Source of the DNA: Gemmiger formicilis | GTDB taxonomy: Bacteria; Bacillota; Clostridia; Oscillospirales; Ruminococcaceae | Reading direction: 5' to 3' | Length of the DNA stretch: 54,907 nt | Assembly: GCF_016900095.1 (NCBI RefSeq) | Contig: NZ_JACJJP010000023.1 | Coordinates: 1-54,907, forward strand | In this document: piece after piece, positions 1 through 54,907 of the stretch | How positions within the stretch are numbered: the stretch's first letter is position 1 | Layout of the letters: each line of letters opens with the position of its first letter | Translations under genes and position numbers: made by a program | Notes under the pieces: model-generated | What the model was told of the DNA's origin: nothing | Databases searched by the model: none | The model's input: only the letters and a program-made list of their open reading frames with translations

Positions 1-87
1 CGCTTTGATCTTTTTGTAAATGATTTGGCGACGGTACTTCGGCGCAAATACGATATGATATTTGCATCTGTACTTGCTATGTGATAA
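1..87 (-). pseudogene. tnpA: IS200/IS605 transposase TnpA, codons 7 onward, split by the ICE
   Basis: The minus strand from 87 to 1 reads LSHSKYRCKYHIVFAPKYRR followed by QIIYKKIKA and leaves the window. This is the conserved N-terminus of IS200-type Y1 (HUH) transposases. The first six codons (MDDIKS) with their ribosome binding site are at 25346-25329, on the far side of the ICE. The codon TTA at the junction joins both parts in frame. The gene is therefore interrupted by a 25 kb insertion and should be inactive unless the ICE excises. The rest of the gene lies outside the window. Confidence 0.85.
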
Positions 88-105
88 GCATCGGTGTACA
101 AGGGG
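70..105. other. attL: attL junction of the ICE
   Basis: The core is AA (TT on the minus strand) at 86-87. Host tnpA lies to the left. The ICE arm GCATCGGTGTACAAGGGG (88-105) lies to the right and is the inverted counterpart (16/18) of the arm at 25309-25326. Confidence 0.8.
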
Positions 106-143
106 TACAAACAAGATTAAAAAGAAATTTTAGATTTGAAAGT

Positions 144-189
144 AAGTAGAGTGGCAAAATCAAGAGTGTTCAGATTTTCCACTCTACTT
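144..189. repeat. 11-bp inverted repeat spanning the recombinase stop codon
   Basis: AAGTAGAGTGG (144-154) pairs perfectly with CCACTCTACTT (179-189). The stem straddles the recombinase stop at 170-172. There is no T-run on the minus strand after it, so it is not a typical terminator. It may stabilise the transcript end or be a recombinase accessory site. Confidence 0.5.
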
Positions 190-1678
190 GAACGTGGTCG
201 CTGGTTGCGCTGATTGAAATAATCAGGCCGTCAGCGGCTTTTCTTTTGTCGTCAAACTCAATGCTGTCCCAGTGGTCAAGATAATAGGAAAGCTCCTGTT
301 CCTTCTGGGGTGACATTGTTTCAACGGACAATTCTGCAATCGCCTTTGAAATGGTCTGGCGGCGAGTGTCCAGTTCTTCAATTTTTTTGTTGGCATAAGC
401 AAGCAGTGTCGCATTGGCTCCGGTCAGTGTATCAAGCAGTTTTTCAATTTCAGCCTCGACCTGTGCAAGCTCGATCTGATGGGCGGTCAGTTTCGGATTT
501 ACCTTTTCCTCTCTGTCATGGCGGACTTGAAAATTCTTAAATCTCGCCCGCATGGCATTGAAGATAAATTCCTCAAATTCAGTCTTTCGGATTTTCCCAC
601 ATCCCGGACAGCCTTTTGTTTGAATACGTTTCGTGCAACGGAAATATTCAACGCTTTTAGGATTGTGCGTGGCCTTTAGCGCATATCCGCAATGTCCGCA
701 TTTGACTTTTCCGGCAAGCCATGTATTTTTCGGTTTGCGGCCTTGCTGAAAGGTCTTATTCGTCATTAGCTTTTTCCGGCATTTCAGCCAAACATCAGAT
801 GGTATGAGTGCTTCATGTGGGGCAATCACAAGTATCTGATCTTTCAGGCATCTGTCCTTATCCTCCTTTACATCCCGGCCCTGATAGAGATAGCAGCCGT
901 TGGTTCCGGCAAAATCAGAAGCGTCATTGACAATGGCCGCCCCCTGGCTCTTGAAAAACTCATAGAGTTCCAAGTCTGCCTGTGCATAGACCGGATTTCT
1001 CAAAAGCTGGGAGAGGAAAGTACGGAACAGGGATTTTCCGTAAACTTTGATATTCTGTTCTTCAAAGTAACGGGTAATATCCCCGAAGGACGTTTCCGGT
1101 TCGGAATACATCTCAAACATCAGCTTCACATATTGAGCGGTTTCGGGGTCTGCCACCATCTTCTTTGTACGGATACCTTCAACCACTGTCGGTTCCAACT
1201 GATAACCGTATGGGGCCTGCCCACTCATGTGAAAGCCTTTCAGGCACCGGGAATAGTAGGCGTCCGTCACGCGCTTCTGGATTGTCTCACGTTCAAGCTG
1301 TGCGAATACGATACATATATTCAGCATGGCCCGGCCCATCGGGGTCGAGGTGTCGAATTTCTCGGTGGAGGAAACAAACTCTACATCGTACTCTTGAAAC
1401 AGCTCCATCATGTTCGCAAAATCCAGAATGGAGCGGCTGATCCGGTCCAGCTTATAGACGATTACCCGCCGAACCTTGCCCTTTCGGATTTCTCCCAGCA
1501 GCTTTTGAAACTCCGGTCTGTCTGTATTTTTCCCGGAATAGCCTTTATCCTTGAATACCTTACAGCTTCCGCCTTTCAGTTCGTACTTGCAAAAGTCAAT
1601 CTGGCTTTCAATGCTGATACTGTCCTTGCGGTCTACTGACTGCCTTGCGTAAATACAATCTTCTCTGATAATGTCCAT
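170..1678 (-). CDS. Large serine recombinase (ICE integrase/excisionase)
   Basis: This enzyme should integrate and excise the ICE by cutting attachment sites at a 2-base core with a serine nucleophile. The 502 residues show a resolvase domain with YARQS (Ser14), GYSGKNTDRP and KLDRISRS motifs at about 1-150. A recombinase domain follows at about 160-290. A zinc ribbon (CGHCGYA ... CTKRIQTKGCPGC) lies near 325-365, followed by a coiled-coil region. Size and order match TndX/TnpX-type recombinases. It is the leftmost gene, 80 bases from attL. A strong ribosome site (GGAAAGGAG) precedes the ATG, and its promoter at 1726-1754 shares an upstream block with the promoter leading to the relaxase. Confidence 0.95.
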   Translation of the reverse strand: MDIIREDCIYARQSVDRKDSISIESQIDFCKYELKGGSCKVFKDKGYSGKNTDRPEFQKLLGEIRKGKVRRVIVYKLDRISRSILDFANMMELFQEYDVEFVSSTEKFDTSTPMGRAMLNICIVFAQLERETIQKRVTDAYYSRCLKGFHMSGQAPYGYQLEPTVVEGIRTKKMVADPETAQYVKLMFEMYSEPETSFGDITRYFEEQNIKVYGKSLFRTFLSQLLRNPVYAQADLELYEFFKSQGAAIVNDASDFAGTNGCYLYQGRDVKEDKDRCLKDQILVIAPHEALIPSDVWLKCRKKLMTNKTFQQGRKPKNTWLAGKVKCGHCGYALKATHNPKSVEYFRCTKRIQTKGCPGCGKIRKTEFEEFIFNAMRARFKNFQVRHDREEKVNPKLTAHQIELAQVEAEIEKLLDTLTGANATLLAYANKKIEELDTRRQTISKAIAELSVETMSPQKEQELSYYLDHWDSIEFDDKRKAADGLIISISATSDHVQVEWKI

Positions 1679-1725
1679 ATTGGGCTCCTTTCCGTATGGA
1701 ATGGAGCTACCAACCTTACAACTAT

Positions 1726-1754
1726 ATTATACCATTAGCAGCCCCGGACAACAA
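1726..1754 (-). promoter_or_regulatory. Promoter of the recombinase gene
   Basis: On the minus strand, -35 TTGTTG (1754-1749) and -10 TATAAT (1731-1726) are separated by 17 bases. The start would be near 1719, about 40 bases before the ATG. Confidence 0.7.
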
Positions 1755-1783
1755 TGTTGCGATTGATTAGTGAAACCTGTCCC
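1746..1783 (-). promoter_or_regulatory. Shared upstream element, copy 1
   Basis: This 38-base block matches 7663-7700 at 33 of 38 positions and overlaps the -35 region in both places. On the minus strand it runs GGGACAGG, then TTCACTAATC, CGCAACATT and TGTCC, so its ends (GGGACA / TGTCC) are weakly inverted. It is likely an operator for coordinated control of excision and mobilisation. Here it also covers the last codons of the preceding small gene. Confidence 0.65.
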
Positions 1784-1943
1784 CGTACTTGCTGAATATA
1801 TCGTACAGGTTATTTTCGATTTCTCTTTTTCGCTTCTTCTTTTCCTCCGGGGAGAGTACCGGCGTCAGGTTTTCCAGCACAATGAGTTTGCCTTGAAAAT
1901 AAACAGATTGCTTGTCGCTTTGGTATGTAACAGCTTGAACCAT
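1767..1943 (-). CDS. Small conserved ICE protein, unknown function
   Basis: A 58-residue charged protein rich in Glu and Lys (SPEEKKKRKREIENN), of the kind often found just upstream of recombinases in Tn1549-like elements. I assign no function. The start at 1943 is chosen because GGGAGGTTTTCA precedes it; the frame stays open further upstream only because it reads through a terminator and palindrome. The stop lies inside the conserved operator of the recombinase promoter. Confidence 0.7.
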   Translation of the reverse strand: MVQAVTYQSDKQSVYFQGKLIVLENLTPVLSPEEKKKRKREIENNLYDIFSKYGDRFH

Positions 1944-2012
1944 TGAAAACCTCCCTTTTCCAGTATAGGTTAATGCCGACCAGTCTCCCTCTTGTCCGAA
2001 TGGGGAAACGTC

Positions 2013-2040
2013 AAAAAACGGCACCCCGGAAGGTGCCGCT
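2013..2040 (-). terminator. Intrinsic terminator
   Basis: Stem CGGCACC / GGTGCCG with a short loop is followed on the minus strand by TTTTTT. It stands between the palindrome at 2058 and the next small gene. Confidence 0.75.
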
Positions 2041-2057
2041 CTTTGAGCTTTCCCCGG

Positions 2058-2080
2058 CTTCGGGCCAACATGGCCCGAGG
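2058..2080. repeat. ICE palindrome copy 1
   Basis: Arms CTTCGGGCCA / TGGCCCGAGG with spacer ACA. It begins directly after the stop of the gene at 2081-2284. Confidence 0.9.
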
Positions 2081-2284
2081 TCAATAGTCGCCATGATAAT
2101 ATTTCTGCTCGGCCTCGTTGATGGTATGGATGTCAAAGGCTTCGTGAAGCTGCCGTACCACACGGCGAATATCCTCATGGGAGAAGCCACAGTCCTGCAT
2201 TGCCATAATCACATAACCACGGCAGGCGTCGTTGCTCCATGCGTCCGGTTCCAATCCCGGAATGGACGGATAAGTTTTCTTCAT
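2081..2284 (-). CDS. Small conserved ICE protein, unknown function
   Basis: A 67-residue soluble protein with a predicted helical centre (FSHEDIRRVVRQLHEAFD). The ribosome site AGGAG precedes the ATG by 6 bases. The stop codon abuts an ICE palindrome. I recognise no named domain; similar short ORFs occur between the sigma-like factor and recombinase of related ICEs. Confidence 0.7.
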   Translation of the reverse strand: MKKTYPSIPGLEPDAWSNDACRGYVIMAMQDCGFSHEDIRRVVRQLHEAFDIHTINEAEQKYYHGDY

Positions 2285-2701
2285 AAGGTTCTCCTGTTCA
2301 TAAAAGTATGGGGCCCCGCCGGAAAGGTCGCTCTATCATCAGACAGAATAGCGGCGAGGCCCCACAGGTCAAAAGTGCTTTTCAGATAGACCGGACGGAC
2401 GGCTGGCGTTCCGCCCCATAGCATTTCAGCTCTCCCCATTCTGATGGCAAGGCGATCTCATTACCTGCGACGGCTCACGGTTCGCAACACCGCTGCACGC
2501 TCGGATTGTGACTAATCGCAAGTATCCGGGATTTTGTGTTTTATCCGGCGGACCCGCCAAGGCCCGCCTGCGGCATGGGCCTTATCGCTCCCTCTATCCT
2601 CTGACAATAGAGATCATGGCGGGCCTGTCACTGGACACAAGCACCCTTCGTATCCGGGTATCTTTTTATTCAGTTTTCAAGCTACGTAAGGCTTGTCCGA
2701 A
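2285..2701. other. Intergenic region with hairpins, no gene seen
   Basis: No convincing coding frame was found. TGGGGCCCCGCC (2313-2324) pairs with GGCGAGGCCCCA (2351-2362) at 11 of 12 positions. A second GC-rich inverted repeat (GGCCCGCC / GGCGGGCC) lies near 2560-2620. These may terminate transcription or act in DNA processing. Confidence 0.5.
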
Positions 2702-2724
2702 CTTCGGGCCAATGTGGCCCGGGG
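2702..2724. repeat. ICE palindrome copy 2
   Basis: Arms CTTCGGGCCA / TGGCCCGGGG with spacer ATG. The right arm is degraded by one base. It lies 52 bases after the stop of the sigma-like gene. Confidence 0.85.
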
Positions 2725-2776
2725 CTTTGACTGCCTCTCATATACCATTTCATTTTTTGGTCTAAATCGGTACGCC

Positions 2777-3199
2777 TTACAGAATTTTTTTCAAAATTTT
2801 TTCCAGGCTCCTCAGACCGCGCTCAATGGCGACCCGCACGACTTTTTCATGGACGCCTTCTGCCCGGGCAATATCCTTTTTAGTCATGCCGAGAATGAAA
2901 TGGGCGTAAATACGTTTCGCCTGCTTATCCGGCAGACGGGAAATGGCGGCATGGAGTTCCTGCATAGTCACTTTGCGCTCATACAGCTCATGCGGAGAAA
3001 GAGCGACGAAAAGAGCCTCATGCTCAATGCCGTCATTCCGGTCGAGGGAGTAGTATGCCTTGTGCCGGTATGTACGTAGACGGTAAGCCGCCTCTTTGCG
3101 GTCGAACTCGGAAAACAGATCGGCCACTTCGTCAGTTACTTCAACAAAACAATCCTGTGTATAATGAGGGTAAATATCCCGCAGATTGATAACTTTCAT
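2777..3199 (-). CDS. Sigma-70-like regulatory protein of the ICE
   Basis: This 140-residue protein resembles the small sigma-factor-like proteins of Tn916/Tn1549-type elements. The C-terminal third (about 85-138) has a sigma region-4-like helix-turn-helix: LPDKQAKRIYAHFILGMTKK followed by DIARAEGVHEKVVRVAIERG. It probably controls ICE transcription. The ATG at 3199 is preceded by GGAGG at 5 bases; that GGAGG is buried in a perfect 12-bp hairpin (3205-3248), so translation is probably regulated. ICE palindromes flank it on both sides. Confidence 0.8.
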   Translation of the reverse strand: MKVINLRDIYPHYTQDCFVEVTDEVADLFSEFDRKEAAYRLRTYRHKAYYSLDRNDGIEHEALFVALSPHELYERKVTMQELHAAISRLPDKQAKRIYAHFILGMTKKDIARAEGVHEKVVRVAIERGLRSLEKILKKIL

Positions 3200-3204
3200 A
3201 AATA

Positions 3205-3248
3205 CCTCCGTTTCGGGTGTTCGGGTTGACGGGTAGCCGAAACGGAGG
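3205..3248 (-). promoter_or_regulatory. Hairpin sequestering the ribosome site of the sigma-like gene
   Basis: CCTCCGTTTCGG (3205-3216) and CCGAAACGGAGG (3237-3248) are perfect complements with a 20-base loop. On the minus-strand mRNA the 3' arm ends with the GGAGG placed 5 bases before the ATG. Confidence 0.75.
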
Positions 3249-3274
3249 CGGTGGTGAGCGACACCGGGGCATGA

Positions 3275-3297
3275 CCTCGGGCCAACATGGCCCGAAG
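3275..3297. repeat. ICE palindrome copy 3
   Basis: Arms CCTCGGGCCA / TGGCCCGAAG with spacer ACA, in the 5' leader of the sigma-like gene. Confidence 0.9.
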
Positions 3298-3314
3298 TTA
3301 TCCCAAGAGAACGC

Positions 3315-3349
3315 AAAAGCGCCTGCGCGGCATAAGGCCACGCAAGCGC
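3315..3349 (-). terminator. Intrinsic terminator
   Basis: Three-segment stem GCGC, TGCG, GGC with matching right segments (one-base bulges), followed on the minus strand by TTTTGCG. It lies upstream of the sigma-like gene leader. Confidence 0.6.
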
Positions 3350-3695
3350 ACGAAATTATATATTCATTTATGTACTGCCAAACTGCACATCCGCCGCCGG
3401 ACTGGTCCTGTTCGGGGAACGAGCTTTTTTTGACAGGTTAGGGGGATGGAAAAAGAAAAAGGACACAGCGATACCTCCCGGACACCGCCGTATCCTTAAA
3501 AAAGGGCGACTTTAACACACCCCCCGCAATCTCATTTTTTGAAAAGAAAACGACGGCTTGAAATTTGTTATTTCAAAACCGCCGTAAGGCTACTGTATTT
3601 TGTTTTGGCGCATGAATACCCAGCCGCCGAAACAACGGTTTTTTTATTATCCCGTTGGGCGGCTATTCTGTCCATTTATTAGCTATGAGTAAAAA
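3350..3695. other. Intergenic region between ICE backbone and cargo, no gene seen
   Basis: It contains T-rich stretches and two hairpins: one at about 3554-3587 (ACGGC with ATTTC complements), and a strong one at 3631-3664 where GCCGCC..CAACGG pairs with CCGTTGGGCGGC. The latter follows the hydrolase stop and probably ends that transcript. Confidence 0.5.
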
Positions 3696-4439
3696 TTATC
3701 GTTCTATTTTTACTTCCTTGAATTTGGTTTGTACTTTGCCGGACTGAATGTTATTATCAATCCAGCTATATAAAATATCTAATTGCGGTTGGGTATGGAA
3801 CCAGTGTTCCCCCGGCTCCCATATTGTTAATTCGCAATGATAAGTTTTTGCAAATGCCTCTACGGTATCACGATCTGTAAGATGGTCTTTTCCTGCATAT
3901 AAAATTTTTGTTGGGACTTTCCATTGAGTGACCTGATTATTTGCTGCATACTCCCAATATTTCCACGAAAGCGTTTGTCCGAAAGATGTAGAAATAGTTT
4001 GCTCGTGTCTAAGTCTTTCTTGTGAAACATTAGCCCACGACATCATCTTTTGAATAAGCAATTTCATATCAAGAACAGGGGAAACAAATAAACTCTTTTC
4101 CAGACTTTCATTTTTGAAACTTAGCATACTGAACCATGCACCAATACTATTTGCAAATAGTGCAATATCTGCCCAGCGGTTTTTGACATATTGCATCACA
4201 GTTAGAAGCTCTGGCACAATAGTCCACGGATTAAATAAATCATGTTCCTCTTTTCTTTCGCCATGCTCGGGTAGATCAATACTTAATACTTGCCATCCAT
4301 AACGATTTGCAATAGACGCAAATGCTTCTGCTTCTTCTTTATATCCTCCTTGACCGTGTATATAAAGATAGACTTTAGAGGATGTATCCCCCCATATAAT
4401 TGCAGGAATGTTTTTGATATTCAAATGTTCATCAATCAT
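3696..4439 (-). CDS. Alpha/beta hydrolase (ICE cargo)
   Basis: The 247 residues show an alpha/beta hydrolase fold: oxyanion motif HGQGG (about 29-33), nucleophile region FANSIGAWF, Asp in AGKDHLTD and His in GEHWFH. The nucleophile elbow reads N-S-I-G-A, so the first Gly of the usual GxSxG is absent. Substrate unknown; it could be an esterase acting on a small molecule or drug. The gene is AT-rich compared with the ICE backbone and diverges from a TetR-family gene, a typical arrangement for an inducible detoxification gene. The start at 4439 has AGAGG upstream. Confidence 0.75.
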   Translation of the reverse strand: MIDEHLNIKNIPAIIWGDTSSKVYLYIHGQGGYKEEAEAFASIANRYGWQVLSIDLPEHGERKEEHDLFNPWTIVPELLTVMQYVKNRWADIALFANSIGAWFSMLSFKNESLEKSLFVSPVLDMKLLIQKMMSWANVSQERLRHEQTISTSFGQTLSWKYWEYAANNQVTQWKVPTKILYAGKDHLTDRDTVEAFAKTYHCELTIWEPGEHWFHTQPQLDILYSWIDNNIQSGKVQTKFKEVKIER

Positions 4440-4559
4440 TGTAGGAACCTCTCTGCCAAAAAAAACTATTGTAGTTAATTATAATGCTAATCTAATTAGT
4501 ATTTTATAAAATAGCAAGCTGCTTGTCAAGTGCCACATGGAAAGAACCTAACTTTATTA

Positions 4560-4596
4560 TTGACCACACTAACTCTATTAGCTAAAATAGTAATAG
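4560..4596 (+). promoter_or_regulatory. Promoter and candidate operator of the TetR gene
   Basis: -35 TTGACC (4560-4565) and -10 TAAAAT (4583-4588) are spaced by 17 bases. An inverted repeat CTATTA (4575-4580) / TAATAG (4591-4596) with a 10-base centre covers the -10, as an autoregulatory TetR site would. A perfect palindrome TATTTTATAAAATA lies at about 4500-4513, nearer the hydrolase. Confidence 0.6.
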
Positions 4597-4621
4597 ACAA
4601 TGTAAAAATGAGAGGTGTACT

Positions 4622-5197
4622 ATGCGTGTATCAAAATCGTTGGTAATAGAAACGGCTTCACAAATAGCAGACGAGCGAGGGTTAAATAGCCTATCTCTAA
4701 AGGTAGTTGCAGAAAAATTGAATGTACGAACACCATCCCTTTATAATCATATCGAAAGTCTTGACGATCTACTTCGGGAAGTAGCGCACAAAGGGATGCG
4801 CTCCATGAATGAGCAAATGGCACAGGCAGCCATTGGAAAGTCTGGCGATACTGCATTGAAAGGCGTCAGCGTTGAATATTTGAATTTTATTATTGAACAC
4901 CCTGGGGTATATGAAACTATTCAGTGGGCTACATGGCATGGTACGGATGAAACCGCCCAAATATTTGGAAACTATATTAAGATTTTATCAACGATAATTT
5001 CGTCATACAATTTTCCATCTGAAAGCACAAATGAAATATTGAACCTTTTTACCGGATTTCTTCATGGCTTTACCACTTTACAAGTGCGCTATGCCTTTTC
5101 TGATCCGCAGAAAGTCCGAAATGAGCTCTGTAATGCTGTTGATACGATAATGTTAGGCGTTCACCAAAAATATGAAAATCGCATCGAAAACGAGTAA
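4622..5197 (+). CDS. TetR/AcrR-family regulator with WHG-type C-terminal domain
   Basis: The 191 residues begin with a TetR helix-turn-helix (about 8-50: LSLKVVAEKLNVRTPSLYNH). The ligand domain contains TWHGTDE, as in the WHG subfamily. It diverges from the hydrolase and probably represses both genes until a ligand binds. GAGAGG lies 6 bases before the ATG. Like the hydrolase it is AT-rich, so the two likely arrived together. Confidence 0.85.
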   Translation: MRVSKSLVIETASQIADERGLNSLSLKVVAEKLNVRTPSLYNHIESLDDLLREVAHKGMRSMNEQMAQAAIGKSGDTALKGVSVEYLNFIIEHPGVYETIQWATWHGTDETAQIFGNYIKILSTIISSYNFPSESTNEILNLFTGFLHGFTTLQVRYAFSDPQKVRNELCNAVDTIMLGVHQKYENRIENE

Positions 5198-5252
5198 TAA
5201 ACCAAACGTGAAAATAAATAGTCAGTAGTATGAAATAGACAATCGTTCAAAT

Positions 5253-5290
5253 AATATCACCTGAAATGTAAAATTACATTAGGTGATATT
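5253..5290 (+). promoter_or_regulatory. Dyad overlapping the start of the XRE gene
   Basis: AATATCACCT (5253-5262) is the exact complement of AGGTGATATT (5281-5290), and AATGTAA / TTACATT form an inner stem. The right arm holds the AGGTGA ribosome site and touches the ATG at 5291. It may act as an mRNA hairpin or as an operator for the regulator itself. Confidence 0.65.
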
Positions 5291-5650
5291 ATGAAGATTG
5301 AGAGAGATAACCGACGATTTGATTTTCACGATATAGGACTCGCCATCAAGCGGGCGCGGGAGGCCGCTGGAATGACGCAGGAGCAACTGGCCTATATTGT
5401 TGACCGGGCTCCGCGTACCATCATGTATAACGAGAATGACGGCCAGCACCCCAGCTTCAATACCTTTTATCAGATGGTGACAATGTTCGATATATCGGTA
5501 GATCAATATTTCTATCCGTCCAAGAATAAAGGGAGCGAGTGTAGAAAGCGGATTGACGCCATGCTCAATGCCCTTGACGAAAAAGAATTGAAAGTCGTGG
5601 AGGCCACCATTCAAGCTATGAAGCAGGCCAAAGAAACGGAGGATTTGTAA
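5291..5650 (+). CDS. XRE-family helix-turn-helix regulator of the ICE
   Basis: The 119-residue protein has an HTH_3 domain at about 15-70 (AIKRAREAAGMTQEQLAYIV). A helical C-terminal tail may dimerise. It is the only backbone gene on the plus strand. It is a natural candidate to regulate ICE promoters, for example the repeated upstream element at 1746 and 7663 (inference). Its start codon directly abuts a large dyad, suggesting self-control. Confidence 0.85.
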   Translation: MKIERDNRRFDFHDIGLAIKRAREAAGMTQEQLAYIVDRAPRTIMYNENDGQHPSFNTFYQMVTMFDISVDQYFYPSKNKGSECRKRIDAMLNALDEKELKVVEATIQAMKQAKETEDL

Positions 5651-5768
5651 AAGAGCGCATACCTCCGTTTTTTGCGCCATTTTCGGAGGTGTCGCTAAAT
5701 GGCAAGCAATGCCTCCGTGGCCACAAAGGCCCGGACGCTGCTTGTTGGGGCTCGCCCCAAACCCGTAT
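5651..5768. other. Intergenic region with two hairpins
   Basis: ACCTCCG / CGGAGGT (about 5661-5694) follows the XRE stop and may end its transcript. TTGGGGC / GCCCCAA (about 5744-5760) lies next to palindrome copy 4. No gene is evident. Confidence 0.5.
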
Positions 5769-5791
5769 CTTCGGGCCAACATGGCCCGAAG
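5769..5791. repeat. ICE palindrome copy 4
   Basis: Perfect arms CTTCGGGCCA / TGGCCCGAAG with spacer ACA, 34 bases after the relaxase stop. Confidence 0.92.
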
Positions 5792-5825
5792 TATTTGCGT
5801 CGCTTTGCTCCTTGTTTTCATAATC

Positions 5826-7241
5826 TCAACGCTCCTTTTCCTGCTTTCTGCCCGGCTCGGTGTAGCCCAGCAGAGTATCAATATTTGCCTTGATGGTGAC
5901 GATCTCCTGCATATCCCGGCGCGCTTTCTGATACTCTCCATAAAGGCGCTTTTTCTTTGCCGTGAGCTTACGGCCTTCCTCCTTCAACGCATCCATTTTC
6001 GGGAGCTTCGCCCCGCCCAGTAGACGGCGCATTTCCGCCTGTGCCGCTCGGTACAGTTCAATATCGGCCTCATGCTCCGCAAGGAATTTCCGGCTGTACT
6101 TCGCAGCCTTGTACTGCTCAAAGACCGGGCGTGTTTTGGCATACTGAACCGTTGCGGTCTTTAGTCCAGCATTGGTTTTCATGGCCTGCTCCGTCTGCTT
6201 GATCTGCTCGGAAAGCGCGTGAAAATGGTCGGTTGCTTCGGTGGCTTTCTGCGCCAACTGCTCATAATCAGTCAGGCCATTGTCCTGTATATAGGCAAGG
6301 GCGGCGGCCATCTGCTTGATGTTGAACACCTTCGCCCACCGCTCGTAGCCCGGTCCCTTACCGGCAGCCAGCTTTGCTTGAATATCCACCGCCAGACTGA
6401 TTTTTCGCTCCGGGCTTCCGGGGCGTTTTTCTTTGCCCTCAATAGCGGCCAGTATATCTTTCAGATCGTAGCCGTCCCCCAGCGTAGAGGCCCGCAGACG
6501 GGTAAAGCGTTCCTGTCCCTGACCGGTCAGCCGGAAGCTGATACCACCGCCCCGAACCTTCTTGACTTCATATCCAGCCCGCTTCATCAGACCGAGAAAT
6601 TCGTCCAGATCGGCGGGGCGCTCCGCCAGCGCAGTATCAATCGCAAGGCGCAGCCGGTCCTGATACGAAAGCGGCCCTTTCCGTTCTTTCTGCCACTCCC
6701 CATAGTTCCGATACTTGCCCTTGCTCCGTGGCTTCGGGTTCTCCACGATGGACAGCCCGTTTTCAAGGCACAGCCTGTCGGAAAGCCGACGGAGGGCGAA
6801 GCTGGAGCCCCAAAAATTTCGGAATTTCCGGGTACAGTCAAGGGTGGTGGAGTTGTAATAGATGTGACAATGGATGTGATGGCGGTCTGTGTGCGTGGTA
6901 ACGATAAAAGCGTGCCGCCCCTTCGTCCAGCGCATAGCCAGCTCATAGCCGATACGGTTTGCCTCCTTCGGGGTGATCTCTCCCGGATAAAAGGACTGTC
7001 GTATTTGATAGCACAGCACATCATTGGCCTTTTTCTGTTCCCGGCCTGTCATGGCGGCATAGCTGGCTTTCGCCAAAAGAAACTCGTCCGCCGCGGTGGC
7101 AGGGTCGCACTCATAAGCGGAGATATACTTTCCGCTTTCTGTTTTTTCCGGGTTTTTACCATAGTCCAGACAATCCCAGATGGCCTCGGCAATCGTTTCG
7201 CCTTCGCCCGCATGGCGCTGCAACAAAGTTGTGGTAGCCAG
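5826..7241 (-). CDS. MobP-type relaxase
   Basis: The relaxase nicks oriT and pilots the strand during transfer. The N-terminal domain has motif I CLDYGKNPEKT with the candidate catalytic Tyr, and the metal-binding motif HTDRHHIHCHIYYN. The C-terminal half is a long helical region (to about residue 470). The family usually begins MATTT. Here that peptide is preceded not by ATG but by CTG at 7241-7239, with a good GGGAGG seven to eight bases upstream. In-frame TTG codons at 7226 and 7223 lack such a site, so CTG is preferred. An intrinsic terminator and a palindrome separate it from the upstream membrane-protein gene. Confidence 0.9.
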   Translation of the reverse strand: MATTTLLQRHAGEGETIAEAIWDCLDYGKNPEKTESGKYISAYECDPATAADEFLLAKASYAAMTGREQKKANDVLCYQIRQSFYPGEITPKEANRIGYELAMRWTKGRHAFIVTTHTDRHHIHCHIYYNSTTLDCTRKFRNFWGSSFALRRLSDRLCLENGLSIVENPKPRSKGKYRNYGEWQKERKGPLSYQDRLRLAIDTALAERPADLDEFLGLMKRAGYEVKKVRGGGISFRLTGQGQERFTRLRASTLGDGYDLKDILAAIEGKEKRPGSPERKISLAVDIQAKLAAGKGPGYERWAKVFNIKQMAAALAYIQDNGLTDYEQLAQKATEATDHFHALSEQIKQTEQAMKTNAGLKTATVQYAKTRPVFEQYKAAKYSRKFLAEHEADIELYRAAQAEMRRLLGGAKLPKMDALKEEGRKLTAKKKRLYGEYQKARRDMQEIVTIKANIDTLLGYTEPGRKQEKER

Positions 7242-7262
7242 AAATCATCCCTCCCTTCTATG

Positions 7263-7290
7263 AAAAAAGGGCGGCCCGTCCAGACCGCCC
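7263..7290 (-). terminator. Intrinsic terminator in front of the relaxase gene
   Basis: GGGCGG (7269-7274) pairs with CCGCCC (7285-7290); on the minus strand TTTTTT follows. It lies between genes that otherwise look co-transcribed. Confidence 0.7.
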
Positions 7291-7293
7291 CGA

Positions 7294-7316
7294 CTTCGGG
7301 CCAACATGGCCCGAGG
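7294..7316. repeat. ICE palindrome copy 5
   Basis: Arms CTTCGGGCCA / TGGCCCGAGG with spacer ACA, four bases after the stop of the CD1845-like gene. Confidence 0.9.
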
Positions 7317-7320
7317 CTGT

Positions 7321-7614
7321 TTAACTTGCCAGAAACCGATACAGAGCGGATTTGCCTCCGTCCAGCGCCCAAAGCAGAGAACCAGCCGCCGCTTGCAGCC
7401 CATACGGCGAAAGGAGGAAGGCGAGGAACAGAAATACAATCCCGCCGATGGGGGTCGGCGTGAAAAAGAGGGCGATACCCAGCACCGCCAGGATCACGGA
7501 GGCAATCGTCAGCAGGAAGGCGCAAATATCAAACAAAAACACCAGCAGAGCCGCCAGAAGGGACAGCGCCAGAGCGAAGGGCGCGACTAATATTTTCAGC
7601 AGTATCTTCATCAT
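7321..7614 (-). CDS. CD1845-like small membrane protein
   Basis: A 97-residue protein with about three hydrophobic segments (residues 5-30, 33-55, 57-75), resembling the CD1845 family of ICE proteins. Function is unknown; its position before the relaxase suggests a mobilisation role. ATG 7614 has GGAGG five bases upstream; a second ATG follows at once. The promoter at 7643-7671 would start transcription about 20 bases before it. Confidence 0.7.
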   Translation of the reverse strand: MMKILLKILVAPFALALSLLAALLVFLFDICAFLLTIASVILAVLGIALFFTPTPIGGIVFLFLAFLLSPYGLQAAAGSLLWALDGGKSALYRFLAS

Positions 7615-7642
7615 CAAAACCTCCTTTATTCTTTCTATCTCT

Positions 7643-7671
7643 ATTTTATCATGCCTGCCCGGGGACATAAA
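7643..7671 (-). promoter_or_regulatory. Promoter of the CD1845-like / relaxase transcript
   Basis: On the minus strand -35 TTTATG (7671-7666) and -10 TAAAAT (7648-7643) are 17 bases apart, with TGA as an extended -10. Geometry matches the recombinase promoter. Confidence 0.6.
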
Positions 7672-7700
7672 TGTTGCGAAAGATTAGTGAATCCTGTCCC
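7663..7700 (-). promoter_or_regulatory. Shared upstream element, copy 2
   Basis: 33 of 38 bases match 1746-1783, and the placement relative to the -35/-10 is the same. Palindrome copy 6 begins five bases beyond it. It may be a regulator site; a role in oriT is also possible because the relaxase operon starts here. Confidence 0.65.
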
Positions 7701-7704
7701 GGAG

Positions 7705-7727
7705 CTTCGGGTCAACATGGCCCGAAG
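7705..7727. repeat. ICE palindrome copy 6
   Basis: Arms CTTCGGGTCA / TGGCCCGAAG, one mismatch, spacer ACA. Confidence 0.88.
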
Positions 7728-7731
7728 TGGT

Positions 7732-7780
7732 AAAAAAAGAACAGGGCGGCAAGCCCCACACAACGGAAGCCTGCCGCCCT
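7732..7780 (-). terminator. Intrinsic terminator after mobC
   Basis: AGGGCGGCAAGC and GCCTGCCGCCCT pair with one mismatch; on the minus strand a TTTTTTT run follows. Confidence 0.75.
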
Positions 7781-7784
7781 CGTC

Positions 7785-8126
7785 TTACTTTGCCACCAGC
7801 TCGGAGAGCTCCCGCAGCACCTTTGACACCTCGCCCCACAGCTTTTCATAGTCCCGCTTCAATCCGTCGATTTCCTCCGGGTACACGCCGTAGGTATGCG
7901 CGTGTACGGCGACCTGATTGAGATTATTGGAACAGCGCCTTTGCAGAGAGATCAATTCTTTTATGGGCGCAAGGTCAACGTGCAGGATATACCCGTTCAG
8001 AGCCATCTTCCGCACATAAGCCCCGGCATTGGAAATACCCGCTTCGGCCATCCGCTCATGGATGGCCGCCAGCTCGTCCGGCGTCACCATGACGTGAAGA
8101 TGGACATTCCGCTTGCGGTTCTCCAT
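7785..8126 (-). CDS. mobC: MobC-like relaxosome protein
   Basis: The 113 residues match plasmid/ICE MobC accessory proteins: an N-terminal ribbon-helix-helix-like part (VHLHVMVTPDELAAIHERMA) and a C-terminal helix ending in WGEVSKVLRELSELV. MobC helps the relaxase open oriT. Its start overlaps the stop of the preceding small gene (TGATG), so they are translationally coupled. The gene is followed by a terminator, and the relaxase operon restarts from its own promoter. Confidence 0.85.
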   Translation of the reverse strand: MENRKRNVHLHVMVTPDELAAIHERMAEAGISNAGAYVRKMALNGYILHVDLAPIKELISLQRRCSNNLNQVAVHAHTYGVYPEEIDGLKRDYEKLWGEVSKVLRELSELVAK

Positions 8127-8308
8127 CAGCGTTCCAGCTCCCGGCCCTTTCTGCGCTCTTTGGGCTCCTTCACTTTATCCAGCGGTTTTGCGTCCAGCTC
8201 CGGGGGCGCAGGCTGGATGGGCGTGTTGTTGGGTACGCCGTCGATCATGTTGCAGTTCTGCTCCGTGGAGAGCTCGGCGGTTTTCAGATAGTTGTCTTTT
8301 TCGTGCAT
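8126..8308 (-). CDS. Small hydrophilic ICE protein, unknown function
   Basis: 60 residues, proline- and lysine-rich towards the C-terminus, no recognised domain. A GGAGG site precedes the ATG, and the stop overlaps the mobC start. It probably belongs to the mobilisation transcript. Confidence 0.6.
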   Translation of the reverse strand: MHEKDNYLKTAELSTEQNCNMIDGVPNNTPIQPAPPELDAKPLDKVKEPKERRKGRELER

Positions 8309-8320
8309 GGCAATCCTCCT

Positions 8321-8911
8321 TTATCGTTCCTCATGGTTTTTATGGTCCCGCTTCTGGCTGGGTTCCTTCGGAGGTTCCTGCCCTCTGGCTCCATCCTTGA
8401 GCCGGGCGGTAATGGATGGGCGCGCCCGGTCAGGATTGCCCGGTGCGGGTTTCAGCTCATAGTCCTCCATCTGTTTTTCGGTCAGCGGCTTTGCATAGGT
8501 TAGTTCACCCCATGCCATCAGCCTGCCATTTGCCACAGGGCGCCGCCTGTCGTCATCGTAGTTGACGATGGAAAGCGGCGGGTTATCCGATGGCTTCGGG
8601 TAGGTGCCTATGTCCACAGGGCGCTGGGTGGAATAGTAGCGGTAAACGCCTTCCGGGCCCAGCTCCGTATTTTTGACTGCCGCATGATAAAGGTACTGAT
8701 AATCGTCCACCCGGCGGTCAAAATCCTTCTGCGCCCATTCCAGACTGTTTCCATAGCGGCCCCAGTAGTAATCCCGCTGGCCCTTTTCGCCTTCGGTAAA
8801 CTGCCAGGTCACAAAGAGGCTCGGCGCGCCCGGGTTATGCCCCAGCGCAAAACCGTGTCCGCTGTCAAAGGTGGTGGCTTTCAAAATGGCATAGCCTTGT
8901 ACGATCTCCAA
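8321..8911 (-). CDS. Conserved ICE protein, unknown function
   Basis: About 196 residues. The N-terminal half (EIVQGYAILKATTFDSGHGF) looks like a compact conserved domain; the C-terminal third is charged and proline-rich (GARGQEPPKEPSQKRDHKNH). TTG at 8911 is chosen because AGGAGG lies six bases upstream; frames starting further up read through palindrome 7. Position suggests a role in mobilisation or DNA protection, without proof. Confidence 0.65.
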   Translation of the reverse strand: MEIVQGYAILKATTFDSGHGFALGHNPGAPSLFVTWQFTEGEKGQRDYYWGRYGNSLEWAQKDFDRRVDDYQYLYHAAVKNTELGPEGVYRYYSTQRPVDIGTYPKPSDNPPLSIVNYDDDRRRPVANGRLMAWGELTYAKPLTEKQMEDYELKPAPGNPDRARPSITARLKDGARGQEPPKEPSQKRDHKNHEER

Positions 8912-8930
8912 GAGATACCTCCTTTCTGAA

Positions 8931-8953
8931 CCTCGGGCCAACATGGCCCGAAG
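8931..8953. repeat. ICE palindrome copy 7
   Basis: Arms CCTCGGGCCA / TGGCCCGAAG, spacer ACA, just upstream of the ribosome site at 8912-8925. Confidence 0.9.
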
Positions 8954-9043
8954 TGTGGTATGTTACGAAATGAGGGAGTAAACCGGGGCGGGATGGGTTG
9001 CAGTATTCCCGCCCCGGAAACGCCCTCAAAAAAGCCCGGAATA

Positions 9044-9445
9044 TCAAGCCTTTCGGGGCGGCAAATCGTAACCGCCGCCCGGCCTTTTCTCCCGCATTTT
9101 CCTCATGCGTTCCCGGCTTTTCCGGCGGTTTCCTTCGGCCTTGCAGGCGTCGGAACAGTAGGCTTGACGGCCTTCGGGTAAAAATGCCCGCCCGCAGACC
9201 GTACAGGCCCGAAGCTCCGGGGAGCCGCCTTCAACGGTCAGCGCCGCAAGAAGCTCCGGGTCGAGGGGCAAGACGGCCTCCCGGAAATACCGGCAGTAAG
9301 CGCCCGTCCAGCATTTGTGCAGCATATAGCAGCCACAGTCCAGCGGCAGGCACAGGCCCGTTTCCCGGTCATAGTTGGCGCACATCCCCGTGACAAGGGA
9401 ACGGATTTTCTTCTTCTCGTCACGGGTCAGCTCCCGGGCGTCCAT
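9044..9445 (-). CDS. Cysteine-rich VLP-domain protein
   Basis: 133 residues with two cysteine clusters. The N-terminal part (CANYDRETGLCLPLDCGCYM ... CWTGAYCRYF) matches the Cys_rich_VLP domain of ICEs. The C-terminal part (CTVCGRAFLPEGRQAYCSDA) looks like a zinc finger, followed by a basic tail. It probably binds nucleic acid or metal. The ATG directly follows the TGA of the upstream gene, suggesting coupling. Confidence 0.75.
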   Translation of the reverse strand: MDARELTRDEKKKIRSLVTGMCANYDRETGLCLPLDCGCYMLHKCWTGAYCRYFREAVLPLDPELLAALTVEGGSPELRACTVCGRAFLPEGRQAYCSDACKAEGNRRKSRERMRKMREKRPGGGYDLPPRKA

Positions 9446-9637
9446 TCAGGACTTCGGGCCACGATGGCCCGAAGGGCGGGGCTCCACGATCAGCGCCCGG
9501 AATTTCTTCCGACACTGTTTTTTCCTGCCTTTGCACTCCTTGTAGTAGCGGCATCCGGTACAAGGGTCATCGCTGCCCCGGCCCGGCCACGGCACTTCCT
9601 TCATCATTCGCTCAAAGGGGCTGTTGGTAAAATTCAC
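9446..9637 (-). CDS. Small cysteine-rich ICE protein ending in palindrome-encoded peptide
   Basis: 63 residues with the cluster CTGCRYYKECKGRKKQC, probably a metal-binding knuckle. GTG 9637 is chosen because AGGAGG lies seven bases upstream and it overlaps the previous stop (GTGA). The last residues, PSGHRGPKS, are encoded by ICE palindrome copy 8, so the repeat forms the protein's end. Confidence 0.65.
   Translation of the reverse strand: MNFTNSPFERMMKEVPWPGRGSDDPCTGCRYYKECKGRKKQCRKKFRALIVEPRPSGHRGPKS
9452..9474. repeat. ICE palindrome copy 8 (inside a gene)
   Basis: Perfect arms, spacer CGA. Read on the minus strand as SGHRGPK at the C-terminus of the gene at 9446-9637. Confidence 0.92.
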
Positions 9638-10308
9638 TGGCGGGCCTCCTGTTCTTCCGTGTCCTCGTCCCACGGAGGGGTATCGTCATCCTCGGGTTCC
9701 TCTGCGATTTCCTCCGGCCCTTCGTCCTCATATTCGCAGTAGTCGTCCTCCAGGTCCGGCGCTTCGTGCTTCGGCTTGTAAATCTTGAAGTAATAACCGG
9801 CACCGCCGCCGATCAGCACCACCGCCCCGATCAGGAGCAGCGAAAGAAGCGGGCTGTCTGTTTTTTCGGCCTCGGGTTCGGGTTCCGGCTCGGTCACTTC
9901 CTCCACGGGTTCGGTGGGCTCCGGCTCCGGTTCGGGGGTCACTTCCTCGGCTGGTTCCTCGCCCTGTTCGGCAAGAGGCAGAAGGTCATCCACGGTTACA
10001 GCGTTGAGGAAATAGACGTTTTCGCTGGTTTTCTGCTTGTCGATCACCAGATAGAAAACACTCTCGTCTGCGGTGGTAATGGTGTAGAACTCTTTGCCGT
10101 CCTCGTTGGTGGCGTTGTCCACCACCGTTCCCGTTCCATCCGGGGTAAAGGGGTTCTGGGTTTCCGGCTCCGCCTCGGTTTCCACCGGGGCGGGAGTGGC
10201 CTCGGGCTGCGGCTCATTGCTCTGGGCGTAAGCCGGGACCGTAAAGATCAGGCAACACAAAAGGCTGGCAGTCATCACCGCCAGCCTGCGAAATTTAGTT
10301 TTCTTCAT
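9634..10308 (-). CDS. CD1107 / DUF4366-like membrane protein
   Basis: About 224 residues: an N-terminal signal sequence (LAVMTASLLCCLIFTVPAYA), an extracellular domain, a long Glu/Pro repeat stretch, a membrane segment (LLSLLLIGAVVLIGGGAGYY) and an acidic cytoplasmic tail. This layout fits the CD1107 family of conjugation-associated surface proteins. It likely sits in the cell envelope with the transfer channel. ATG 10308 has GGAGG upstream and overlaps the end of the DUF4315 gene by 14 bases. Confidence 0.8.
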   Translation of the reverse strand: MKKTKFRRLAVMTASLLCCLIFTVPAYAQSNEPQPEATPAPVETEAEPETQNPFTPDGTGTVVDNATNEDGKEFYTITTADESVFYLVIDKQKTSENVYFLNAVTVDDLLPLAEQGEEPAEEVTPEPEPEPTEPVEEVTEPEPEPEAEKTDSPLLSLLLIGAVVLIGGGAGYYFKIYKPKHEAPDLEDDYCEYEDEGPEEIAEEPEDDDTPPWDEDTEEQEARQ

Positions 10309-10561
10309 GGGCCGTGTCCTCCTTCTCGGGTGCCTCCGGCTTCGGGCCATTGTGGCCCGAAGCGGCAAGGCTGTTTTTGGGGTCGTTCAGAAATGCCATC
10401 AGCTCGGCGGGGGTCAGTTTGAGAGAGCGCACCGCCTGCACAATCTGGCTGTTTTCTTCCTCCTGTTTCTGCTTTTCCAGTTCCCGGATTTTGGCCTGCC
10501 ACTCGGCGGCCTTCTCCCGGGCCTTTTCCAGCTCCTTATCGAGCTTGTCGATCTTGTTCAT
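10295..10561 (-). CDS. DUF4315 small coiled-coil protein
   Basis: 88 residues starting MNKIDKLDKELEKAREKAAE, a heptad-type helix, then SLKLTPAELMAFL, typical of DUF4315. The C-terminal part contains ASGHNGPK, encoded by ICE palindrome copy 9, placed between the conserved domain and the acidic tail. Function unknown; always found beside CD1107/CD1108-type genes. Confidence 0.8.
   Translation of the reverse strand: MNKIDKLDKELEKAREKAAEWQAKIRELEKQKQEEENSQIVQAVRSLKLTPAELMAFLNDPKNSLAASGHNGPKPEAPEKEDTAHEEN
10340..10362. repeat. ICE palindrome copy 9 (inside a gene)
   Basis: Perfect arms, spacer TTG; encodes SGHNGPK in the DUF4315 gene. Confidence 0.92.
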
Positions 10562-10583
10562 GCAAGGGCTCCTTTCTTCTGGC

Positions 10584-12485
10584 TCACAAGCGCCCGAAGG
10601 CGTAGAAATGTGTCTGCCAGTAGCTTGAATTGATATTTGCGTATTGGATGGGAGAACCACAATGGAGCATCATCCCGTCGCCCACATAAATCCCCACATG
10701 GGACACAGGGCCGGGGCTGTCATAGGTTCCCGTGAAAAAGATAATGTCGCCCGGCTTTGCCTCGGAGGGGGAAATGATGGCACACTGGTTGTAAATGCCC
10801 TGCGCCGTGGTACGGGGCAGGTTGTGGACGCCGCTGGCCGTGTACACCCAGCAGACAAAGCCCGAGCAGTCAAAGGAGGTGGACGGGCTGGAGCCGCCCC
10901 ACACATAAGGCCAGCCGATGTACTTTGTCGCCTCCGCCATGAGCGCCGCAAAGGCCGGATCATCCAGCGCCTCGCCGGGTATCTCATAGCTGGGGCCGGT
11001 GTCCTCGCCGCCGGTATAAATCCCTTCCCACAAATAGGGCTTGTTGCCTTTGAGCTGCTGCATGACGGTGTAGATTTCCCGCTGCTGTTCATCCAGCCTC
11101 GGCAGGATTACGGCAGGCAGCGTTTTGTTTGTGAGGGTCACATTGAGGATGTAATACTCATAGGGGACTTCCTCGGTGGTGGTTTCTCCGGTTTCCGGGT
11201 CGGTGCTGGTTTCGGTGCGGTAGCGTATCTCGATTTCCTCCGTCAAGGTCAGCTCATACTGCGCCTCGAAGATCTCCCGCAGCTCGTCCTGCACCTGCTC
11301 CCGGAAATAAACATGGTACTTTGCCGAGAGATAGGACGCCAACTCATAGGGGTTGTGACCGATCTCGTCCACGGAATAGCGGTACTCGTCATAGCCGGGA
11401 TGGGTGCTTTCGATGTTCGCTACCGTCTGCGCCAGTTCGTTTTCCAGCGCCGTGTAGTCCTCGTCCACGCCAAGCAGGTCGGCGTCCTCGGAAGCATAGG
11501 AAGTGCCGGACACCGCATTGGCAAGACCGCTGCCAAGTGTGGGAAAGATGGAACTTACCGCCGACAGGATATAGCAGACCAGCAGCAACAGCACCAAAAC
11601 CAAAACCGCCACGGGATGACGGGTCACAAACTGCGCTGCCCGCCGGGTCACATTCCCCGAAGCGGCAGCGGCTTTCTTTGCGGCCTTTGCGCTCTGTTTT
11701 GCCGCCGCCTTTGCCTCTTTGGAATACCGGCGTTTTAGTTTCCACTTCTGCTGTATCCGGGACAGCGGATTGCTGGCAAGCTCCGGGTGTTCGGCGGCCA
11801 TCTTCTGAAAATCCACATTGGCCCGGGCTTTTATGTCCTTCCGTTCCCACTTTGCCACCTTCCGGGCCGGGTGTTCCCGCCAGCGCCGTTTTGCATACCG
11901 GGTCAGTTTCCGGGTCCCGGCCTCAGCGGTCAGCTCGGATTTATGCGCTCCTTCCACGCCCACATTTTCATGCTCGACTTCGTGGATTTTGTTGTGGAGA
12001 TAAAACCATGCCTCGGTGCGGGCTCCCCGGACGGCTTTCTTTGCAAGCCCCGGCGGCTTCTGCGCCGCCCGTTTCGCCTCGACCTTATCCAGCTTCTCCC
12101 GGGCCTTTCCCAGCTTTTCCCCGGCGCGCTCCGCTTTGGCCTGCGCCTTCTGGTACTTGTCCTTTTTGCTCCCGGCTTTCTCGGCGGAGCCCTCCGGCTC
12201 CTGCGCCTTGCTGGTATCCTGCGGACCGCCCCTGTCATCCTCCTGCCTCATGCGGTCAGAAGGGCGGGCTTTCCGGCTGTCCTCTTGAAACTTGCCGCTT
12301 TTGGACTTCGGGCCATCATGGCCCGAAGTGCCGGTCTGCCCGGTATCCTCGTCCTCAAACCGCAGGCGTCGGGACGGTGCGGGGGAAGGCCCTTCCCGGT
12401 CAGCCGGTCCGGGGCGAGTGCTCCCGGTATCCTCCGGCGGCCCCGGCCTTTGAAAATTCCGTTTATCCGGTTTCTTTCCGATGAT
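10584..12485 (-). CDS. CD1108-like transfer protein with NlpC/P60 (C40) peptidase domain
   Basis: The C-terminal ~130 residues form an NlpC/P60 cell-wall hydrolase with Cys in TSFDCSGF and His in PVSHVGIYVG, as in Tn916 Orf14. It should open peptidoglycan for the transfer channel. A long basic, coiled N-terminal region and one membrane segment (VAVLVLVLLLLVCYILSAV) precede it. The first ATG is at 12251, but it has no good ribosome site, and the frame is open for 78 more codons up to an AGGAGG near 12487. The only codons at usable spacing there are ATC (12485 or 12482), a rare start. The extension includes palindrome copy 10, encoding TSGHDGPK. The true start is uncertain. Confidence 0.8.
   Translation of the reverse strand: MIGKKPDKRNFQRPGPPEDTGSTRPGPADREGPSPAPSRRLRFEDEDTGQTGTSGHDGPKSKSGKFQEDSRKARPSDRMRQEDDRGGPQDTSKAQEPEGSAEKAGSKKDKYQKAQAKAERAGEKLGKAREKLDKVEAKRAAQKPPGLAKKAVRGARTEAWFYLHNKIHEVEHENVGVEGAHKSELTAEAGTRKLTRYAKRRWREHPARKVAKWERKDIKARANVDFQKMAAEHPELASNPLSRIQQKWKLKRRYSKEAKAAAKQSAKAAKKAAAASGNVTRRAAQFVTRHPVAVLVLVLLLLVCYILSAVSSIFPTLGSGLANAVSGTSYASEDADLLGVDEDYTALENELAQTVANIESTHPGYDEYRYSVDEIGHNPYELASYLSAKYHVYFREQVQDELREIFEAQYELTLTEEIEIRYRTETSTDPETGETTTEEVPYEYYILNVTLTNKTLPAVILPRLDEQQREIYTVMQQLKGNKPYLWEGIYTGGEDTGPSYEIPGEALDDPAFAALMAEATKYIGWPYVWGGSSPSTSFDCSGFVCWVYTASGVHNLPRTTAQGIYNQCAIISPSEAKPGDIIFFTGTYDSPGPVSHVGIYVGDGMMLHCGSPIQYANINSSYWQTHFYAFGRL
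12306..12328. repeat. ICE palindrome copy 10 (inside the probable N-terminal coding region)
   Basis: Perfect arms, spacer TCA; reads SGHDGPK in the CD1108-like frame. Confidence 0.9.
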
Positions 12486-12503
12486 GTATCCCTCCTTTCC
12501 GAA

Positions 12504-12526
12504 CCTCGGGCCAGCATGGCCCGAAG
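12504..12526. repeat. ICE palindrome copy 11
   Basis: Arms CCTCGGGCCA / TGGCCCGAAG, spacer GCA, four bases after the virB4 stop. Confidence 0.9.
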
Positions 12527-12530
12527 TGTG

Positions 12531-14960
12531 TTACGCCCGCTTCATTTCCTGTTTCTTGTCCTCCGGGCGGGTGGTCATAATGGCGTACAGCTCGGTATTC
12601 TGCGGGAAGCGGTCAACAAACGGGATGGTGGTGTTCCCGAAGAACAACAGCCCTTCGCCGGAATTGGTGTGGGTCACATAGGAAAGCTGGTGGGGGCTGA
12701 TACCGAGCTGTTTGGCTAAAATCTGGCGGTCCCCCTGCGCCTGCGAGAGCAGCACAAGGAAGTCCGAGTTCTCAAAGATGTTCTCGATCTCCGGGCTGGC
12801 AAGGAAGTCCTTCACGTTCTGCGTTAAGGCGCTGGGTACGCAGCCCTTCTTACGGAGCATTTTCCAGATCGCCACACAGTAGCTTGCCGTCAGCCGGTCA
12901 CGGAGCAGCACATGGAACTCGTCGAAGTAACACCATGTAGCGATACCGCGCAGGAAATTTATGGACACCTGCGAATTGACAAGGTCCTGCATAATGAGCA
13001 TGGCAATCGTCCGAAGCCCGGCCCCCAGCTTTTTCAGGTCGAGGCACACAAGGCGGCGGTTCAGGTCCACATTGGTTTCATGGTTGAACACATTGAGAGA
13101 GCCCGACACATAGATTTCAAGGGCCGTCGCCAGCCGTACCGCCTCGCCCTCGGGCTGGGAACAGAGCAGGTCATAGAGGGTTTGGAGGGTCGGCATTTTC
13201 GCCGTCTCCGGGTTCTGCAAATGCTCCCGGTACATCTGGCGCACACAGCGGTCAATGACGGTCCGTTCTACCGGCTGCAAGCCGTCCTTGCCGCCAACGA
13301 TCAGCTCCATCAACGACAGGATAAAGTCGGCTTTCAGTGCCATCGGGTTTTCCTCGTCGAAGCTCAAATCAATGTCCATCGGGTTAATGTGGTGCGGGCT
13401 GTCCGGGGCGATCTCGATGACCTGCCCGCCCAGCCGCTTGATAAGGGGCGAGTATTCGCCCATCGGGTCCACCACGATAATTCGGTCACGGGTGGCAAGG
13501 AACACGTTCACAAGCTCCCGCTTTGCGGCAAAGGATTTGCCGGAGCCCGGCACGCCAAGGAACAGACCGTTGGGGTTTTTGAGCTTCTTCCGGTTTGCCA
13601 TGATGACGTTATGGGAAAGAGCATTGAGCCCGTAATAGACGGCCTCGCCGTCCATGCGGAGCTCCTGTGTCATAAAGGGAACGAAAATAGCCGTGGAGCT
13701 GGTGGTCATGCCGCGCTTGATCTCAATGCCGTTATGGCCCAGCGGCAGGCTGGAAAGAAAACCGTCCTCCTGCTGGAAGTCCAGCCGTTTCAAGGTGCAG
13801 TTGTATTTCTGAACGATACCCGACACCGTGAACAGGTCATTGTCCAGCTCCCGACGGGTCGGAGCCATGTTCACCACAAGGAAGGTCAGCAGGAACATTC
13901 GCTCGTTCCGACTCTGCAAATCTTCCAAGAGGGTCTTTGCGTCATTGCTGTACGTCACAAGGTCGGGCGGGAGTATGTCCATGTCATATCCGGCCCGGGC
14001 GGCCTTCTTCTGTTCCTCCACCTTCATCTTGTCAATGTCGGAGACTTTGGCCTTGATGGATTTCACGGCGGCGGCCTGATCGACGGTCTGGATATGGAGC
14101 GTGATCGTCATTTCTGCGTCCATTTCCAAAAGCTCCGCCAGCAGCTTGTCCGAGAGCTCCGAGGCCAAAATCTGCAAATAAGAGGCAGCGCCCCAGGTCG
14201 TCCCCACCCGGAACAGGCGGCTGAAACGGAAGTCGAAGCTGTCCGGGGCAATAAAGTCCTTTGTGGAAAGGCCGGTCTGGGGTATCATATCCCACGAAAA
14301 CCGGAAGGGATCGGTGCCGCCGGGGTGGAGCTGCCCGTGAAGGAGCTCCAGCCGTTCCAGCCCCGAGAGGGAGCGGCACTTGACGCCCAGCTTTTTGAAG
14401 TTGCCGCAAATGTCCGCCTCCACACGCTCCAGCCTGGCCCTTGCGGTGGAGAGGTCGTCCACGTTCACACCGAAGGTCAGGAGCTTTGTGCGGACAATGC
14501 CGTTGTTGCTTTTGGCGATCTGGTTTTCCAGCATTTCCACATACTCACGCCGGACGCTGTTGTAGTCGTCCTCCTGCATGGGGATGTTGACGCTGTACCG
14601 GCTGCCCGGGCGGCTCCGGTGGTTGAGGAAAGAAAGCTGAAACGGCAAGGAGCTGTCAAAGTAGTTCAGACAGGCGCTCCATCCGTCAAAGATGGCCGCC
14701 TGATCTTCGGTCTGGGCGAGCTGGTAGTTGATGTCCTCGTATTCAATGGTTTTGGTGTAATAGCGGTCCTCCACCCGGCACACCCCATCCCGGTACATTT
14801 CCCGGTAAGGGAGGGTTTGCTGGGCGGTGGTGGGAATGTCCTTTCCCTTTGTGAACAGGCCGAGAAGGCCCGTCTTGTCAGGCTTTTTGCCTGCGGGCTT
14901 TCCGGCCCTTCTGTTGTTTTGCAATCGGCTGCGCCTCCTTTCTGGCGCCAAGCAGCGCAT
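12531..14960 (-). CDS. virB4: VirB4/TraE-like conjugation ATPase
   Basis: 809 residues. It energises the type IV secretion channel. Walker A GVPGSGKSFAAK is near residue 468 and Walker B ATWCYFDEF near 677; the N-terminal half matches VirB4-type proteins of CTn elements (CD1110 group). Its start overlaps the end of the PrgI gene by about 80 bases, typical of this gene pair. Confidence 0.95.
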   Translation of the reverse strand: MRCLAPERRRSRLQNNRRAGKPAGKKPDKTGLLGLFTKGKDIPTTAQQTLPYREMYRDGVCRVEDRYYTKTIEYEDINYQLAQTEDQAAIFDGWSACLNYFDSSLPFQLSFLNHRSRPGSRYSVNIPMQEDDYNSVRREYVEMLENQIAKSNNGIVRTKLLTFGVNVDDLSTARARLERVEADICGNFKKLGVKCRSLSGLERLELLHGQLHPGGTDPFRFSWDMIPQTGLSTKDFIAPDSFDFRFSRLFRVGTTWGAASYLQILASELSDKLLAELLEMDAEMTITLHIQTVDQAAAVKSIKAKVSDIDKMKVEEQKKAARAGYDMDILPPDLVTYSNDAKTLLEDLQSRNERMFLLTFLVVNMAPTRRELDNDLFTVSGIVQKYNCTLKRLDFQQEDGFLSSLPLGHNGIEIKRGMTTSSTAIFVPFMTQELRMDGEAVYYGLNALSHNVIMANRKKLKNPNGLFLGVPGSGKSFAAKRELVNVFLATRDRIIVVDPMGEYSPLIKRLGGQVIEIAPDSPHHINPMDIDLSFDEENPMALKADFILSLMELIVGGKDGLQPVERTVIDRCVRQMYREHLQNPETAKMPTLQTLYDLLCSQPEGEAVRLATALEIYVSGSLNVFNHETNVDLNRRLVCLDLKKLGAGLRTIAMLIMQDLVNSQVSINFLRGIATWCYFDEFHVLLRDRLTASYCVAIWKMLRKKGCVPSALTQNVKDFLASPEIENIFENSDFLVLLSQAQGDRQILAKQLGISPHQLSYVTHTNSGEGLLFFGNTTIPFVDRFPQNTELYAIMTTRPEDKKQEMKRA

Positions 14961-15264
14961 AGAAGTTTTCGGTTTTGTAAGGCCGCACCCGGGGATAGAG
15001 GAACCGGGTGCGGATGATGTTTTTCAGCACCTTTTCCAGCGGCAGGCCGTCCCGCTCATACATAGCGAAAAAGAAGAACGGGAGCATGAGGCCGATCATC
15101 AGGAACATGGCGGCGCTGTTTCCGATACTGCCACGGGAAAACAGGTAGGCCGGAAGGCCCACCGCCGCCGCGCCGGAAAAACAAATAAGCTGGCGCTTCG
15201 TGAGATTGAAGGCCAGCTTTGTCTTGATTTTGGACAGGTCTTTGGGTACTGGCACATAGGCCAT
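14878..15264 (-). CDS. PrgI-family membrane protein
   Basis: 128 residues with two adjacent hydrophobic segments (about 27-75) and a basic tail. PrgI proteins are small inner-membrane parts of Gram-positive transfer channels, usually coded just before VirB4 as here. GGAGG precedes the ATG. Confidence 0.9.
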   Translation of the reverse strand: MAYVPVPKDLSKIKTKLAFNLTKRQLICFSGAAAVGLPAYLFSRGSIGNSAAMFLMIGLMLPFFFFAMYERDGLPLEKVLKNIIRTRFLYPRVRPYKTENFYALLGARKEAQPIAKQQKGRKARRQKA

Positions 15265-15285
15265 TTCATTACACCTCCTTTACCG

Positions 15286-15308
15286 CTTCGGGCCAACATG
15301 GCCCGAAG
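15286..15308. repeat. ICE palindrome copy 12
   Basis: Perfect arms, spacer ACA, directly after the stop at 15309-15311. Confidence 0.92.
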
Positions 15309-15929
15309 CTACCTTGCGGCCTCTTTGGCCGGGGCTGTGCTGCGGGCGGCTTCGGCGGCCTCCCGTCCGCTCTGCCTTGCCCGCCAGTATTCGGGATTGT
15401 ATTGCCGGATGGACTGATTGAGGTTTTCTTCAAACCGCTCTTTGTCCTTGATACGGTCGGGGATCTTCCAGAGCTTTTTGTCCAGCAGCTCCCGGAGCAC
15501 CACACTTTCCTGTGCGTCCTCCTCATAGCAGATATAGCCCTTATCCTTGAAACCGCATTTTTTCGCCGCCGGAGAGAGGACGGCGGCCACCTCGTTTGCA
15601 ACCATCGTTCCGCCGTGGCTGGCGGTGGATACCAAAAACACGCCCGGGCAGAGAACTTCACAGCTCTGCACCTCTCCCCACGGGGAGGTCCGGGGCGCAT
15701 GGAACATCCCGCCCGTCCGGCCTCGGTCCGCCTGCATGAGCGCCGCCTTTTCCAAGATGGCCTTCAGCTCCGGGGAAAAGTAGGCGTATTCCCGCAGGAC
15801 ACGGGCGGCGTCCCCGCCGCAGGCGTTCATCAACAGGGTATAGGCGTCGCTGTCCGCTTTGGTACAGCGGCCCAGCAGCTTGCCGTCATAGTAGCAGGCC
15901 GCGTCATAGCCCGTTCGTTTGCGTGGCAT
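15309..15929 (-). CDS. DUF7007-like conserved ICE protein
   Basis: 206 residues. The central segment SPWGEVQSCEVLCPGVFLVS and TASHGGTMVANEVAAVLSPA resembles proteins annotated DUF7007 in similar ICEs. The family assignment is from memory and moderate. Start 15929 has GGAGG upstream; a longer frame would read through palindrome 13 without a ribosome site. Function unknown; it lies in the channel operon. Confidence 0.6.
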   Translation of the reverse strand: MPRKRTGYDAACYYDGKLLGRCTKADSDAYTLLMNACGGDAARVLREYAYFSPELKAILEKAALMQADRGRTGGMFHAPRTSPWGEVQSCEVLCPGVFLVSTASHGGTMVANEVAAVLSPAAKKCGFKDKGYICYEEDAQESVVLRELLDKKLWKIPDRIKDKERFEENLNQSIRQYNPEYWRARQSGREAAEAARSTAPAKEAAR

Positions 15930-15948
15930 GGGTTTCGCCTCCTTTCCG

Positions 15949-15971
15949 CTTCGGGCCAGCATGGCCCGAGG
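15949..15971. repeat. ICE palindrome copy 13
   Basis: Arms CTTCGGGCCA / TGGCCCGAGG, spacer GCA, touching the stop of the SpoVG-like gene. Confidence 0.9.
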
Positions 15972-16613
15972 TCAACGCTCCGCACCACGGCTGGGCTTTT
16001 CCTTCGGGGGCCGTTCCGCTTTTGCCTGTTCGGCAGCCGCTTTCCCGGCCTTGAGCTGTTCGCTGATGGACGCACGCCCGGCAGAGCCGCGCTCCGCCAT
16101 CTGTTCCAGCTTTACTTCATAGGCTTGCAGAACAGCGGTGTTGAGCTGTTCCCGGAACTCCTTCGTGACGGGATAGGCCATATCCCGATAGCCGCCCTTG
16201 CCGTCCGGCTGGCTGGGCATCCCCACGAAAAGGCCCTTGCTGCCCTGCACGATTTTCAGATTTTCCACCACAAAGCAGTCGTTGAATTTCACGCTGGCAA
16301 AGCCCATCAGGTTTTTCACAGGTTCGATGACCCGCACGCTTACATCCAGCTTCAACGGTGCGGCGGGGGTGGCGTCCGCAACCTTTTCCTGCATGGTTTC
16401 CTCCTTTCCGGCGGGAACAAGGTTCCCGTCCTTGTAGTCATAGCCTTCCGCCCGGAGTGCCGCCAGCGTGTCCGCCGATACGCAGCCGGACAGTTTCAGA
16501 TCGGTTTCCACCATAAAGCGCATGGTGTCTGTTTTAGAAAATTCCTCGGGGAGCTTTCCGTAGAAAGCCGGGTGCGGCTGTCCGTCCGCGCCCTGTTTGT
16601 AGCGCCGGGGCAT
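15972..16613 (-). CDS. SpoVG-like protein with N-terminal extension
   Basis: 213 residues. Residues about 88-165 (LDVSVRVIEPVKNLMGFASV to VTKEFREQLNTAVLQAYE) match SpoVG, a small RNA/DNA-binding regulator. Ordinary SpoVG is about 90-100 residues. An N-terminal 73-residue part and a basic tail are extra. ATG 16613 has GGAGG, but the internal ATG at 16394 has an equally strong GGAGG six bases upstream. Two products, long and short, are therefore possible. Confidence 0.75.
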   Translation of the reverse strand: MPRRYKQGADGQPHPAFYGKLPEEFSKTDTMRFMVETDLKLSGCVSADTLAALRAEGYDYKDGNLVPAGKEETMQEKVADATPAAPLKLDVSVRVIEPVKNLMGFASVKFNDCFVVENLKIVQGSKGLFVGMPSQPDGKGGYRDMAYPVTKEFREQLNTAVLQAYEVKLEQMAERGSAGRASISEQLKAGKAAAEQAKAERPPKEKPSRGAER

Positions 16614-16628
16614 ACCGCCTCCTTTCCG

Positions 16629-16651
16629 CTTCGGGCCAACATGGCCCGAAG
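16629..16651. repeat. ICE palindrome copy 14
   Basis: Perfect arms, spacer ACA, four bases after the TrbL stop. Confidence 0.92.
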
Positions 16652-16655
16652 TCTC

Positions 16656-17522
16656 TTAGTGGCAGCCGAAGATGGATTTTGCAAGGCTGCCCGTTTTGAA
16701 CAGGGTAAAACACAGCAGCACCGTATAGCCCACACAGCCCCAGATCGCCCCGATGGGGTCGCCGTCGGTGGCGATACTCTGGATAAGCACCGCATAAATG
16801 GCGACACAGACCAAAATCAGCAAGCCTTGAAAGCCTACCGCAAAGAGGGAACGGAAATAGTTCTGCCCCATGTGTCCGGTTTCCCGGTTGGGGACGGTGG
16901 CAAACGGGATGGGTGCCAAACTTGTGAGTAAGTAAATTTCAATCATACGGCCATATACGATAACGAAGATCACGATGTTTAAGGCAATCATGGTAAGTTG
17001 AATCAGGAATGACTGGAGCCAGAGGCCAAACAGGGGGCCTAACTCCATTTCCTCCAGCTCGGTCCGCAGACTGTCCATTACATCCGTTGTGATCTCTGTC
17101 CCGTTCTGGATAATGCCCGCCGATTGCTGGATGACGTGCTGGCTCACGTCAAAGACGGCCAGCACGATATTGAAGGTATTCGTCAGGATCATTACCGCCA
17201 CAAAGGTTTTGAACACCCACTTGAAAAACATCCATGTGTCAACGTCATGGAGGTTGTTGCGGTCAATGAGCATTTGTATCAGCTCATAGGTCATTACAAA
17301 AGTGAGGATGACCCCGGCGATTGGCAGAATGGCGGTTTCAGAGATTTGCCGTATCATGGAAAAGACCCCGGCGTTCCAGTCCGCCGGGGTCGTGCCTACC
17401 TGTGTGGCGATCTCGCCAACGCTCTGATTGACGTTATTGAAAAGGCCATCCAGATTTCCCATGATACCATCGACAAGCAAACCTTTGAGCCATTCAACGA
17501 TTGCGTCGATGATAAAGTCCAT
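16656..17522 (-). CDS. VirB6/TrbL-like channel membrane protein
   Basis: 288 residues with about six hydrophobic segments, e.g. AILPIAGVILTFVMTYELIQ and LIQLTMIALNIVIFVIVYG. It resembles the CD1112/TrbL channel component of Gram-positive type IV systems. It follows Maff2 and precedes the SpoVG-like gene in the transfer operon. Confidence 0.88.
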   Translation of the reverse strand: MDFIIDAIVEWLKGLLVDGIMGNLDGLFNNVNQSVGEIATQVGTTPADWNAGVFSMIRQISETAILPIAGVILTFVMTYELIQMLIDRNNLHDVDTWMFFKWVFKTFVAVMILTNTFNIVLAVFDVSQHVIQQSAGIIQNGTEITTDVMDSLRTELEEMELGPLFGLWLQSFLIQLTMIALNIVIFVIVYGRMIEIYLLTSLAPIPFATVPNRETGHMGQNYFRSLFAVGFQGLLILVCVAIYAVLIQSIATDGDPIGAIWGCVGYTVLLCFTLFKTGSLAKSIFGCH

Positions 17523-17563
17523 ACATCAGCTCCTTTTCTGGAAAAAGGGACAACGGGTAAGGG

Positions 17564-17779
17564 TTAGCTGAACAGGCCGGACAGCAGAGGGATAAGCTGC
17601 ATACCGATCAGGACGACACCGCCGCCCGCCATGAGCTGCTTAATGCCCTGGCTCTTTGCCGCGGGGTTGTCGGACCCGTAACCTTCCAGCAGGTTGATGA
17701 CGCCCCACACCGCCAGACCAGCGCCCAGAGCCATGACCAGAATCTTGAGAATGTCGATAGCAGAGTTGAAAAATTCCAT
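17564..17779 (-). CDS. Maff2-family small membrane protein
   Basis: 71 residues with two hydrophobic helices around ALGAGLAVWGVINLLEGYG; matches the Maff2 family found in ICE transfer operons, thought to act like a VirB2-type subunit. Start 17779 is preceded by GGAGG; the longer frame crosses a terminator. Confidence 0.85.
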   Translation of the reverse strand: MEFFNSAIDILKILVMALGAGLAVWGVINLLEGYGSDNPAAKSQGIKQLMAGGGVVLIGMQLIPLLSGLFS

Positions 17780-17815
17780 ATACGTTCCTCCATTTTGTTT
17801 GTTGGTTTTGGGTAC

Positions 17816-17840
17816 AAAAAAAGCCGCCCACATTGGCGGC
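17816..17840 (-). terminator. Intrinsic terminator within the transfer operon
   Basis: GCCGCC (17823-17828) pairs with GGCGGC (17835-17840) and is followed on the minus strand by TTTTTTT. It separates the virD4 and Maff2 genes and sits directly after palindrome 15. Confidence 0.75.
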
Positions 17841-17841
17841 G

Positions 17842-17864
17842 CTTCGGGCCATCATGGCCCGAAG
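17842..17864. repeat. ICE palindrome copy 15
   Basis: Perfect arms, spacer TCA, abutting the virD4 stop. Confidence 0.92.
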
Positions 17865-19688
17865 TTACACAAACTCGTCGCTGTCCAGATCGTCAAAATT
17901 CAACAGGTCAGCTTCTTCGTCTGTGTCGGAGCCGTCCACCTCGTACACCGTGTATTCGTCCTCCGGCTTTAGTCTCAATGGCCGGTGGCGGAACAGGCTT
18001 TCCAAGTGGAAGGCGTTTTTCTTTTTGTCAAACTCGGCTGTGTACTTGTAGTTGGGGTGCTTTTTCAAATCGTATTTGGGAGAAAAGAAGGGCGGAAGCC
18101 CTCGAAGCTGCAAGATGCACTTGTCTCCCGGCATGGTGGTGATCTCGCTGGTCGTCATCAGCTCCCGGCCAAGCCGCTGCATATTCTGGCTGTAACTCTC
18201 GGACTGACCCCGGCTGCGGCCTTCGGTCTGCATGGAGATAGTGGCCTTGCCCAGCCAGTTTTCCGAAATATCCTTTAGGGTGGAAGCCTCCCGGCCTCCG
18301 AGGAACACGATACTGTCCATGTTTCCCATGATGGTTTCGGAATGGTCCTTGTACAGCGCCTTGCATTGGCTCATGGCCTGATAAAAGAGCGTCAGGCTGA
18401 TCTCCCGGGAACGGATAACGGCAACGATTTTTTCCAGCCCCGGCACCTGTCCCGTGTTGGCCGCCTCGTCCCACAGCACCCGTACATGATGGGGCAGGCG
18501 TCCGCCATAGGTGTTGTCGGCCCGTTCACACAGAAGGTTGAACATCTGCGAGAAAGCGAGTGCCACAAGAAAGTTATAGGTGGTGTCCGTATCGCTGATA
18601 AGGAAAAACAGCGCCGATTTTTCATCCCCCAGCCGGTCAAGCTCCAGCTCATCATAGGACATGATCTCCCGAAGCTGGGGAATGTCAAAGGGGGCAAGTC
18701 TGGCTCCGCAGCTAATCAGTATGCTCTTAGCTGTCTTGCCGCTTGCCAGCTTGTACTTCTTATACTGCCTCACAGCGAAGTGCTGGGGACTCCGGCGCTC
18801 CAGCCCGTCAAACATATAGTCCACCGCGTTTTTGAAGGTTTCATCATCCTCCCGGACTTCCATGCTGTTTATCATTTCCACCAGCGTATTCATGTTGCGT
18901 TCTTCCTCCGGCCCCTCAAATACGATGTAGGCCACAAGGGCGCAGTACAAAAGGGTTTCGGCTTTAGTCCAGAACTCGTCGCCCTCCTTGCCGTCGCCTT
19001 TGGTGTTGGCAATCAGGGCGGTAACGAATTTCAGCACGTCGCTTTCCGTTTTGATGTAGGCCAGCGGATTGTAGTGCATGGATTTGGAGAAGTCGATACT
19101 ATTGAACACCCGCACCTTATATTTCTCCCGTTGCAGGAACCGTCCGCATTGGTCGAGGGTGCCGCCCTTCGGGTCCACCACCACATACGAGGAATGGGCT
19201 TGAAGGAGCTGCGGGGTCAGCCAGAACCTTGTTTTGCCCGAACCGGACGAGCCGATAACGCAGGCGTTCAGGTTGCGGGCGTTGGCGGGTATCTTCGGGC
19301 GTGTGTTCATGGTAAGGAACTCCGTCCCGGTCAGAATGACATTGTTCTGAAATTTGGGGTCTACAAACGGCTTTATATCCTCCTTTGTTCCCCAGCGGGC
19401 GGTGCCGTACTCCGCATCCCGCCGGAATTTCTTTGCCTGCTTGATTTTGGACTGTATCAGCAGATACACCCCAGCCGCACCGGCGAGGCCCACCAGCAGG
19501 TCAATGCCGCCCAGTCCCGGCCAGTAGGTTTCAAAGGCTTTGGGGAAGGTGTCGAGCATCCCCATGAGCTTTGTCCCGAAGTCGGCACCGGACGCGATAC
19601 GGTAGGCCGTCCCGATTTTGGAGAAAAACCAGAACACAAAGAGGTACGGCAGGTTGGGGAGCACATATTTTCTGATCTTGTCACTCAA
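17865..19688 (-). CDS. virD4: VirD4/TraG coupling protein
   Basis: 607 residues. It brings the relaxase-DNA complex to the channel. Two N-terminal membrane segments (about 10-30 and 60-80) are followed by Walker A GSSGSGKTRFW near residue 148 and Walker B VLWDEAANTG near 408. The C-terminus is acidic. The ATG overlaps the pcfB stop (ATGA), so these two are coupled, as in other Gram-positive systems. Confidence 0.95.
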   Translation of the reverse strand: MSDKIRKYVLPNLPYLFVFWFFSKIGTAYRIASGADFGTKLMGMLDTFPKAFETYWPGLGGIDLLVGLAGAAGVYLLIQSKIKQAKKFRRDAEYGTARWGTKEDIKPFVDPKFQNNVILTGTEFLTMNTRPKIPANARNLNACVIGSSGSGKTRFWLTPQLLQAHSSYVVVDPKGGTLDQCGRFLQREKYKVRVFNSIDFSKSMHYNPLAYIKTESDVLKFVTALIANTKGDGKEGDEFWTKAETLLYCALVAYIVFEGPEEERNMNTLVEMINSMEVREDDETFKNAVDYMFDGLERRSPQHFAVRQYKKYKLASGKTAKSILISCGARLAPFDIPQLREIMSYDELELDRLGDEKSALFFLISDTDTTYNFLVALAFSQMFNLLCERADNTYGGRLPHHVRVLWDEAANTGQVPGLEKIVAVIRSREISLTLFYQAMSQCKALYKDHSETIMGNMDSIVFLGGREASTLKDISENWLGKATISMQTEGRSRGQSESYSQNMQRLGRELMTTSEITTMPGDKCILQLRGLPPFFSPKYDLKKHPNYKYTAEFDKKKNAFHLESLFRHRPLRLKPEDEYTVYEVDGSDTDEEADLLNFDDLDSDEFV

Positions 19689-20155
19689 CGTCTGTCCTTC
19701 ACCGCCTCTCTGGTCCGCTGCTTCTCCTTCGGCTTTGTCCTGATCTGCTCTGTGAGCTTGCGGAGCTGGCCGAGGATAGAAGCCTTGTCCTGGTCTTTGT
19801 TCAGCACCTTTGTACTGTATTTCTGGAAGGCCGCCGTGATGGCGTCCGCCTGATTGGCTTTGAAGAACAGCAGATAATGGCCGGGGCTCACTTTATGGAA
19901 AGCGTAGTCCACATGGAACTCCTTCGCTATCCGGTCAAAATCCTTTGGCGCGCCCACATACTGCATGGCGTTTTTACCGCCGTAGTGGTTCATCAGCTTT
20001 TTCACGCTCTGGCGGCCCTGCGGGGTCAGCGCCTTCCGGTGGTGCTTTTGCAGCGCCCGAACCACCTTGCCAAGAGCGGCGGCCAGCACTTTTCCCGTCA
20101 GCTTTGCCGTCTTGATCGAAAGGGCAACTGTTTTTTGGTTTACTTCTTCCTGCAT
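19685..20155 (-). CDS. pcfB: PcfB-family (DUF3801) protein
   Basis: 156 residues, basic. The segment FHVDYAFHKVSPGHYLLFFK is typical of PcfB/DUF3801, which is known from pCF10 to work beside the coupling protein. GGAGG precedes the ATG; the stop overlaps virD4. Confidence 0.88.
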   Translation of the reverse strand: MQEEVNQKTVALSIKTAKLTGKVLAAALGKVVRALQKHHRKALTPQGRQSVKKLMNHYGGKNAMQYVGAPKDFDRIAKEFHVDYAFHKVSPGHYLLFFKANQADAITAAFQKYSTKVLNKDQDKASILGQLRKLTEQIRTKPKEKQRTREAVKDRR

Positions 20156-20222
20156 AAAACCTCCTTTCCGTCAGGGCTTCCGGTAGACGGGAGGCCCCCG
20201 TACACTCCGGGGCAACAGAAAA

Positions 20223-20245
20223 CCTCGGGCCAATGTGGCCCGAGG
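20223..20245. repeat. ICE palindrome copy 16
   Basis: Arms CCTCGGGCCA / TGGCCCGAGG (perfect complement with a compensating change), spacer ATG, one base after the stop at 20247. TTTTC follows on the minus strand. Confidence 0.92.
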
Positions 20246-20246
20246 C

Positions 20247-21284
20247 TTACCGCTCGGCATCCCTGCCGGACGGAGCTTTCTTTTCCGGCTCCGTCTGGAC
20301 TTTTTCGCCCTGTTCCCGCATGGTCTGCAAGATAGAGGGCTTCTTTTGAAGCTGGGAGGGCTTTTCGCCGGACAGCGGCTTGATACATTCCAGACGGTCA
20401 GCCGCCCGGATGGCGTTGTCCGTGAGCTGCCGCTGCCATGCGCCCACGCTGGGAGCCCAGCGAAAGCCGTTGCTTTTCAGCTCGGCCCGGGTGTCCGCGT
20501 CAGGCTTTCCATCAAAGAACACCTGCAAGCGGTTGTCCTCCCGGTTCATTTCCACACGGCCCCCGTCAAACTCCCAGCCGGAAAACTCCCGCTGCGCCTG
20601 TTTGGAAAGCTGTTCGATACGGGCCTTTACCCGGCGGATCTCCGCGTTGTTGTTGGTAAGCTGGTAGCTTTCAAAGGGCCTCGGGTCGCTCCGCCAGCTT
20701 GACGCCATGCTGGCTTTCAGCTTTTCGATCTGGTCAGGCGACAGCAGCGCACAGCCGTCCAGCTTGCCATGCTTGCGGTAATAAGCGTTGACCTCCTTCA
20801 TAATGAGCTGGGAGCGTTCCAGCCCATCCAGCTTTTTCTGGAGCTTTTCAATGGCCGCCGGGTCATCGGCGCTGATACCGCCCATGCCGGTACTGCGTAT
20901 CTTATCCAGCAGCCCTTGAATATGCCGCCATTCCTCCATGTTGCTGTCCCGCGCCCGGTTCTGTTTTTCTTTCTTTCCCACCGGGAAATTGGAAGGCCCG
21001 GCGATCAGCACAGAAGGAACTCTTGTGTCAATGGCAAAGCCCTGGTTCATGTTTTCGGCCAGCTTGCGGGCGTAGGTGTCTAACAGATGGTCGATCTTCT
21101 CATGGTACATGGGGTCCACCCGGGATTTTTGCTGTTCGGCTATGGCTGCGGCCTTGTCTACCATTGCCCGGTATTCCGCCGTTGCGCTCCCTTCCTTATA
21201 GTCGGAAAAGCTGTTCATTTCCTTTGCCCGGCGGGCGGCCCCTTCATTGATGGGGTAATAGTTGATGGTATGCACCTCCTTCAT
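20247..21284 (-). CDS. Conserved ICE protein of the antirestriction region, unknown function
   Basis: About 345 residues. N-terminal part: TINYYPINEGAARRAKEMNS; C-terminal part: LQVFFDGKPDADTRAELKSN followed by GFRWAPSVGAWQR, a segment recurrent in large ICE accessory proteins. No catalytic motif recognised. The start is unclear: ATG 21284 lies just after palindrome 17 and has no good ribosome site, while the AAGGAGG nearby overlaps the first codons. Confidence 0.7.
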   Translation of the reverse strand: MKEVHTINYYPINEGAARRAKEMNSFSDYKEGSATAEYRAMVDKAAAIAEQQKSRVDPMYHEKIDHLLDTYARKLAENMNQGFAIDTRVPSVLIAGPSNFPVGKKEKQNRARDSNMEEWRHIQGLLDKIRSTGMGGISADDPAAIEKLQKKLDGLERSQLIMKEVNAYYRKHGKLDGCALLSPDQIEKLKASMASSWRSDPRPFESYQLTNNNAEIRRVKARIEQLSKQAQREFSGWEFDGGRVEMNREDNRLQVFFDGKPDADTRAELKSNGFRWAPSVGAWQRQLTDNAIRAADRLECIKPLSGEKPSQLQKKPSILQTMREQGEKVQTEPEKKAPSGRDAER

Positions 21285-21285
21285 G

Positions 21286-21308
21286 CTTCGGGCCATGTTG
21301 GCCCGAAG
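21286..21308. repeat. ICE palindrome copy 17
   Basis: Perfect arms, spacer TGT, two bases after the ardA stop and directly before the next start. Confidence 0.92.
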
Positions 21309-21310
21309 TC

Positions 21311-22024
21311 TTACCGTTCCTCATGGGAAGGCCCCGCCTTGTCCTTTTGCGGAACGGGCGGGGCCTCTTGAAACCGTTTGAGTGCGCCGAGAATGGAATG
21401 GGCGGGCTCGGCCTTTTCGGGATAGGCAAATACCCGGTGTTCCGGAGGTATGTCCTGCGTCCCGTGGTAATGCTCCTTAAAGCCCACCGGGTCCGCCGCC
21501 ACATAGCCGCCGGGAGCGAATACGCCGCCCTCGTTGATACGCATATCCCGTCCGTATGCCTCATAATCGAAGTAGCCTTGAATGTGCTCCGGTATGTCGA
21601 TGGTCCCCAGCTCGTCGGCGTACAGATGGCCCAGCCCTTCATCATCGGAAATATCCGGGTAAAAGCGGTAGAGGTCAAGGTTCTGCGTCAGGTTGATTAG
21701 GTCCTTCACGCTGCCCGTGTGTTTTCCCAAGACAAGAGCGGCCTCAAAGGTTTCCAATCCGCCCTTGTCCCGTACTTCCAGCAGGGCATGGCCCAGCTCG
21801 TTCAGCTCGTCGATGTTCTCGTACTCGTCCAGATAGTCGTACAGTCCCAGCACATCGCTGTCAAAGCTGGTAATAAACACTTCGCTGTACCGCTTTCCGT
21901 CTATCCCGATTTTGGCAAGGGCAGCCTGTACCTCCTGTGTGGTCGTGGGAAAATGTACCGTTGTTCCCACTTCAATCCCCATCATGGGGTACAGGGCCGT
22001 GTTGGTTATATAGGCTTCAAACAT
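21311..22024 (-). CDS. ardA: ArdA antirestriction protein
   Basis: 237 residues, acidic. ArdA mimics B-form DNA and blocks type I restriction of the incoming element. Recognisable parts are FEAYITNTALYPMMGIEVGT and YDEYENIDELNELGHALLEV-type acidic helices. GGAGG precedes ATG 22024. It lies just after the methyltransferase gene, making a host-evasion block. Confidence 0.85.
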   Translation of the reverse strand: MFEAYITNTALYPMMGIEVGTTVHFPTTTQEVQAALAKIGIDGKRYSEVFITSFDSDVLGLYDYLDEYENIDELNELGHALLEVRDKGGLETFEAALVLGKHTGSVKDLINLTQNLDLYRFYPDISDDEGLGHLYADELGTIDIPEHIQGYFDYEAYGRDMRINEGGVFAPGGYVAADPVGFKEHYHGTQDIPPEHRVFAYPEKAEPAHSILGALKRFQEAPPVPQKDKAGPSHEER

Positions 22025-22028
22025 GGGC

Positions 22029-23114
22029 TCAATCCTCCTTTCCGTCCCTGTCTGCCAGCACTTCATAAATCCCGGCCATGATGTAATCGGCGCAAGGGAG
22101 AGCAATCGCATTTCCCAGCGCCTTGTAGCGTTGCAGAGGCCGGATTTCCTCGCCGTCCGCCCCGTACTTTGTCCAGCCCTCCGGCAGCCCCATCAGCCGC
22201 TCACTTTCCGTTTCCGTCAAGAAGCGGATACAGCCGCCGTCCGGGTCGCCCTCGTACCAAAAGGCGAAGGGCGTCACGTCGCTGGCTAAAAGAGTGGGAA
22301 AAGGGTCAGTTGGTAATCCGAAGCTGTTTCGGAAGGCGGTTTCTTCCTGCCTTTTTGCCGCTCCCCGCATACGGAAGCATTGAAAGGGGTGGATGACTGG
22401 TATTTGCCGCCCTGTTTCAAAAGAAGATGTTCGATCTCCTTCGGCGGCGGTCCGCCCGCCCTCTCGGCAAGGCGGAGGAAGTGGGAGCATTGGACGGGGC
22501 TTAAATAGTATGTCGGCGGCACGTTTGCCTCTAAAATCCGCCACGATGAAAATTCGCTGCCTTCGCGCCAGCCTTCGGGAGCCTGCCCAATACTGGGCGT
22601 CCATGAGCCGCCAGCACACATCAGGCGTTCCCCCTCGCACCATTCCGGCGTTTCCCCATCTTCCAGAAGGAGGCATTGGAACTTCGGTGTCCGAGAAGGC
22701 GGATAGGACGGCTCTAAAATCCATCCGGTCATTTGTAGAAAACGCTCCCATGACGTTTTCCCAAACAGCGATAGCTGGATATAGGTTATCAGTGGCATCC
22801 CTCATTTCCTGTATGATACGAAACGCCTGATAAAACAGGCTGGATTTTGCCCCGGCAAGGCCGGAGCGGTTGCCGATCAGAGAAAGGTTCTGACAGGGAG
22901 AGCCGAAGGTTATCACATGGACAGGCGGGATTTTTCCGCCGTCCACCTTCGTAATGTCCCCCAAGTGCGCCATATCGGGAAAGTGCCTTTTGGTTATGGA
23001 GATCGGCGCTTTTTCAATCTCGCTGGCCCACACCGGACGAATACCGCAGCGGGAGGCCGCCAGAGGGAAAACGCCTATCCCGTCAAAAAGGCTCCCCAGC
23101 TTAATGTCCGGCAT
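22029..23114 (-). CDS. C5-cytosine DNA methyltransferase
   Basis: 361 residues. Motif I LGSLFDGIGVFPLAA binds AdoMet, motif IV GSPCQNLS holds the catalytic Cys74, with ENV, RRQRIFIVADF (motif VIII) and YKALGNAIALPCADYI (motif X). No restriction nuclease gene is adjacent, so it is a solitary enzyme, probably protecting the ICE. Its site is unknown. Its start overlaps the upstream gene end by 14 bases. Confidence 0.92.
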   Translation of the reverse strand: MPDIKLGSLFDGIGVFPLAASRCGIRPVWASEIEKAPISITKRHFPDMAHLGDITKVDGGKIPPVHVITFGSPCQNLSLIGNRSGLAGAKSSLFYQAFRIIQEMRDATDNLYPAIAVWENVMGAFSTNDRMDFRAVLSAFSDTEVPMPPSGRWGNAGMVRGGTPDVCWRLMDAQYWAGSRRLARRQRIFIVADFRGKRAADILFKPRPMLPLPPPCREGGRTAAEGDRTSSFETGRQIPVIHPFQCFRMRGAAKRQEETAFRNSFGLPTDPFPTLLASDVTPFAFWYEGDPDGGCIRFLTETESERLMGLPEGWTKYGADGEEIRPLQRYKALGNAIALPCADYIMAGIYEVLADRDGKED

Positions 23115-23457
23115 GACCCGGGCCGCCGTGCCCCTTCACGGCAAGAACCCCGTCCAGCGTAGTAGCCGCGATACCCAGCCGCCCGGCAACCGCAATATCG
23201 TTTTTCACATCCTCGTCCACCGCACCGCCGCAGACGATCAGGGTATGAGAGCGCCGCAGCATATCCCGGCGCATATCAATCCCGGCCTTATGTTCCTCGG
23301 GAACGCTGTCATTCAAGAACAGCGGAAGATACAAAAGCGGGCAGATGGGGGAAAAGCCCGCCTCATAGGCAAGACGGCAGTAGTGGGCCGCCAGCTCCAT
23401 ATCAATATCCGGCTCACCGCTCCATGCGGCGGTCAGATAGGCCAAAGGTCGTTTCAT
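23101..23457 (-). CDS. DUF7768-like protein (nucleoside deoxyribosyltransferase-like fold)
   Basis: 118 residues beginning MKRPLAYLTAAWSGEPDIDM; the pattern of an early A-Y-x-x-x-A motif plus ADIL-like TLIVCGGAVDEDV resembles DUF7768 proteins of ICEs, distantly like nucleoside 2-deoxyribosyltransferases. Function uncertain. Start 23457 has GGAGG. Confidence 0.65.
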   Translation of the reverse strand: MKRPLAYLTAAWSGEPDIDMELAAHYCRLAYEAGFSPICPLLYLPLFLNDSVPEEHKAGIDMRRDMLRRSHTLIVCGGAVDEDVKNDIAVAGRLGIAATTLDGVLAVKGHGGPGHAGH

Positions 23458-23540
23458 TGGTTCAACCTCCATTTCTTTCTGATTTGCGGAAAGCAAGGTT
23501 TCGCCCAACCCCTCCGCCCCTTCCCCCGGGAAGGGGGACG

Positions 23541-23706
23541 GCTCTGGAGAATTTATATCCCCGTCGCTTGTCCGGGAAAAAGCATAACCGGGAGAAATCC
23601 GTCAAGGGTGCCTCTGGCACCGCCTGCGGCGGCGTTGCCCTTGACTGATTTTCCCGGCTATGCTACGGAATAACTGGCGACGGGGAATAATTTATATCTC
23701 CAGAGC
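23541..23706. repeat. 166-base imperfect inverted repeat
   Basis: GCTCTGGAG (23541-23549) pairs with CTCCAGAGC (23698-23706). Inside this, TTTATATCCCCGTCGC pairs with GCGACGGGGAATAA, and CCGTCAAGGG with CCCTTGACTG, up to a central GGTGCC / GGCACC. The whole block could fold into one long stem. It lies in the 300-base gap between the DUF7768-like and ParB-like genes. It may be a small non-autonomous element, a single-strand origin or a leader structure. Confidence 0.7.
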
Positions 23707-23734
23707 TTCGGGGCGCGGGGCAGCGCCCCGCAAT

Positions 23735-23757
23735 CCTCGGGCCATCTTGACCCGAAG
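23735..23757. repeat. ICE palindrome copy 18
   Basis: Arms CCTCGGGCCA / TGACCCGAAG (two mispairs), spacer TCT, seven bases after the parB stop. A hairpin GCGGGGC / GCCCCGC precedes it on the plus strand. Confidence 0.85.
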
Positions 23758-23764
23758 TTTCGGC

Positions 23765-25138
23765 TTACTTTTCCGGCTCGGTTTTCTTCTCCGGCTTTTC
23801 GTGTTCCTTCTGCTGGCCCTTCCAGTCGTCCAGCAGCTTGATGATCTGGTCCTTCATTTCCCTCGGCGTGGTTTCCTTGCCGAAGTATTTGCTCAGTTCC
23901 GCACCCGTCAGAATCACTTTGTCTACCTCCTTTTTGTCCTCCATCATAATGCCGTCGATCACATCCCCGTTGAGCAGCTTCTTTTCGTCCAGCTCCCGCA
24001 TACGCTTTGCCTGCGCCTGCGAAGGCGATGACTGCTGGCTGTCGATGGCGACGGCGATATAGTTCTGGTTCTTCTTGCCAATGTAGGAAAGCTCCACCGC
24101 CGTAGTGAAGCCCAGCTTTTTTTCGTCCATCAGCTTCATCAGGTCGGGGACCAGCTCATTCAGCCGGATATACCGCTGCACCTGCTTGACGGCCATCTTG
24201 TTCCGCTCGGCCACGATCTCGTTGGAGCGTTTGCCTGCGTCCTTCGGGTCAATCTGGCCCGAAGTGCGGGAGCCCTGGTGCTTGATAGCCTCAAGCTGCA
24301 TTTTCAGAGCTTTGGCCCGCTCGCTGGGGAGGATTTCTTCGCGCTGGTTCAGATTGTCCTCCACCATCTGCGTGATGGCTTCATCGTCCGTCAGGTTGCG
24401 GACGATACAGGGCATATCCGCATATCCGGCAAGCTCGCTGGCCTTCTGGCGGCGGTGGCCGGACACGATCTCATAGCCGCCATCCTCACGGGGACGGACG
24501 ATAGCGGGCTGGGTAACGCCCTTGTCCTTGACGCTGGACACCATAGCCCGCATTTCTTCATCGTCCCGGACCTCAAAGGGATGGTTTTTGAAGGCGTGGA
24601 GCTCGTTCAGCTTGATATATACGATCTGTTCCTCGCCACGGCGGGGAGCCTCCTTCGGCCCCTCGGGTTCCTTCGGAGCGGGAGCAGCCTGCACCGTAGG
24701 AGCCGCTTTTTTCTCCGGTTTCTCTTTGGGGGGCTTTTCCGGCTTTTTCTGTGCGGGGGCTTTGGGCTTCGGAGCGGCGGCCTTGTCCTTATCCGCTTTC
24801 GGAGGACGGCCCCGGCGCTTCGGCTGCTCGGGTTCTTTGGGCTTTTCCTGTTTTCCTTCGGCCTTTTTCGGAGCCTCTGGCTGCTTTTCCGGTTTCTCCG
24901 TTTTTGCCGGGGCAGGCTTTTCCCCGCCGGAAGCTGCCGCCCGTTCCTCGGCTTTCTTTCCTTTCATAATTTCAGCGAAGTCATAGACGGACACCTGCGG
25001 ACTCTTTGCCTGCTGTTCCGTCTTTTTTTCGTCCTCCGGGGGAGTAGGCGTTTTCTCCGGCTCGGGCGGAGTTTCCTTGCCCGGCCCGGTATCTGTTACC
25101 GTCTGCTCCGGCATTTTCGTGGTTTTATCATCTGCCAT
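23765..25138 (-). CDS. ParB/Spo0J-family protein with long charged N-terminus
   Basis: About 457 residues. The first ~170 are Lys/Glu/Pro-rich and probably disordered. A ParB N-terminal domain follows (about 172-265: VYIKLNELHAFKNHPF, IVSGHRRQKASELAGY), then a helix-turn-helix region (KQVQRYIRLNELVPDLMKLM). It is the first gene of the long transcript and may regulate or partition the ICE. Palindrome copy 19 lies in the coding region as TSGQIDPK. Start 25138 is preferred (AGGAGG nine bases upstream); ATG 25144 is too close. Confidence 0.85.
   Translation of the reverse strand: MADDKTTKMPEQTVTDTGPGKETPPEPEKTPTPPEDEKKTEQQAKSPQVSVYDFAEIMKGKKAEERAAASGGEKPAPAKTEKPEKQPEAPKKAEGKQEKPKEPEQPKRRGRPPKADKDKAAAPKPKAPAQKKPEKPPKEKPEKKAAPTVQAAPAPKEPEGPKEAPRRGEEQIVYIKLNELHAFKNHPFEVRDDEEMRAMVSSVKDKGVTQPAIVRPREDGGYEIVSGHRRQKASELAGYADMPCIVRNLTDDEAITQMVEDNLNQREEILPSERAKALKMQLEAIKHQGSRTSGQIDPKDAGKRSNEIVAERNKMAVKQVQRYIRLNELVPDLMKLMDEKKLGFTTAVELSYIGKKNQNYIAVAIDSQQSSPSQAQAKRMRELDEKKLLNGDVIDGIMMEDKKEVDKVILTGAELSKYFGKETTPREMKDQIIKLLDDWKGQQKEHEKPEKKTEPEK
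24242..24264. repeat. ICE palindrome copy 19 (inside the ParB-like gene)
   Basis: Arms CTTCGGGTCA / TGGCCCGAAG with one mismatch, spacer ATC; read as SGQIDPK. Confidence 0.8.
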
Positions 25139-25165
25139 AAGCATTTACCTCCTGTTTTTGGGCGT

Positions 25166-25196
25166 AAAAAAAGGGCTCAACTTTTCAGTCAAGCCC
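25166..25196 (-). terminator. Terminator/attenuator in the ParB-like gene leader
   Basis: GGGCT (25173-25177) / AGCCC (25192-25196), then TTTTTTT on the minus strand, about 28 bases before the gene. Confidence 0.6.
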
Positions 25197-25230
25197 CCGT
25201 GGGAAGTTCCTCCTTTCTCCGCCAAGATAC

Positions 25231-25263
25231 AAAAATACCGCCCGTAGTCTCGTTTGGGCGGTA
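25231..25263 (-). terminator. Intrinsic terminator near the right end
   Basis: TACCGCCC (25236-25243) pairs perfectly with GGGCGGTA (25256-25263), followed by TTTTT on the minus strand. It would stop transcription entering from the tnpA side. Confidence 0.7.
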
Positions 25264-25300
25264 CTTTGTGTAAGATTGGCAGTCCATTATTAAGTTTTTT

Positions 25301-25328
25301 ATTATGTTCCCTTTGTACACCGTTGCAA
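25301..25328 (-). promoter_or_regulatory. Possible promoter at the right end of the ICE
   Basis: On the minus strand TTGCAA (25328-25323) and CATAAT (25306-25301) are 16 bases apart. The first two bases of the -35 are the TT core of attR. Two terminators lie before the first gene. Confidence 0.4.
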
Positions 25329-25346
25329 ACTTTTTATGTCATCCAT
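25309..25346. other. attR: attR junction of the ICE
   Basis: The ICE arm CCCTTTGTACACCGTTGC (25309-25326) is followed by core AA (25327-25328), then host tnpA codons 6 to 1. Confidence 0.8.
25329..25346 (-). pseudogene. tnpA: First six codons of the split IS200/IS605 tnpA
   Basis: ATGGATGACATAAAAAGT encodes MDDIKS, then the frame meets the ICE and stops eight codons later. It continues at position 87. AGGAGG lies nine bases upstream. Confidence 0.8.
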
Positions 25347-25350
25347 TGAC

Positions 25351-25413
25351 AAGAACCTCCTGTGCTTTTTGCTTGGTTGCCAGACCAGCTTTATTTTAGC
25401 ACAGGAGGTTCTT
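25351..25413 (-). promoter_or_regulatory. 5' leader hairpin hiding the tnpA ribosome site
   Basis: AAGAACCTCCTGTGCT (25351-25366) and AGCACAGGAGGTTCTT (25398-25413) are perfect 16-base complements. The arm next to the ATG carries AGGAGG. IS200 is known to repress transposase translation with such a leader hairpin. Confidence 0.8.
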
Positions 25414-25440
25414 TCTCTTCACTAAAGTATTTTTTATCCA

Positions 25441-25459
25441 CCCCCAGTTGAACTGGGGG
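25441..25459. repeat. Terminal hairpin of the interrupted IS200/IS605 element
   Basis: CCCCCA-GTTGAAC-TGGGGG, resembling the hairpin with the same GTTGAAC loop at 54815-54833. Subterminal hairpins are the TnpA recognition sites in this family. Confidence 0.6.
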
Positions 25460-25487
25460 ATTTTATCATGCCTATTCGGCGCCATGG

Positions 25488-25530
25488 AAAGGGATTCTGC
25501 CCGAGGATTGACCCCGGGCAGAATCCCTTT
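25488..25530. terminator. Bidirectional intrinsic terminator
   Basis: AAAGGGATTCTGCCC and GGGCAGAATCCCTTT form a perfect 15-bp stem downstream of the nucleoside hydrolase gene. Confidence 0.75.
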
Positions 25531-25552
25531 GTCTATCCGGCTTGCACCCGGA

Positions 25553-26476
25553 TTATACCGTATGGTGTTTTTGGGCAAACAGGGCCAGTTTGGCATACAG
25601 GTCCTCCAGAATCAACCGGCTGTCGATACGGCGGTACACCCGGATCGGGCGGTCGGTACCCAGGGGCACATAGGTACTGTCGGAGGTGATCAGCGGCGCC
25701 GGCACCCAGTCAAAATCAAAGCGGTGCTCAAACAGCAGCAATCCCACAGCCGGATTGTCCCCCAGAATCCAGGTTTCCCCCGTCCGGTATGGATTTTTGC
25801 GCACAATATCCTCCCGGCTGTGCTCTTCCAGTTGGTCGCACAGGTAGGCACCGATCTTGCCGCAGGGCCGCACGCGGTACTCCAGTTCCGCCAGCGAAAC
25901 CGTCATCGTTTCGTACACATTCTAGGGAACCTGCCACAGCTCGATGGGGCTGGAAAACACCACCCGTGCCGAGATACGATCATTGTCCAGATTGAACTCC
26001 GCACTGCCCGTTGGGTACTTTCCCCCACCGATCCAGATGGCTTTCAGTCTTCCGGCAATCCGCGGTTCCATCAGATAGGCCGAGGCCAGGTCGGTGAGCG
26101 GGCCAAGAAAAAGGATATACAGCGGACGGGAATCCTCCTTCATGGCTTCCCGTACAATGAGCCGGGCCCCTTCGGAATCCACCGGCACGCTTCTGTCGGA
26201 CATGGCATGGACAGCGCCGCGGTACAGCACTCCCTCGGAAGGCAGATCCATCTTTTCAAAAATCGTTTCCAGTTCGCGGTAACTTTGCTCCATGGAATCG
26301 GGCACACGGTCGGTGCCGAAATGGGCTGCAATAAAGCCCACATTTTCAAAGCGGGGACTCAGGATTGCCTGTACGACGGCAAACGGGTCATCCGCTTCGT
26401 TCTTGGCGTCGGTATCAGTGATGACCCGCACCATCTTTTCCTGTGTGACGGAAAAATGGTAGTTGCTGTAGTTCAT
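25553..26476 (-). pseudogene. Nucleoside hydrolase (IunH-like) interrupted by one TAG
   Basis: The N-terminal part (184 residues) carries the Ca-binding DTDAKNEADD motif, and ends ...SPIELWQVP followed by TAG at 25924-25922. The same frame continues NVYETMTVSLAELEYRV to the normal end at 25553. Together they make about 307 residues, the usual length for inosine-uridine hydrolases, which release ribose from nucleosides. One base change explains the break, so it is a recent pseudogene, a suppressed amber codon or a sequence error. Confidence 0.8.
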
Positions 26477-26568
26477 CCTGCGTATTCATCCTTTCCGTTA
26501 TGTATCTCAGCGGGACGGGGTTGCTTTCATCCTAGAGCAGCCCGCCCTTTCTGTCAAGGCACAACAGC

Positions 26569-26607
26569 AAAAGCCCGCCCCGTTCTGACACACGGGGACG
26601 GGCTTTT
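26569..26607 (-). terminator. Terminator after the AraC gene
   Basis: AAAAGCCCG / CGGGCTTTT perfect stem, 54 bases after the stop. Confidence 0.75.
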
Positions 26608-26660
26608 GCCGTTGGGAAGAAAGACGGGAGAGTAAGCTGTGCAGATGTTCGGCCGCCCGC

Positions 26661-27881
26661 TTATCCCTCGCCGGGTTTGCCGGCATGGGTGCGGCGGTAT
26701 TGAGTGGGGGTCTGCCCCATGGACTTTTTGAACAGTTTGGTAAAGTAGTTCACATCCAGAATGCCCACCCGCTCCGCCACCGTCGCCACACTCATTTTGG
26801 TGGAGCTCATCAGGTGGGCGGCGCGTTTGATGCGCTGGGTGTTGATGTAATCGATGAGGGTGGTGCCGGTTTCCCGCTTGAACAGGTTGGACAGGTAGCT
26901 GGGACTGATGTAGCACATGCCCGCCAGGGATTTGAGGGACAACTCGGTGCTCAGGTTCAGGTTGATGTGGTTGATGACCTTCTGCACCAGCGGGGAATAC
27001 TGCTTGACCGAGTACTGGCGCACATAGGCGCAGTATTCCCGGATCATCTGTCCGATCAGGCCGTCGCGGTCATTCACCGACATGTTCTCGATAATAGAGG
27101 CATACCGGGAGGAAATTTCGTCGATGTAATAGGGATGCACCATGCCGCTTTCCATGGATTTGCGCAGCAGGGTGTTCATGATGGTCATCATGATCTTGGT
27201 CTGGTAGGGCGTTTTGGTAAACCGGCCCTTGAAGTGGAACCGCCCCAGCAGGGAAAGTCCTTCCAGCGCCGCTTCGGTATCCCCGCGGCCAACGGCGTCC
27301 AGCAGTTTGTGCTCAGCGGCATAGCGCTGTTCCAGCATGCTGGCCGGCAGATCCTGCTCAAAGGCGGGCTCGGTGAAATAGCGGGTATCCGGGCTGAAAT
27401 TCAGGGGCAGATATTCCCGCATCTCCTTGACCTGAAATTCTTCTTCGGGAAACGCCATGGAAACCAGGGTGGTGATGGTGGAGATAAGTTCGGTGCCTTC
27501 CACCACACGAACCCCGTTATAGTATTCCTGTACCGCTTCGGAAGCCGCTTTGCCCATATACCGCTCCACATAGTGGATCTGGTCCGGGGTCCGCTTGCCC
27601 ACCGTCCAGGGACCGATCAGGCAGATCTGGCCTTCCACATCGGGCATGTGGAACAACGCATAATGCAGCTCAAAGACGTCCTCGGCAAAAATCAGCGCAT
27701 TGTCGGGGAAATCCTCCACCAAGGACCGGCCGAAGGCCTGCCAGTCAAACACCGGGTCCAGGGCCCGGCGCAAACCGTAGTCAAAGGTTTCCAGGCCGTC
27801 GAATGGCGCCTTGGCCACCGTGACCTGAATGTTGCGTGCGGCCATCATTTTCCGGATGAGCTGCATAAGATCAACCTGCAT
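26661..27881 (-). CDS. AraC-family transcription regulator
   Basis: 406 residues. The C-terminal ~100 form a double helix-turn-helix (LSLKSLAGMCYISPSYLSNL; MSVATVAERVGILDVNYFTK). The N-terminal ~290 residues are a poorly known sensing domain seen in clostridial AraC proteins. It precedes the glucuronide locus on the same side and may control it (inference). Confidence 0.88.
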   Translation of the reverse strand: MQVDLMQLIRKMMAARNIQVTVAKAPFDGLETFDYGLRRALDPVFDWQAFGRSLVEDFPDNALIFAEDVFELHYALFHMPDVEGQICLIGPWTVGKRTPDQIHYVERYMGKAASEAVQEYYNGVRVVEGTELISTITTLVSMAFPEEEFQVKEMREYLPLNFSPDTRYFTEPAFEQDLPASMLEQRYAAEHKLLDAVGRGDTEAALEGLSLLGRFHFKGRFTKTPYQTKIMMTIMNTLLRKSMESGMVHPYYIDEISSRYASIIENMSVNDRDGLIGQMIREYCAYVRQYSVKQYSPLVQKVINHINLNLSTELSLKSLAGMCYISPSYLSNLFKRETGTTLIDYINTQRIKRAAHLMSSTKMSVATVAERVGILDVNYFTKLFKKSMGQTPTQYRRTHAGKPGEG

Positions 27882-27917
27882 GAGATCCCTCCTTGGCCGC
27901 CGGTGTTCCGGGGCTGG

Positions 27918-28082
27918 TCAGTCCTTTTTCCTGTTTTGGCTCTTGTCTGTGCCGGAGCGGCGGCGCCCCCAATGGTTCATCAGCGGCGGCAGCACCAACG
28001 CCAGCACAATCAGTACCAGTACAATTTCCCATCCCGGGAACTGGTGGCCGGTATTGAACAAGACGGAAAAGATTTTTTCCAT
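27918..28082 (-). CDS. 54-residue single-span membrane protein
   Basis: ATG 28082 to TGA 27918. One hydrophobic stretch (WEIVLVLIVLALVLPPLM) then a basic tail (GRRRSGTDKSQNRKKD). The ribosome site is weak (AAGGA at 11 bases). Placed between the TM2 and AraC genes on the same strand; function unknown. Confidence 0.5.
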   Translation of the reverse strand: MEKIFSVLFNTGHQFPGWEIVLVLIVLALVLPPLMNHWGRRRSGTDKSQNRKKD

Positions 28083-28110
28083 AGATTTGCCTGTCCTTCC
28101 ATGCAGAGGG

Positions 28111-28512
28111 TCACAGATACAGGATACCCTTTTCGTCGGTCTTCATGGGAACCACCACCATCACATCAATGAGGGTCATGGCAAAGGAAAACCCGGTCCA
28201 GCAGGTGAGCAGATACACCACCGCGGTGATCCACTGTTTGGCATAAAACCGGTGGGCACCGAACATGCCCAGCAGGCACAGCCACAGATAGGTCTTTTTG
28301 CGCACCGGCTGTTTCACCCGGCGTTCCCGGTATCGGAACGCACCGTCCACCAACCGCCACAGAGGGTTGTGGTGGGTGTCGGTTTCCACGCCGTGAGCTT
28401 CCCGCAGATGGGCAAGCTGGTCCTCGGCCACCGCAAAATCCGTGATGGACGGGGCGGTATCCGCCGCGGCGCCGGCGGTGCAGGGCTTTTCGCAACGGTT
28501 TTTCTTGCTCAA
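28111..28512 (-). CDS. TM2-domain membrane protein
   Basis: About 133 residues. The C-terminal half has the TM2 pattern LLGMFGAHRFYAKQWITAVV with a second membrane helix (LIDVMVVV). TTG 28512 fits the AGGTG ribosome site; GTG 28521 in the same frame is an alternative. Function unknown. Confidence 0.75.
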   Translation of the reverse strand: MSKKNRCEKPCTAGAAADTAPSITDFAVAEDQLAHLREAHGVETDTHHNPLWRLVDGAFRYRERRVKQPVRKKTYLWLCLLGMFGAHRFYAKQWITAVVYLLTCWTGFSFAMTLIDVMVVVPMKTDEKGILYL

Positions 28513-28535
28513 TGGTAACACCTCATGGTTCTGTT

Positions 28536-28570
28536 AAAAAGCGGGCCCTGCACCCAAGGCGCAGGGCCGC
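28536..28570 (-). terminator. Terminator after the GPH transporter gene
   Basis: GCGGCCCTGC / GCAGGGCCCGC stem (one bulge), then TTTTT on the minus strand. Confidence 0.7.
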
Positions 28571-28602
28571 GGGGAGTATGCGAATGTCAACGGGTCATGA
28601 AA

Positions 28603-30132
28603 TCAGGCATTGCCTTCGGCCATGGCCTTTTCCTTGATGGCCACGATCTCGTTCTGCAGTTCGGCCATCTTTTCCTTGCTCAAGGGATAGAACTTCATGG
28701 CGATGAGGTTGCAGATTAGGCCCAGGATCAGGATGCCGTAGGCCAGGAAGGCCACGCCCAAGCGCAGCTGCGGGGTAACAATGTCGCCCATGACGGGGTT
28801 GTGATCGGTGAAGCCGCAGGCCGCAAAGACCAGGCCGGCGATCAGGGGAGCCAGAGAAGAGATGATCTTATCCACAAAGCTGAACAGGGTGCCCATCAGG
28901 CCGGGAACGTAACGGCCGGTGCGGTAGACTTCGTAGTCGGCGCAGTCGGCGGTCATGGGGATGACGATGTTGCCGGAGATGCCCTGGAAGCCGCCCTGGA
29001 AGATGCTCAGGACGATGTGCAGGATCAGGAAGTAACCCCAGTGCAGTGCACCGGTCTGGGGGTCGGAAGTCATGGTGGTGGGGTCGCCGAAGAGCCACAG
29101 GGCACCCAGGGCCAGGTTGACCACGATGCCGCCGCCGATGGAGCCGATGACCATGCCTTTTTTCTGGCCCAGACGGGTGGCCAGCAGCGAGATGGCCAGG
29201 AAGGTGGCAATGCAGGTGGGGATGGTGGTCAGGGCGGTGACGCTGCCCTGCAGCACGGTGGAACCGGCGATGCAGGCGAACATGGCCACACCCACGGCGC
29301 CGGTCTTGGCGGAGGAGGCCAGCTTATCGGTGGAGGCGGAGAGGACCAGCATCTGGATGGCGCGGTTGTTCTTCAGGGTATCCCAGTAATCCTTCAGGCC
29401 GACCTTGATGACCTGGCCGGTGCCGAAGAACTCGCTGCGGTCCTTGGGCGCAATGGCGATGACCGCCAGAATGGTGCAGATGCCGGAAGAAATGGCGGTG
29501 AACAGCCACAGGGTGTGGAAGAACTGGGTGGAGGTGTATCCGCCCACACTGTCCAGGCTGGCGGCCAGGTTGGCGGCAACCACAGCCAGACCGGCGAACA
29601 GGATTACATTATACACCGCGTCAAAGGAGGCAAACAAGGGGCGCTGCTTGGGATCGTTGGTCAGGCAGCTCTGGGCGCTCTTGGTGACCACGCACTGGCA
29701 GGTGTAGCCCAGATAGTAGATGCAGGTGATGACGATGAAGAAGATGAACCGGGCCGCGCCGTGCAGCTGGTGGGTCACATGGAACATGATGAAGCTGGTG
29801 ATGGCCAGGATCACGTTGCCGATGATCATGAAGGGGCGGTTTTTACCGAAACGGCCGTTGGTCTTGTCCACCATGTAGCCCACGAAGGGGTCGGTGACGC
29901 CGTCCCAGATACGCATGACCATGGAGAAGCTGGAGGCCACCACCATGCCCACGCCGACAAAGCCCATCAGGTAGTAGCTGAGGTACATCATCATGAACAT
30001 GTACAGGTTGGTGGCGGTGTTGTTCAGCGCAAAGCAGCCGATCCGCCACAGGGGAACGCGGTGAATGCCGTTTGTCTCGTAGTCCTTATCATAGAACTTA
30101 TCGGGGAGGGAGCGCATTTTTCTATTCGCCAT
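28603..30132 (-). CDS. GPH-family sugar/glucuronide cation symporter
   Basis: 509 residues with about 12 membrane segments; N-terminal ATNLYMFMMMYLSYYLMGFV and the GPH-type motif DGVTDPFVGYMVDKTNGRFG followed by KNRPF. GPH carriers import glucuronides, pentosides and similar sugars with Na+ or H+. It diverges from the beta-glucuronidase gene, so it probably imports glucuronides. AAGGAG precedes the ATG. Confidence 0.88.
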   Translation of the reverse strand: MANRKMRSLPDKFYDKDYETNGIHRVPLWRIGCFALNNTATNLYMFMMMYLSYYLMGFVGVGMVVASSFSMVMRIWDGVTDPFVGYMVDKTNGRFGKNRPFMIIGNVILAITSFIMFHVTHQLHGAARFIFFIVITCIYYLGYTCQCVVTKSAQSCLTNDPKQRPLFASFDAVYNVILFAGLAVVAANLAASLDSVGGYTSTQFFHTLWLFTAISSGICTILAVIAIAPKDRSEFFGTGQVIKVGLKDYWDTLKNNRAIQMLVLSASTDKLASSAKTGAVGVAMFACIAGSTVLQGSVTALTTIPTCIATFLAISLLATRLGQKKGMVIGSIGGGIVVNLALGALWLFGDPTTMTSDPQTGALHWGYFLILHIVLSIFQGGFQGISGNIVIPMTADCADYEVYRTGRYVPGLMGTLFSFVDKIISSLAPLIAGLVFAACGFTDHNPVMGDIVTPQLRLGVAFLAYGILILGLICNLIAMKFYPLSKEKMAELQNEIVAIKEKAMAEGNA

Positions 30133-30448
30133 TATGATTTCTCCTTACCTTTATCTGTGTTGTTTGCGGGTGATTTATCTGCCGGAACGCGTCTGCCGCT
30201 ACACGCCCGGCACCACTTGTATTTTTTATGGCGGATTTATTCCCCTGCCGGTGAGTAAATTTTAATGCTCCTTCCGCCATATTTTACGGTTTTCACATTT
30301 TTTTGAGTTTTCAAAATAAGTTTCGTGCGCAAAGACAAACAGTTTCTGTTTTCCGGCGGCACCAAAACGGGAGCGTTTCCTGTCAAGAATCGGGGGATAT
30401 TCCGGTTTTACAGAAAAATTCTACTAACATCTGCCTCCCGCTTTATGG
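30133..30448. promoter_or_regulatory. Divergent control region of the glucuronide locus
   Basis: TATGGCGGA (30227-30235) is inverted relative to TCCGCCATA (30273-30281), a possible regulator site. The rest is AT-rich without a gene. Confidence 0.5.
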
Positions 30449-30454
30449 CATAAT
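30449..30454 (+). promoter_or_regulatory. Candidate -10 of the beta-glucuronidase gene
   Basis: CATAAT preceded by TGG (extended -10). No good -35 is visible, consistent with an activated promoter. Confidence 0.4.
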
Positions 30455-30529
30455 GAAAGTACCGAAAGCGTCGGGTTCTGCCGTTCCGACCAAGACACCA
30501 CGATTCAAAATACCAGGAGGTACTGTCCT

Positions 30530-32350
30530 ATGGAAAACTCTTTGCTGTATCCCGTTTCCTCCGCAACCCGCCGGGTAGTCAGCCTGGACGGCATGTGGAA
30601 ATTCCAGTTTGACCCCGAAAGCACCGGTCTCGCTTCGGACTGGGCCAACGGCCTGCCCGATCCCGTCCTGATGCCGGTTCCCTCCTCCTTCTGTGACCTG
30701 TTCACCGACAAGGACAGCCGGGAATACTGCGGCGATTTCTGGTACGAAACCGACTTCTTCGTGCCCGGCGAATGGAACGGCTGCGATGTGGCCATCCGTT
30801 TCGGCTCCGCCACCCACCGCGCCCGGGTGTTCGTCAACGGGGTGGAAGTCACCAGCCATGAAGGCGGGTTCCTTCCTTTTAACGCGGATGTGGCCGAAAT
30901 CGTGCGCTACAACCAGTACAACAAGCTGGCCGTGCTGCTGAACAACGAGCTCAACGAGTACATGCTGCCCGCCGGCAAGACCTCGGTTCTGTCCAACGGC
31001 AAGAAGGTGGCTGCCCCCTACTTTGACTTCTACAACTACGCCGGCCTGCAGCGCCCAGTAAAGCTGCTCTGCCTGCCCAAGGAGCAGGTCATGGACTTCA
31101 CGGTGAACCACCGCCTGTGCGGCGCCGACGCCGAAGTGGATTACACCGTCAAGACCAACGGCGACCACGACTGCACCGTGGAAGTGTACGACGCCGACCA
31201 CAACAAGGTGGCCGAAGCCACCGGCAAGACCGGCACCCTGCACATTGCCAACGCCCATCTGTGGAATGTGCATGCTTCCTACCTGTACACCTTTTTGGTG
31301 CGCATTGTTGACGGCAGCGCCGTGGTGGACGAATACTTTGAAAAGATCGGTGTGCGCACCTTTGAAATCAAGGACGGACACTTCCTGCTCAACGGCAAGC
31401 CGGTGTATCTGCGGGGCTTCGGCAAACACGAGGATGCCGACCTGCGCGGCCGCGGCCTGGACCTGGTCACCGTCAAGCGGGACTATGAGTGCATGAAGTG
31501 GATCGGTGCCAACTGCTTCCGCACCAGCCACTATCCTTATGCCGAAGAACTGTACCAGATGGCCGACGAGGAAGGCTTTTTGATCATTGACGAAGTGCCC
31601 GCCGTGGGCTTCATGGAAAGCACCATGAACTTCCTGGCTGCCAACCAGGGCAACCACAAACCGGTGGGCTTCTTTGAGAAGGACACCACCCCTCAGTTGC
31701 TGGAAAACCACAAGCAGGCCCTGACCGAGATGATCACCCGGGACAAGAACCACGCCTCGGTCATTGCGTGGAGCATCCTGAACGAGCCTCAGTGCACCAG
31801 CGAGGGCACCGAAGCCTACTTCAAGCCGCTGTTTGACCTGGCCCACGAGCTGGATGTGCAGAAGCGCCCCCGCACCTACGCCATCGTGATGATGAGCCTG
31901 CCCAACACCAGCAAAGGCCAGCAGTTTGCCGATTTCATCAGCCTGAACCGGTACTACGGCTGGTATGTCATGGGCGGCTACGGCATGGTGGATGCGGAAG
32001 CGGCTTTCCGCAAGGAGATGGACGGCTGGGCCCAGGTGCTCAATGGCCGGCCCATGATCTTTACCGAGTACGGCGCCGACACCCTGCCCACCGAACACAA
32101 ACTGCCCAGCGTGATGTGGAGTCAGGAATACCAGAACGAATATCTGGACATGAACCACCGTGTGTTCGACAGCTACGACTTTGTGCAGGGCGAACTGGTG
32201 TGGAACTTTGCCGACTTCCAGACCACCGAGGGCATCATGCGTGCCAACGGCAACAAGAAGGGCATCTTCACCCGCCAGCGCCAGCCCAAGGACGCGGCCT
32301 TCCACTTCCGCGCCCGCTGGACCTCCCTGCCCCTGGACTACAAGGGCTGA
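30530..32350 (+). CDS. uidA: Beta-glucuronidase, GH2
   Basis: 606 residues. It releases glucuronic acid from glucuronides, including host drug and hormone conjugates. Sugar-binding, immunoglobulin-like and TIM-barrel domains occur in order. Acid/base Glu419 lies in ILNEPQ, nucleophile Glu513 in TEYGAD, and the N-x-K specificity motif (Asn575, Lys577) in GNKKGIFTRQRQPK marks true glucuronidases. AGGAGG precedes the ATG. Followed by a hairpin terminator, then GH3 and GH79 genes. Confidence 0.95.
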   Translation: MENSLLYPVSSATRRVVSLDGMWKFQFDPESTGLASDWANGLPDPVLMPVPSSFCDLFTDKDSREYCGDFWYETDFFVPGEWNGCDVAIRFGSATHRARVFVNGVEVTSHEGGFLPFNADVAEIVRYNQYNKLAVLLNNELNEYMLPAGKTSVLSNGKKVAAPYFDFYNYAGLQRPVKLLCLPKEQVMDFTVNHRLCGADAEVDYTVKTNGDHDCTVEVYDADHNKVAEATGKTGTLHIANAHLWNVHASYLYTFLVRIVDGSAVVDEYFEKIGVRTFEIKDGHFLLNGKPVYLRGFGKHEDADLRGRGLDLVTVKRDYECMKWIGANCFRTSHYPYAEELYQMADEEGFLIIDEVPAVGFMESTMNFLAANQGNHKPVGFFEKDTTPQLLENHKQALTEMITRDKNHASVIAWSILNEPQCTSEGTEAYFKPLFDLAHELDVQKRPRTYAIVMMSLPNTSKGQQFADFISLNRYYGWYVMGGYGMVDAEAAFRKEMDGWAQVLNGRPMIFTEYGADTLPTEHKLPSVMWSQEYQNEYLDMNHRVFDSYDFVQGELVWNFADFQTTEGIMRANGNKKGIFTRQRQPKDAAFHFRARWTSLPLDYKG

Positions 32351-32356
32351 TTTCTT

Positions 32357-32388
32357 CCCCGGCGGGGAAACTTTCCCGCCGGGGTTTT
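32357..32388 (+). terminator. Terminator between uidA and the GH3 gene
   Basis: CCCCGGCGGG / CCCGCCGGGG stem followed by TTTTG. Confidence 0.75.
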
Positions 32389-32427
32389 GATGTTTGCCCA
32401 CTTTTCCAACGAAAGGATGATCCCAAC

Positions 32428-34680
32428 ATGGCCGAAAAAGCCTCCCGCCGGTTCCGCCGCATCCGAAACCCAGACGGCGCTGTCCTCAGCACCGTCAGCC
32501 GCGCTCTGCTGAGCCAGGACGGGCTGACCTTCAAGGATATTGACGGCAGCGGCACCGTCAGCGTGGTCAACGACTGGCGCCGCCCCGCTGCCGAGCGCGC
32601 GGCCGCCTATGTCAAACAGCTCACCGTGCCGGAAAAGATTGCCCAGCTGTTTGTGGCTGACTGGCGCATGGCCAAGTATCCGGCCGCCGGCCCCCACGCC
32701 CCCAGGATTGAAAACCCCATCCATGACGAGACGGGAATTCTGGACGAGACCGAGTGCGACACCGAAAGCATCTTCGGCAAGCAGCACATCATCGGCACCA
32801 CCCAGATGCTGAAAGAAAACTTTTACCGCCACGTGATCCTGCGCGCCAACGCCACCCCCACCGACCTGGCCGACTGGATCAACCAGGTCAACGCAGTGTG
32901 CGAAGAGTGCGGTCACTTTATCCCCATGTCGGCCACCTCCAATTCCCGCAACGAGAACGGCGAGGTGGTGTTCGGCATGAACGACGCCTTCGGCGTGCTG
33001 GCCACCTGGCCCGGCACCCTGGGCATTGCCGCCGCCGTGAAGGGCACCGGCCGCATCGACATCATCGACAAGTTTGCGGACACGGTGCGCCGGGAATGGA
33101 ACGCCTGCGGCATGCGCAAAGGCTACATGTACATGGCCGATACCGTCACCGATCCCCGGTGGCAGCGCACCTACGGCACATTCGGTGAGGACCCCCGGCT
33201 GATCAGCGAGATCATGCGTCATCTGGTGCCCGGCATCCAGGGCAAGGCCCACGGCGTGGCCAAGGACGGCGTAGCCGTGACCACCAAGCACTTTCCCGGC
33301 GGCGGCGCCCGGGAAAACGGCTTTGACCCCCACTATGCCGCCGGGCAGTGGAACGTTTACGCCACCCCGGGTAGCCTGGAGACCTATCACCTGCCCCCCT
33401 TCCAGGCGGCGGTGGACTGCGGCACCTCCTCCATCATGCCCTACTACTCCAAGCCGGCGGCGGACAAGAGCGCCCCGCAGAAAGACCCGGCAGGCAACCT
33501 CATTGACCTGAAACCCTACGGCTTTGCCTACAACAAGTATTTCATCGACACCATCCTGCGCAGGCAGATGGGCTTTACCGGCTACATCAACTCGGATTCC
33601 GGCATCACCCGCAACATGGCCTGGGGTGTGGAGATGCTGGACGCCGCCGAGCGGGTGGGCTTTGCGGTGAACCATGCCGGGGTGGACATCATCAGCGGCA
33701 TCTTTGACACCGACGCCGCCCGGGAAGCCTATGACCGGGCCCGCAATGGCTACTATGACACCCATCCCGTGCCGGAAGGTTTCACCCCCGACCAGCTGGT
33801 GCTCACCGACGAAGCGCTGGACCGTGCGGTGAGCCGCACCCTCACCGAGATGTTTGAGCTGGGCATGGTGGATGATCCCTTCCGGGACCCCGATGAGGCC
33901 GAAGCCATGGTGGCCCGCAAAGAAGACTGGGCGGAAGCCGCCCGGGTGCACCGGGAAAGTGTGGTGCTGCTGAAAAACGACGGCACCCTGCCCCTGACCG
34001 ACGACAAGCTGGCGGGCAAGACGGTGTATGCCGAAGCCTTCCACAAAGACCCGCGGCTGTCCGAGCAGTCCACCGCCAGACTGCGGGAACTGCTGGACGG
34101 CCTGACCCTGACCGACGATCCCGCTCAGGCGGACATTGCCCTGCTGTTCGTGACACCCCAGTCTGGCGCCTACTTCAACGCCACCCCGGGGTATCTGGAA
34201 CTGGACCTGTGCGAGGGCAAGACGGTGCACAATGTGGACGAGGCGGGCCGTCCCGCCCCCGAAACCCACGAGGAGACCACCGTCACCGGCATGGGCCGCC
34301 TTGCCGAGATTGCCGCGGCGGTGCACGCCCGGGGCGGCAAGGTCATCGGCAATCTGAACATCACCCTGGCCTGGGAGCCCGGCAACCTGGAATCCCTGTG
34401 CGACGCCCTGACCGCCGGGTTTGACACCTACCCCGACGCCACTCTGGACGTGATGCGCGGCCGGTTTGCCCCGGTGGGCAAGCTGCCCCTGACCATGCCC
34501 CGGGGCGACGCAGTGCTGGCCGTCAACGCCGAGGGCGTGTGCATCAGCCCCAACGACGTGCCCGGCTACGACAAGGACCGGTACATGCCCGATGCCCTGA
34601 AGGACGAAAACGGCAAGGCCTATGCCTACCGGGACGCCGCCGGGAACTATTACGAGTATGGATTCGGCCTTTCCTATTAA
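32428..34680 (+). CDS. Glycoside hydrolase family 3 enzyme
   Basis: 750 residues. The GH3 barrel shows KHFPGGG (about 291-297) and the nucleophile region GYINSDSGI with Asp390. The C-terminal domain is shortened relative to classical beta-glucosidases. The substrate cannot be named; the neighbours suggest plant or host glycosides linked to glucuronic acid. ATG 32428 is chosen (GAAAGGATG upstream); a longer open frame overlaps uidA. Confidence 0.85.
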   Translation: MAEKASRRFRRIRNPDGAVLSTVSRALLSQDGLTFKDIDGSGTVSVVNDWRRPAAERAAAYVKQLTVPEKIAQLFVADWRMAKYPAAGPHAPRIENPIHDETGILDETECDTESIFGKQHIIGTTQMLKENFYRHVILRANATPTDLADWINQVNAVCEECGHFIPMSATSNSRNENGEVVFGMNDAFGVLATWPGTLGIAAAVKGTGRIDIIDKFADTVRREWNACGMRKGYMYMADTVTDPRWQRTYGTFGEDPRLISEIMRHLVPGIQGKAHGVAKDGVAVTTKHFPGGGARENGFDPHYAAGQWNVYATPGSLETYHLPPFQAAVDCGTSSIMPYYSKPAADKSAPQKDPAGNLIDLKPYGFAYNKYFIDTILRRQMGFTGYINSDSGITRNMAWGVEMLDAAERVGFAVNHAGVDIISGIFDTDAAREAYDRARNGYYDTHPVPEGFTPDQLVLTDEALDRAVSRTLTEMFELGMVDDPFRDPDEAEAMVARKEDWAEAARVHRESVVLLKNDGTLPLTDDKLAGKTVYAEAFHKDPRLSEQSTARLRELLDGLTLTDDPAQADIALLFVTPQSGAYFNATPGYLELDLCEGKTVHNVDEAGRPAPETHEETTVTGMGRLAEIAAAVHARGGKVIGNLNITLAWEPGNLESLCDALTAGFDTYPDATLDVMRGRFAPVGKLPLTMPRGDAVLAVNAEGVCISPNDVPGYDKDRYMPDALKDENGKAYAYRDAAGNYYEYGFGLSY

Positions 34681-34732
34681 CCTAACAGGATAAACAATAT
34701 TTTATTATACAAATCGTAAAGGAGATTGTATC

Positions 34733-36247
34733 ATGGCAGAGTTCCTTAAACTTTCGCCCGAAAGCCTGCGCCAGCTGCGCACGGTGGATGAACGGCTGGT
34801 TTCCTACAACGTGGAGATGACCGAGGTCACCGGCGGCACCTTCTGGAAAGCCTACACCCCCGAGGAGATTGCGGGCACCAAGCCCTTCCAGGGACCGGTG
34901 GGCTCTTTGGCCAACCACACCGCCATGGCTGCGCTGATGCAGTTCTATCCCCCCATCGACCTCAAGAACGAAAAGCTGCGCAAGCTGGCCAAGGACATCG
35001 GCCCCGCCTGGGTGCGGGTATCCGGCACCTGGTCCACCAAGACCTACTACGACTTTGACGGCAAGGCGGGCGGCAAGGCCCCCGAAGGCTACCAGAGCGT
35101 TCTGACCAAGGAACAATGGCTGGGCGTGCTGGATTTCTGCCGGGATATCGGCGCCAAGCTGATGATCTCGGTGGCCAACTGCGCCGGTCTGCACAGTGCC
35201 CACGAGCCCTGGAATCCCAGCCAGGCCGAGCAGATTTTTGCCCTGAGCAAGGAATACGGTGTGCCCATCAACGCCGCCGAGTTCATGAACGAGCCCAACA
35301 TGCTGACCATGAGCGGCGCCCCCGAAGGCTACACCGCCGCCGACTTTGTGCGGGACCAGGATCTGTTCAACCGCTGGGTGCATGAGAACTACCCCGACTG
35401 CCTGACGGTGGGCCCCTGCAGCACCGTGGGCATTGTGGGCGAGGACGGCGACAACGCCCTGGGCGGCGGCATCGCCGACGTGATGGTGTCGGTTTCCACC
35501 GACGATCTGATGAACGGCTCCACCGAACCCATGGAAGTGTACAGTTACCATTATTACAACGGCGTGTCCGAACGGCTGCAGTCCATCATGCCCAAGGCCC
35601 ACTGGTCTCCCGAAAAGGCCCACACCGAGGAGTATCTGGCGGTGGCGCCGGGCATGGCTAAGGCCAACGCCCCCCTGCGTGACAAGTATGTGCCCGGCGG
35701 CCAGATGTGGGTCACCGAGTCCGGCGATGCGGGCGGCGGCGGCGATACCTGGGCTTCCACCTATCTGGATGTGCTGCGCACCCTCAACGAGCTGGGCGGA
35801 TTTTCCGCCGTTACCGACGGCATCATCTTCCACAACACCCTGGCTTCCAGCGATTACGGCTATCTGAAGCCGGAAGTCTTTGACCCCCGTCCCAACTTCT
35901 TTGCGGTGGTGCTGTGGAACCGGCTGATGGGCACCACCGTCTTTGACGCCGCCGAGCCCATCCGGGAAGGCGCCCACGTGTACGCCCATTCCCGCCGGGA
36001 CGGCAAGCCCGGCAAGGCTTATCTGGTGATCAACAATTCCATGACCGAGACCACCGAGGTGGAGCTGCCCGGCAAGGTGCAGGTCTACCAGCTCACCGCC
36101 GAAACGCCCCGGGCTTCGGTGATGCAGTGCAACGGCGTGCCCCTGGTGCTGGGTGAGGGCTATGCCCTGCCCGCCATGGACCCCGTGACCGCCGAAGGCC
36201 GCGTACAGCTGCCGCCCATGAGCTGCACCTTTATCATCACCGACTGA
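34733..36247 (+). CDS. Glycoside hydrolase family 79-like glucuronidase
   Basis: 504 residues without signal peptide. FMNEPN (Glu187, acid/base) and WVTESGDA (Glu329, nucleophile) fit GH79, a family with beta-glucuronidases and heparanases. A C-terminal beta domain follows residue ~400. AAAGGAG lies before the ATG. With uidA and GH3 it makes a set for glucuronide breakdown. Confidence 0.8.
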   Translation: MAEFLKLSPESLRQLRTVDERLVSYNVEMTEVTGGTFWKAYTPEEIAGTKPFQGPVGSLANHTAMAALMQFYPPIDLKNEKLRKLAKDIGPAWVRVSGTWSTKTYYDFDGKAGGKAPEGYQSVLTKEQWLGVLDFCRDIGAKLMISVANCAGLHSAHEPWNPSQAEQIFALSKEYGVPINAAEFMNEPNMLTMSGAPEGYTAADFVRDQDLFNRWVHENYPDCLTVGPCSTVGIVGEDGDNALGGGIADVMVSVSTDDLMNGSTEPMEVYSYHYYNGVSERLQSIMPKAHWSPEKAHTEEYLAVAPGMAKANAPLRDKYVPGGQMWVTESGDAGGGGDTWASTYLDVLRTLNELGGFSAVTDGIIFHNTLASSDYGYLKPEVFDPRPNFFAVVLWNRLMGTTVFDAAEPIREGAHVYAHSRRDGKPGKAYLVINNSMTETTEVELPGKVQVYQLTAETPRASVMQCNGVPLVLGEGYALPAMDPVTAEGRVQLPPMSCTFIITD

Positions 36248-36264
36248 TACCGGCATAAAAACAA

Positions 36265-36290
36265 AGCGGACAAGCAAATGCTTGTCCGCT
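36265..36290. terminator. Bidirectional terminator
   Basis: AGCGGACAAGCA / TGCTTGTCCGCT perfect stem between convergent GH79 and rrf2 genes. Confidence 0.85.
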
Positions 36291-36311
36291 CTGTTGCTTT
36301 GTATGGTCGGC

Positions 36312-36746
36312 TTACAGGTCCGGGCAGGGGGCGTCGGGGTCTTCCTTCCGCATCAGGTCCGCCAGGGTAACCGTGCTCAGATAGTCGTTGATGAGCTTGT
36401 CCAGGTTGCGCCACAAAGGCAGGGTGCGGCATTCGGCGGCACGCTGGCAGGGCGCTGCGCCGCATTCCAGGCAGGCCACAGGGGCCAGTGTTCCCTCGGT
36501 CAGCGTCAAAATCTCGCTGACGGGATAGTCCCGGGGCGGCCTGGTCAGGCGGTATCCCCCGCCCTTGCCCTGTACCCCCTCCACCAGGTGGGCGCCCACC
36601 AGCAGCCGGAGAATCTTTTCCATATACTTTAAGGAAATTTCCTGCCGTTCCGCCACCGATTTCATGGCTATATACCGTCCGTTACCGTGCTCGGCCAGGT
36701 CGATCATGACCCGCAGGGCGTAACGGCCCCTTGTGGATATCATCAT
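36312..36746 (-). CDS. Rrf2-family regulator (IscR/CymR-like)
   Basis: 144 residues. Winged helix at about 1-70, then Cys92, Cys95, Cys100 and Cys106, which could bind an Fe-S cluster as in IscR. It is the last gene of the sulfur/Fe-S operon but also has its own promoter (36767-36796). It likely regulates the operon according to cysteine or Fe-S status. Confidence 0.88.
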   Translation of the reverse strand: MMISTRGRYALRVMIDLAEHGNGRYIAMKSVAERQEISLKYMEKILRLLVGAHLVEGVQGKGGGYRLTRPPRDYPVSEILTLTEGTLAPVACLECGAAPCQRAAECRTLPLWRNLDKLINDYLSTVTLADLMRKEDPDAPCPDL

Positions 36747-36766
36747 ACTGCTTCACTCCCGGGTCC

Positions 36767-36796
36767 ATCATAGCACAGATTCCGGCCCGGCATCAA
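36767..36796 (-). promoter_or_regulatory. Internal promoter of rrf2
   Basis: On the minus strand TTGATG (36796-36791) and TATGAT (36772-36767), spacing 18. Confidence 0.6.
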
Positions 36797-36837
36797 GCGG
36801 CATTCATTCCTGAAACCCGCTTTGCGCCCTGCCTTCT

Positions 36838-37269
36838 TCATCCGGCGCAGTGGTCACAATGCTCACAGTCCGGGAAGCGGCTGCGGTCGTAGGGGATGCC
36901 GTTCTTGTCGTAATAATCCTGGACTGCCTTCTTGATGGCCTCCTCCGCCAGCACCGAGCAGTGAATCTTGTGACCGGGCAGGCCGTCCAGGGCTTCGGTC
37001 ACCGCCTTGTTGGTCAGGGTCAGGGCCTCGTCCAGGGTCTTGCCCTTGATCAGCTCGGTGGCCATGGAGCTGGACGCGATGGCGCTGCCGCAGCCGAAGG
37101 TCTCGAACTTGACGTCGGTGATCCGGTCATCGTCGATCTTCAGATAAATCTTCATGATGTCGCCACAGACCGGATTGCCCACCTCCCCCACACCGTCGGC
37201 GTTTTCCAACACGCCCACGTTTCGGGGATGGCGGAAATGATCCATAACTTTTTCGCTGTACAATGCCAT
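36838..37269 (-). CDS. iscU: Fe-S scaffold protein IscU/NifU-like
   Basis: 143 residues with the three scaffold cysteines Cys35 (NPVCGD), Cys60 (FGCGSAIASSS) and Cys104 (IHCSVLAEEA), plus a C-terminal CEHCDHC. It receives sulfur from IscS to build clusters. ATG 37269 has AGAGGTG upstream. It follows iscS closely. Confidence 0.93.
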   Translation of the reverse strand: MALYSEKVMDHFRHPRNVGVLENADGVGEVGNPVCGDIMKIYLKIDDDRITDVKFETFGCGSAIASSSMATELIKGKTLDEALTLTNKAVTEALDGLPGHKIHCSVLAEEAIKKAVQDYYDKNGIPYDRSRFPDCEHCDHCAG

Positions 37270-37282
37270 TGTATTACACCTC

Positions 37283-38473
<1,191 letters not shown>

Positions 38474-38491
38474 ATCAGAACTCCTTGGTTC

Positions 38492-39424
38492 TTACTCCGC
38501 AAACAGCGGGGTGGAAAGGTAACGGTCGCCGGTGTCCGGCAGCAGGACCACAATGGTCTTGCCCTTGTTCTCGGGGCGCTGGGCCAGGGTCACGGCGGCC
38601 CGGACGGCGGCGCCGGAGGAAATGCCCACCAGCACCCCCTCCTGCCGGCCGACCCGTCGGCCGTAGTCGAAGGCGTCTTCGTTGGACACGGTGATCACCT
38701 CATCGTAAACATGAGTGTTCAGGTTGTCCGGCACAAACCCCGCGCCGATGCCCTGAATCTTGTGGGGGCCGGGGTTGCCGCCGGAAAGCACCGGGGAGGA
38801 TTCCGGCTCCACCGCCACCACCCGCACGGCGGGGTTGCGGCTCTTGAGGTACTCGCCCACACCGGTGATGGTGCCGCCGGTGCCCACACCGGCCACAAAG
38901 ATGTCCACCTGACCGTCGGTGTCCGCCCAGATTTCCGGGCCGGTGGTGGCCCGGTGCACGGCGGGGTTGGCCGGGTTGGCGAACTGGCCGGGCAGGAAGC
39001 TGTCCGGAATCTCCCTGGCCAGCTCCTCCGCCCTGGCAATGGCGCCCTTCATTCCCTTGGCGCCCTCGGTGAGAACCAGCTCAGCACCGTAGGCCTTCAT
39101 CAGCTGGCGGCGCTCCACGCTCATGGTGTCGGGCATGACCAGAATCAGCCGGTAGCCCCGGGCAGCAGCCACCGAGGCCAGTCCGATGCCGGTGTTGCCG
39201 GAGGTGGGTTCGATGATCACCGAACCGGGGTGCAGCAGCCCCCGCTCCTCCGCGTCCCGGATCATGGCCAGGGCAATGCGGTCCTTCACCGAGCCGGCGG
39301 GGTTGAAATATTCCAGCTTGGCCAGAATCCGGGCTTTCAGATGTTCGGACTGTTCCAGATGGGTCAGTTCCAGCAGGGGGGTCTTGCCGATGAGCTGATC
39401 GGCGGAAGTGTAAATCTTAGCCAT
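38492..39424 (-). CDS. cysK: Cysteine synthase A
   Basis: 310 residues. It makes cysteine from O-acetylserine and sulfide. PLP Lys47 in NPAGSVKDR, phosphate loop TSGNTGIG, and [12 protein letters not shown] are visible. Four bases separate it from metY, so the two are co-transcribed. Confidence 0.94.
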
Positions 39425-39428
39425 GATA

Positions 39429-40718
39429 TTATGCCTCCTTAGCATGCTGGAACGCCTGTTCCAGGTCTGCGATGATGTCGTCAATATGTTCGGTGCCGAT
39501 GGACAGGCGGATGGTGTTCTGGTAGATACCCACATCCGCCAGTTCGGCGTCGGCGAGCTGGCTGTGGGTGGTGGAAGCCGGGTGGATCACCAGACTTTTC
39601 ACGTCCGCCACGTTGGCCAGCAAAGAGAAAATCTGCAAGCTGTCGATGAAGCGGAATGCCTCTTCCCTGCCGCCCTTGATGCGGAAGGTGAAGATGGACG
39701 CCCCGCCGTGGGGAAAGTATTTTTGGTACAGTGCGTGGTCCGGGTGGTCGGGCAGCGAGGGGTGGCTCACCTGCTCCACCTGGGGATGGGCGGCCAGATA
39801 CCGCACCACCTTCTGGGTGTTCTCCACATGGCGTTCCAGGCGCAGGCTCAGGGTCTCGGTGCCCTGGAGCAGCAGGAAGGCCGCAAAGGGACTGATGCAG
39901 GCACCCTGGTCCCGCAGCAGGACCGCCCGGATGTAGGTGACAAAGGCAGCCTTGCCGGCGGCTTGGGTGAACCGGACCCCGTGGTAGCTGGGGTTGGCAG
40001 CACTCAGCCAGGGATACCGTTCCCCGGCCGCCCAGTCGAAGGTGCCGCCGTCCACGATGACGCCGCCCAGGGTGGTGCCGTGGCCGCCGATGAACTTGGT
40101 GGCCGAGTGAACCACAATGTCGGCGCCGTGTTCCAGCGGGCGGATCAGGTAGGGGGTGCCGAAGGTGTTGTCGATGACCAGGGGCAGGCCGTGGCGGTGG
40201 GCCAGCGCCGCCACCGCGTCAATGTCGGGGATATCGCTGTTGGGATTGCCCAGCGTTTCGATGTAGATGGCCTTGGTATTGGGCCGGATGGCCGCTTCCA
40301 CGGCGGCCAGGTCGTGAATGTCCACAAAGCTGGCCTGGATGCCGTACAGCGGCAGGGTGTGGGCCAGCAGGTTGCTGGTGCCGCCGTAGATGGTTTTCTG
40401 GGCCACAATGTGCTCCCCCTGCCGGGCCAGGGCCTGGAGGGTGTAGGTGATGGCCGCCGCGCCGGAAGCCACCGCCAGGGCGGCCACGCCCCCTTCCAGG
40501 GCGGCGATGCGCCGCTCAAACACATCCTGGGTGGAGTTGGTCAGGCGGCCGTAGATGTTGCCGCCCTCCGCCAGGCTGAAGCGGTCCGCCACCTGCCGGC
40601 AGTCGGCAAACACATAGGAGGTGGTGGCGTAGATGGGCACGGCCCGGGCGTCGGAGGCGGGGTCGGCCTGTTCCTGCCCCACATGGAGCTGGAGGGTTTC
40701 GAATTTATAGTCAGACAT
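39429..40718 (-). CDS. metY: O-acetylhomoserine sulfhydrylase family enzyme
   Basis: 429 residues, Cys/Met-metabolism PLP family. PLP lysine Lys208 in [11 protein letters not shown]. It adds sulfide to O-acetylhomoserine (or related substrate) to form homocysteine. It is the first structural gene of the operon and lies 28 bases behind the cysteine-rich leader peptide. Confidence 0.9.
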
Positions 40719-40732
40719 ATTCTGCGTTCCTT

Positions 40733-40762
40733 TCTGTTCTTTTGTTTCAGCTACAGAACAGA
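40733..40762 (-). promoter_or_regulatory. Hairpin linking leader peptide and metY ribosome site
   Basis: TCTGTTCT (40733-40740) and AGAACAGA (40755-40762) are complements. On the mRNA the first arm is inside the last leader codons, the second directly before the metY AAAGGA site. Confidence 0.55.
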
Positions 40763-40821
40763 CAACACATTCGCCCGAAGCGGAAGTTCTTGCGCAGAAG
40801 CCGGAAAAAATTCTTTTGCAT
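40747..40821 (-). CDS. 24-residue cysteine-rich leader peptide
   Basis: ATG 40821 with AAGGAGG five bases upstream; the peptide begins MQKNFFRLLRKNF and ends MCCLFCS before TGA. Two adjacent Cys codons plus one more near the stop fit a peptide that senses charged Cys-tRNA. It precedes metY-cysK-iscS-iscU-rrf2. Confidence 0.75.
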   Translation of the reverse strand: MQKNFFRLLRKNFRFGRMCCLFCS

Positions 40822-40852
40822 GGCCGCCTCCTTTTACCTACTGTTTTGGTAT

Positions 40853-40890
40853 GGTATTGAGATCATACCACCTTTTACCTACCAAGTCAA
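40853..40890 (-). promoter_or_regulatory. Promoter and candidate operator of the sulfur operon
   Basis: On the minus strand TTGACT (40890-40885) and TATGAT (40867-40862) are 17 bases apart. A dyad GGTAT-N7-ATACC (40853-40869) covers the -10. CCTTTTACCTAC occurs at both 40830-40841 and 40871-40882. These may be Rrf2 sites. Confidence 0.7.
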
Positions 40891-40899
40891 GGGGTAAAT

Positions 40900-40937
40900 A
40901 AAAAAAGAGACCATGCCTCTGGCATGATCTCTTTTTG
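40900..40937. terminator. Bidirectional terminator
   Basis: AAAAAGAGA-CCATGCC / GGCATG-A-TCTCTTTTT, between the HAD gene and the sulfur-operon promoter. Confidence 0.8.
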
Positions 40938-40968
40938 CGGGAATGCTGTATGATGAAGGAGTGTTATT

Positions 40969-41790
40969 TTACGGTTTTGGGTCGGGGGAAAAACGCAGCC
41001 GGTTCAGGGCCACATACACCCCGTCCTGGTCGTTGGTGGAGGTGACGAAGTCCGCGGCCGCCTGCACGGCGGGGGCGGCGTTGCCCATGGCCACCCCCAG
41101 CCCGGCCAGGCGCAGCATGCCGGCGTCCACTTCCCCGTCCCCGCAGGCCACCGCCTGTGCGGCGGAGAGCTTGTAGTACTCCAATACGGCGGTCATGGCC
41201 CGTTCCTTGCACACGCCGGCGGCCACCACTTCCAGATAGGTGGGGTTGGAGCGCAGCACCGACAGTTCGGGGAACTGGGGCGTCAGGCGGCGCTGCAGAT
41301 CGGTGACGGCCTTTTCAGGGCCGATACACAGCAGCTTGTGCACCTTGCCAAAGCGTTCGGCTCCAGTGCCCAGGGGGGCGGCCAGGGGATCGCAGCCGGT
41401 GATGGCCGCTTCCCGCCGGATGGCCGGATGGTTGGGGTCGGGGGTCAGCCAGGCATCGTACAGGTAGGCGCTGAGGGCCACCTGGGGCCAGCCTTCCAGC
41501 ACGGCCTGCTCAAACCGGACGGCGGTTTGGGCAGGGATGCCGCTGTCATACAGGATGTGCTGGTCGGGCAGCACCGCCAGCGCACCGGCACAGCAGATGG
41601 CCGGGCCCTGAAAGCCCAGTTCCCCATAGATGGGGGCCAGGCCCTTGGGCGGCCGGGCGCTGGCCAGCACCACCGGTATGGATTTCCGGTTCAGGCGGCA
41701 CAGCAGATCCCGGGTGGGCTCGGTCACCCGATGCCGGCTGTCCAGCAGGGTGCCATCCACATCCAGAAAGACGATGGAATAGTTTGCCAT
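40969..41790 (-). CDS. HAD-superfamily Cof-type phosphatase
   Basis: 273 residues. Motif I FLDVDGTLLD and motif IV CGDGEVDAGM are present, with a Cof-type cap domain between. Such enzymes dephosphorylate sugar phosphates or flavin-type compounds. It follows a small membrane-protein gene by six bases. Confidence 0.88.
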   Translation of the reverse strand: MANYSIVFLDVDGTLLDSRHRVTEPTRDLLCRLNRKSIPVVLASARPPKGLAPIYGELGFQGPAICCAGALAVLPDQHILYDSGIPAQTAVRFEQAVLEGWPQVALSAYLYDAWLTPDPNHPAIRREAAITGCDPLAAPLGTGAERFGKVHKLLCIGPEKAVTDLQRRLTPQFPELSVLRSNPTYLEVVAAGVCKERAMTAVLEYYKLSAAQAVACGDGEVDAGMLRLAGLGVAMGNAAPAVQAAADFVTSTNDQDGVYVALNRLRFSPDPKP

Positions 41791-41796
41791 GGTTCT

Positions 41797-42087
41797 TCAC
41801 CCCTTGGCGGGCGCATCGTCGGCCGGTTCCAGGGTGGCCAGGATGGCTTCCACATTTTTTTGGCCGCAGACGATGCTCAGGTGCACCAGCAGGGTCAGGA
41901 CCATGCCGGCCACCCCCAGCACCGCACCCGCAATACCGGCGGCCAGCACATGGGCGGTAAAGCCCCAGGCAGCCAGTGCCATGAAGCAGGCGGAAAGCAG
42001 GAACAGCACCCGCCGCCAGCCGCTGATGGTGTGCAGGGCCTGTTTCTGGCGCTGCGCTTCGTTCAAAGCCTGTTGATTGGTGAGCAT
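41797..42087 (-). CDS. Small two-span membrane protein
   Basis: 96 residues with two hydrophobic helices (VLFLLSACFMALAAWGFTAH and AGAVLGVAGMVLTLLV). GGAGG precedes ATG 42087. Unknown function, coupled to the HAD gene. Confidence 0.65.
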   Translation of the reverse strand: MLTNQQALNEAQRQKQALHTISGWRRVLFLLSACFMALAAWGFTAHVLAAGIAGAVLGVAGMVLTLLVHLSIVCGQKNVEAILATLEPADDAPAKG

Positions 42088-42125
42088 GGGTAAGACCTCC
42101 TTGGGGCGAACCATACAAAAGTGGA

Positions 42126-42165
42126 GCGGCCGGCCGGATGGCTCCGGGCCGGCCGCCCCTTTTTG
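42126..42165. terminator. Terminator after the PTS operon
   Basis: GCGGCCGGCC / GGCCGGCCGC perfect stem with CCCTTTTT on one side and CACTTTTG on the other strand. Confidence 0.7.
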
Positions 42166-42199
42166 AGAGATGACGGAATGTTTGTGTAAAGAAAGCCGC

Positions 42200-43027
42200 T
42201 CAGTAGCTCAGACCCGGATCGAAGAAGCCGACCAGGACGCCCACGAAAGCGATGACCACCAGCAGAAGCATGACCACGATGGGGCTCATCTTTTTCTTGC
42301 TCATGAGCCACCAGCACAGCAGCACGAACAGGGCGGACAGGATGTGGGGATAAACGGTATCCAGGGTGCTCTGCAGGTCAACGATGGTTTCGCCGTTGCT
42401 GCCCACCATCTTGAAGGCGGTGCTGATGGAAACCCAGCTGGCGGTGACGCCGCCGATGACCATGGTGCCGATCATGACGATGGCTTCACGGATGGCGTTG
42501 GCTTTTTCGCCCACCAGGAATTCCACGGCCTTGCCGCCCATCTCATAGCCCTTGAAGTAGAGCAGGCGCATGATGAGGAACATGCCGATGTTCCACACCA
42601 GGATGTAGAAGATGGCGCCCAGGGGAGAACCGCCGCCGGACAGGCTGAGGGCGATGCCCAGCAGGATGGGAATGACGGTGCCGACCACCAGGGAGTCGCC
42701 GATGCCGGCCAGGGGGCCCATCAGACCGGCGCGGATGCCGTTGATGGTCTCGCCGTCCACCGGCTCACCGTTGGCGCGGGCTTCCTCCATGCCGGCGGTG
42801 ATGCCCACGACCACCGAGCCGACCTGAGGTTCGGTGTTGAAGAAGGCGGTGTAGGTCTGCATCTTTTCGGTCTGTTCTTCGTTGGTGTCATACAGGTCCT
42901 GCAGGATGGGCAGCATGGCCAGCATGTAACCGAAGGTCTGCATATGTTCCTGAGAGAAGCAGGTCAGATGGCCGTAGAACCAGTTCAGGAAGGACTTGTT
43001 CAATGCCTTTTTGGAAAGCTTTTTCAT
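42200..43027 (-). CDS. PTS mannose-family EIID
   Basis: 275 residues; N-terminal KALNKSFLNWFYGHLTCFSQ and GLMGPLAGIGDSL are EIID signatures; C-terminal membrane segments. Works with EIIC to move the sugar across the membrane. Confidence 0.93.
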   Translation of the reverse strand: MKKLSKKALNKSFLNWFYGHLTCFSQEHMQTFGYMLAMLPILQDLYDTNEEQTEKMQTYTAFFNTEPQVGSVVVGITAGMEEARANGEPVDGETINGIRAGLMGPLAGIGDSLVVGTVIPILLGIALSLSGGGSPLGAIFYILVWNIGMFLIMRLLYFKGYEMGGKAVEFLVGEKANAIREAIVMIGTMVIGGVTASWVSISTAFKMVGSNGETIVDLQSTLDTVYPHILSALFVLLCWWLMSKKKMSPIVVMLLLVVIAFVGVLVGFFDPGLSY

Positions 43028-43029
43028 GA

Positions 43030-43875
43030 TCAGATATCCTCCTCGTCATCATCGTCCCCGGGAGCAGCACCAACGGTCGCCGGGCGCATGGCAGCGCAGC
43101 TGATCTGGTACTTGATCAGGGCGAAGAAGCCGGCCACGATGGCGCAGCCGATCAGGTTCAGGCCCATGCAGCCGCACAGGGTAAAGCCAAAGAAGAAGGT
43201 CAGGAAGTCCTTCGGGCTGGTGACCACCTGCTTGAGCAGGATGGCAACGCCGACGGCCGGCAGCAGCGAACCGACGGTGAACAGGGTCTTCATGATGATG
43301 CCGTCCATGGGCAGGTAGCTCTGGATCAGCTGGACCATGTTGGAGCCGAAGTAGCAGATGATGAAGGTGGGGATGAAGGAGCACAGAATGTGGGAGATCC
43401 AGGGGAAGACCATATCCACCAGGTACAGGCTCTTCAGGTTGCCCTTTTCCACGTTGCGCCAGCCGATGTGCTGCCACACCAGGTTGACGGTGGCGGTGCC
43501 GTAGAACAGCACGGTGCCCAGGGTGCCCACGGTGGAAGCCAAGGTCACGGCCATGTCCTGGGCAGCGGAGGTGGCGGGGTCAAGCCCGGCAGCGCTGACG
43601 TACAGCATGGCCAGAGGGATGCCGATGTAGGAGATGGCGCGCACGTCCGCAGAGACCGTTCCGCCGGGGGTGACCAGCGCGATGTAGACCAGCTGCACCG
43701 CAGCACCCAGGAAAATACCCATGGGCACGTTGCCCAGGATCAGGCCAACGACCAGGCCGGCTACCAGCGGACGGCCCAGGGTGTAGTTACCGAAGGTCGT
43801 GCCGCCCATGCCCGGCATGGACGACAGGCAGGCGCACAGGCCCAGCAATGCCGCCTGAAATACATTGATCGTCAT
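43030..43875 (-). CDS. PTS mannose-family EIIC
   Basis: 281 residues, about 7-8 membrane segments (GLVVGLILGNVPMGIFLGAA). The two-base gap to EIID and the C-terminal acidic DDDDEEDI are notable. Forms the channel with EIID. Confidence 0.92.
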   Translation of the reverse strand: MTINVFQAALLGLCACLSSMPGMGGTTFGNYTLGRPLVAGLVVGLILGNVPMGIFLGAAVQLVYIALVTPGGTVSADVRAISYIGIPLAMLYVSAAGLDPATSAAQDMAVTLASTVGTLGTVLFYGTATVNLVWQHIGWRNVEKGNLKSLYLVDMVFPWISHILCSFIPTFIICYFGSNMVQLIQSYLPMDGIIMKTLFTVGSLLPAVGVAILLKQVVTSPKDFLTFFFGFTLCGCMGLNLIGCAIVAGFFALIKYQISCAAMRPATVGAAPGDDDDEEDI

Positions 43876-43898
43876 GGAAATTCCTCCTCAAGAAATGA

Positions 43899-44390
43899 TT
43901 ATTTGTAGCCAAACTGGCCGCGGAACTTCTTCCAGTTGCCGATGGCTGCTTCCTTGATGAGGGCAAACTCGATGTCGTACCCGGCAGCCATCAGCTTTTC
44001 AAAAGCGGCGGCTTCCTCGGGGGTGACGCTCTGGTTGTTGCCCAGCTTGATGGCCCCGGGGCGGTCGTTGCAGGGGCCGACGATGATGGTGTGGATGCCC
44101 GGGTCAAAGGGCTGGTCCAGCAGAACCTTGGCCATGTCCACCGGGTTCTTGGTGATCAGGAAATACTGATCCTTGCTGGCCACAACCTTGTCCTTCTTCT
44201 TCTGCCAGGCGTCCAGGGTCCAGACAAAGGTCTTCTTGTCGCAGGCGTTCTTGTAGGCGGCGGACAGGATGGAGTTGTTGGCCGCGGCGTCATTGACAGC
44301 CACCAGGCCGGTGCAGGGATATTCCAGCGCCCAACGGGTGCAGGTCTGGCCGTGAATCATGCGGTCGTCGATACGAATGAAGCTGATCAT
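43899..44390 (-). CDS. PTS mannose-family EIIB
   Basis: 163 residues; active His13 in IDDRMIHGQT. Passes phosphate from EIIA to sugar. Confidence 0.93.
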   Translation of the reverse strand: MISFIRIDDRMIHGQTCTRWALEYPCTGLVAVNDAAANNSILSAAYKNACDKKTFVWTLDAWQKKKDKVVASKDQYFLITKNPVDMAKVLLDQPFDPGIHTIIVGPCNDRPGAIKLGNNQSVTPEEAAAFEKLMAAGYDIEFALIKEAAIGNWKKFRGQFGYK

Positions 44391-44423
44391 AGGGGATTTC
44401 CTCCTTCTTGAATGTAACTCTGT

Positions 44424-44849
44424 TCAGATATCGTCGTCGGATTCGGCATCGTCCGCCGCGGCAAAGGGGCGGATCTGCTCGGCGGCTTCGGCCTGGACGG
44501 CGGTGACCGCTTCGTCCAGGGTCATGTCCTCGGCTTCGCAGGCCGAGATGGCCATGGGCAGGTTCATGCCGCCGATGGCCCGGACCTTACCCAGGCCAAA
44601 CTTGGCGTCCAGCTGCTCCATCAGGCCGGTCAGGGGCGAACCACCCATCAGGTCCGCCAGCACCAGGACTTCGTCCTCGGCGGTGATGGGGTCGATGACC
44701 TGGCGGATCTCGGCCTTGAAGTCATCCTGGCTCATGCCGTCGTGGAAGGGAATGTCCAGCACATCGTCGCGCTCCCCTTCCAGCATGTTGAGCGCCGTGT
44801 GCAGTCCGGGGGCGAACTCGCCGTGGGCTACCAGCAAAAGATACCGCAT
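44424..44849 (-). CDS. PTS mannose-family EIIA
   Basis: 141 residues; active His9 in LLLVAHGEFA, then DLMGGSPL. First gene of the four-gene PTS operon. Start 44849 is inside a longer open frame but matches the family. Confidence 0.92.
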   Translation of the reverse strand: MRYLLLVAHGEFAPGLHTALNMLEGERDDVLDIPFHDGMSQDDFKAEIRQVIDPITAEDEVLVLADLMGGSPLTGLMEQLDAKFGLGKVRAIGGMNLPMAISACEAEDMTLDEAVTAVQAEAAEQIRPFAAADDAESDDDI

Positions 44850-44938
44850 TTTCTCATCTCTCCTTTTGTTTTTTGCCTTGCGGTGGCTTTCTTTTGTTGT
44901 CTTTATTGTAAGAAATAACGCCCCCGCATACATCTGCA

Positions 44939-44970
44939 TTTTGTCACGACTTGGGCATGACAAATGTCAC
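44939..44970 (-). promoter_or_regulatory. TGACA repeats upstream of the PTS operon
   Basis: TGACAAATGTCA (44958-44969) is a palindrome, and another TTTGTCAC half-site lies at 44939-44946. Likely a regulator site. No clear sigma-54 promoter was found. Confidence 0.5.
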
Positions 44971-45065
44971 GCTTTTTTTGGTTTTTTCCGTGAATATGCC
45001 GGTTTGACCGCATCAAACGCCTTTCTTTTGTGCAACATAACCATTACAGTAAGCAAAGCGCAGAC

Positions 45066-45116
45066 AAAAAAAGACCCCCGGTTCCTTTTGCGGTACTCAC
45101 AAAAGAAACCGGGGTC
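45066..45116 (-). terminator. Terminator of the binding-protein / two-component operon
   Basis: GACCCCCGGTT / AACCGGGGTC with internal CTTTTG / CAAAAG pairing; on the minus strand a TTTTTTT run follows. Confidence 0.75.
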
Positions 45117-45144
45117 CGGTGTTTTTGGTTTTTGGGGAGCAGAT

Positions 45145-46449
45145 TCAGCCGGTACTTTGCAGATACAGGTCGATCTGCCGCTGGGCGGTGGCCAATGTGG
45201 TGGCCAGGGAACGGTTGTTGGTCACGGCGTTGCTGACGGCGGTATCCGCCATAGCCGCGGCCTGCTCCTGGGCCGGGAACTGGGGCACCGTGACGGCAGT
45301 GCGCATGATCTCGCCGATGGCGGCACTGTTGAAGGTGCTGGTGCCCTGGGTTTCGGCAAAGATACGGTCCAGCAGGGCGGTATTTTCGGTCACCGCCCGC
45401 AGGGGCGAGATGCCCTGGGATTGCAGGAACAGCTGCCCCTGGGTGGTTTCGTCGGCACACAGGGTGCACAGCAGTTCCCAGGCCAGCCGGGTGTACAGGC
45501 TGCGGGCGCTGATGCCCACCTGCACCGTATGCAGCTCGCTGGTGTTGCCGCCTTCCGGCCCGGCCGGCATGCGCAGGCAGTCCCACACAAAGCTGGAATA
45601 TTTCTTGACCCGCCAGGGGTAGGGCTGGTAGGCCCGGTACTCGCTGAACAGGAAGGGGCGGAAGGCCACATGGCCGGTGTCAAACTCCTGGGCGGTCACG
45701 GTATAGCCGGTGTCCAGGCTGCCCAGCGTCTGCACAAACCGGATGGCCTCCTCCACCCGGCTGTCCGCCAGGTAACACTGTTCCCCGTCGGCGGAAAAGA
45801 GGGTGGCCCCATTGGCGTACAATGCATTCTGCCAGGTATAGCCGTAGATGCCGTAGTCCCGGTCGGCACTGTCCGGCTGGGCGTCGGCAATGGTCTGGCA
45901 GATGGCATACAGGTCCTGCCAGGTCCAGTCGTTTTCCGGCATGGGAATGTTGTACTGTTCCAACAGGGTGCGGTTCACGAACATGACCATGGCGGCGCTT
46001 TCGTAGGGCAGGGCCATCTGGGAACCGCCATAGTTGCCCGCCTGCAGGCAGGCGTCATAGTAGATGCTGCGGTCCAGGCCGTTTTCCCCGTCCATCAGGC
46101 CGTCCAGCGGGGCCAGGGCACCGGTTTCGGCCAAAAGACCGAAGTCGTCCGGCAGCACAAAGAACACATCGGGCTCGGTGCCGGCCAGCAGTTTGTCGGC
46201 CAGCCATTCGCTGTATTCGTCGGTGGGGATGCCGCTTTCATACTCCACCGTGACGCCGGGGTGGGCGGCCTCAAACCGGGCAATGGCATCGTCCAGCACC
46301 TGGTAGCTGCTGCCGTTGGGAGTGCCCCAATAGCTGCCCGCAAACACCCCCAGGTGCAGCACGGTATCGCCCCGGGGCCAGAGCATGGCCGCCGCCAAAA
46401 CCACCAGCAGCGCCGCGCCCCCCACCAGCGCGGCTGTGCGCCGCCTCAC
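45145..46449 (-). CDS. Extracellular sugar-binding protein, membrane-anchored (family 1)
   Basis: 434 residues; N-terminal hydrophobic anchor (LVGGAALLVVLAAAMLW) without a lipobox Cys, followed by a family-1 solute-binding domain. Start overlaps the response regulator stop (ATGA). There is no ABC permease nearby, so a sensing role is likely. Confidence 0.8.
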   Translation of the reverse strand: MRRRTAALVGGAALLVVLAAAMLWPRGDTVLHLGVFAGSYWGTPNGSSYQVLDDAIARFEAAHPGVTVEYESGIPTDEYSEWLADKLLAGTEPDVFFVLPDDFGLLAETGALAPLDGLMDGENGLDRSIYYDACLQAGNYGGSQMALPYESAAMVMFVNRTLLEQYNIPMPENDWTWQDLYAICQTIADAQPDSADRDYGIYGYTWQNALYANGATLFSADGEQCYLADSRVEEAIRFVQTLGSLDTGYTVTAQEFDTGHVAFRPFLFSEYRAYQPYPWRVKKYSSFVWDCLRMPAGPEGGNTSELHTVQVGISARSLYTRLAWELLCTLCADETTQGQLFLQSQGISPLRAVTENTALLDRIFAETQGTSTFNSAAIGEIMRTAVTVPQFPAQEQAAAMADTAVSNAVTNNRSLATTLATAQRQIDLYLQSTG

Positions 46450-47114
46450 GGCAGATCCCGGCGCCGCAGGCCGGTTTCCACCGCCCAGATGGCCAGCTGG
46501 GTGCGGTCACGCAGGCCCAGCTTGCCCAGCACCGTGCTGATGATGTTGCGCACGGTGCCTTCCGACAGGCAGAGTTCGGCGGCGATTTCCTTGTTGGAAA
46601 GGCCGCGCCCCACCGACTGCACCACCGGCAGTTCCCCCTTGGTGAGGGTTTCGGCCCGGTGATCCTCCACCGGAATGCCGGTTTCGCCGTGGGCCATGCT
46701 GGAAAACAGCTGGATCATCTTGCTGGCGATGTTGGGGTTGACCATGGCCCCGCCGCTGTGGGCCACCCGGATGGCTTCGGCCAGTTCGGTGACGCCGGCG
46801 CCCTTGAGCAGATAGCCGCTGGCGCCGTTTTTCAGCGCACCGAACACGTACTCGTCATCCGCAAAGGTGGTGAGCACAATGACCTTGGTGGCCGGGTACT
46901 TTTCCTTGATCATGCGGGTGGCTTCCACTCCGTCCAGCACCGGCATGCGGATGTCCATGAGCACCACATCCGGCCGGTTTTTGGCCACGCTCTCCACCGC
47001 AGCGCCGCCGTCCCCCACCGTGTCCACCACTTCCATGTCGGGGTTGACGTTCAAAACGATCTTCAGGCTCTGGCAGAACAGTTCCTGATCGTCCGCAATC
47101 ACCACACGGATCAT
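46446..47114 (-). CDS. NarL/LuxR-type response regulator
   Basis: 222 residues. Receiver with Asp54 in VLMDIRMP; LuxR-type helix-turn-helix at the end (LSNKEIAAELCLSEGTVRNI). Coupled by ATGA overlaps to the kinase and to the binding protein downstream. Confidence 0.93.
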   Translation of the reverse strand: MIRVVIADDQELFCQSLKIVLNVNPDMEVVDTVGDGGAAVESVAKNRPDVVLMDIRMPVLDGVEATRMIKEKYPATKVIVLTTFADDEYVFGALKNGASGYLLKGAGVTELAEAIRVAHSGGAMVNPNIASKMIQLFSSMAHGETGIPVEDHRAETLTKGELPVVQSVGRGLSNKEIAAELCLSEGTVRNIISTVLGKLGLRDRTQLAIWAVETGLRRRDLP

Positions 47115-48439
47115 ATATTTTCCTCCCCTTTCTGCCGCGGCTGCAGCCGGGCGGTCAATGCAAAGCCGGGTCCTTCCTCCGGCGGCCGGTTGCCGTATTC
47201 CAGGCTGCCGTGCAGCAGTTCCAGGCGCTCCCGCATATGCCGCAGGCCAAAGCCTTCCGGCTTGCCGGGCGCCATGCCTTCCCCGTCGTCCCGCACCGTG
47301 ATGGTCAGTGTCTCGCCAAAACGGTCCAGTCGCACTTCAATGTTGCGGGCATGGCCATGGCGCACCGCGTTGGTCAGACTTTCCTGAATGACACGGTAGA
47401 TGGCTTCCTCCTCATCGGGGGCAAAGTCCAGGTTGCCGGCGTTCTGGGTGTAGGTGACCTTGGCCGCGGTGGTCAGGCAGAATTTCTCGATGGTATTTTC
47501 CAATGCTTCGGCAAAATCGGTGTGTTCCAGGGCATCCGGCCGCAGGGCGTTGATGGACCGGCGCACATCGTTGAGCCCTTCCCGCGCCGTCTGGTTGGCC
47601 AGCTGCAGTTGTTTGCGGGCCTGGTCGGGGGCGGCATCCATGAGAATCAGGCTGGCGTCGGTGGTCATGATGATGCCGGTGAGGGTGTGGCCCAGGGTGT
47701 CGTGAATTTCCCGGGCAAGGCGGTTGCGTTCCCGCAGTTCGGCCATGTGCTCGGTCTTGTCCGCGTATTCCTGCAGCTGACGGTAGCTTTCCTGCAGTTC
47801 GGCGTTGAGCTGGTGCACCCGGGTGTTTTCCGCCTTCTGACCCAGGAACAAGAGCACCAGAAAGACCACAAACAGCAGCACGTGCAAAGAGGTCAGCAGA
47901 CTTTCCACCCCGCTGAACCAGCTGCTGTAAAATTCGGTGTAGTAGGACAGATACTGGCTCAGGGGAATTTCGGAGAAAAACACCGAGGCGATGCTGTAAT
48001 CCGCCAGGGCGTACAGAACCGTCAGCACCGCAATGATGCAGGCCCGGCCGTATTTTTCCTGGGCGGTGTAGACCAGATCGGCCAGCACCATGAGGAAAAA
48101 GCCCCGATAGTAGAAGTTCAGGCTGGTCACTTCCGCCGCAGCCAGCAGGATTTCGGCGGTGAACACCGCCGCCCGCAATCCCCGCCGCCCGGGGGGCAGG
48201 TAGTCCTTGCCCAAAATCAGCGCCGCCAGGGGCACAAACAGCCCCAGGGAAAGCACCGCCATCTGCCAGGGCGGGGCCGGCACCTGCTTGGCCGAGGCAA
48301 GAAAATCCCTGGCGGAAAAGCTGCCGGAAATGCGCAGGGCCGTCAGCCCGCGCAGCAGAGAATAATACACCACCAACACCAGGTTGATGGCCAGCATCAG
48401 ACCCCGCAGGGTCCGCAAGATTTGATCCTGTTTCATCAT
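47111..48439 (-). CDS. Histidine kinase, HisKA_3 (NarX/DesK class)
   Basis: About 442 residues. Several N-terminal membrane segments (to about 200), a coiled linker, dimerisation helix with phospho-His about 246 (REIHDTLGHTLTG), and an ATPase domain (RDDGEGM, GFGLRHMRER). Start 48439 overlaps the upstream stop (ATGA). It may read the binding proteins' sugar state. Confidence 0.9.
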   Translation of the reverse strand: MMKQDQILRTLRGLMLAINLVLVVYYSLLRGLTALRISGSFSARDFLASAKQVPAPPWQMAVLSLGLFVPLAALILGKDYLPPGRRGLRAAVFTAEILLAAAEVTSLNFYYRGFFLMVLADLVYTAQEKYGRACIIAVLTVLYALADYSIASVFFSEIPLSQYLSYYTEFYSSWFSGVESLLTSLHVLLFVVFLVLLFLGQKAENTRVHQLNAELQESYRQLQEYADKTEHMAELRERNRLAREIHDTLGHTLTGIIMTTDASLILMDAAPDQARKQLQLANQTAREGLNDVRRSINALRPDALEHTDFAEALENTIEKFCLTTAAKVTYTQNAGNLDFAPDEEEAIYRVIQESLTNAVRHGHARNIEVRLDRFGETLTITVRDDGEGMAPGKPEGFGLRHMRERLELLHGSLEYGNRPPEEGPGFALTARLQPRQKGEENI

Positions 48440-49407
48440 TGCCACCCGCTTGTGCCGTACTGGGCCACGTTGTCCTTGGTCAGCAGGGTGACCGGCAGCA
48501 CGATCTCCTTTTCCGGGGTGCCGCCGTCCAAGGCCAGGTACGCCTGCTCCACGGCGGTTTCGGCCATTTCTCCCAGCATCTGGGCACTGGTGGCGGTCAT
48601 CAGGCCGTCGGCCACCAGGACCTTGCCTTCCGGCGAGCCGTCCACCCCGTACACCAGGAACCGGTCGCTGAGCCCGGCCCCCTCAATGGCCGCCAGGGCG
48701 CCCAAGGCGCTGGGGTCGTTCAGGGCCATGACCACATCCGCTTCCGGGTGTTCGGCCAGCAGCTGTTCCATCACCGGCATGGCGTTTTCGATCTGGCCGT
48801 CGGAGGAACCGGACCCCACCACCGCAAAGCCCTCGTGCCCCTGGATGGTATCCACAAAGCCCCGGATGCGGTCGGCGCCCGAGCGGGCGGTGATGTGTTC
48901 CAGCAGCAGAATGTTGGCGGAGTCCCGCACGCTGAGCAGGTGTTCGGCGCACTGCACCCCCGCCTGGTAGTTGTCCGACAGGATGGTGGAGGTGACCAGG
49001 CTGTCATCCTTCACCGGGGCGTCGATGACGATGACCGGCACGCCCGCATCCGCCGCCAGGCGCAGCCCGTCGCCCACCTTTTCCCAATCCACCGGGTTGA
49101 GCAGAATGGCCGACACCCCTCTGTCCAGCAGGTCGGCAATCTCCTCATTCTGGCGGTCCTGGTCCATGACCGCGTCCCTGGTCAGCAGACGGTCGCCCCG
49201 GGCTTCCACCGCCGACTGCAGCCGGGCGTCCAGTTCCTGGTAGAAGGGGTTGTTCATGGTCATGTAGGTGGCCCCGATCAGGCGCTGGTTTTCGGTCTGT
49301 CCGGCCGAATGGTCCCCCGGCAGCCACAGAAGAGGAAGCAGCGCGGCGGCCAGCAGCCCGGCCACCAGCACCCCGCCGATGACCGGAAGCATCTTTTGCA
49401 GTTTCAT
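48436..49407 (-). CDS. RbsB-like periplasmic-type sugar-binding protein
   Basis: 323 residues; N-terminal membrane anchor, no lipobox, then a LacI/RbsB-type binding fold (ATYMTMNNPFYQELDARLQS). First gene of the four-gene operon; its own promoter lies upstream. Confidence 0.85.
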   Translation of the reverse strand: MKLQKMLPVIGGVLVAGLLAAALLPLLWLPGDHSAGQTENQRLIGATYMTMNNPFYQELDARLQSAVEARGDRLLTRDAVMDQDRQNEEIADLLDRGVSAILLNPVDWEKVGDGLRLAADAGVPVIVIDAPVKDDSLVTSTILSDNYQAGVQCAEHLLSVRDSANILLLEHITARSGADRIRGFVDTIQGHEGFAVVGSGSSDGQIENAMPVMEQLLAEHPEADVVMALNDPSALGALAAIEGAGLSDRFLVYGVDGSPEGKVLVADGLMTATSAQMLGEMAETAVEQAYLALDGGTPEKEIVLPVTLLTKDNVAQYGTSGWQ

Positions 49408-49461
49408 CCGCGTTCCTCCCCCGGGCGGTCTTGTCCGGCCCGATTTTTTTGTACTTTGGCT

Positions 49462-49491
49462 TTATTATAGTACGTGGATACGTTTCTGCGC
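49462..49491 (-). promoter_or_regulatory. Promoter of the binding-protein / two-component operon
   Basis: On the minus strand TTGCGC and TATAAT about 18 bases apart, ending near 49462. Confidence 0.5.
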
Positions 49492-49582
49492 AAGGGCAGG
49501 AAGCGGTTTCGTTTTTTCCCGCCGCAAGGCCGTTGGCCTCTCCCTTCTTCTGGGGTACAAGGCCTTGGCCCGTGGCCCAAAA

Positions 49583-49610
49583 CAAAAAGGCAGGGTGCGC
49601 GCCCTGCCTT
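49583..49610 (-). terminator. Terminator of the DUF1275 gene
   Basis: AAGGCAGGG / CCCTGCCTT stem, then TTTTTG on the minus strand. Confidence 0.8.
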
Positions 49611-49628
49611 TCGGGATGTAGGAAATTG

Positions 49629-50360
49629 TCAGTGGCCGGAGGGCTTCTGTTCCACCAGCGCCCGCTCGGTGGTCAGGTCCGCGTGGAGCAGCGTGACAAA
49701 GATCACGCACAGCGGAAGGATGGTGATCCAGATGGACCGCCCGCCCAGAAAACGGCCGAAGACCGTACCCACCACCGCGCCGGTGATGAAAAAGAAGAGC
49801 ATGCCCGCATGGCGGCCCCACTTGCGGCGGTGAGAGGTGTTACCGGTACGGTGGTGGCGCAGTTCGGCAGCCAGCCCCACCCCCACCTGGCGGATATGGT
49901 TGGTGACAAAGGTGGTGGCCACCGGAACGCCTTCGGCCTGGCGGAAGGTATTGTACTGCATGGAGGCCAGGAAGTTGATGGCCACCTGGGAGATCTGCAC
50001 CGGGGCGGAGTCGGGCACAAAGCCCAGGGCCAGCACAGCCAGCATTTCGATGAGGATAAGAAGGGTATCCCACCGCACTTTCAGCCGGTGTTTCAGCGGG
50101 TTGGGAAGCAGTTCGGACACAAACGCCCCCAGAATGTACGCCGAAATGGGCACCAGGTAGTATACAGCCTTGTTCCATTCCCCGCTGCCCAGCGCCAAGC
50201 CCATAAGCACCACGTTGCCGGTCTGGGCATTGCAGAAGATGCCCCCGCGCAGCAGATAGGTGTATGCCCCCCAGAACCCGGCCACGCAGATCAGGGTAAA
50301 GTAGACCCAGGTCTTTTCACAGGTGAGAAAATGCTTCTGGTTATCGTTGTTTTCCGTCAC
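49629..50360 (-). CDS. DUF1275 (YoaK-like) membrane protein
   Basis: 243 residues, six membrane segments; GGIFCNAQTGNVVLMGLAL is characteristic. GTG 50360 with AGAGG upstream is the likely start. Function unknown. Confidence 0.85.
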   Translation of the reverse strand: MTENNDNQKHFLTCEKTWVYFTLICVAGFWGAYTYLLRGGIFCNAQTGNVVLMGLALGSGEWNKAVYYLVPISAYILGAFVSELLPNPLKHRLKVRWDTLLILIEMLAVLALGFVPDSAPVQISQVAINFLASMQYNTFRQAEGVPVATTFVTNHIRQVGVGLAAELRHHRTGNTSHRRKWGRHAGMLFFFITGAVVGTVFGRFLGGRSIWITILPLCVIFVTLLHADLTTERALVEQKPSGH

Positions 50361-50462
50361 AGTAAGCCTCTTTTCCAGAATTTGTTGGGTATTTTTTATT
50401 ATACCTGTTTTTGGCCGTAAAGGCAAATGAGGCCCGGCCTGGCAAAGGGCGGAGACATTTTT

Positions 50463-50491
50463 TTGAAATTTGTCTTTGTTTGGAGTATCAT
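50463..50491 (+). promoter_or_regulatory. Promoter of the HD-domain gene
   Basis: TTGAAA (50463-50468) and TATCAT (50486-50491), spacing 17. Confidence 0.55.
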
Positions 50492-50544
50492 AGAGAGGTA
50501 TTGTACAAAGGAAAAAGCCCGATTTGCCCGGAAAGGAGCGCACC

Positions 50545-51048
50545 ATGGACACCGCCAAAACCATCGATACCCTGACCCTGAAAATGTTTGCCTTCAACGC
50601 GGGGGATGCCAAGCGCATCCAGCACCTGATGAAGGTCCACCGCTTTGCCCAGCTCATTGCCCGCATGGAGGGCCTGGACACCCACACCCGGTTTGTGGTG
50701 GAGTGCGCCGCCCTGGTTCATGATATCGGCATCCGCCCCGCAGAAGCCAAGTACGGCAGCTGCACCGGCAAGCTGCAGGAGCAGGAAGGTCCCGCCTACG
50801 CCCGTCCCATGCTGGAAGAGCTGGGCCTGGATGCGGCGGACATCGACCGCATCTGCTATCTGGTGGGGCACCACCACACCTACACCGGCATCGACTGGGC
50901 GGACTACCAGATTCTGGTAGAAGCGGATTTTCTGGTGAACCTGTATGAGGACGGCGTGGGGGCGGACGGCGTCCGCCATGCCCTGGATACCATCTTCCGC
51001 ACCAAGGCGGGACGGGACCTGTGCACGGAGATTTACGGCGTGCAGTGA
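50545..51048 (+). CDS. HD-domain phosphohydrolase
   Basis: 167 residues. Metal-binding pattern H..HD (VHRFAQLIA, ALVHDIGI) and GHHHTYTGIDW fit an HD hydrolase acting on nucleotides. ATG 50545 has AAAGGAG upstream. Confidence 0.85.
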   Translation: MDTAKTIDTLTLKMFAFNAGDAKRIQHLMKVHRFAQLIARMEGLDTHTRFVVECAALVHDIGIRPAEAKYGSCTGKLQEQEGPAYARPMLEELGLDAADIDRICYLVGHHHTYTGIDWADYQILVEADFLVNLYEDGVGADGVRHALDTIFRTKAGRDLCTEIYGVQ

Positions 51049-51059
51049 ACACAAGCCAA

Positions 51060-51102
51060 ACAGCCCCCGCCGGGCAGCAGATACCCGGCGAGGGCTGTTT
51101 TT
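51060..51102 (+). terminator. Terminator of the HD-domain gene
   Basis: ACAGCCC..CGCCGGG / CCCGGCG..GGGCTGT then TTTTTC. Confidence 0.85.
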
Positions 51103-51116
51103 CTATACAATAAAAG

Positions 51117-52106
51117 TCAGTCGATCTCCTCACAAGGGTAACGGAGGCCCATCTGGGCGCGCAGATGGTCCATCTGTTCCATCATGTGCACCGTCTCGGC
51201 ATGGGGCATGGAGGGACACTCGGTCAGCCCCTTTTGGATGCTGTCCACCGTCTCCAGCACTTCGTACTCATACCCGGTGAGCTGGGGCGGGCAGTCCAGG
51301 CTGTGAATCAGCCGGTTGTCGGCGTCGTACACCCGCAGGCCCTGGGGATTGTTGATGTTTTCCACCATCATGTACCCCTTGGTGCCGTAGATGACGCCGT
51401 ACCGGTCGGACACCGCGTTGGCGGCGGCGGTCAGGTTGGCCACCCGGCCGTCCTGCCAGGTCATGGTGATGCTGTCGGTCAGGTCCACCCCGTTTTCGTT
51501 TTTGGTGCACAGACCGTGGATGGCATCCGGGCGGCCGAAGACCATCTCCGCAAAGTTCAGGGTGTAGACCCCCACGTCCAGTAGGGCGCCGCCAGCCAGT
51601 TCCGGCACCACGATGCGGTGGTTGCCGGTGATGAAGTAGCCCAGGTTGGCGGTGAGCAGCCGGGGTTCCCCGATGAGCCCGGCGTCCAGGGTTTCCCGGA
51701 TGATACGGCGCATGGGCTGGTACCGGGTCCAGATGGCCTCGGTGACCAGCACCCCCTTGCTGCGGGCGTAGCGGATGGCATCCTCCGCCTGGCGGGCGCT
51801 GACGGTGAAGGACTTTTCGCACAGGATGTGCTTGCCGTGGTCGGCGCAGAGCTTGGTGTGCCGGTAATGGTGGGAGTGGGGCGTGGCGATGTAGACAAGG
51901 TCCAGGTCGGGGTCGCTGAGCATTTCCTCGTAGCTGCCGAAGGCCTTGTGCACCCCGTGGGCCTTGGCGAAGGCCTGGGCCCGGGACAGGTCCCGCGCTC
52001 CCACGGCGTAGAGTTCCACCTCCGGATGTCCGTTCTCATTGAGCAGACGGACGGTGTTGGCCATGACGCCGGCAATCTGCCCGGCGCCCAGAATTCCCAT
52101 TTTCAT
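51117..52106 (-). CDS. Gfo/Idh/MocA-family oxidoreductase
   Basis: 329 residues. Rossmann start MGILGAGQIAGVMANTV, then the catalytic-domain motif CEKSFTVS with the conserved Lys. Likely acts on a sugar or inositol with NAD(P). Start 52106 follows GGGAGG. Shares direction with the AraC gene behind it. Confidence 0.88.
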   Translation of the reverse strand: MKMGILGAGQIAGVMANTVRLLNENGHPEVELYAVGARDLSRAQAFAKAHGVHKAFGSYEEMLSDPDLDLVYIATPHSHHYRHTKLCADHGKHILCEKSFTVSARQAEDAIRYARSKGVLVTEAIWTRYQPMRRIIRETLDAGLIGEPRLLTANLGYFITGNHRIVVPELAGGALLDVGVYTLNFAEMVFGRPDAIHGLCTKNENGVDLTDSITMTWQDGRVANLTAAANAVSDRYGVIYGTKGYMMVENINNPQGLRVYDADNRLIHSLDCPPQLTGYEYEVLETVDSIQKGLTECPSMPHAETVHMMEQMDHLRAQMGLRYPCEEID

Positions 52107-52140
52107 TGTATATACCTCCCATGATGATCTGCGGCGGCTT

Positions 52141-53178
52141 TCAGCGGCGGGCCCGGTATTCCGCCGGGGTACAGCCGTAGCGTTCCGCAAACTTTTTATA
52201 AAAGAAATTTTCGTTGGTGTACCCGCACTGCTGGGCCACCTGGTGCACCGGCCGGGTGGTGGAACGAAGCAGGAAGGCTGCTCTGGCCAGACGGCCGTCG
52301 GTGATCAGATCCTTGAAGCTGCTGCCGGTGGCCTGGCGAAGCATGCGGGACAAGGCGTTGGGATGAAATCCGAACCGGGCGGCGGTTTCGGCCAGGGTGC
52401 AGGTGGTGCAGTTGTCGTCCATGTAGCGCAGAATCTCGGTGAGATAGCTGCGGCGGGCCTGGCGGTATTCGCTCTCCATGGCGCCCTGGTAGCTGCGCAC
52501 CAGTTCGATGAACACCAGGTTCATGTAGCTGCTGATGGCACCCTCGGCACAGATCTGGGGGTCCAGATACTCACAGAAAACCTCCTCCATCAGGTCCCGG
52601 AAAAAGGGGCTTTTGTCGGTGTGAAACAAAAGGTACCGGCTGTGGTCCCGCTCCTCGCTCAGGGCGTTGGACAAAAACCGGGGAATGGGACCGCTGGCGG
52701 TAAACCGCTCCACAAAGCTGGCGGTGAAGTAATGCCGGTCCATCAGGCAGTTGAGCACAATGTCCTTTTCCCCGGTGGGCAGGATGGTGTGCACCACCCC
52801 GCTGTCCATGATGCACACGTCCCCGGTGCGCATGGCCAGGCGGTGGCCGTTGATTTCGGCGGTGCACTGCCCCTCATAGACATAACTCATCTCGATATAA
52901 TCGTGCCGGTGCAGCGGTACCCGGGAAAACCGGGTCTGCTTGTTGAAGGCGATGCCGCTGACCTCCGCCGGGGTGAAGTTCGCCTTATCGCTGAAACTGC
53001 CGTGTCCCCTGGCACCACCGCCCACCACCGGCCCCGGAAACACATACACGCCGTTTTCCCATCGGGTTTTGGCATCCTGGCTCTGGTAATATTCCAGTGA
53101 TTTCTCGGGGTGGTCCCGGTAGAGGCGTTCCTTCTCTGTTGTCGGGATGACCAATTCATGGAATTCTTCTTTGTTCAT
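52141..53178 (-). CDS. AraC-family regulator with cupin domain
   Basis: 345 residues. N-terminal cupin (PLHRHDYIEMSYVYEGQC), C-terminal AraC helices (AQQCGYTNENFFYKKFAERY). It diverges from the PTS EIIBC gene and probably controls it and the oxidoreductase. Confidence 0.88.
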   Translation of the reverse strand: MNKEEFHELVIPTTEKERLYRDHPEKSLEYYQSQDAKTRWENGVYVFPGPVVGGGARGHGSFSDKANFTPAEVSGIAFNKQTRFSRVPLHRHDYIEMSYVYEGQCTAEINGHRLAMRTGDVCIMDSGVVHTILPTGEKDIVLNCLMDRHYFTASFVERFTASGPIPRFLSNALSEERDHSRYLLFHTDKSPFFRDLMEEVFCEYLDPQICAEGAISSYMNLVFIELVRSYQGAMESEYRQARRSYLTEILRYMDDNCTTCTLAETAARFGFHPNALSRMLRQATGSSFKDLITDGRLARAAFLLRSTTRPVHQVAQQCGYTNENFFYKKFAERYGCTPAEYRARR

Positions 53179-53248
53179 TTTGCCACACCCCCTGTTTTCA
53201 CCGCCGCAAAATGTTTGATTTTGTCAGGATTCCGGTTCTGTTTCGTGA

Positions 53249-53277
53249 TTGCTCCGGTGTGTTTTCCGCGCTATACT
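53249..53277 (+). promoter_or_regulatory. Promoter of the EIIBC gene
   Basis: TTGCTC and TATACT, spacing 17. Confidence 0.55.
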
Positions 53278-53375
53278 GAGGCTGTAAAAACAAGACCAGT
53301 ATACCACGGGCCCGGGCTGCTGGCAACAATTTCATCGGATGTATGAAAAAAGTAACCATATTGGAGGAAACAGAC

Positions 53376-54771
53376 ATGGCAAGAACGGATTACCCTCAGT
53401 TTGCGGCTGAGATCGTGGCCGCTGTGGGTGGCAAGGAAAATATTGTCAGTGTGACCCATTGCATGACCCGGCTGCGCTTTGTGCTGGCTGACGAGAGCAT
53501 CGTCAAGGACGAGGATGTGAAGAAGGTCAAGGGCGTCATGGGCGTGGTCCATGGCGGCGGCCAGTACCAGATTCCCATCGGTACCCAGGTGGAGGACCTG
53601 TGCCCCGAAGTGGAAAAACTGCTGCGCGGCGCGGACACCATGGCCGCCGGCAAGGCCAAGGCTGAAAGCATGCGGGTTGTGAGCAAGGACAGCTGGTACA
53701 ACCGCTTCTTCAAGGCCATTTCCGGCTGCATCATCCCCAGCATCGCCCCCATGGCTGCCGGCGGTATCATCAAAGGCGTGCTGACCATCCTGACCACCTT
53801 CGGCGTGCTGGCTTCCACCGACGGCACCTACATGATCTTCTACGCCGCGGCCGACGCCCTGATGTACTTCTTCCCCATCATCATCGGCTTCTCCGCCGGC
53901 AAGGTCTTCGGCATGAACCCCTACACCGCCGCCTGCCTGGGCGCTGCCATGCTGTTATCCTGACCTGGCCGCCTTTGTGGGCGCCGAAACCCCGCTGACC
54001 TTCTTCGGCATTCCGGTCACCATGCTGGGCTACCAGCAGACCATCCTGCCCATCCTGCTGGCCGTGTTCGTGGGCAGCAAGATCAAAAAGCTGGCCAAGA
54101 AACTGATTCCCCAGGTTCTGCAGCTCATGTTCGTTCCCACCGTGGTGCTGTGCATCACCTTCCCCCTGCCCCTGCTGGTGGTGGGCCCCGTCATGACCGC
54201 CGTTTCCAACACGGTGGCTGGTGCGGTCAACACCCTGTTCACCATGGTGCCTGTGGTCTGCGGCGGCGTTCTGGGTGCTTTCTGGCAGCTGTTTGTCATG
54301 ATGGGCATCCATGCGGCCATGATCCCCATCATCATGAACAACATCACCACCCTGGGTTACTGCCCGGTCAACGCCATCCTGGGCCTGACCGTGTGGGCTC
54401 TGGCCGGCGTCAGCCTGGGCTATGCCCTGAGCGTTAAGGACAAGGAACTCAAGGCCACCGCATTCGGCAGCATGGCTTCCGCTCTGTGCGGCATCACCGA
54501 ACCCACCATCTACACCGTGGCCCTGACCAACTTCAAGCGCTTCATCGCAGCCTTCATCGGCGGCGGCATCGCCGGTGTCATCGGCGGCGCCCTGGGCATC
54601 AAGTTCTACACCTGGGCCGGTGACGGTCTGTTCCGTATCCCCGGCATGATCAATCCCGCCGGGCTGGATGTGAGCTTCTACGGCTTCCTGGCCTGCGCCG
54701 CCATCGCCTTTGTGGTTTCCGGTGCCATCTCCTTTATTGTCACCGACCCCAACGAGGCCGCCCAGGCGTAA
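53376..54771 (+). pseudogene. PTS EIIBC (glucose/beta-glucoside superfamily) with a +1 frameshift
   Basis: The EIIB part has active Cys29 (VTHCMTRLRF). The EIIC part runs to ...AACLGAAMLLS, then a stop at 53962. One T fewer in CTGTTATCC (about 53955) restores GAAMLYPDLAAFVGAETPLT and the rest of EIIC to 54771. Length with correction is about 464 residues, normal for EIIBC without EIIA. A real mutation, a sequencing error or a programmed shift are all possible. Confidence 0.8.
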
Positions 54772-54810
54772 AATCCGCCTGAGTCTGGAAAGTACCTGTC
54801 CCCCATGTTA

Positions 54811-54907
54811 TAATAAACATAAATCAAAACCACCCGTTGAACGGGTGGTTTGAACAGGCCCTATAAGGGCCTATCTCCTGTGGTCGCTCCCTAAAGGGAG
54901 CCCCGAA
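54811..54907. mobile_element. IS200/IS605-like end (partial)
   Basis: Hairpins ACCACCC-GTTGAAC-GGGTGGT, GGCCC-TATA-GGGCC and GGCTCCCT-type CTCCC / GGGAG follow each other after the EIIBC stop. Multiple subterminal hairpins are typical of IS200/IS605 ends. No transposase codons are inside the window. Confidence 0.55.

Follow-up and report, generated by a model that had tools for sequence, protein, structure and literature searches.

Palindromes repeated through an ICE of Gemmiger formicilis as putative docking sites of the element's own ParB-like protein

A 23-bp palindrome repeated 19 times through an ICE of Gemmiger formicilis, presumably of the Tn1549-like kind, is very probably a docking site for a ParB-type clamp protein from the same mobile element. 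The ICE lies within a contig of 54,907 nucleotides (NZ_JACJJP010000023.1), referred to as the window. The best explanation of the data as a whole, to which we assign a probability of roughly 0.87, is that the palindromes are parS- or operator-like sites at which the ParB encoded by the ICE would bind as a dimer. Computations on sequence support specificity for the resident ParB, a site within the parB gene, dispersed copies confined to the element and no ParA found nearby as components of this reading.

Searches with the pattern CTTCGGGYCA-N3-TGRCCCGAAG, with up to 3 mismatches allowed, retrieved exactly 19 matches in the window, all between positions 2058 and 24264 (Table 1), the count and range claimed by a first-pass annotation of the sequence; 100 shuffles gave a mean of 0.04 matches and a largest value of 1. 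At the same tolerance the whole genome (3,257,360 bases in 98 contigs) contained only three more matches, a pair at the end of contig C27 with 0 and 2 mismatches and a single one with 3 mismatches in contig C5; near-confinement to the ICE is thereby confirmed. Stop-to-palindrome distances, taken from gene coordinates, placed ten of the 19 copies 0-7 nt past a stop codon (those starting at 23735, 21286, 20223, 17842, 16629, 15949, 15286, 12504, 7294 and 2058), in line with the annotated proportion of about half. Another four lay in coding frames (24242, 12306, 10340 and 9452), all in the same phase and reading SGHxGPK or SGQIDPK, the true start of the NlpC/P60 gene, in whose open frame the copy at 12306 lies, being uncertain; the remaining five (8931, 7705, 5769, 3275 and 2702) were found in gaps between genes. 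That some copies lie inside genes had not been remarked on in the first-pass annotation, and became key to the interpretation. Gene labels beyond the Pfam matches (PrgI, TrbL, Maff2, MobC, PcfB, LPD, sigma and DUF numbers) were given partly by eye, and are presumptive.

Table 1. Coordinates of the palindrome copies and of ParB features in the window.
Feature	Position	Strand	Basis
parB-like gene, 459 aa	23765..25144	-	Pfam ParB_N 2.6e-19; NCBIfam; AlphaFold model
AT-hook-like motif KRRGRPPK in N-terminal extension	24797..24820	-	motif [RK]GRP
Helix-turn-helix segment with covarying R306, N308, V319, K320, Q323, R324	24161..24229	-	mutual information, tables, model
Palindrome in parB, codons of TSGQIDPK	24242..24264		pattern match and reading frame
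Palindrome 7 nt past parB stop	23735..23757		pattern match
Palindrome after ArdA gene	21286..21308		pattern match and Pfam
Palindrome after ORF 20247-21296; both arms altered, pairing intact	20223..20245		pattern match
Palindrome directly after VirD4-type gene	17842..17864		pattern match and Pfam
Palindrome after ORF 16656-17522	16629..16651		pattern match
Palindrome directly after ORF 15972-16613	15949..15971		pattern match
Palindrome directly after ORF ending at 15309	15286..15308		pattern match
Palindrome after TraG/VirB4-type gene	12504..12526		pattern match and Pfam
Palindrome in NlpC/P60 open frame, upstream of first listed start codon (12251)	12306..12328		pattern match and reading frame
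Palindrome within small ORF 10295-10561	10340..10362		pattern match and reading frame
Palindrome in final codons of ORF 9446-9673	9452..9474		pattern match and reading frame
Intergenic palindrome	8931..8953		pattern match
Intergenic palindrome after ORF 7785-8126	7705..7727		pattern match
Palindrome after ORF ending at 7321, upstream of relaxase	7294..7316		pattern match
Palindrome after relaxase gene	5769..5791		pattern match and Pfam
Palindrome upstream of ORF 2777-3256	3275..3297		pattern match
Palindrome downstream of ORF 2777-3256	2702..2724		pattern match
Palindrome directly after ORF 2081-2284	2058..2080		pattern match

The 459-aa protein consists of an N-terminal low-complexity extension, a ParB CTPase-fold domain, a helix-turn-helix and a C-terminal region. 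It matched Pfam ParB_N (2.6e-19) and, above cut-off, the NCBIfam ParB/RepB/Spo0J domain, and its AlphaFold model (mean pLDDT 83) returned ParB/Noc/KorB folds, including KorB 8qa9 and Noc 7nfu and 6y93; helices of the helix-turn-helix were modelled at residues 307-314 and 319-330. Across 65 ParB sequences G63, R65, R66 and R102 were invariant and N98 nearly so, and we take these to be the conserved CTP-pocket residues of the GxxR and NxxR motifs. By domain, fold and CTP-pocket residues, the ICE protein is a member of the ParB/Spo0J CTPase-fold family. The [RK]GRP motif, presumed to be an AT-hook, was present in 24 of 32 long ParBs, long and short being divided at a stop-to-stop frame length of 430 aa, which overstates protein length.

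Loci were drawn from at least 585 matched relatives, with 80 loci kept, and 154 ORF matches yielded 114 distinct ParBs, 12 without the anchor motif having been left out and the others being duplicates or too short. A search for one conserved palindrome had found it in 23 of 150 genomes, at first seeming a patchy repeat, a view that gave way to the ParB-centred one once a different palindrome was seen in each parB gene; de novo counting of palindromes by exact 8-mer arms failed to reveal sites present only once. In 49 parB genes, of which 43 had a residue at the relevant column, the best position averaged 9.1 of 10 bases paired, with at least 8 pairs in 40 of the 43, compared to 5.1 at the next best position and an average of 2.48 (sd 0.77) over all 917 positions. 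In the same linker region, 92 of the 114 genes harboured a palindrome with at least 8 pairs. The arms of these comprised 39 distinct pentamers, and 90 of the 92 were in the same frame (frame 0), the frame 1 sites of L107 and L110 appearing to be due to chance but kept in the counts and covariation tables. These sites averaged 9.46 pairs; when the codons were shuffled synonymously, keeping the peptides, the average was 5.06. As palindromes of at least 8 pairs also occurred elsewhere in 45 of the 114 genes, this threshold alone proves little, and weight is instead carried by position, frame and perfect pairing; a perfect 10/10 palindrome occupied the in-gene position in 56 of the 114, and none had one elsewhere in the gene. 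Of the 22 parBs without an in-gene site, 19 had such a site within approximately 80 nt past the stop codon, and three (L109, L113 and L114) had no site. Palindromes were also present within parB genes of plasmid and phage records.

Mutual information with arm positions 4-8, summed, was highest for ParB columns 320, 306, 319, 308 and 323, and the next column, 414, reached half the value of column 320; residues encoded by the site itself were left out of this ranking. In the covariation set of 111 related sequences (effective number 57, the pairs not being independent), G at arm position 7 occurred with Lys/Arg320 in 54 of 54 cases, G at position 8 with D320 in 16 of 17 and A at position 9 with N324 in 5 of 5, whilst position 5 showed G with R306 (48/53) and C with E306 (8/9). 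Columns outside the helix-turn-helix also scored, namely A366 and D397 for position 8, E351 and Y354 for position 9 and several for position 2, and whereas A is the commoner base at position 8 alongside K320, the window's sites have C or T there. Between ParBs of less than 50% background identity, the inner triplet was common to 27 of 32 pairs with the same residues at 319/320 and to 32 of 796 with different residues; at 50-60% identity the corresponding values were 7 of 12 and 31 of 594, and sharing across control column pairs averaged 6% (maximum 39%). The palindrome sequence thereby appears matched to the specificity of the ParB helix-turn-helix. It is very improbable that the sites serve another protein of the ICE: relaxases, methylases and recombinases bind DNA, and genes for all three are present in the element by Pfam, but the covariation is concentrated in the helix-turn-helix of ParB and parB genes from plasmid and phage records also contain the palindrome.

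Rules taken from these sequences correctly predicted 27 of 27 bases in 11 later-fetched records. Positions 5, 7 and 8 account for 17 of the bases and position 9, which hardly varies, for 10; the records are partly dependent, in that L167/L177 and L174/L176 share sites and the L165 site had already occurred in the earlier set. This later set comprised 16 of 40 listed matches (9 from 25 plasmid records and 7 from 15 phage records), picked by eye from the top; 12 of the 16 passed the in-gene threshold automatically, and L170 had no rule-covered residue, leaving the 11. L166 had an in-gene site (9/10) that was found by hand, the anchor having missed it, L173 had a downstream site (8/10), and L169 and L171 had in-gene sites of 7/10.

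These results also bear on the roles offered by the first-pass annotation, of which binding by an ICE protein was retained, with ParB as the inferred protein, and an RNA stem was not supported. Intercistronic hairpins stabilising, processing or punctuating the transfer mRNA would suit the ten post-stop copies and the capacity of each copy to fold into a tri-loop hairpin whose stem has at most 10 bp, and the compensated arm change reported earlier is real, the copy at 20223-20245 reading CCTCGGG/CCCGAGG. At unpaired arm positions (134 sites, 16 loci), G.U in the mRNA was counted 48 times, A.C 38 and other combinations 16; the excess of G.U, which would favour a hairpin, was at arm position 2 (33 against 15 A.C), whereas outside it the ratio was 15 to 23, so that the direction of wobble lends the hairpin no clear support. 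The hairpin was set aside mainly for the palindromes within the same coding linker of 92 of 114 parB genes and for arms that track the DNA-binding residues of ParB, and we regard it as highly unlikely.

An ICE with a diverged ParB (L057) harboured 12 copies of another palindrome, with CTTCTGGACA arms, across the whole element, 11 of which lay at 10 junctions, all 10 also used in the window. The palindromes attributed to the window ParB, the L057 type and the L061 type were CTTCGGGCCA, CTTCTGGACA and CTTCGGCCCA, respectively. Gap-weighted P values for gene-junction conservation were 0.013, 0.027, 0.15 and 0.50 in four comparisons, and as gap size partly explains the conserved use of junctions, this conservation alone is weak. 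A functionless, REP-like palindromic repeat spreading inside the ICE might also give rise to numerous almost identical copies with very few outside a single element; however, whole palindrome sets differ together between elements, the arms fit the specificity inferred for the resident ParB and the frame of the in-gene site is the same in 90 of 92 parBs, leaving such a repeat a minimal probability.

Exactly one site was found in 56 of 57 loci with short ParBs, and at least three, up to 19, in 17 of 24 loci with long ParBs, L039 (440 aa) being counted as long, though it looks like the short type with read-through of its 5' side. In tblastn searches with one ParA query, ParA was located upstream of 44 of 59 short ParBs, but upstream of none of 26 long ParBs (1.0-2.5 kb searched) and nowhere in 10 multi-site stretches; by this search the long-ParB loci lack the cognate ParA that lies beside parB in ParABS systems. 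None of the 32 long or 82 short ParBs contained the ParA-binding motif LG[RK]G[LI], which is thus uninformative. Centromere-like sites segregating the excised or replicating ICE circle in the manner of ParABS, with a ParA from the host or another element, would be in keeping with the ParB fold, the site and the ParA genes of the short relatives, but the ParA searches of the long-ParB loci and the spread of unclustered sites over 22 kb argue against such a role, which we consider unlikely.

For the favoured reading, binding by the ICE's own ParB-like protein, we propose that each two-fold symmetric palindrome would be bound by a dimer whose helix-turn-helix reads the arms, with residue 306 reading position 5, residues 319, 320 and 323 positions 6-8, and residue 324 position 9. 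A copy of the site lies inside parB, in the linker that joins the ParB_N domain to the helix-turn-helix, and ICEs with long ParBs carry as many as 19 of them, chiefly at junctions between genes of the transfer module. The solitary ParB, with AT-hook and without ParA, would most likely be loaded at these sites, slide as a CTP-dependent clamp and coat the transfer region; loading and sliding are suggested by the conserved CTP-motif residues and the fold. Coating might then control transfer-gene expression, much as KorB, BisD or NAH7 ParB act on their elements, a regulatory output that we put forward tentatively, at somewhat under even odds; segregation or maintenance would be an improbable output, and compaction or anti-silencing slightly more so.

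This work names a likely target for a widespread ParB of gut Firmicute ICEs, and suggests a way in which an ICE could mark and control its own transfer region. Site assignment becomes simple, in that the palindrome within parB, or shortly past its end, is taken, and dozens of natural protein-DNA pairs provide a testable amino-acid-to-base code for ParB specificity; an earlier study dissected two classes, ParB and Noc (PMC7383237). Among the titles and abstract openings listed, with subscription papers and preprints outside the search, none dealt with parS sites of such elements. The chances seem evenly balanced that the mobile elements of clostridia contain an extensive natural collection of mutually distinct ParB-site pairs, most of them in-gene and following a simple readable code, in which one branch lost ParA, gained AT-hooks and multiplied its site, giving rise to an element-specific, self-addressed chromatin or silencing protein that tells ICE from host DNA.

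Amongst known systems, Noc is not known to have a ParA, and its sites (NBS) are many and dispersed. The ICE protein resembles Noc in being a ParB paralogue with putative sites of its own and in its fold matches (7nfu, 6y93), and differs by its AT-hook extension. Noc, a paralogue of ParB, binds a distinct set of sites (PMC7383237), and is chromosomal and membrane-binding (PMC8429893). ParB-parS systems (Spo0J, chromosomal and plasmid ParABS) share the ParB_N CTPase fold, helix-turn-helix and palindromic site with the ICE, and in B. subtilis parS-359 lies within the parB gene (PMC4442127). Residue 319 aligned weakly with the GKAR-motif Arg of Thermus Spo0J (helix-turn-helix domain E-value 1.1), which was matched by eye to R173 of Caulobacter, a ParB specificity residue (PMC7383237). 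Unlike parS, the ICE site is odd-spaced at 23 bp, with arms varied between paralogues, 19 dispersed copies and no ParA found nearby. BisD of ICEclc, a CTP-using regulator (PMC12704722), and ParB of plasmid NAH7 are ParB-domain activators of conjugation or transfer-competence genes (PMC7423338, PMC12421886); unlike the ICE ParB, both come from Pseudomonas elements, and BisD acts with BisC. KorB of RK2 belongs to the ParB family, has operators close to several of the promoters on its conjugative plasmid and is a CTP clamp silencing plasmid genes at a distance (PMC11790492). The ICE shares with KorB-OB the dispersed, here putative, ParB-type sites on a conjugative element and the fold (8qa9), but about half of its sites follow stop codons within the transfer region.

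All 19 palindromes of the first-pass annotation were recovered at its positions in the window, against a mean of 0.04 in shuffled sequence, with an average spacing of about 1.2 kb. Their near-confinement to the ICE was upheld, the whole genome holding only three further matches at up to three mismatches, as was their placement after stops, with 10 of the 19 beginning 0-7 nt 3' of a stop codon; of the rest, four are within coding frames and five occupy other gaps. Pfam searches of ten window ORFs identified a serine recombinase, a MobA-type relaxase, NlpC/P60, TraG-type and VirD4-type proteins, ArdA, a cytosine methylase and, outside the palindrome-bearing stretch, an AraC-type ORF; one of the ten matched no Pfam family. 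A ParB_N protein (window ParB) was encoded at one end of that stretch.

Features recorded in the window, in its own genome and in related loci
Feature	Record	Position	Strand	Observation
parB	window	23765-25144	-	459 aa; protein used as search query
Palindrome-free segment	window	3696-5197		Lower G+C (0.43 for 2500-5000); hydrolase-like ORF and TetR-like ORF on other strand (both named by eye); perhaps late-arriving cargo
NlpC/P60 frame	window	12251-12490		Open well 5' of first listed start codon; good ribosome site, ATG/GTG/TTG absent there
Palindrome trio	L064 (own genome, contig C27)	2451-2567 (C27:33251-33367)		Three 23-bp palindromes in 117 bp near contig end, outside parB; common core GGCCAA-n-TTGGCC, three different outer arms; middle one flanked by A and T runs, like a two-way terminator
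Variant palindromes	G054 (relative's chromosome)	C1:171551, 873686, 1564175		CTTCGGGACA-N3-TGTCCCGAAG, three widely separated copies; these may belong to separate elements that carry ParB
Short-ParB cluster	L128	9139-12329		ParB with one in-gene site, then DUF6017/HTH_36 protein; ParA directly upstream of ParB (upstream side checked by Pfam)
Short-ParB cluster	L061	17097-19478		ParB with one in-gene site, then DUF6017/HTH_36 protein

Window ParB was searched against 295 genomes of the order, of which 288 gave some match, in many cases presumably to the chromosomal ParB. Stretches around the best matches were fetched and scanned for N10-N3-N10 palindromes with inner CA...TG, and most homologous parB genes were found to contain one, with arms varying from gene to gene. 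When 49 parB genes were aligned, a single codon position, present in 43 genes, averaged 9.1 of 10 paired bases; the runner-up reached 5.1 and the average of 917 positions was 2.48. Addition of 80 further named loci gave 114 distinct parB genes, 92 of which had at least eight pairs at this position (90 in one frame), with 39 different arm pentamers. Observed pairing was 9.46, compared with 5.06 after synonymous recoding of the same peptides. Palindromes of at least eight pairs occurred elsewhere in the gene in 45 of the 114, and a perfect 10/10 palindrome was present at the in-gene position in 56 genes and elsewhere in none. The site spans the codons of window residues 294-301 (TSGQIDPK), which belong to the linker joining the ParB_N domain to the helix-turn-helix. 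Nineteen of the 22 genes lacking it carry a similarly built palindrome a short way 3' of the stop codon; in two loci, L091 and L092, the site-encoding linker residues are missing, the flanking protein aligns and the site follows the stop, which suggests that the linker segment matters as DNA. A role of the palindromes as RNA is improbable. Changes at arm position 2 of multi-copy sites, read as mRNA, give G.U more often than A.C (33 vs 15), a lean that taken alone is compatible with such a role; across 134 sites at 16 loci the unpaired mRNA positions comprised 48 G.U, 38 A.C and 16 others, and outside arm position 2 the count was 15 G.U against 23 A.C.

Arm bases and protein columns of 111 site-bearing ParBs were compared pairwise by mutual information, using shuffled nulls and sequence weights and leaving site-encoded residues out of the ranking. 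The top columns were R306 and N308 for arm position 5; K320, N308 and V319 for position 6; K320 and V319, then E406 and Q323, for position 7; and K320 and V319, then Q323 and A366, for position 8. At the little-varying position 9, E351 and R324 tied, followed by Y354 and R327. The pairings, which are chemically sensible, were G with Arg306 (48/53) and C with Glu306 (8/9) at position 5, G with Lys/Arg320 (54/54) and C with Asn/Asp/Ser320 (34/40) at position 7, G with Asp320 (16/17) and A with Lys320 (20/24) at position 8, and A with Asn324 (5/5) and C with Arg324 (105/105) at position 9. Among ParB pairs less than 50% identical outside the region, the inner triplet was the same in 27/32 when residues 319/320 agreed and in 32/796 when they differed, control column pairs giving 6% agreement on average and 39% at most; for pairs 50-60% identical the figures were 7/12 vs 31/594. 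Residues 319-330 form a helix in the predicted structure, and 319 and 324 align weakly (domain E 1.1) with the Arg and Asn of Thermus Spo0J GKAR....N. Matched by eye, this Arg and Asn fall on Caulobacter ParB R173, a specificity residue, and N178, a contact residue (PMC7383237).

Rules drawn up from the base-residue counts were next tried on 16 later-fetched plasmid and phage records. Twelve reached the in-gene threshold, 11 of which hold rule-covered residues, and all 27 predictions across these 11 were correct (six at position 5, seven at 7, four at 8 and ten at the nearly constant 9); a thirteenth in-gene site was located by hand. An Enterococcus faecalis plasmid record (L167) and a Streptococcus suis phage record (L177) carried the identical in-gene palindrome, CCTCGTCACAAGTTGTGACGAAG, perhaps reflecting recent exchange across two host genera.

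In the relatives examined, a diverged ParB was accompanied by a different palindrome set throughout. The ParB of locus L057, 42% identical to window ParB over its full length, occurs with 12 copies bearing CTTCTGGACA arms, one within parB itself, towards the 5' side, and the other 11 at 10 junctions, all in use in the window too (gap-weighted P 0.013). Three further comparisons, two with elements carrying the window's own motif, had 5/5, 8/8 and 7/7 junctions in common (gap-weighted P 0.50, 0.027 and 0.15, respectively). That the palindrome set of each examined element fits its own ParB is supported computationally.

Among loci of at least 10 kb, long ParBs (divided from short by a 430-aa stop-to-stop frame) had at least three sites in 17/24 and short ParBs exactly one in 56/57; scrambled half-sites gave none in the same loci. 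ParA matches were found upstream of 44/59 short ParBs and in none of 26 regions of 1.0-2.5 kb upstream of long ParBs, nor was ParA found in the 10 multi-site stretches searched. An [RK]GRP motif, which we take to be an AT-hook, lies in the N-terminal part of 24/32 long ParBs.

We infer that a ParB dimer would dock on every palindrome, clamp shut with CTP and slide along the DNA; loading at 19 sites, about 1.2 kb apart on average, would lay a ParB coat over the transfer module. Its likeliest output, by analogy, would be transfer-gene regulation, because ParA was not found and the presumed AT-hook is added; segregation of the excised ICE circle is a possible alternative use of the sites. Precedents for regulation, of either sign, are KorB (PMC11790492), BisD (PMC7423338) and NAH7 ParB (PMC12421886).

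Among the matches listed in the literature searched, we found no description of this family, which combines a site fixed in parB but free to change its sequence, the amino-acid/base code of that site and the multiplication of the site in a ParA-less branch. A parS within parB has already been described in Bacillus subtilis (PMC4442127), and dispersed ParB-type operators, like the dispersed sites here, are already known for KorB.
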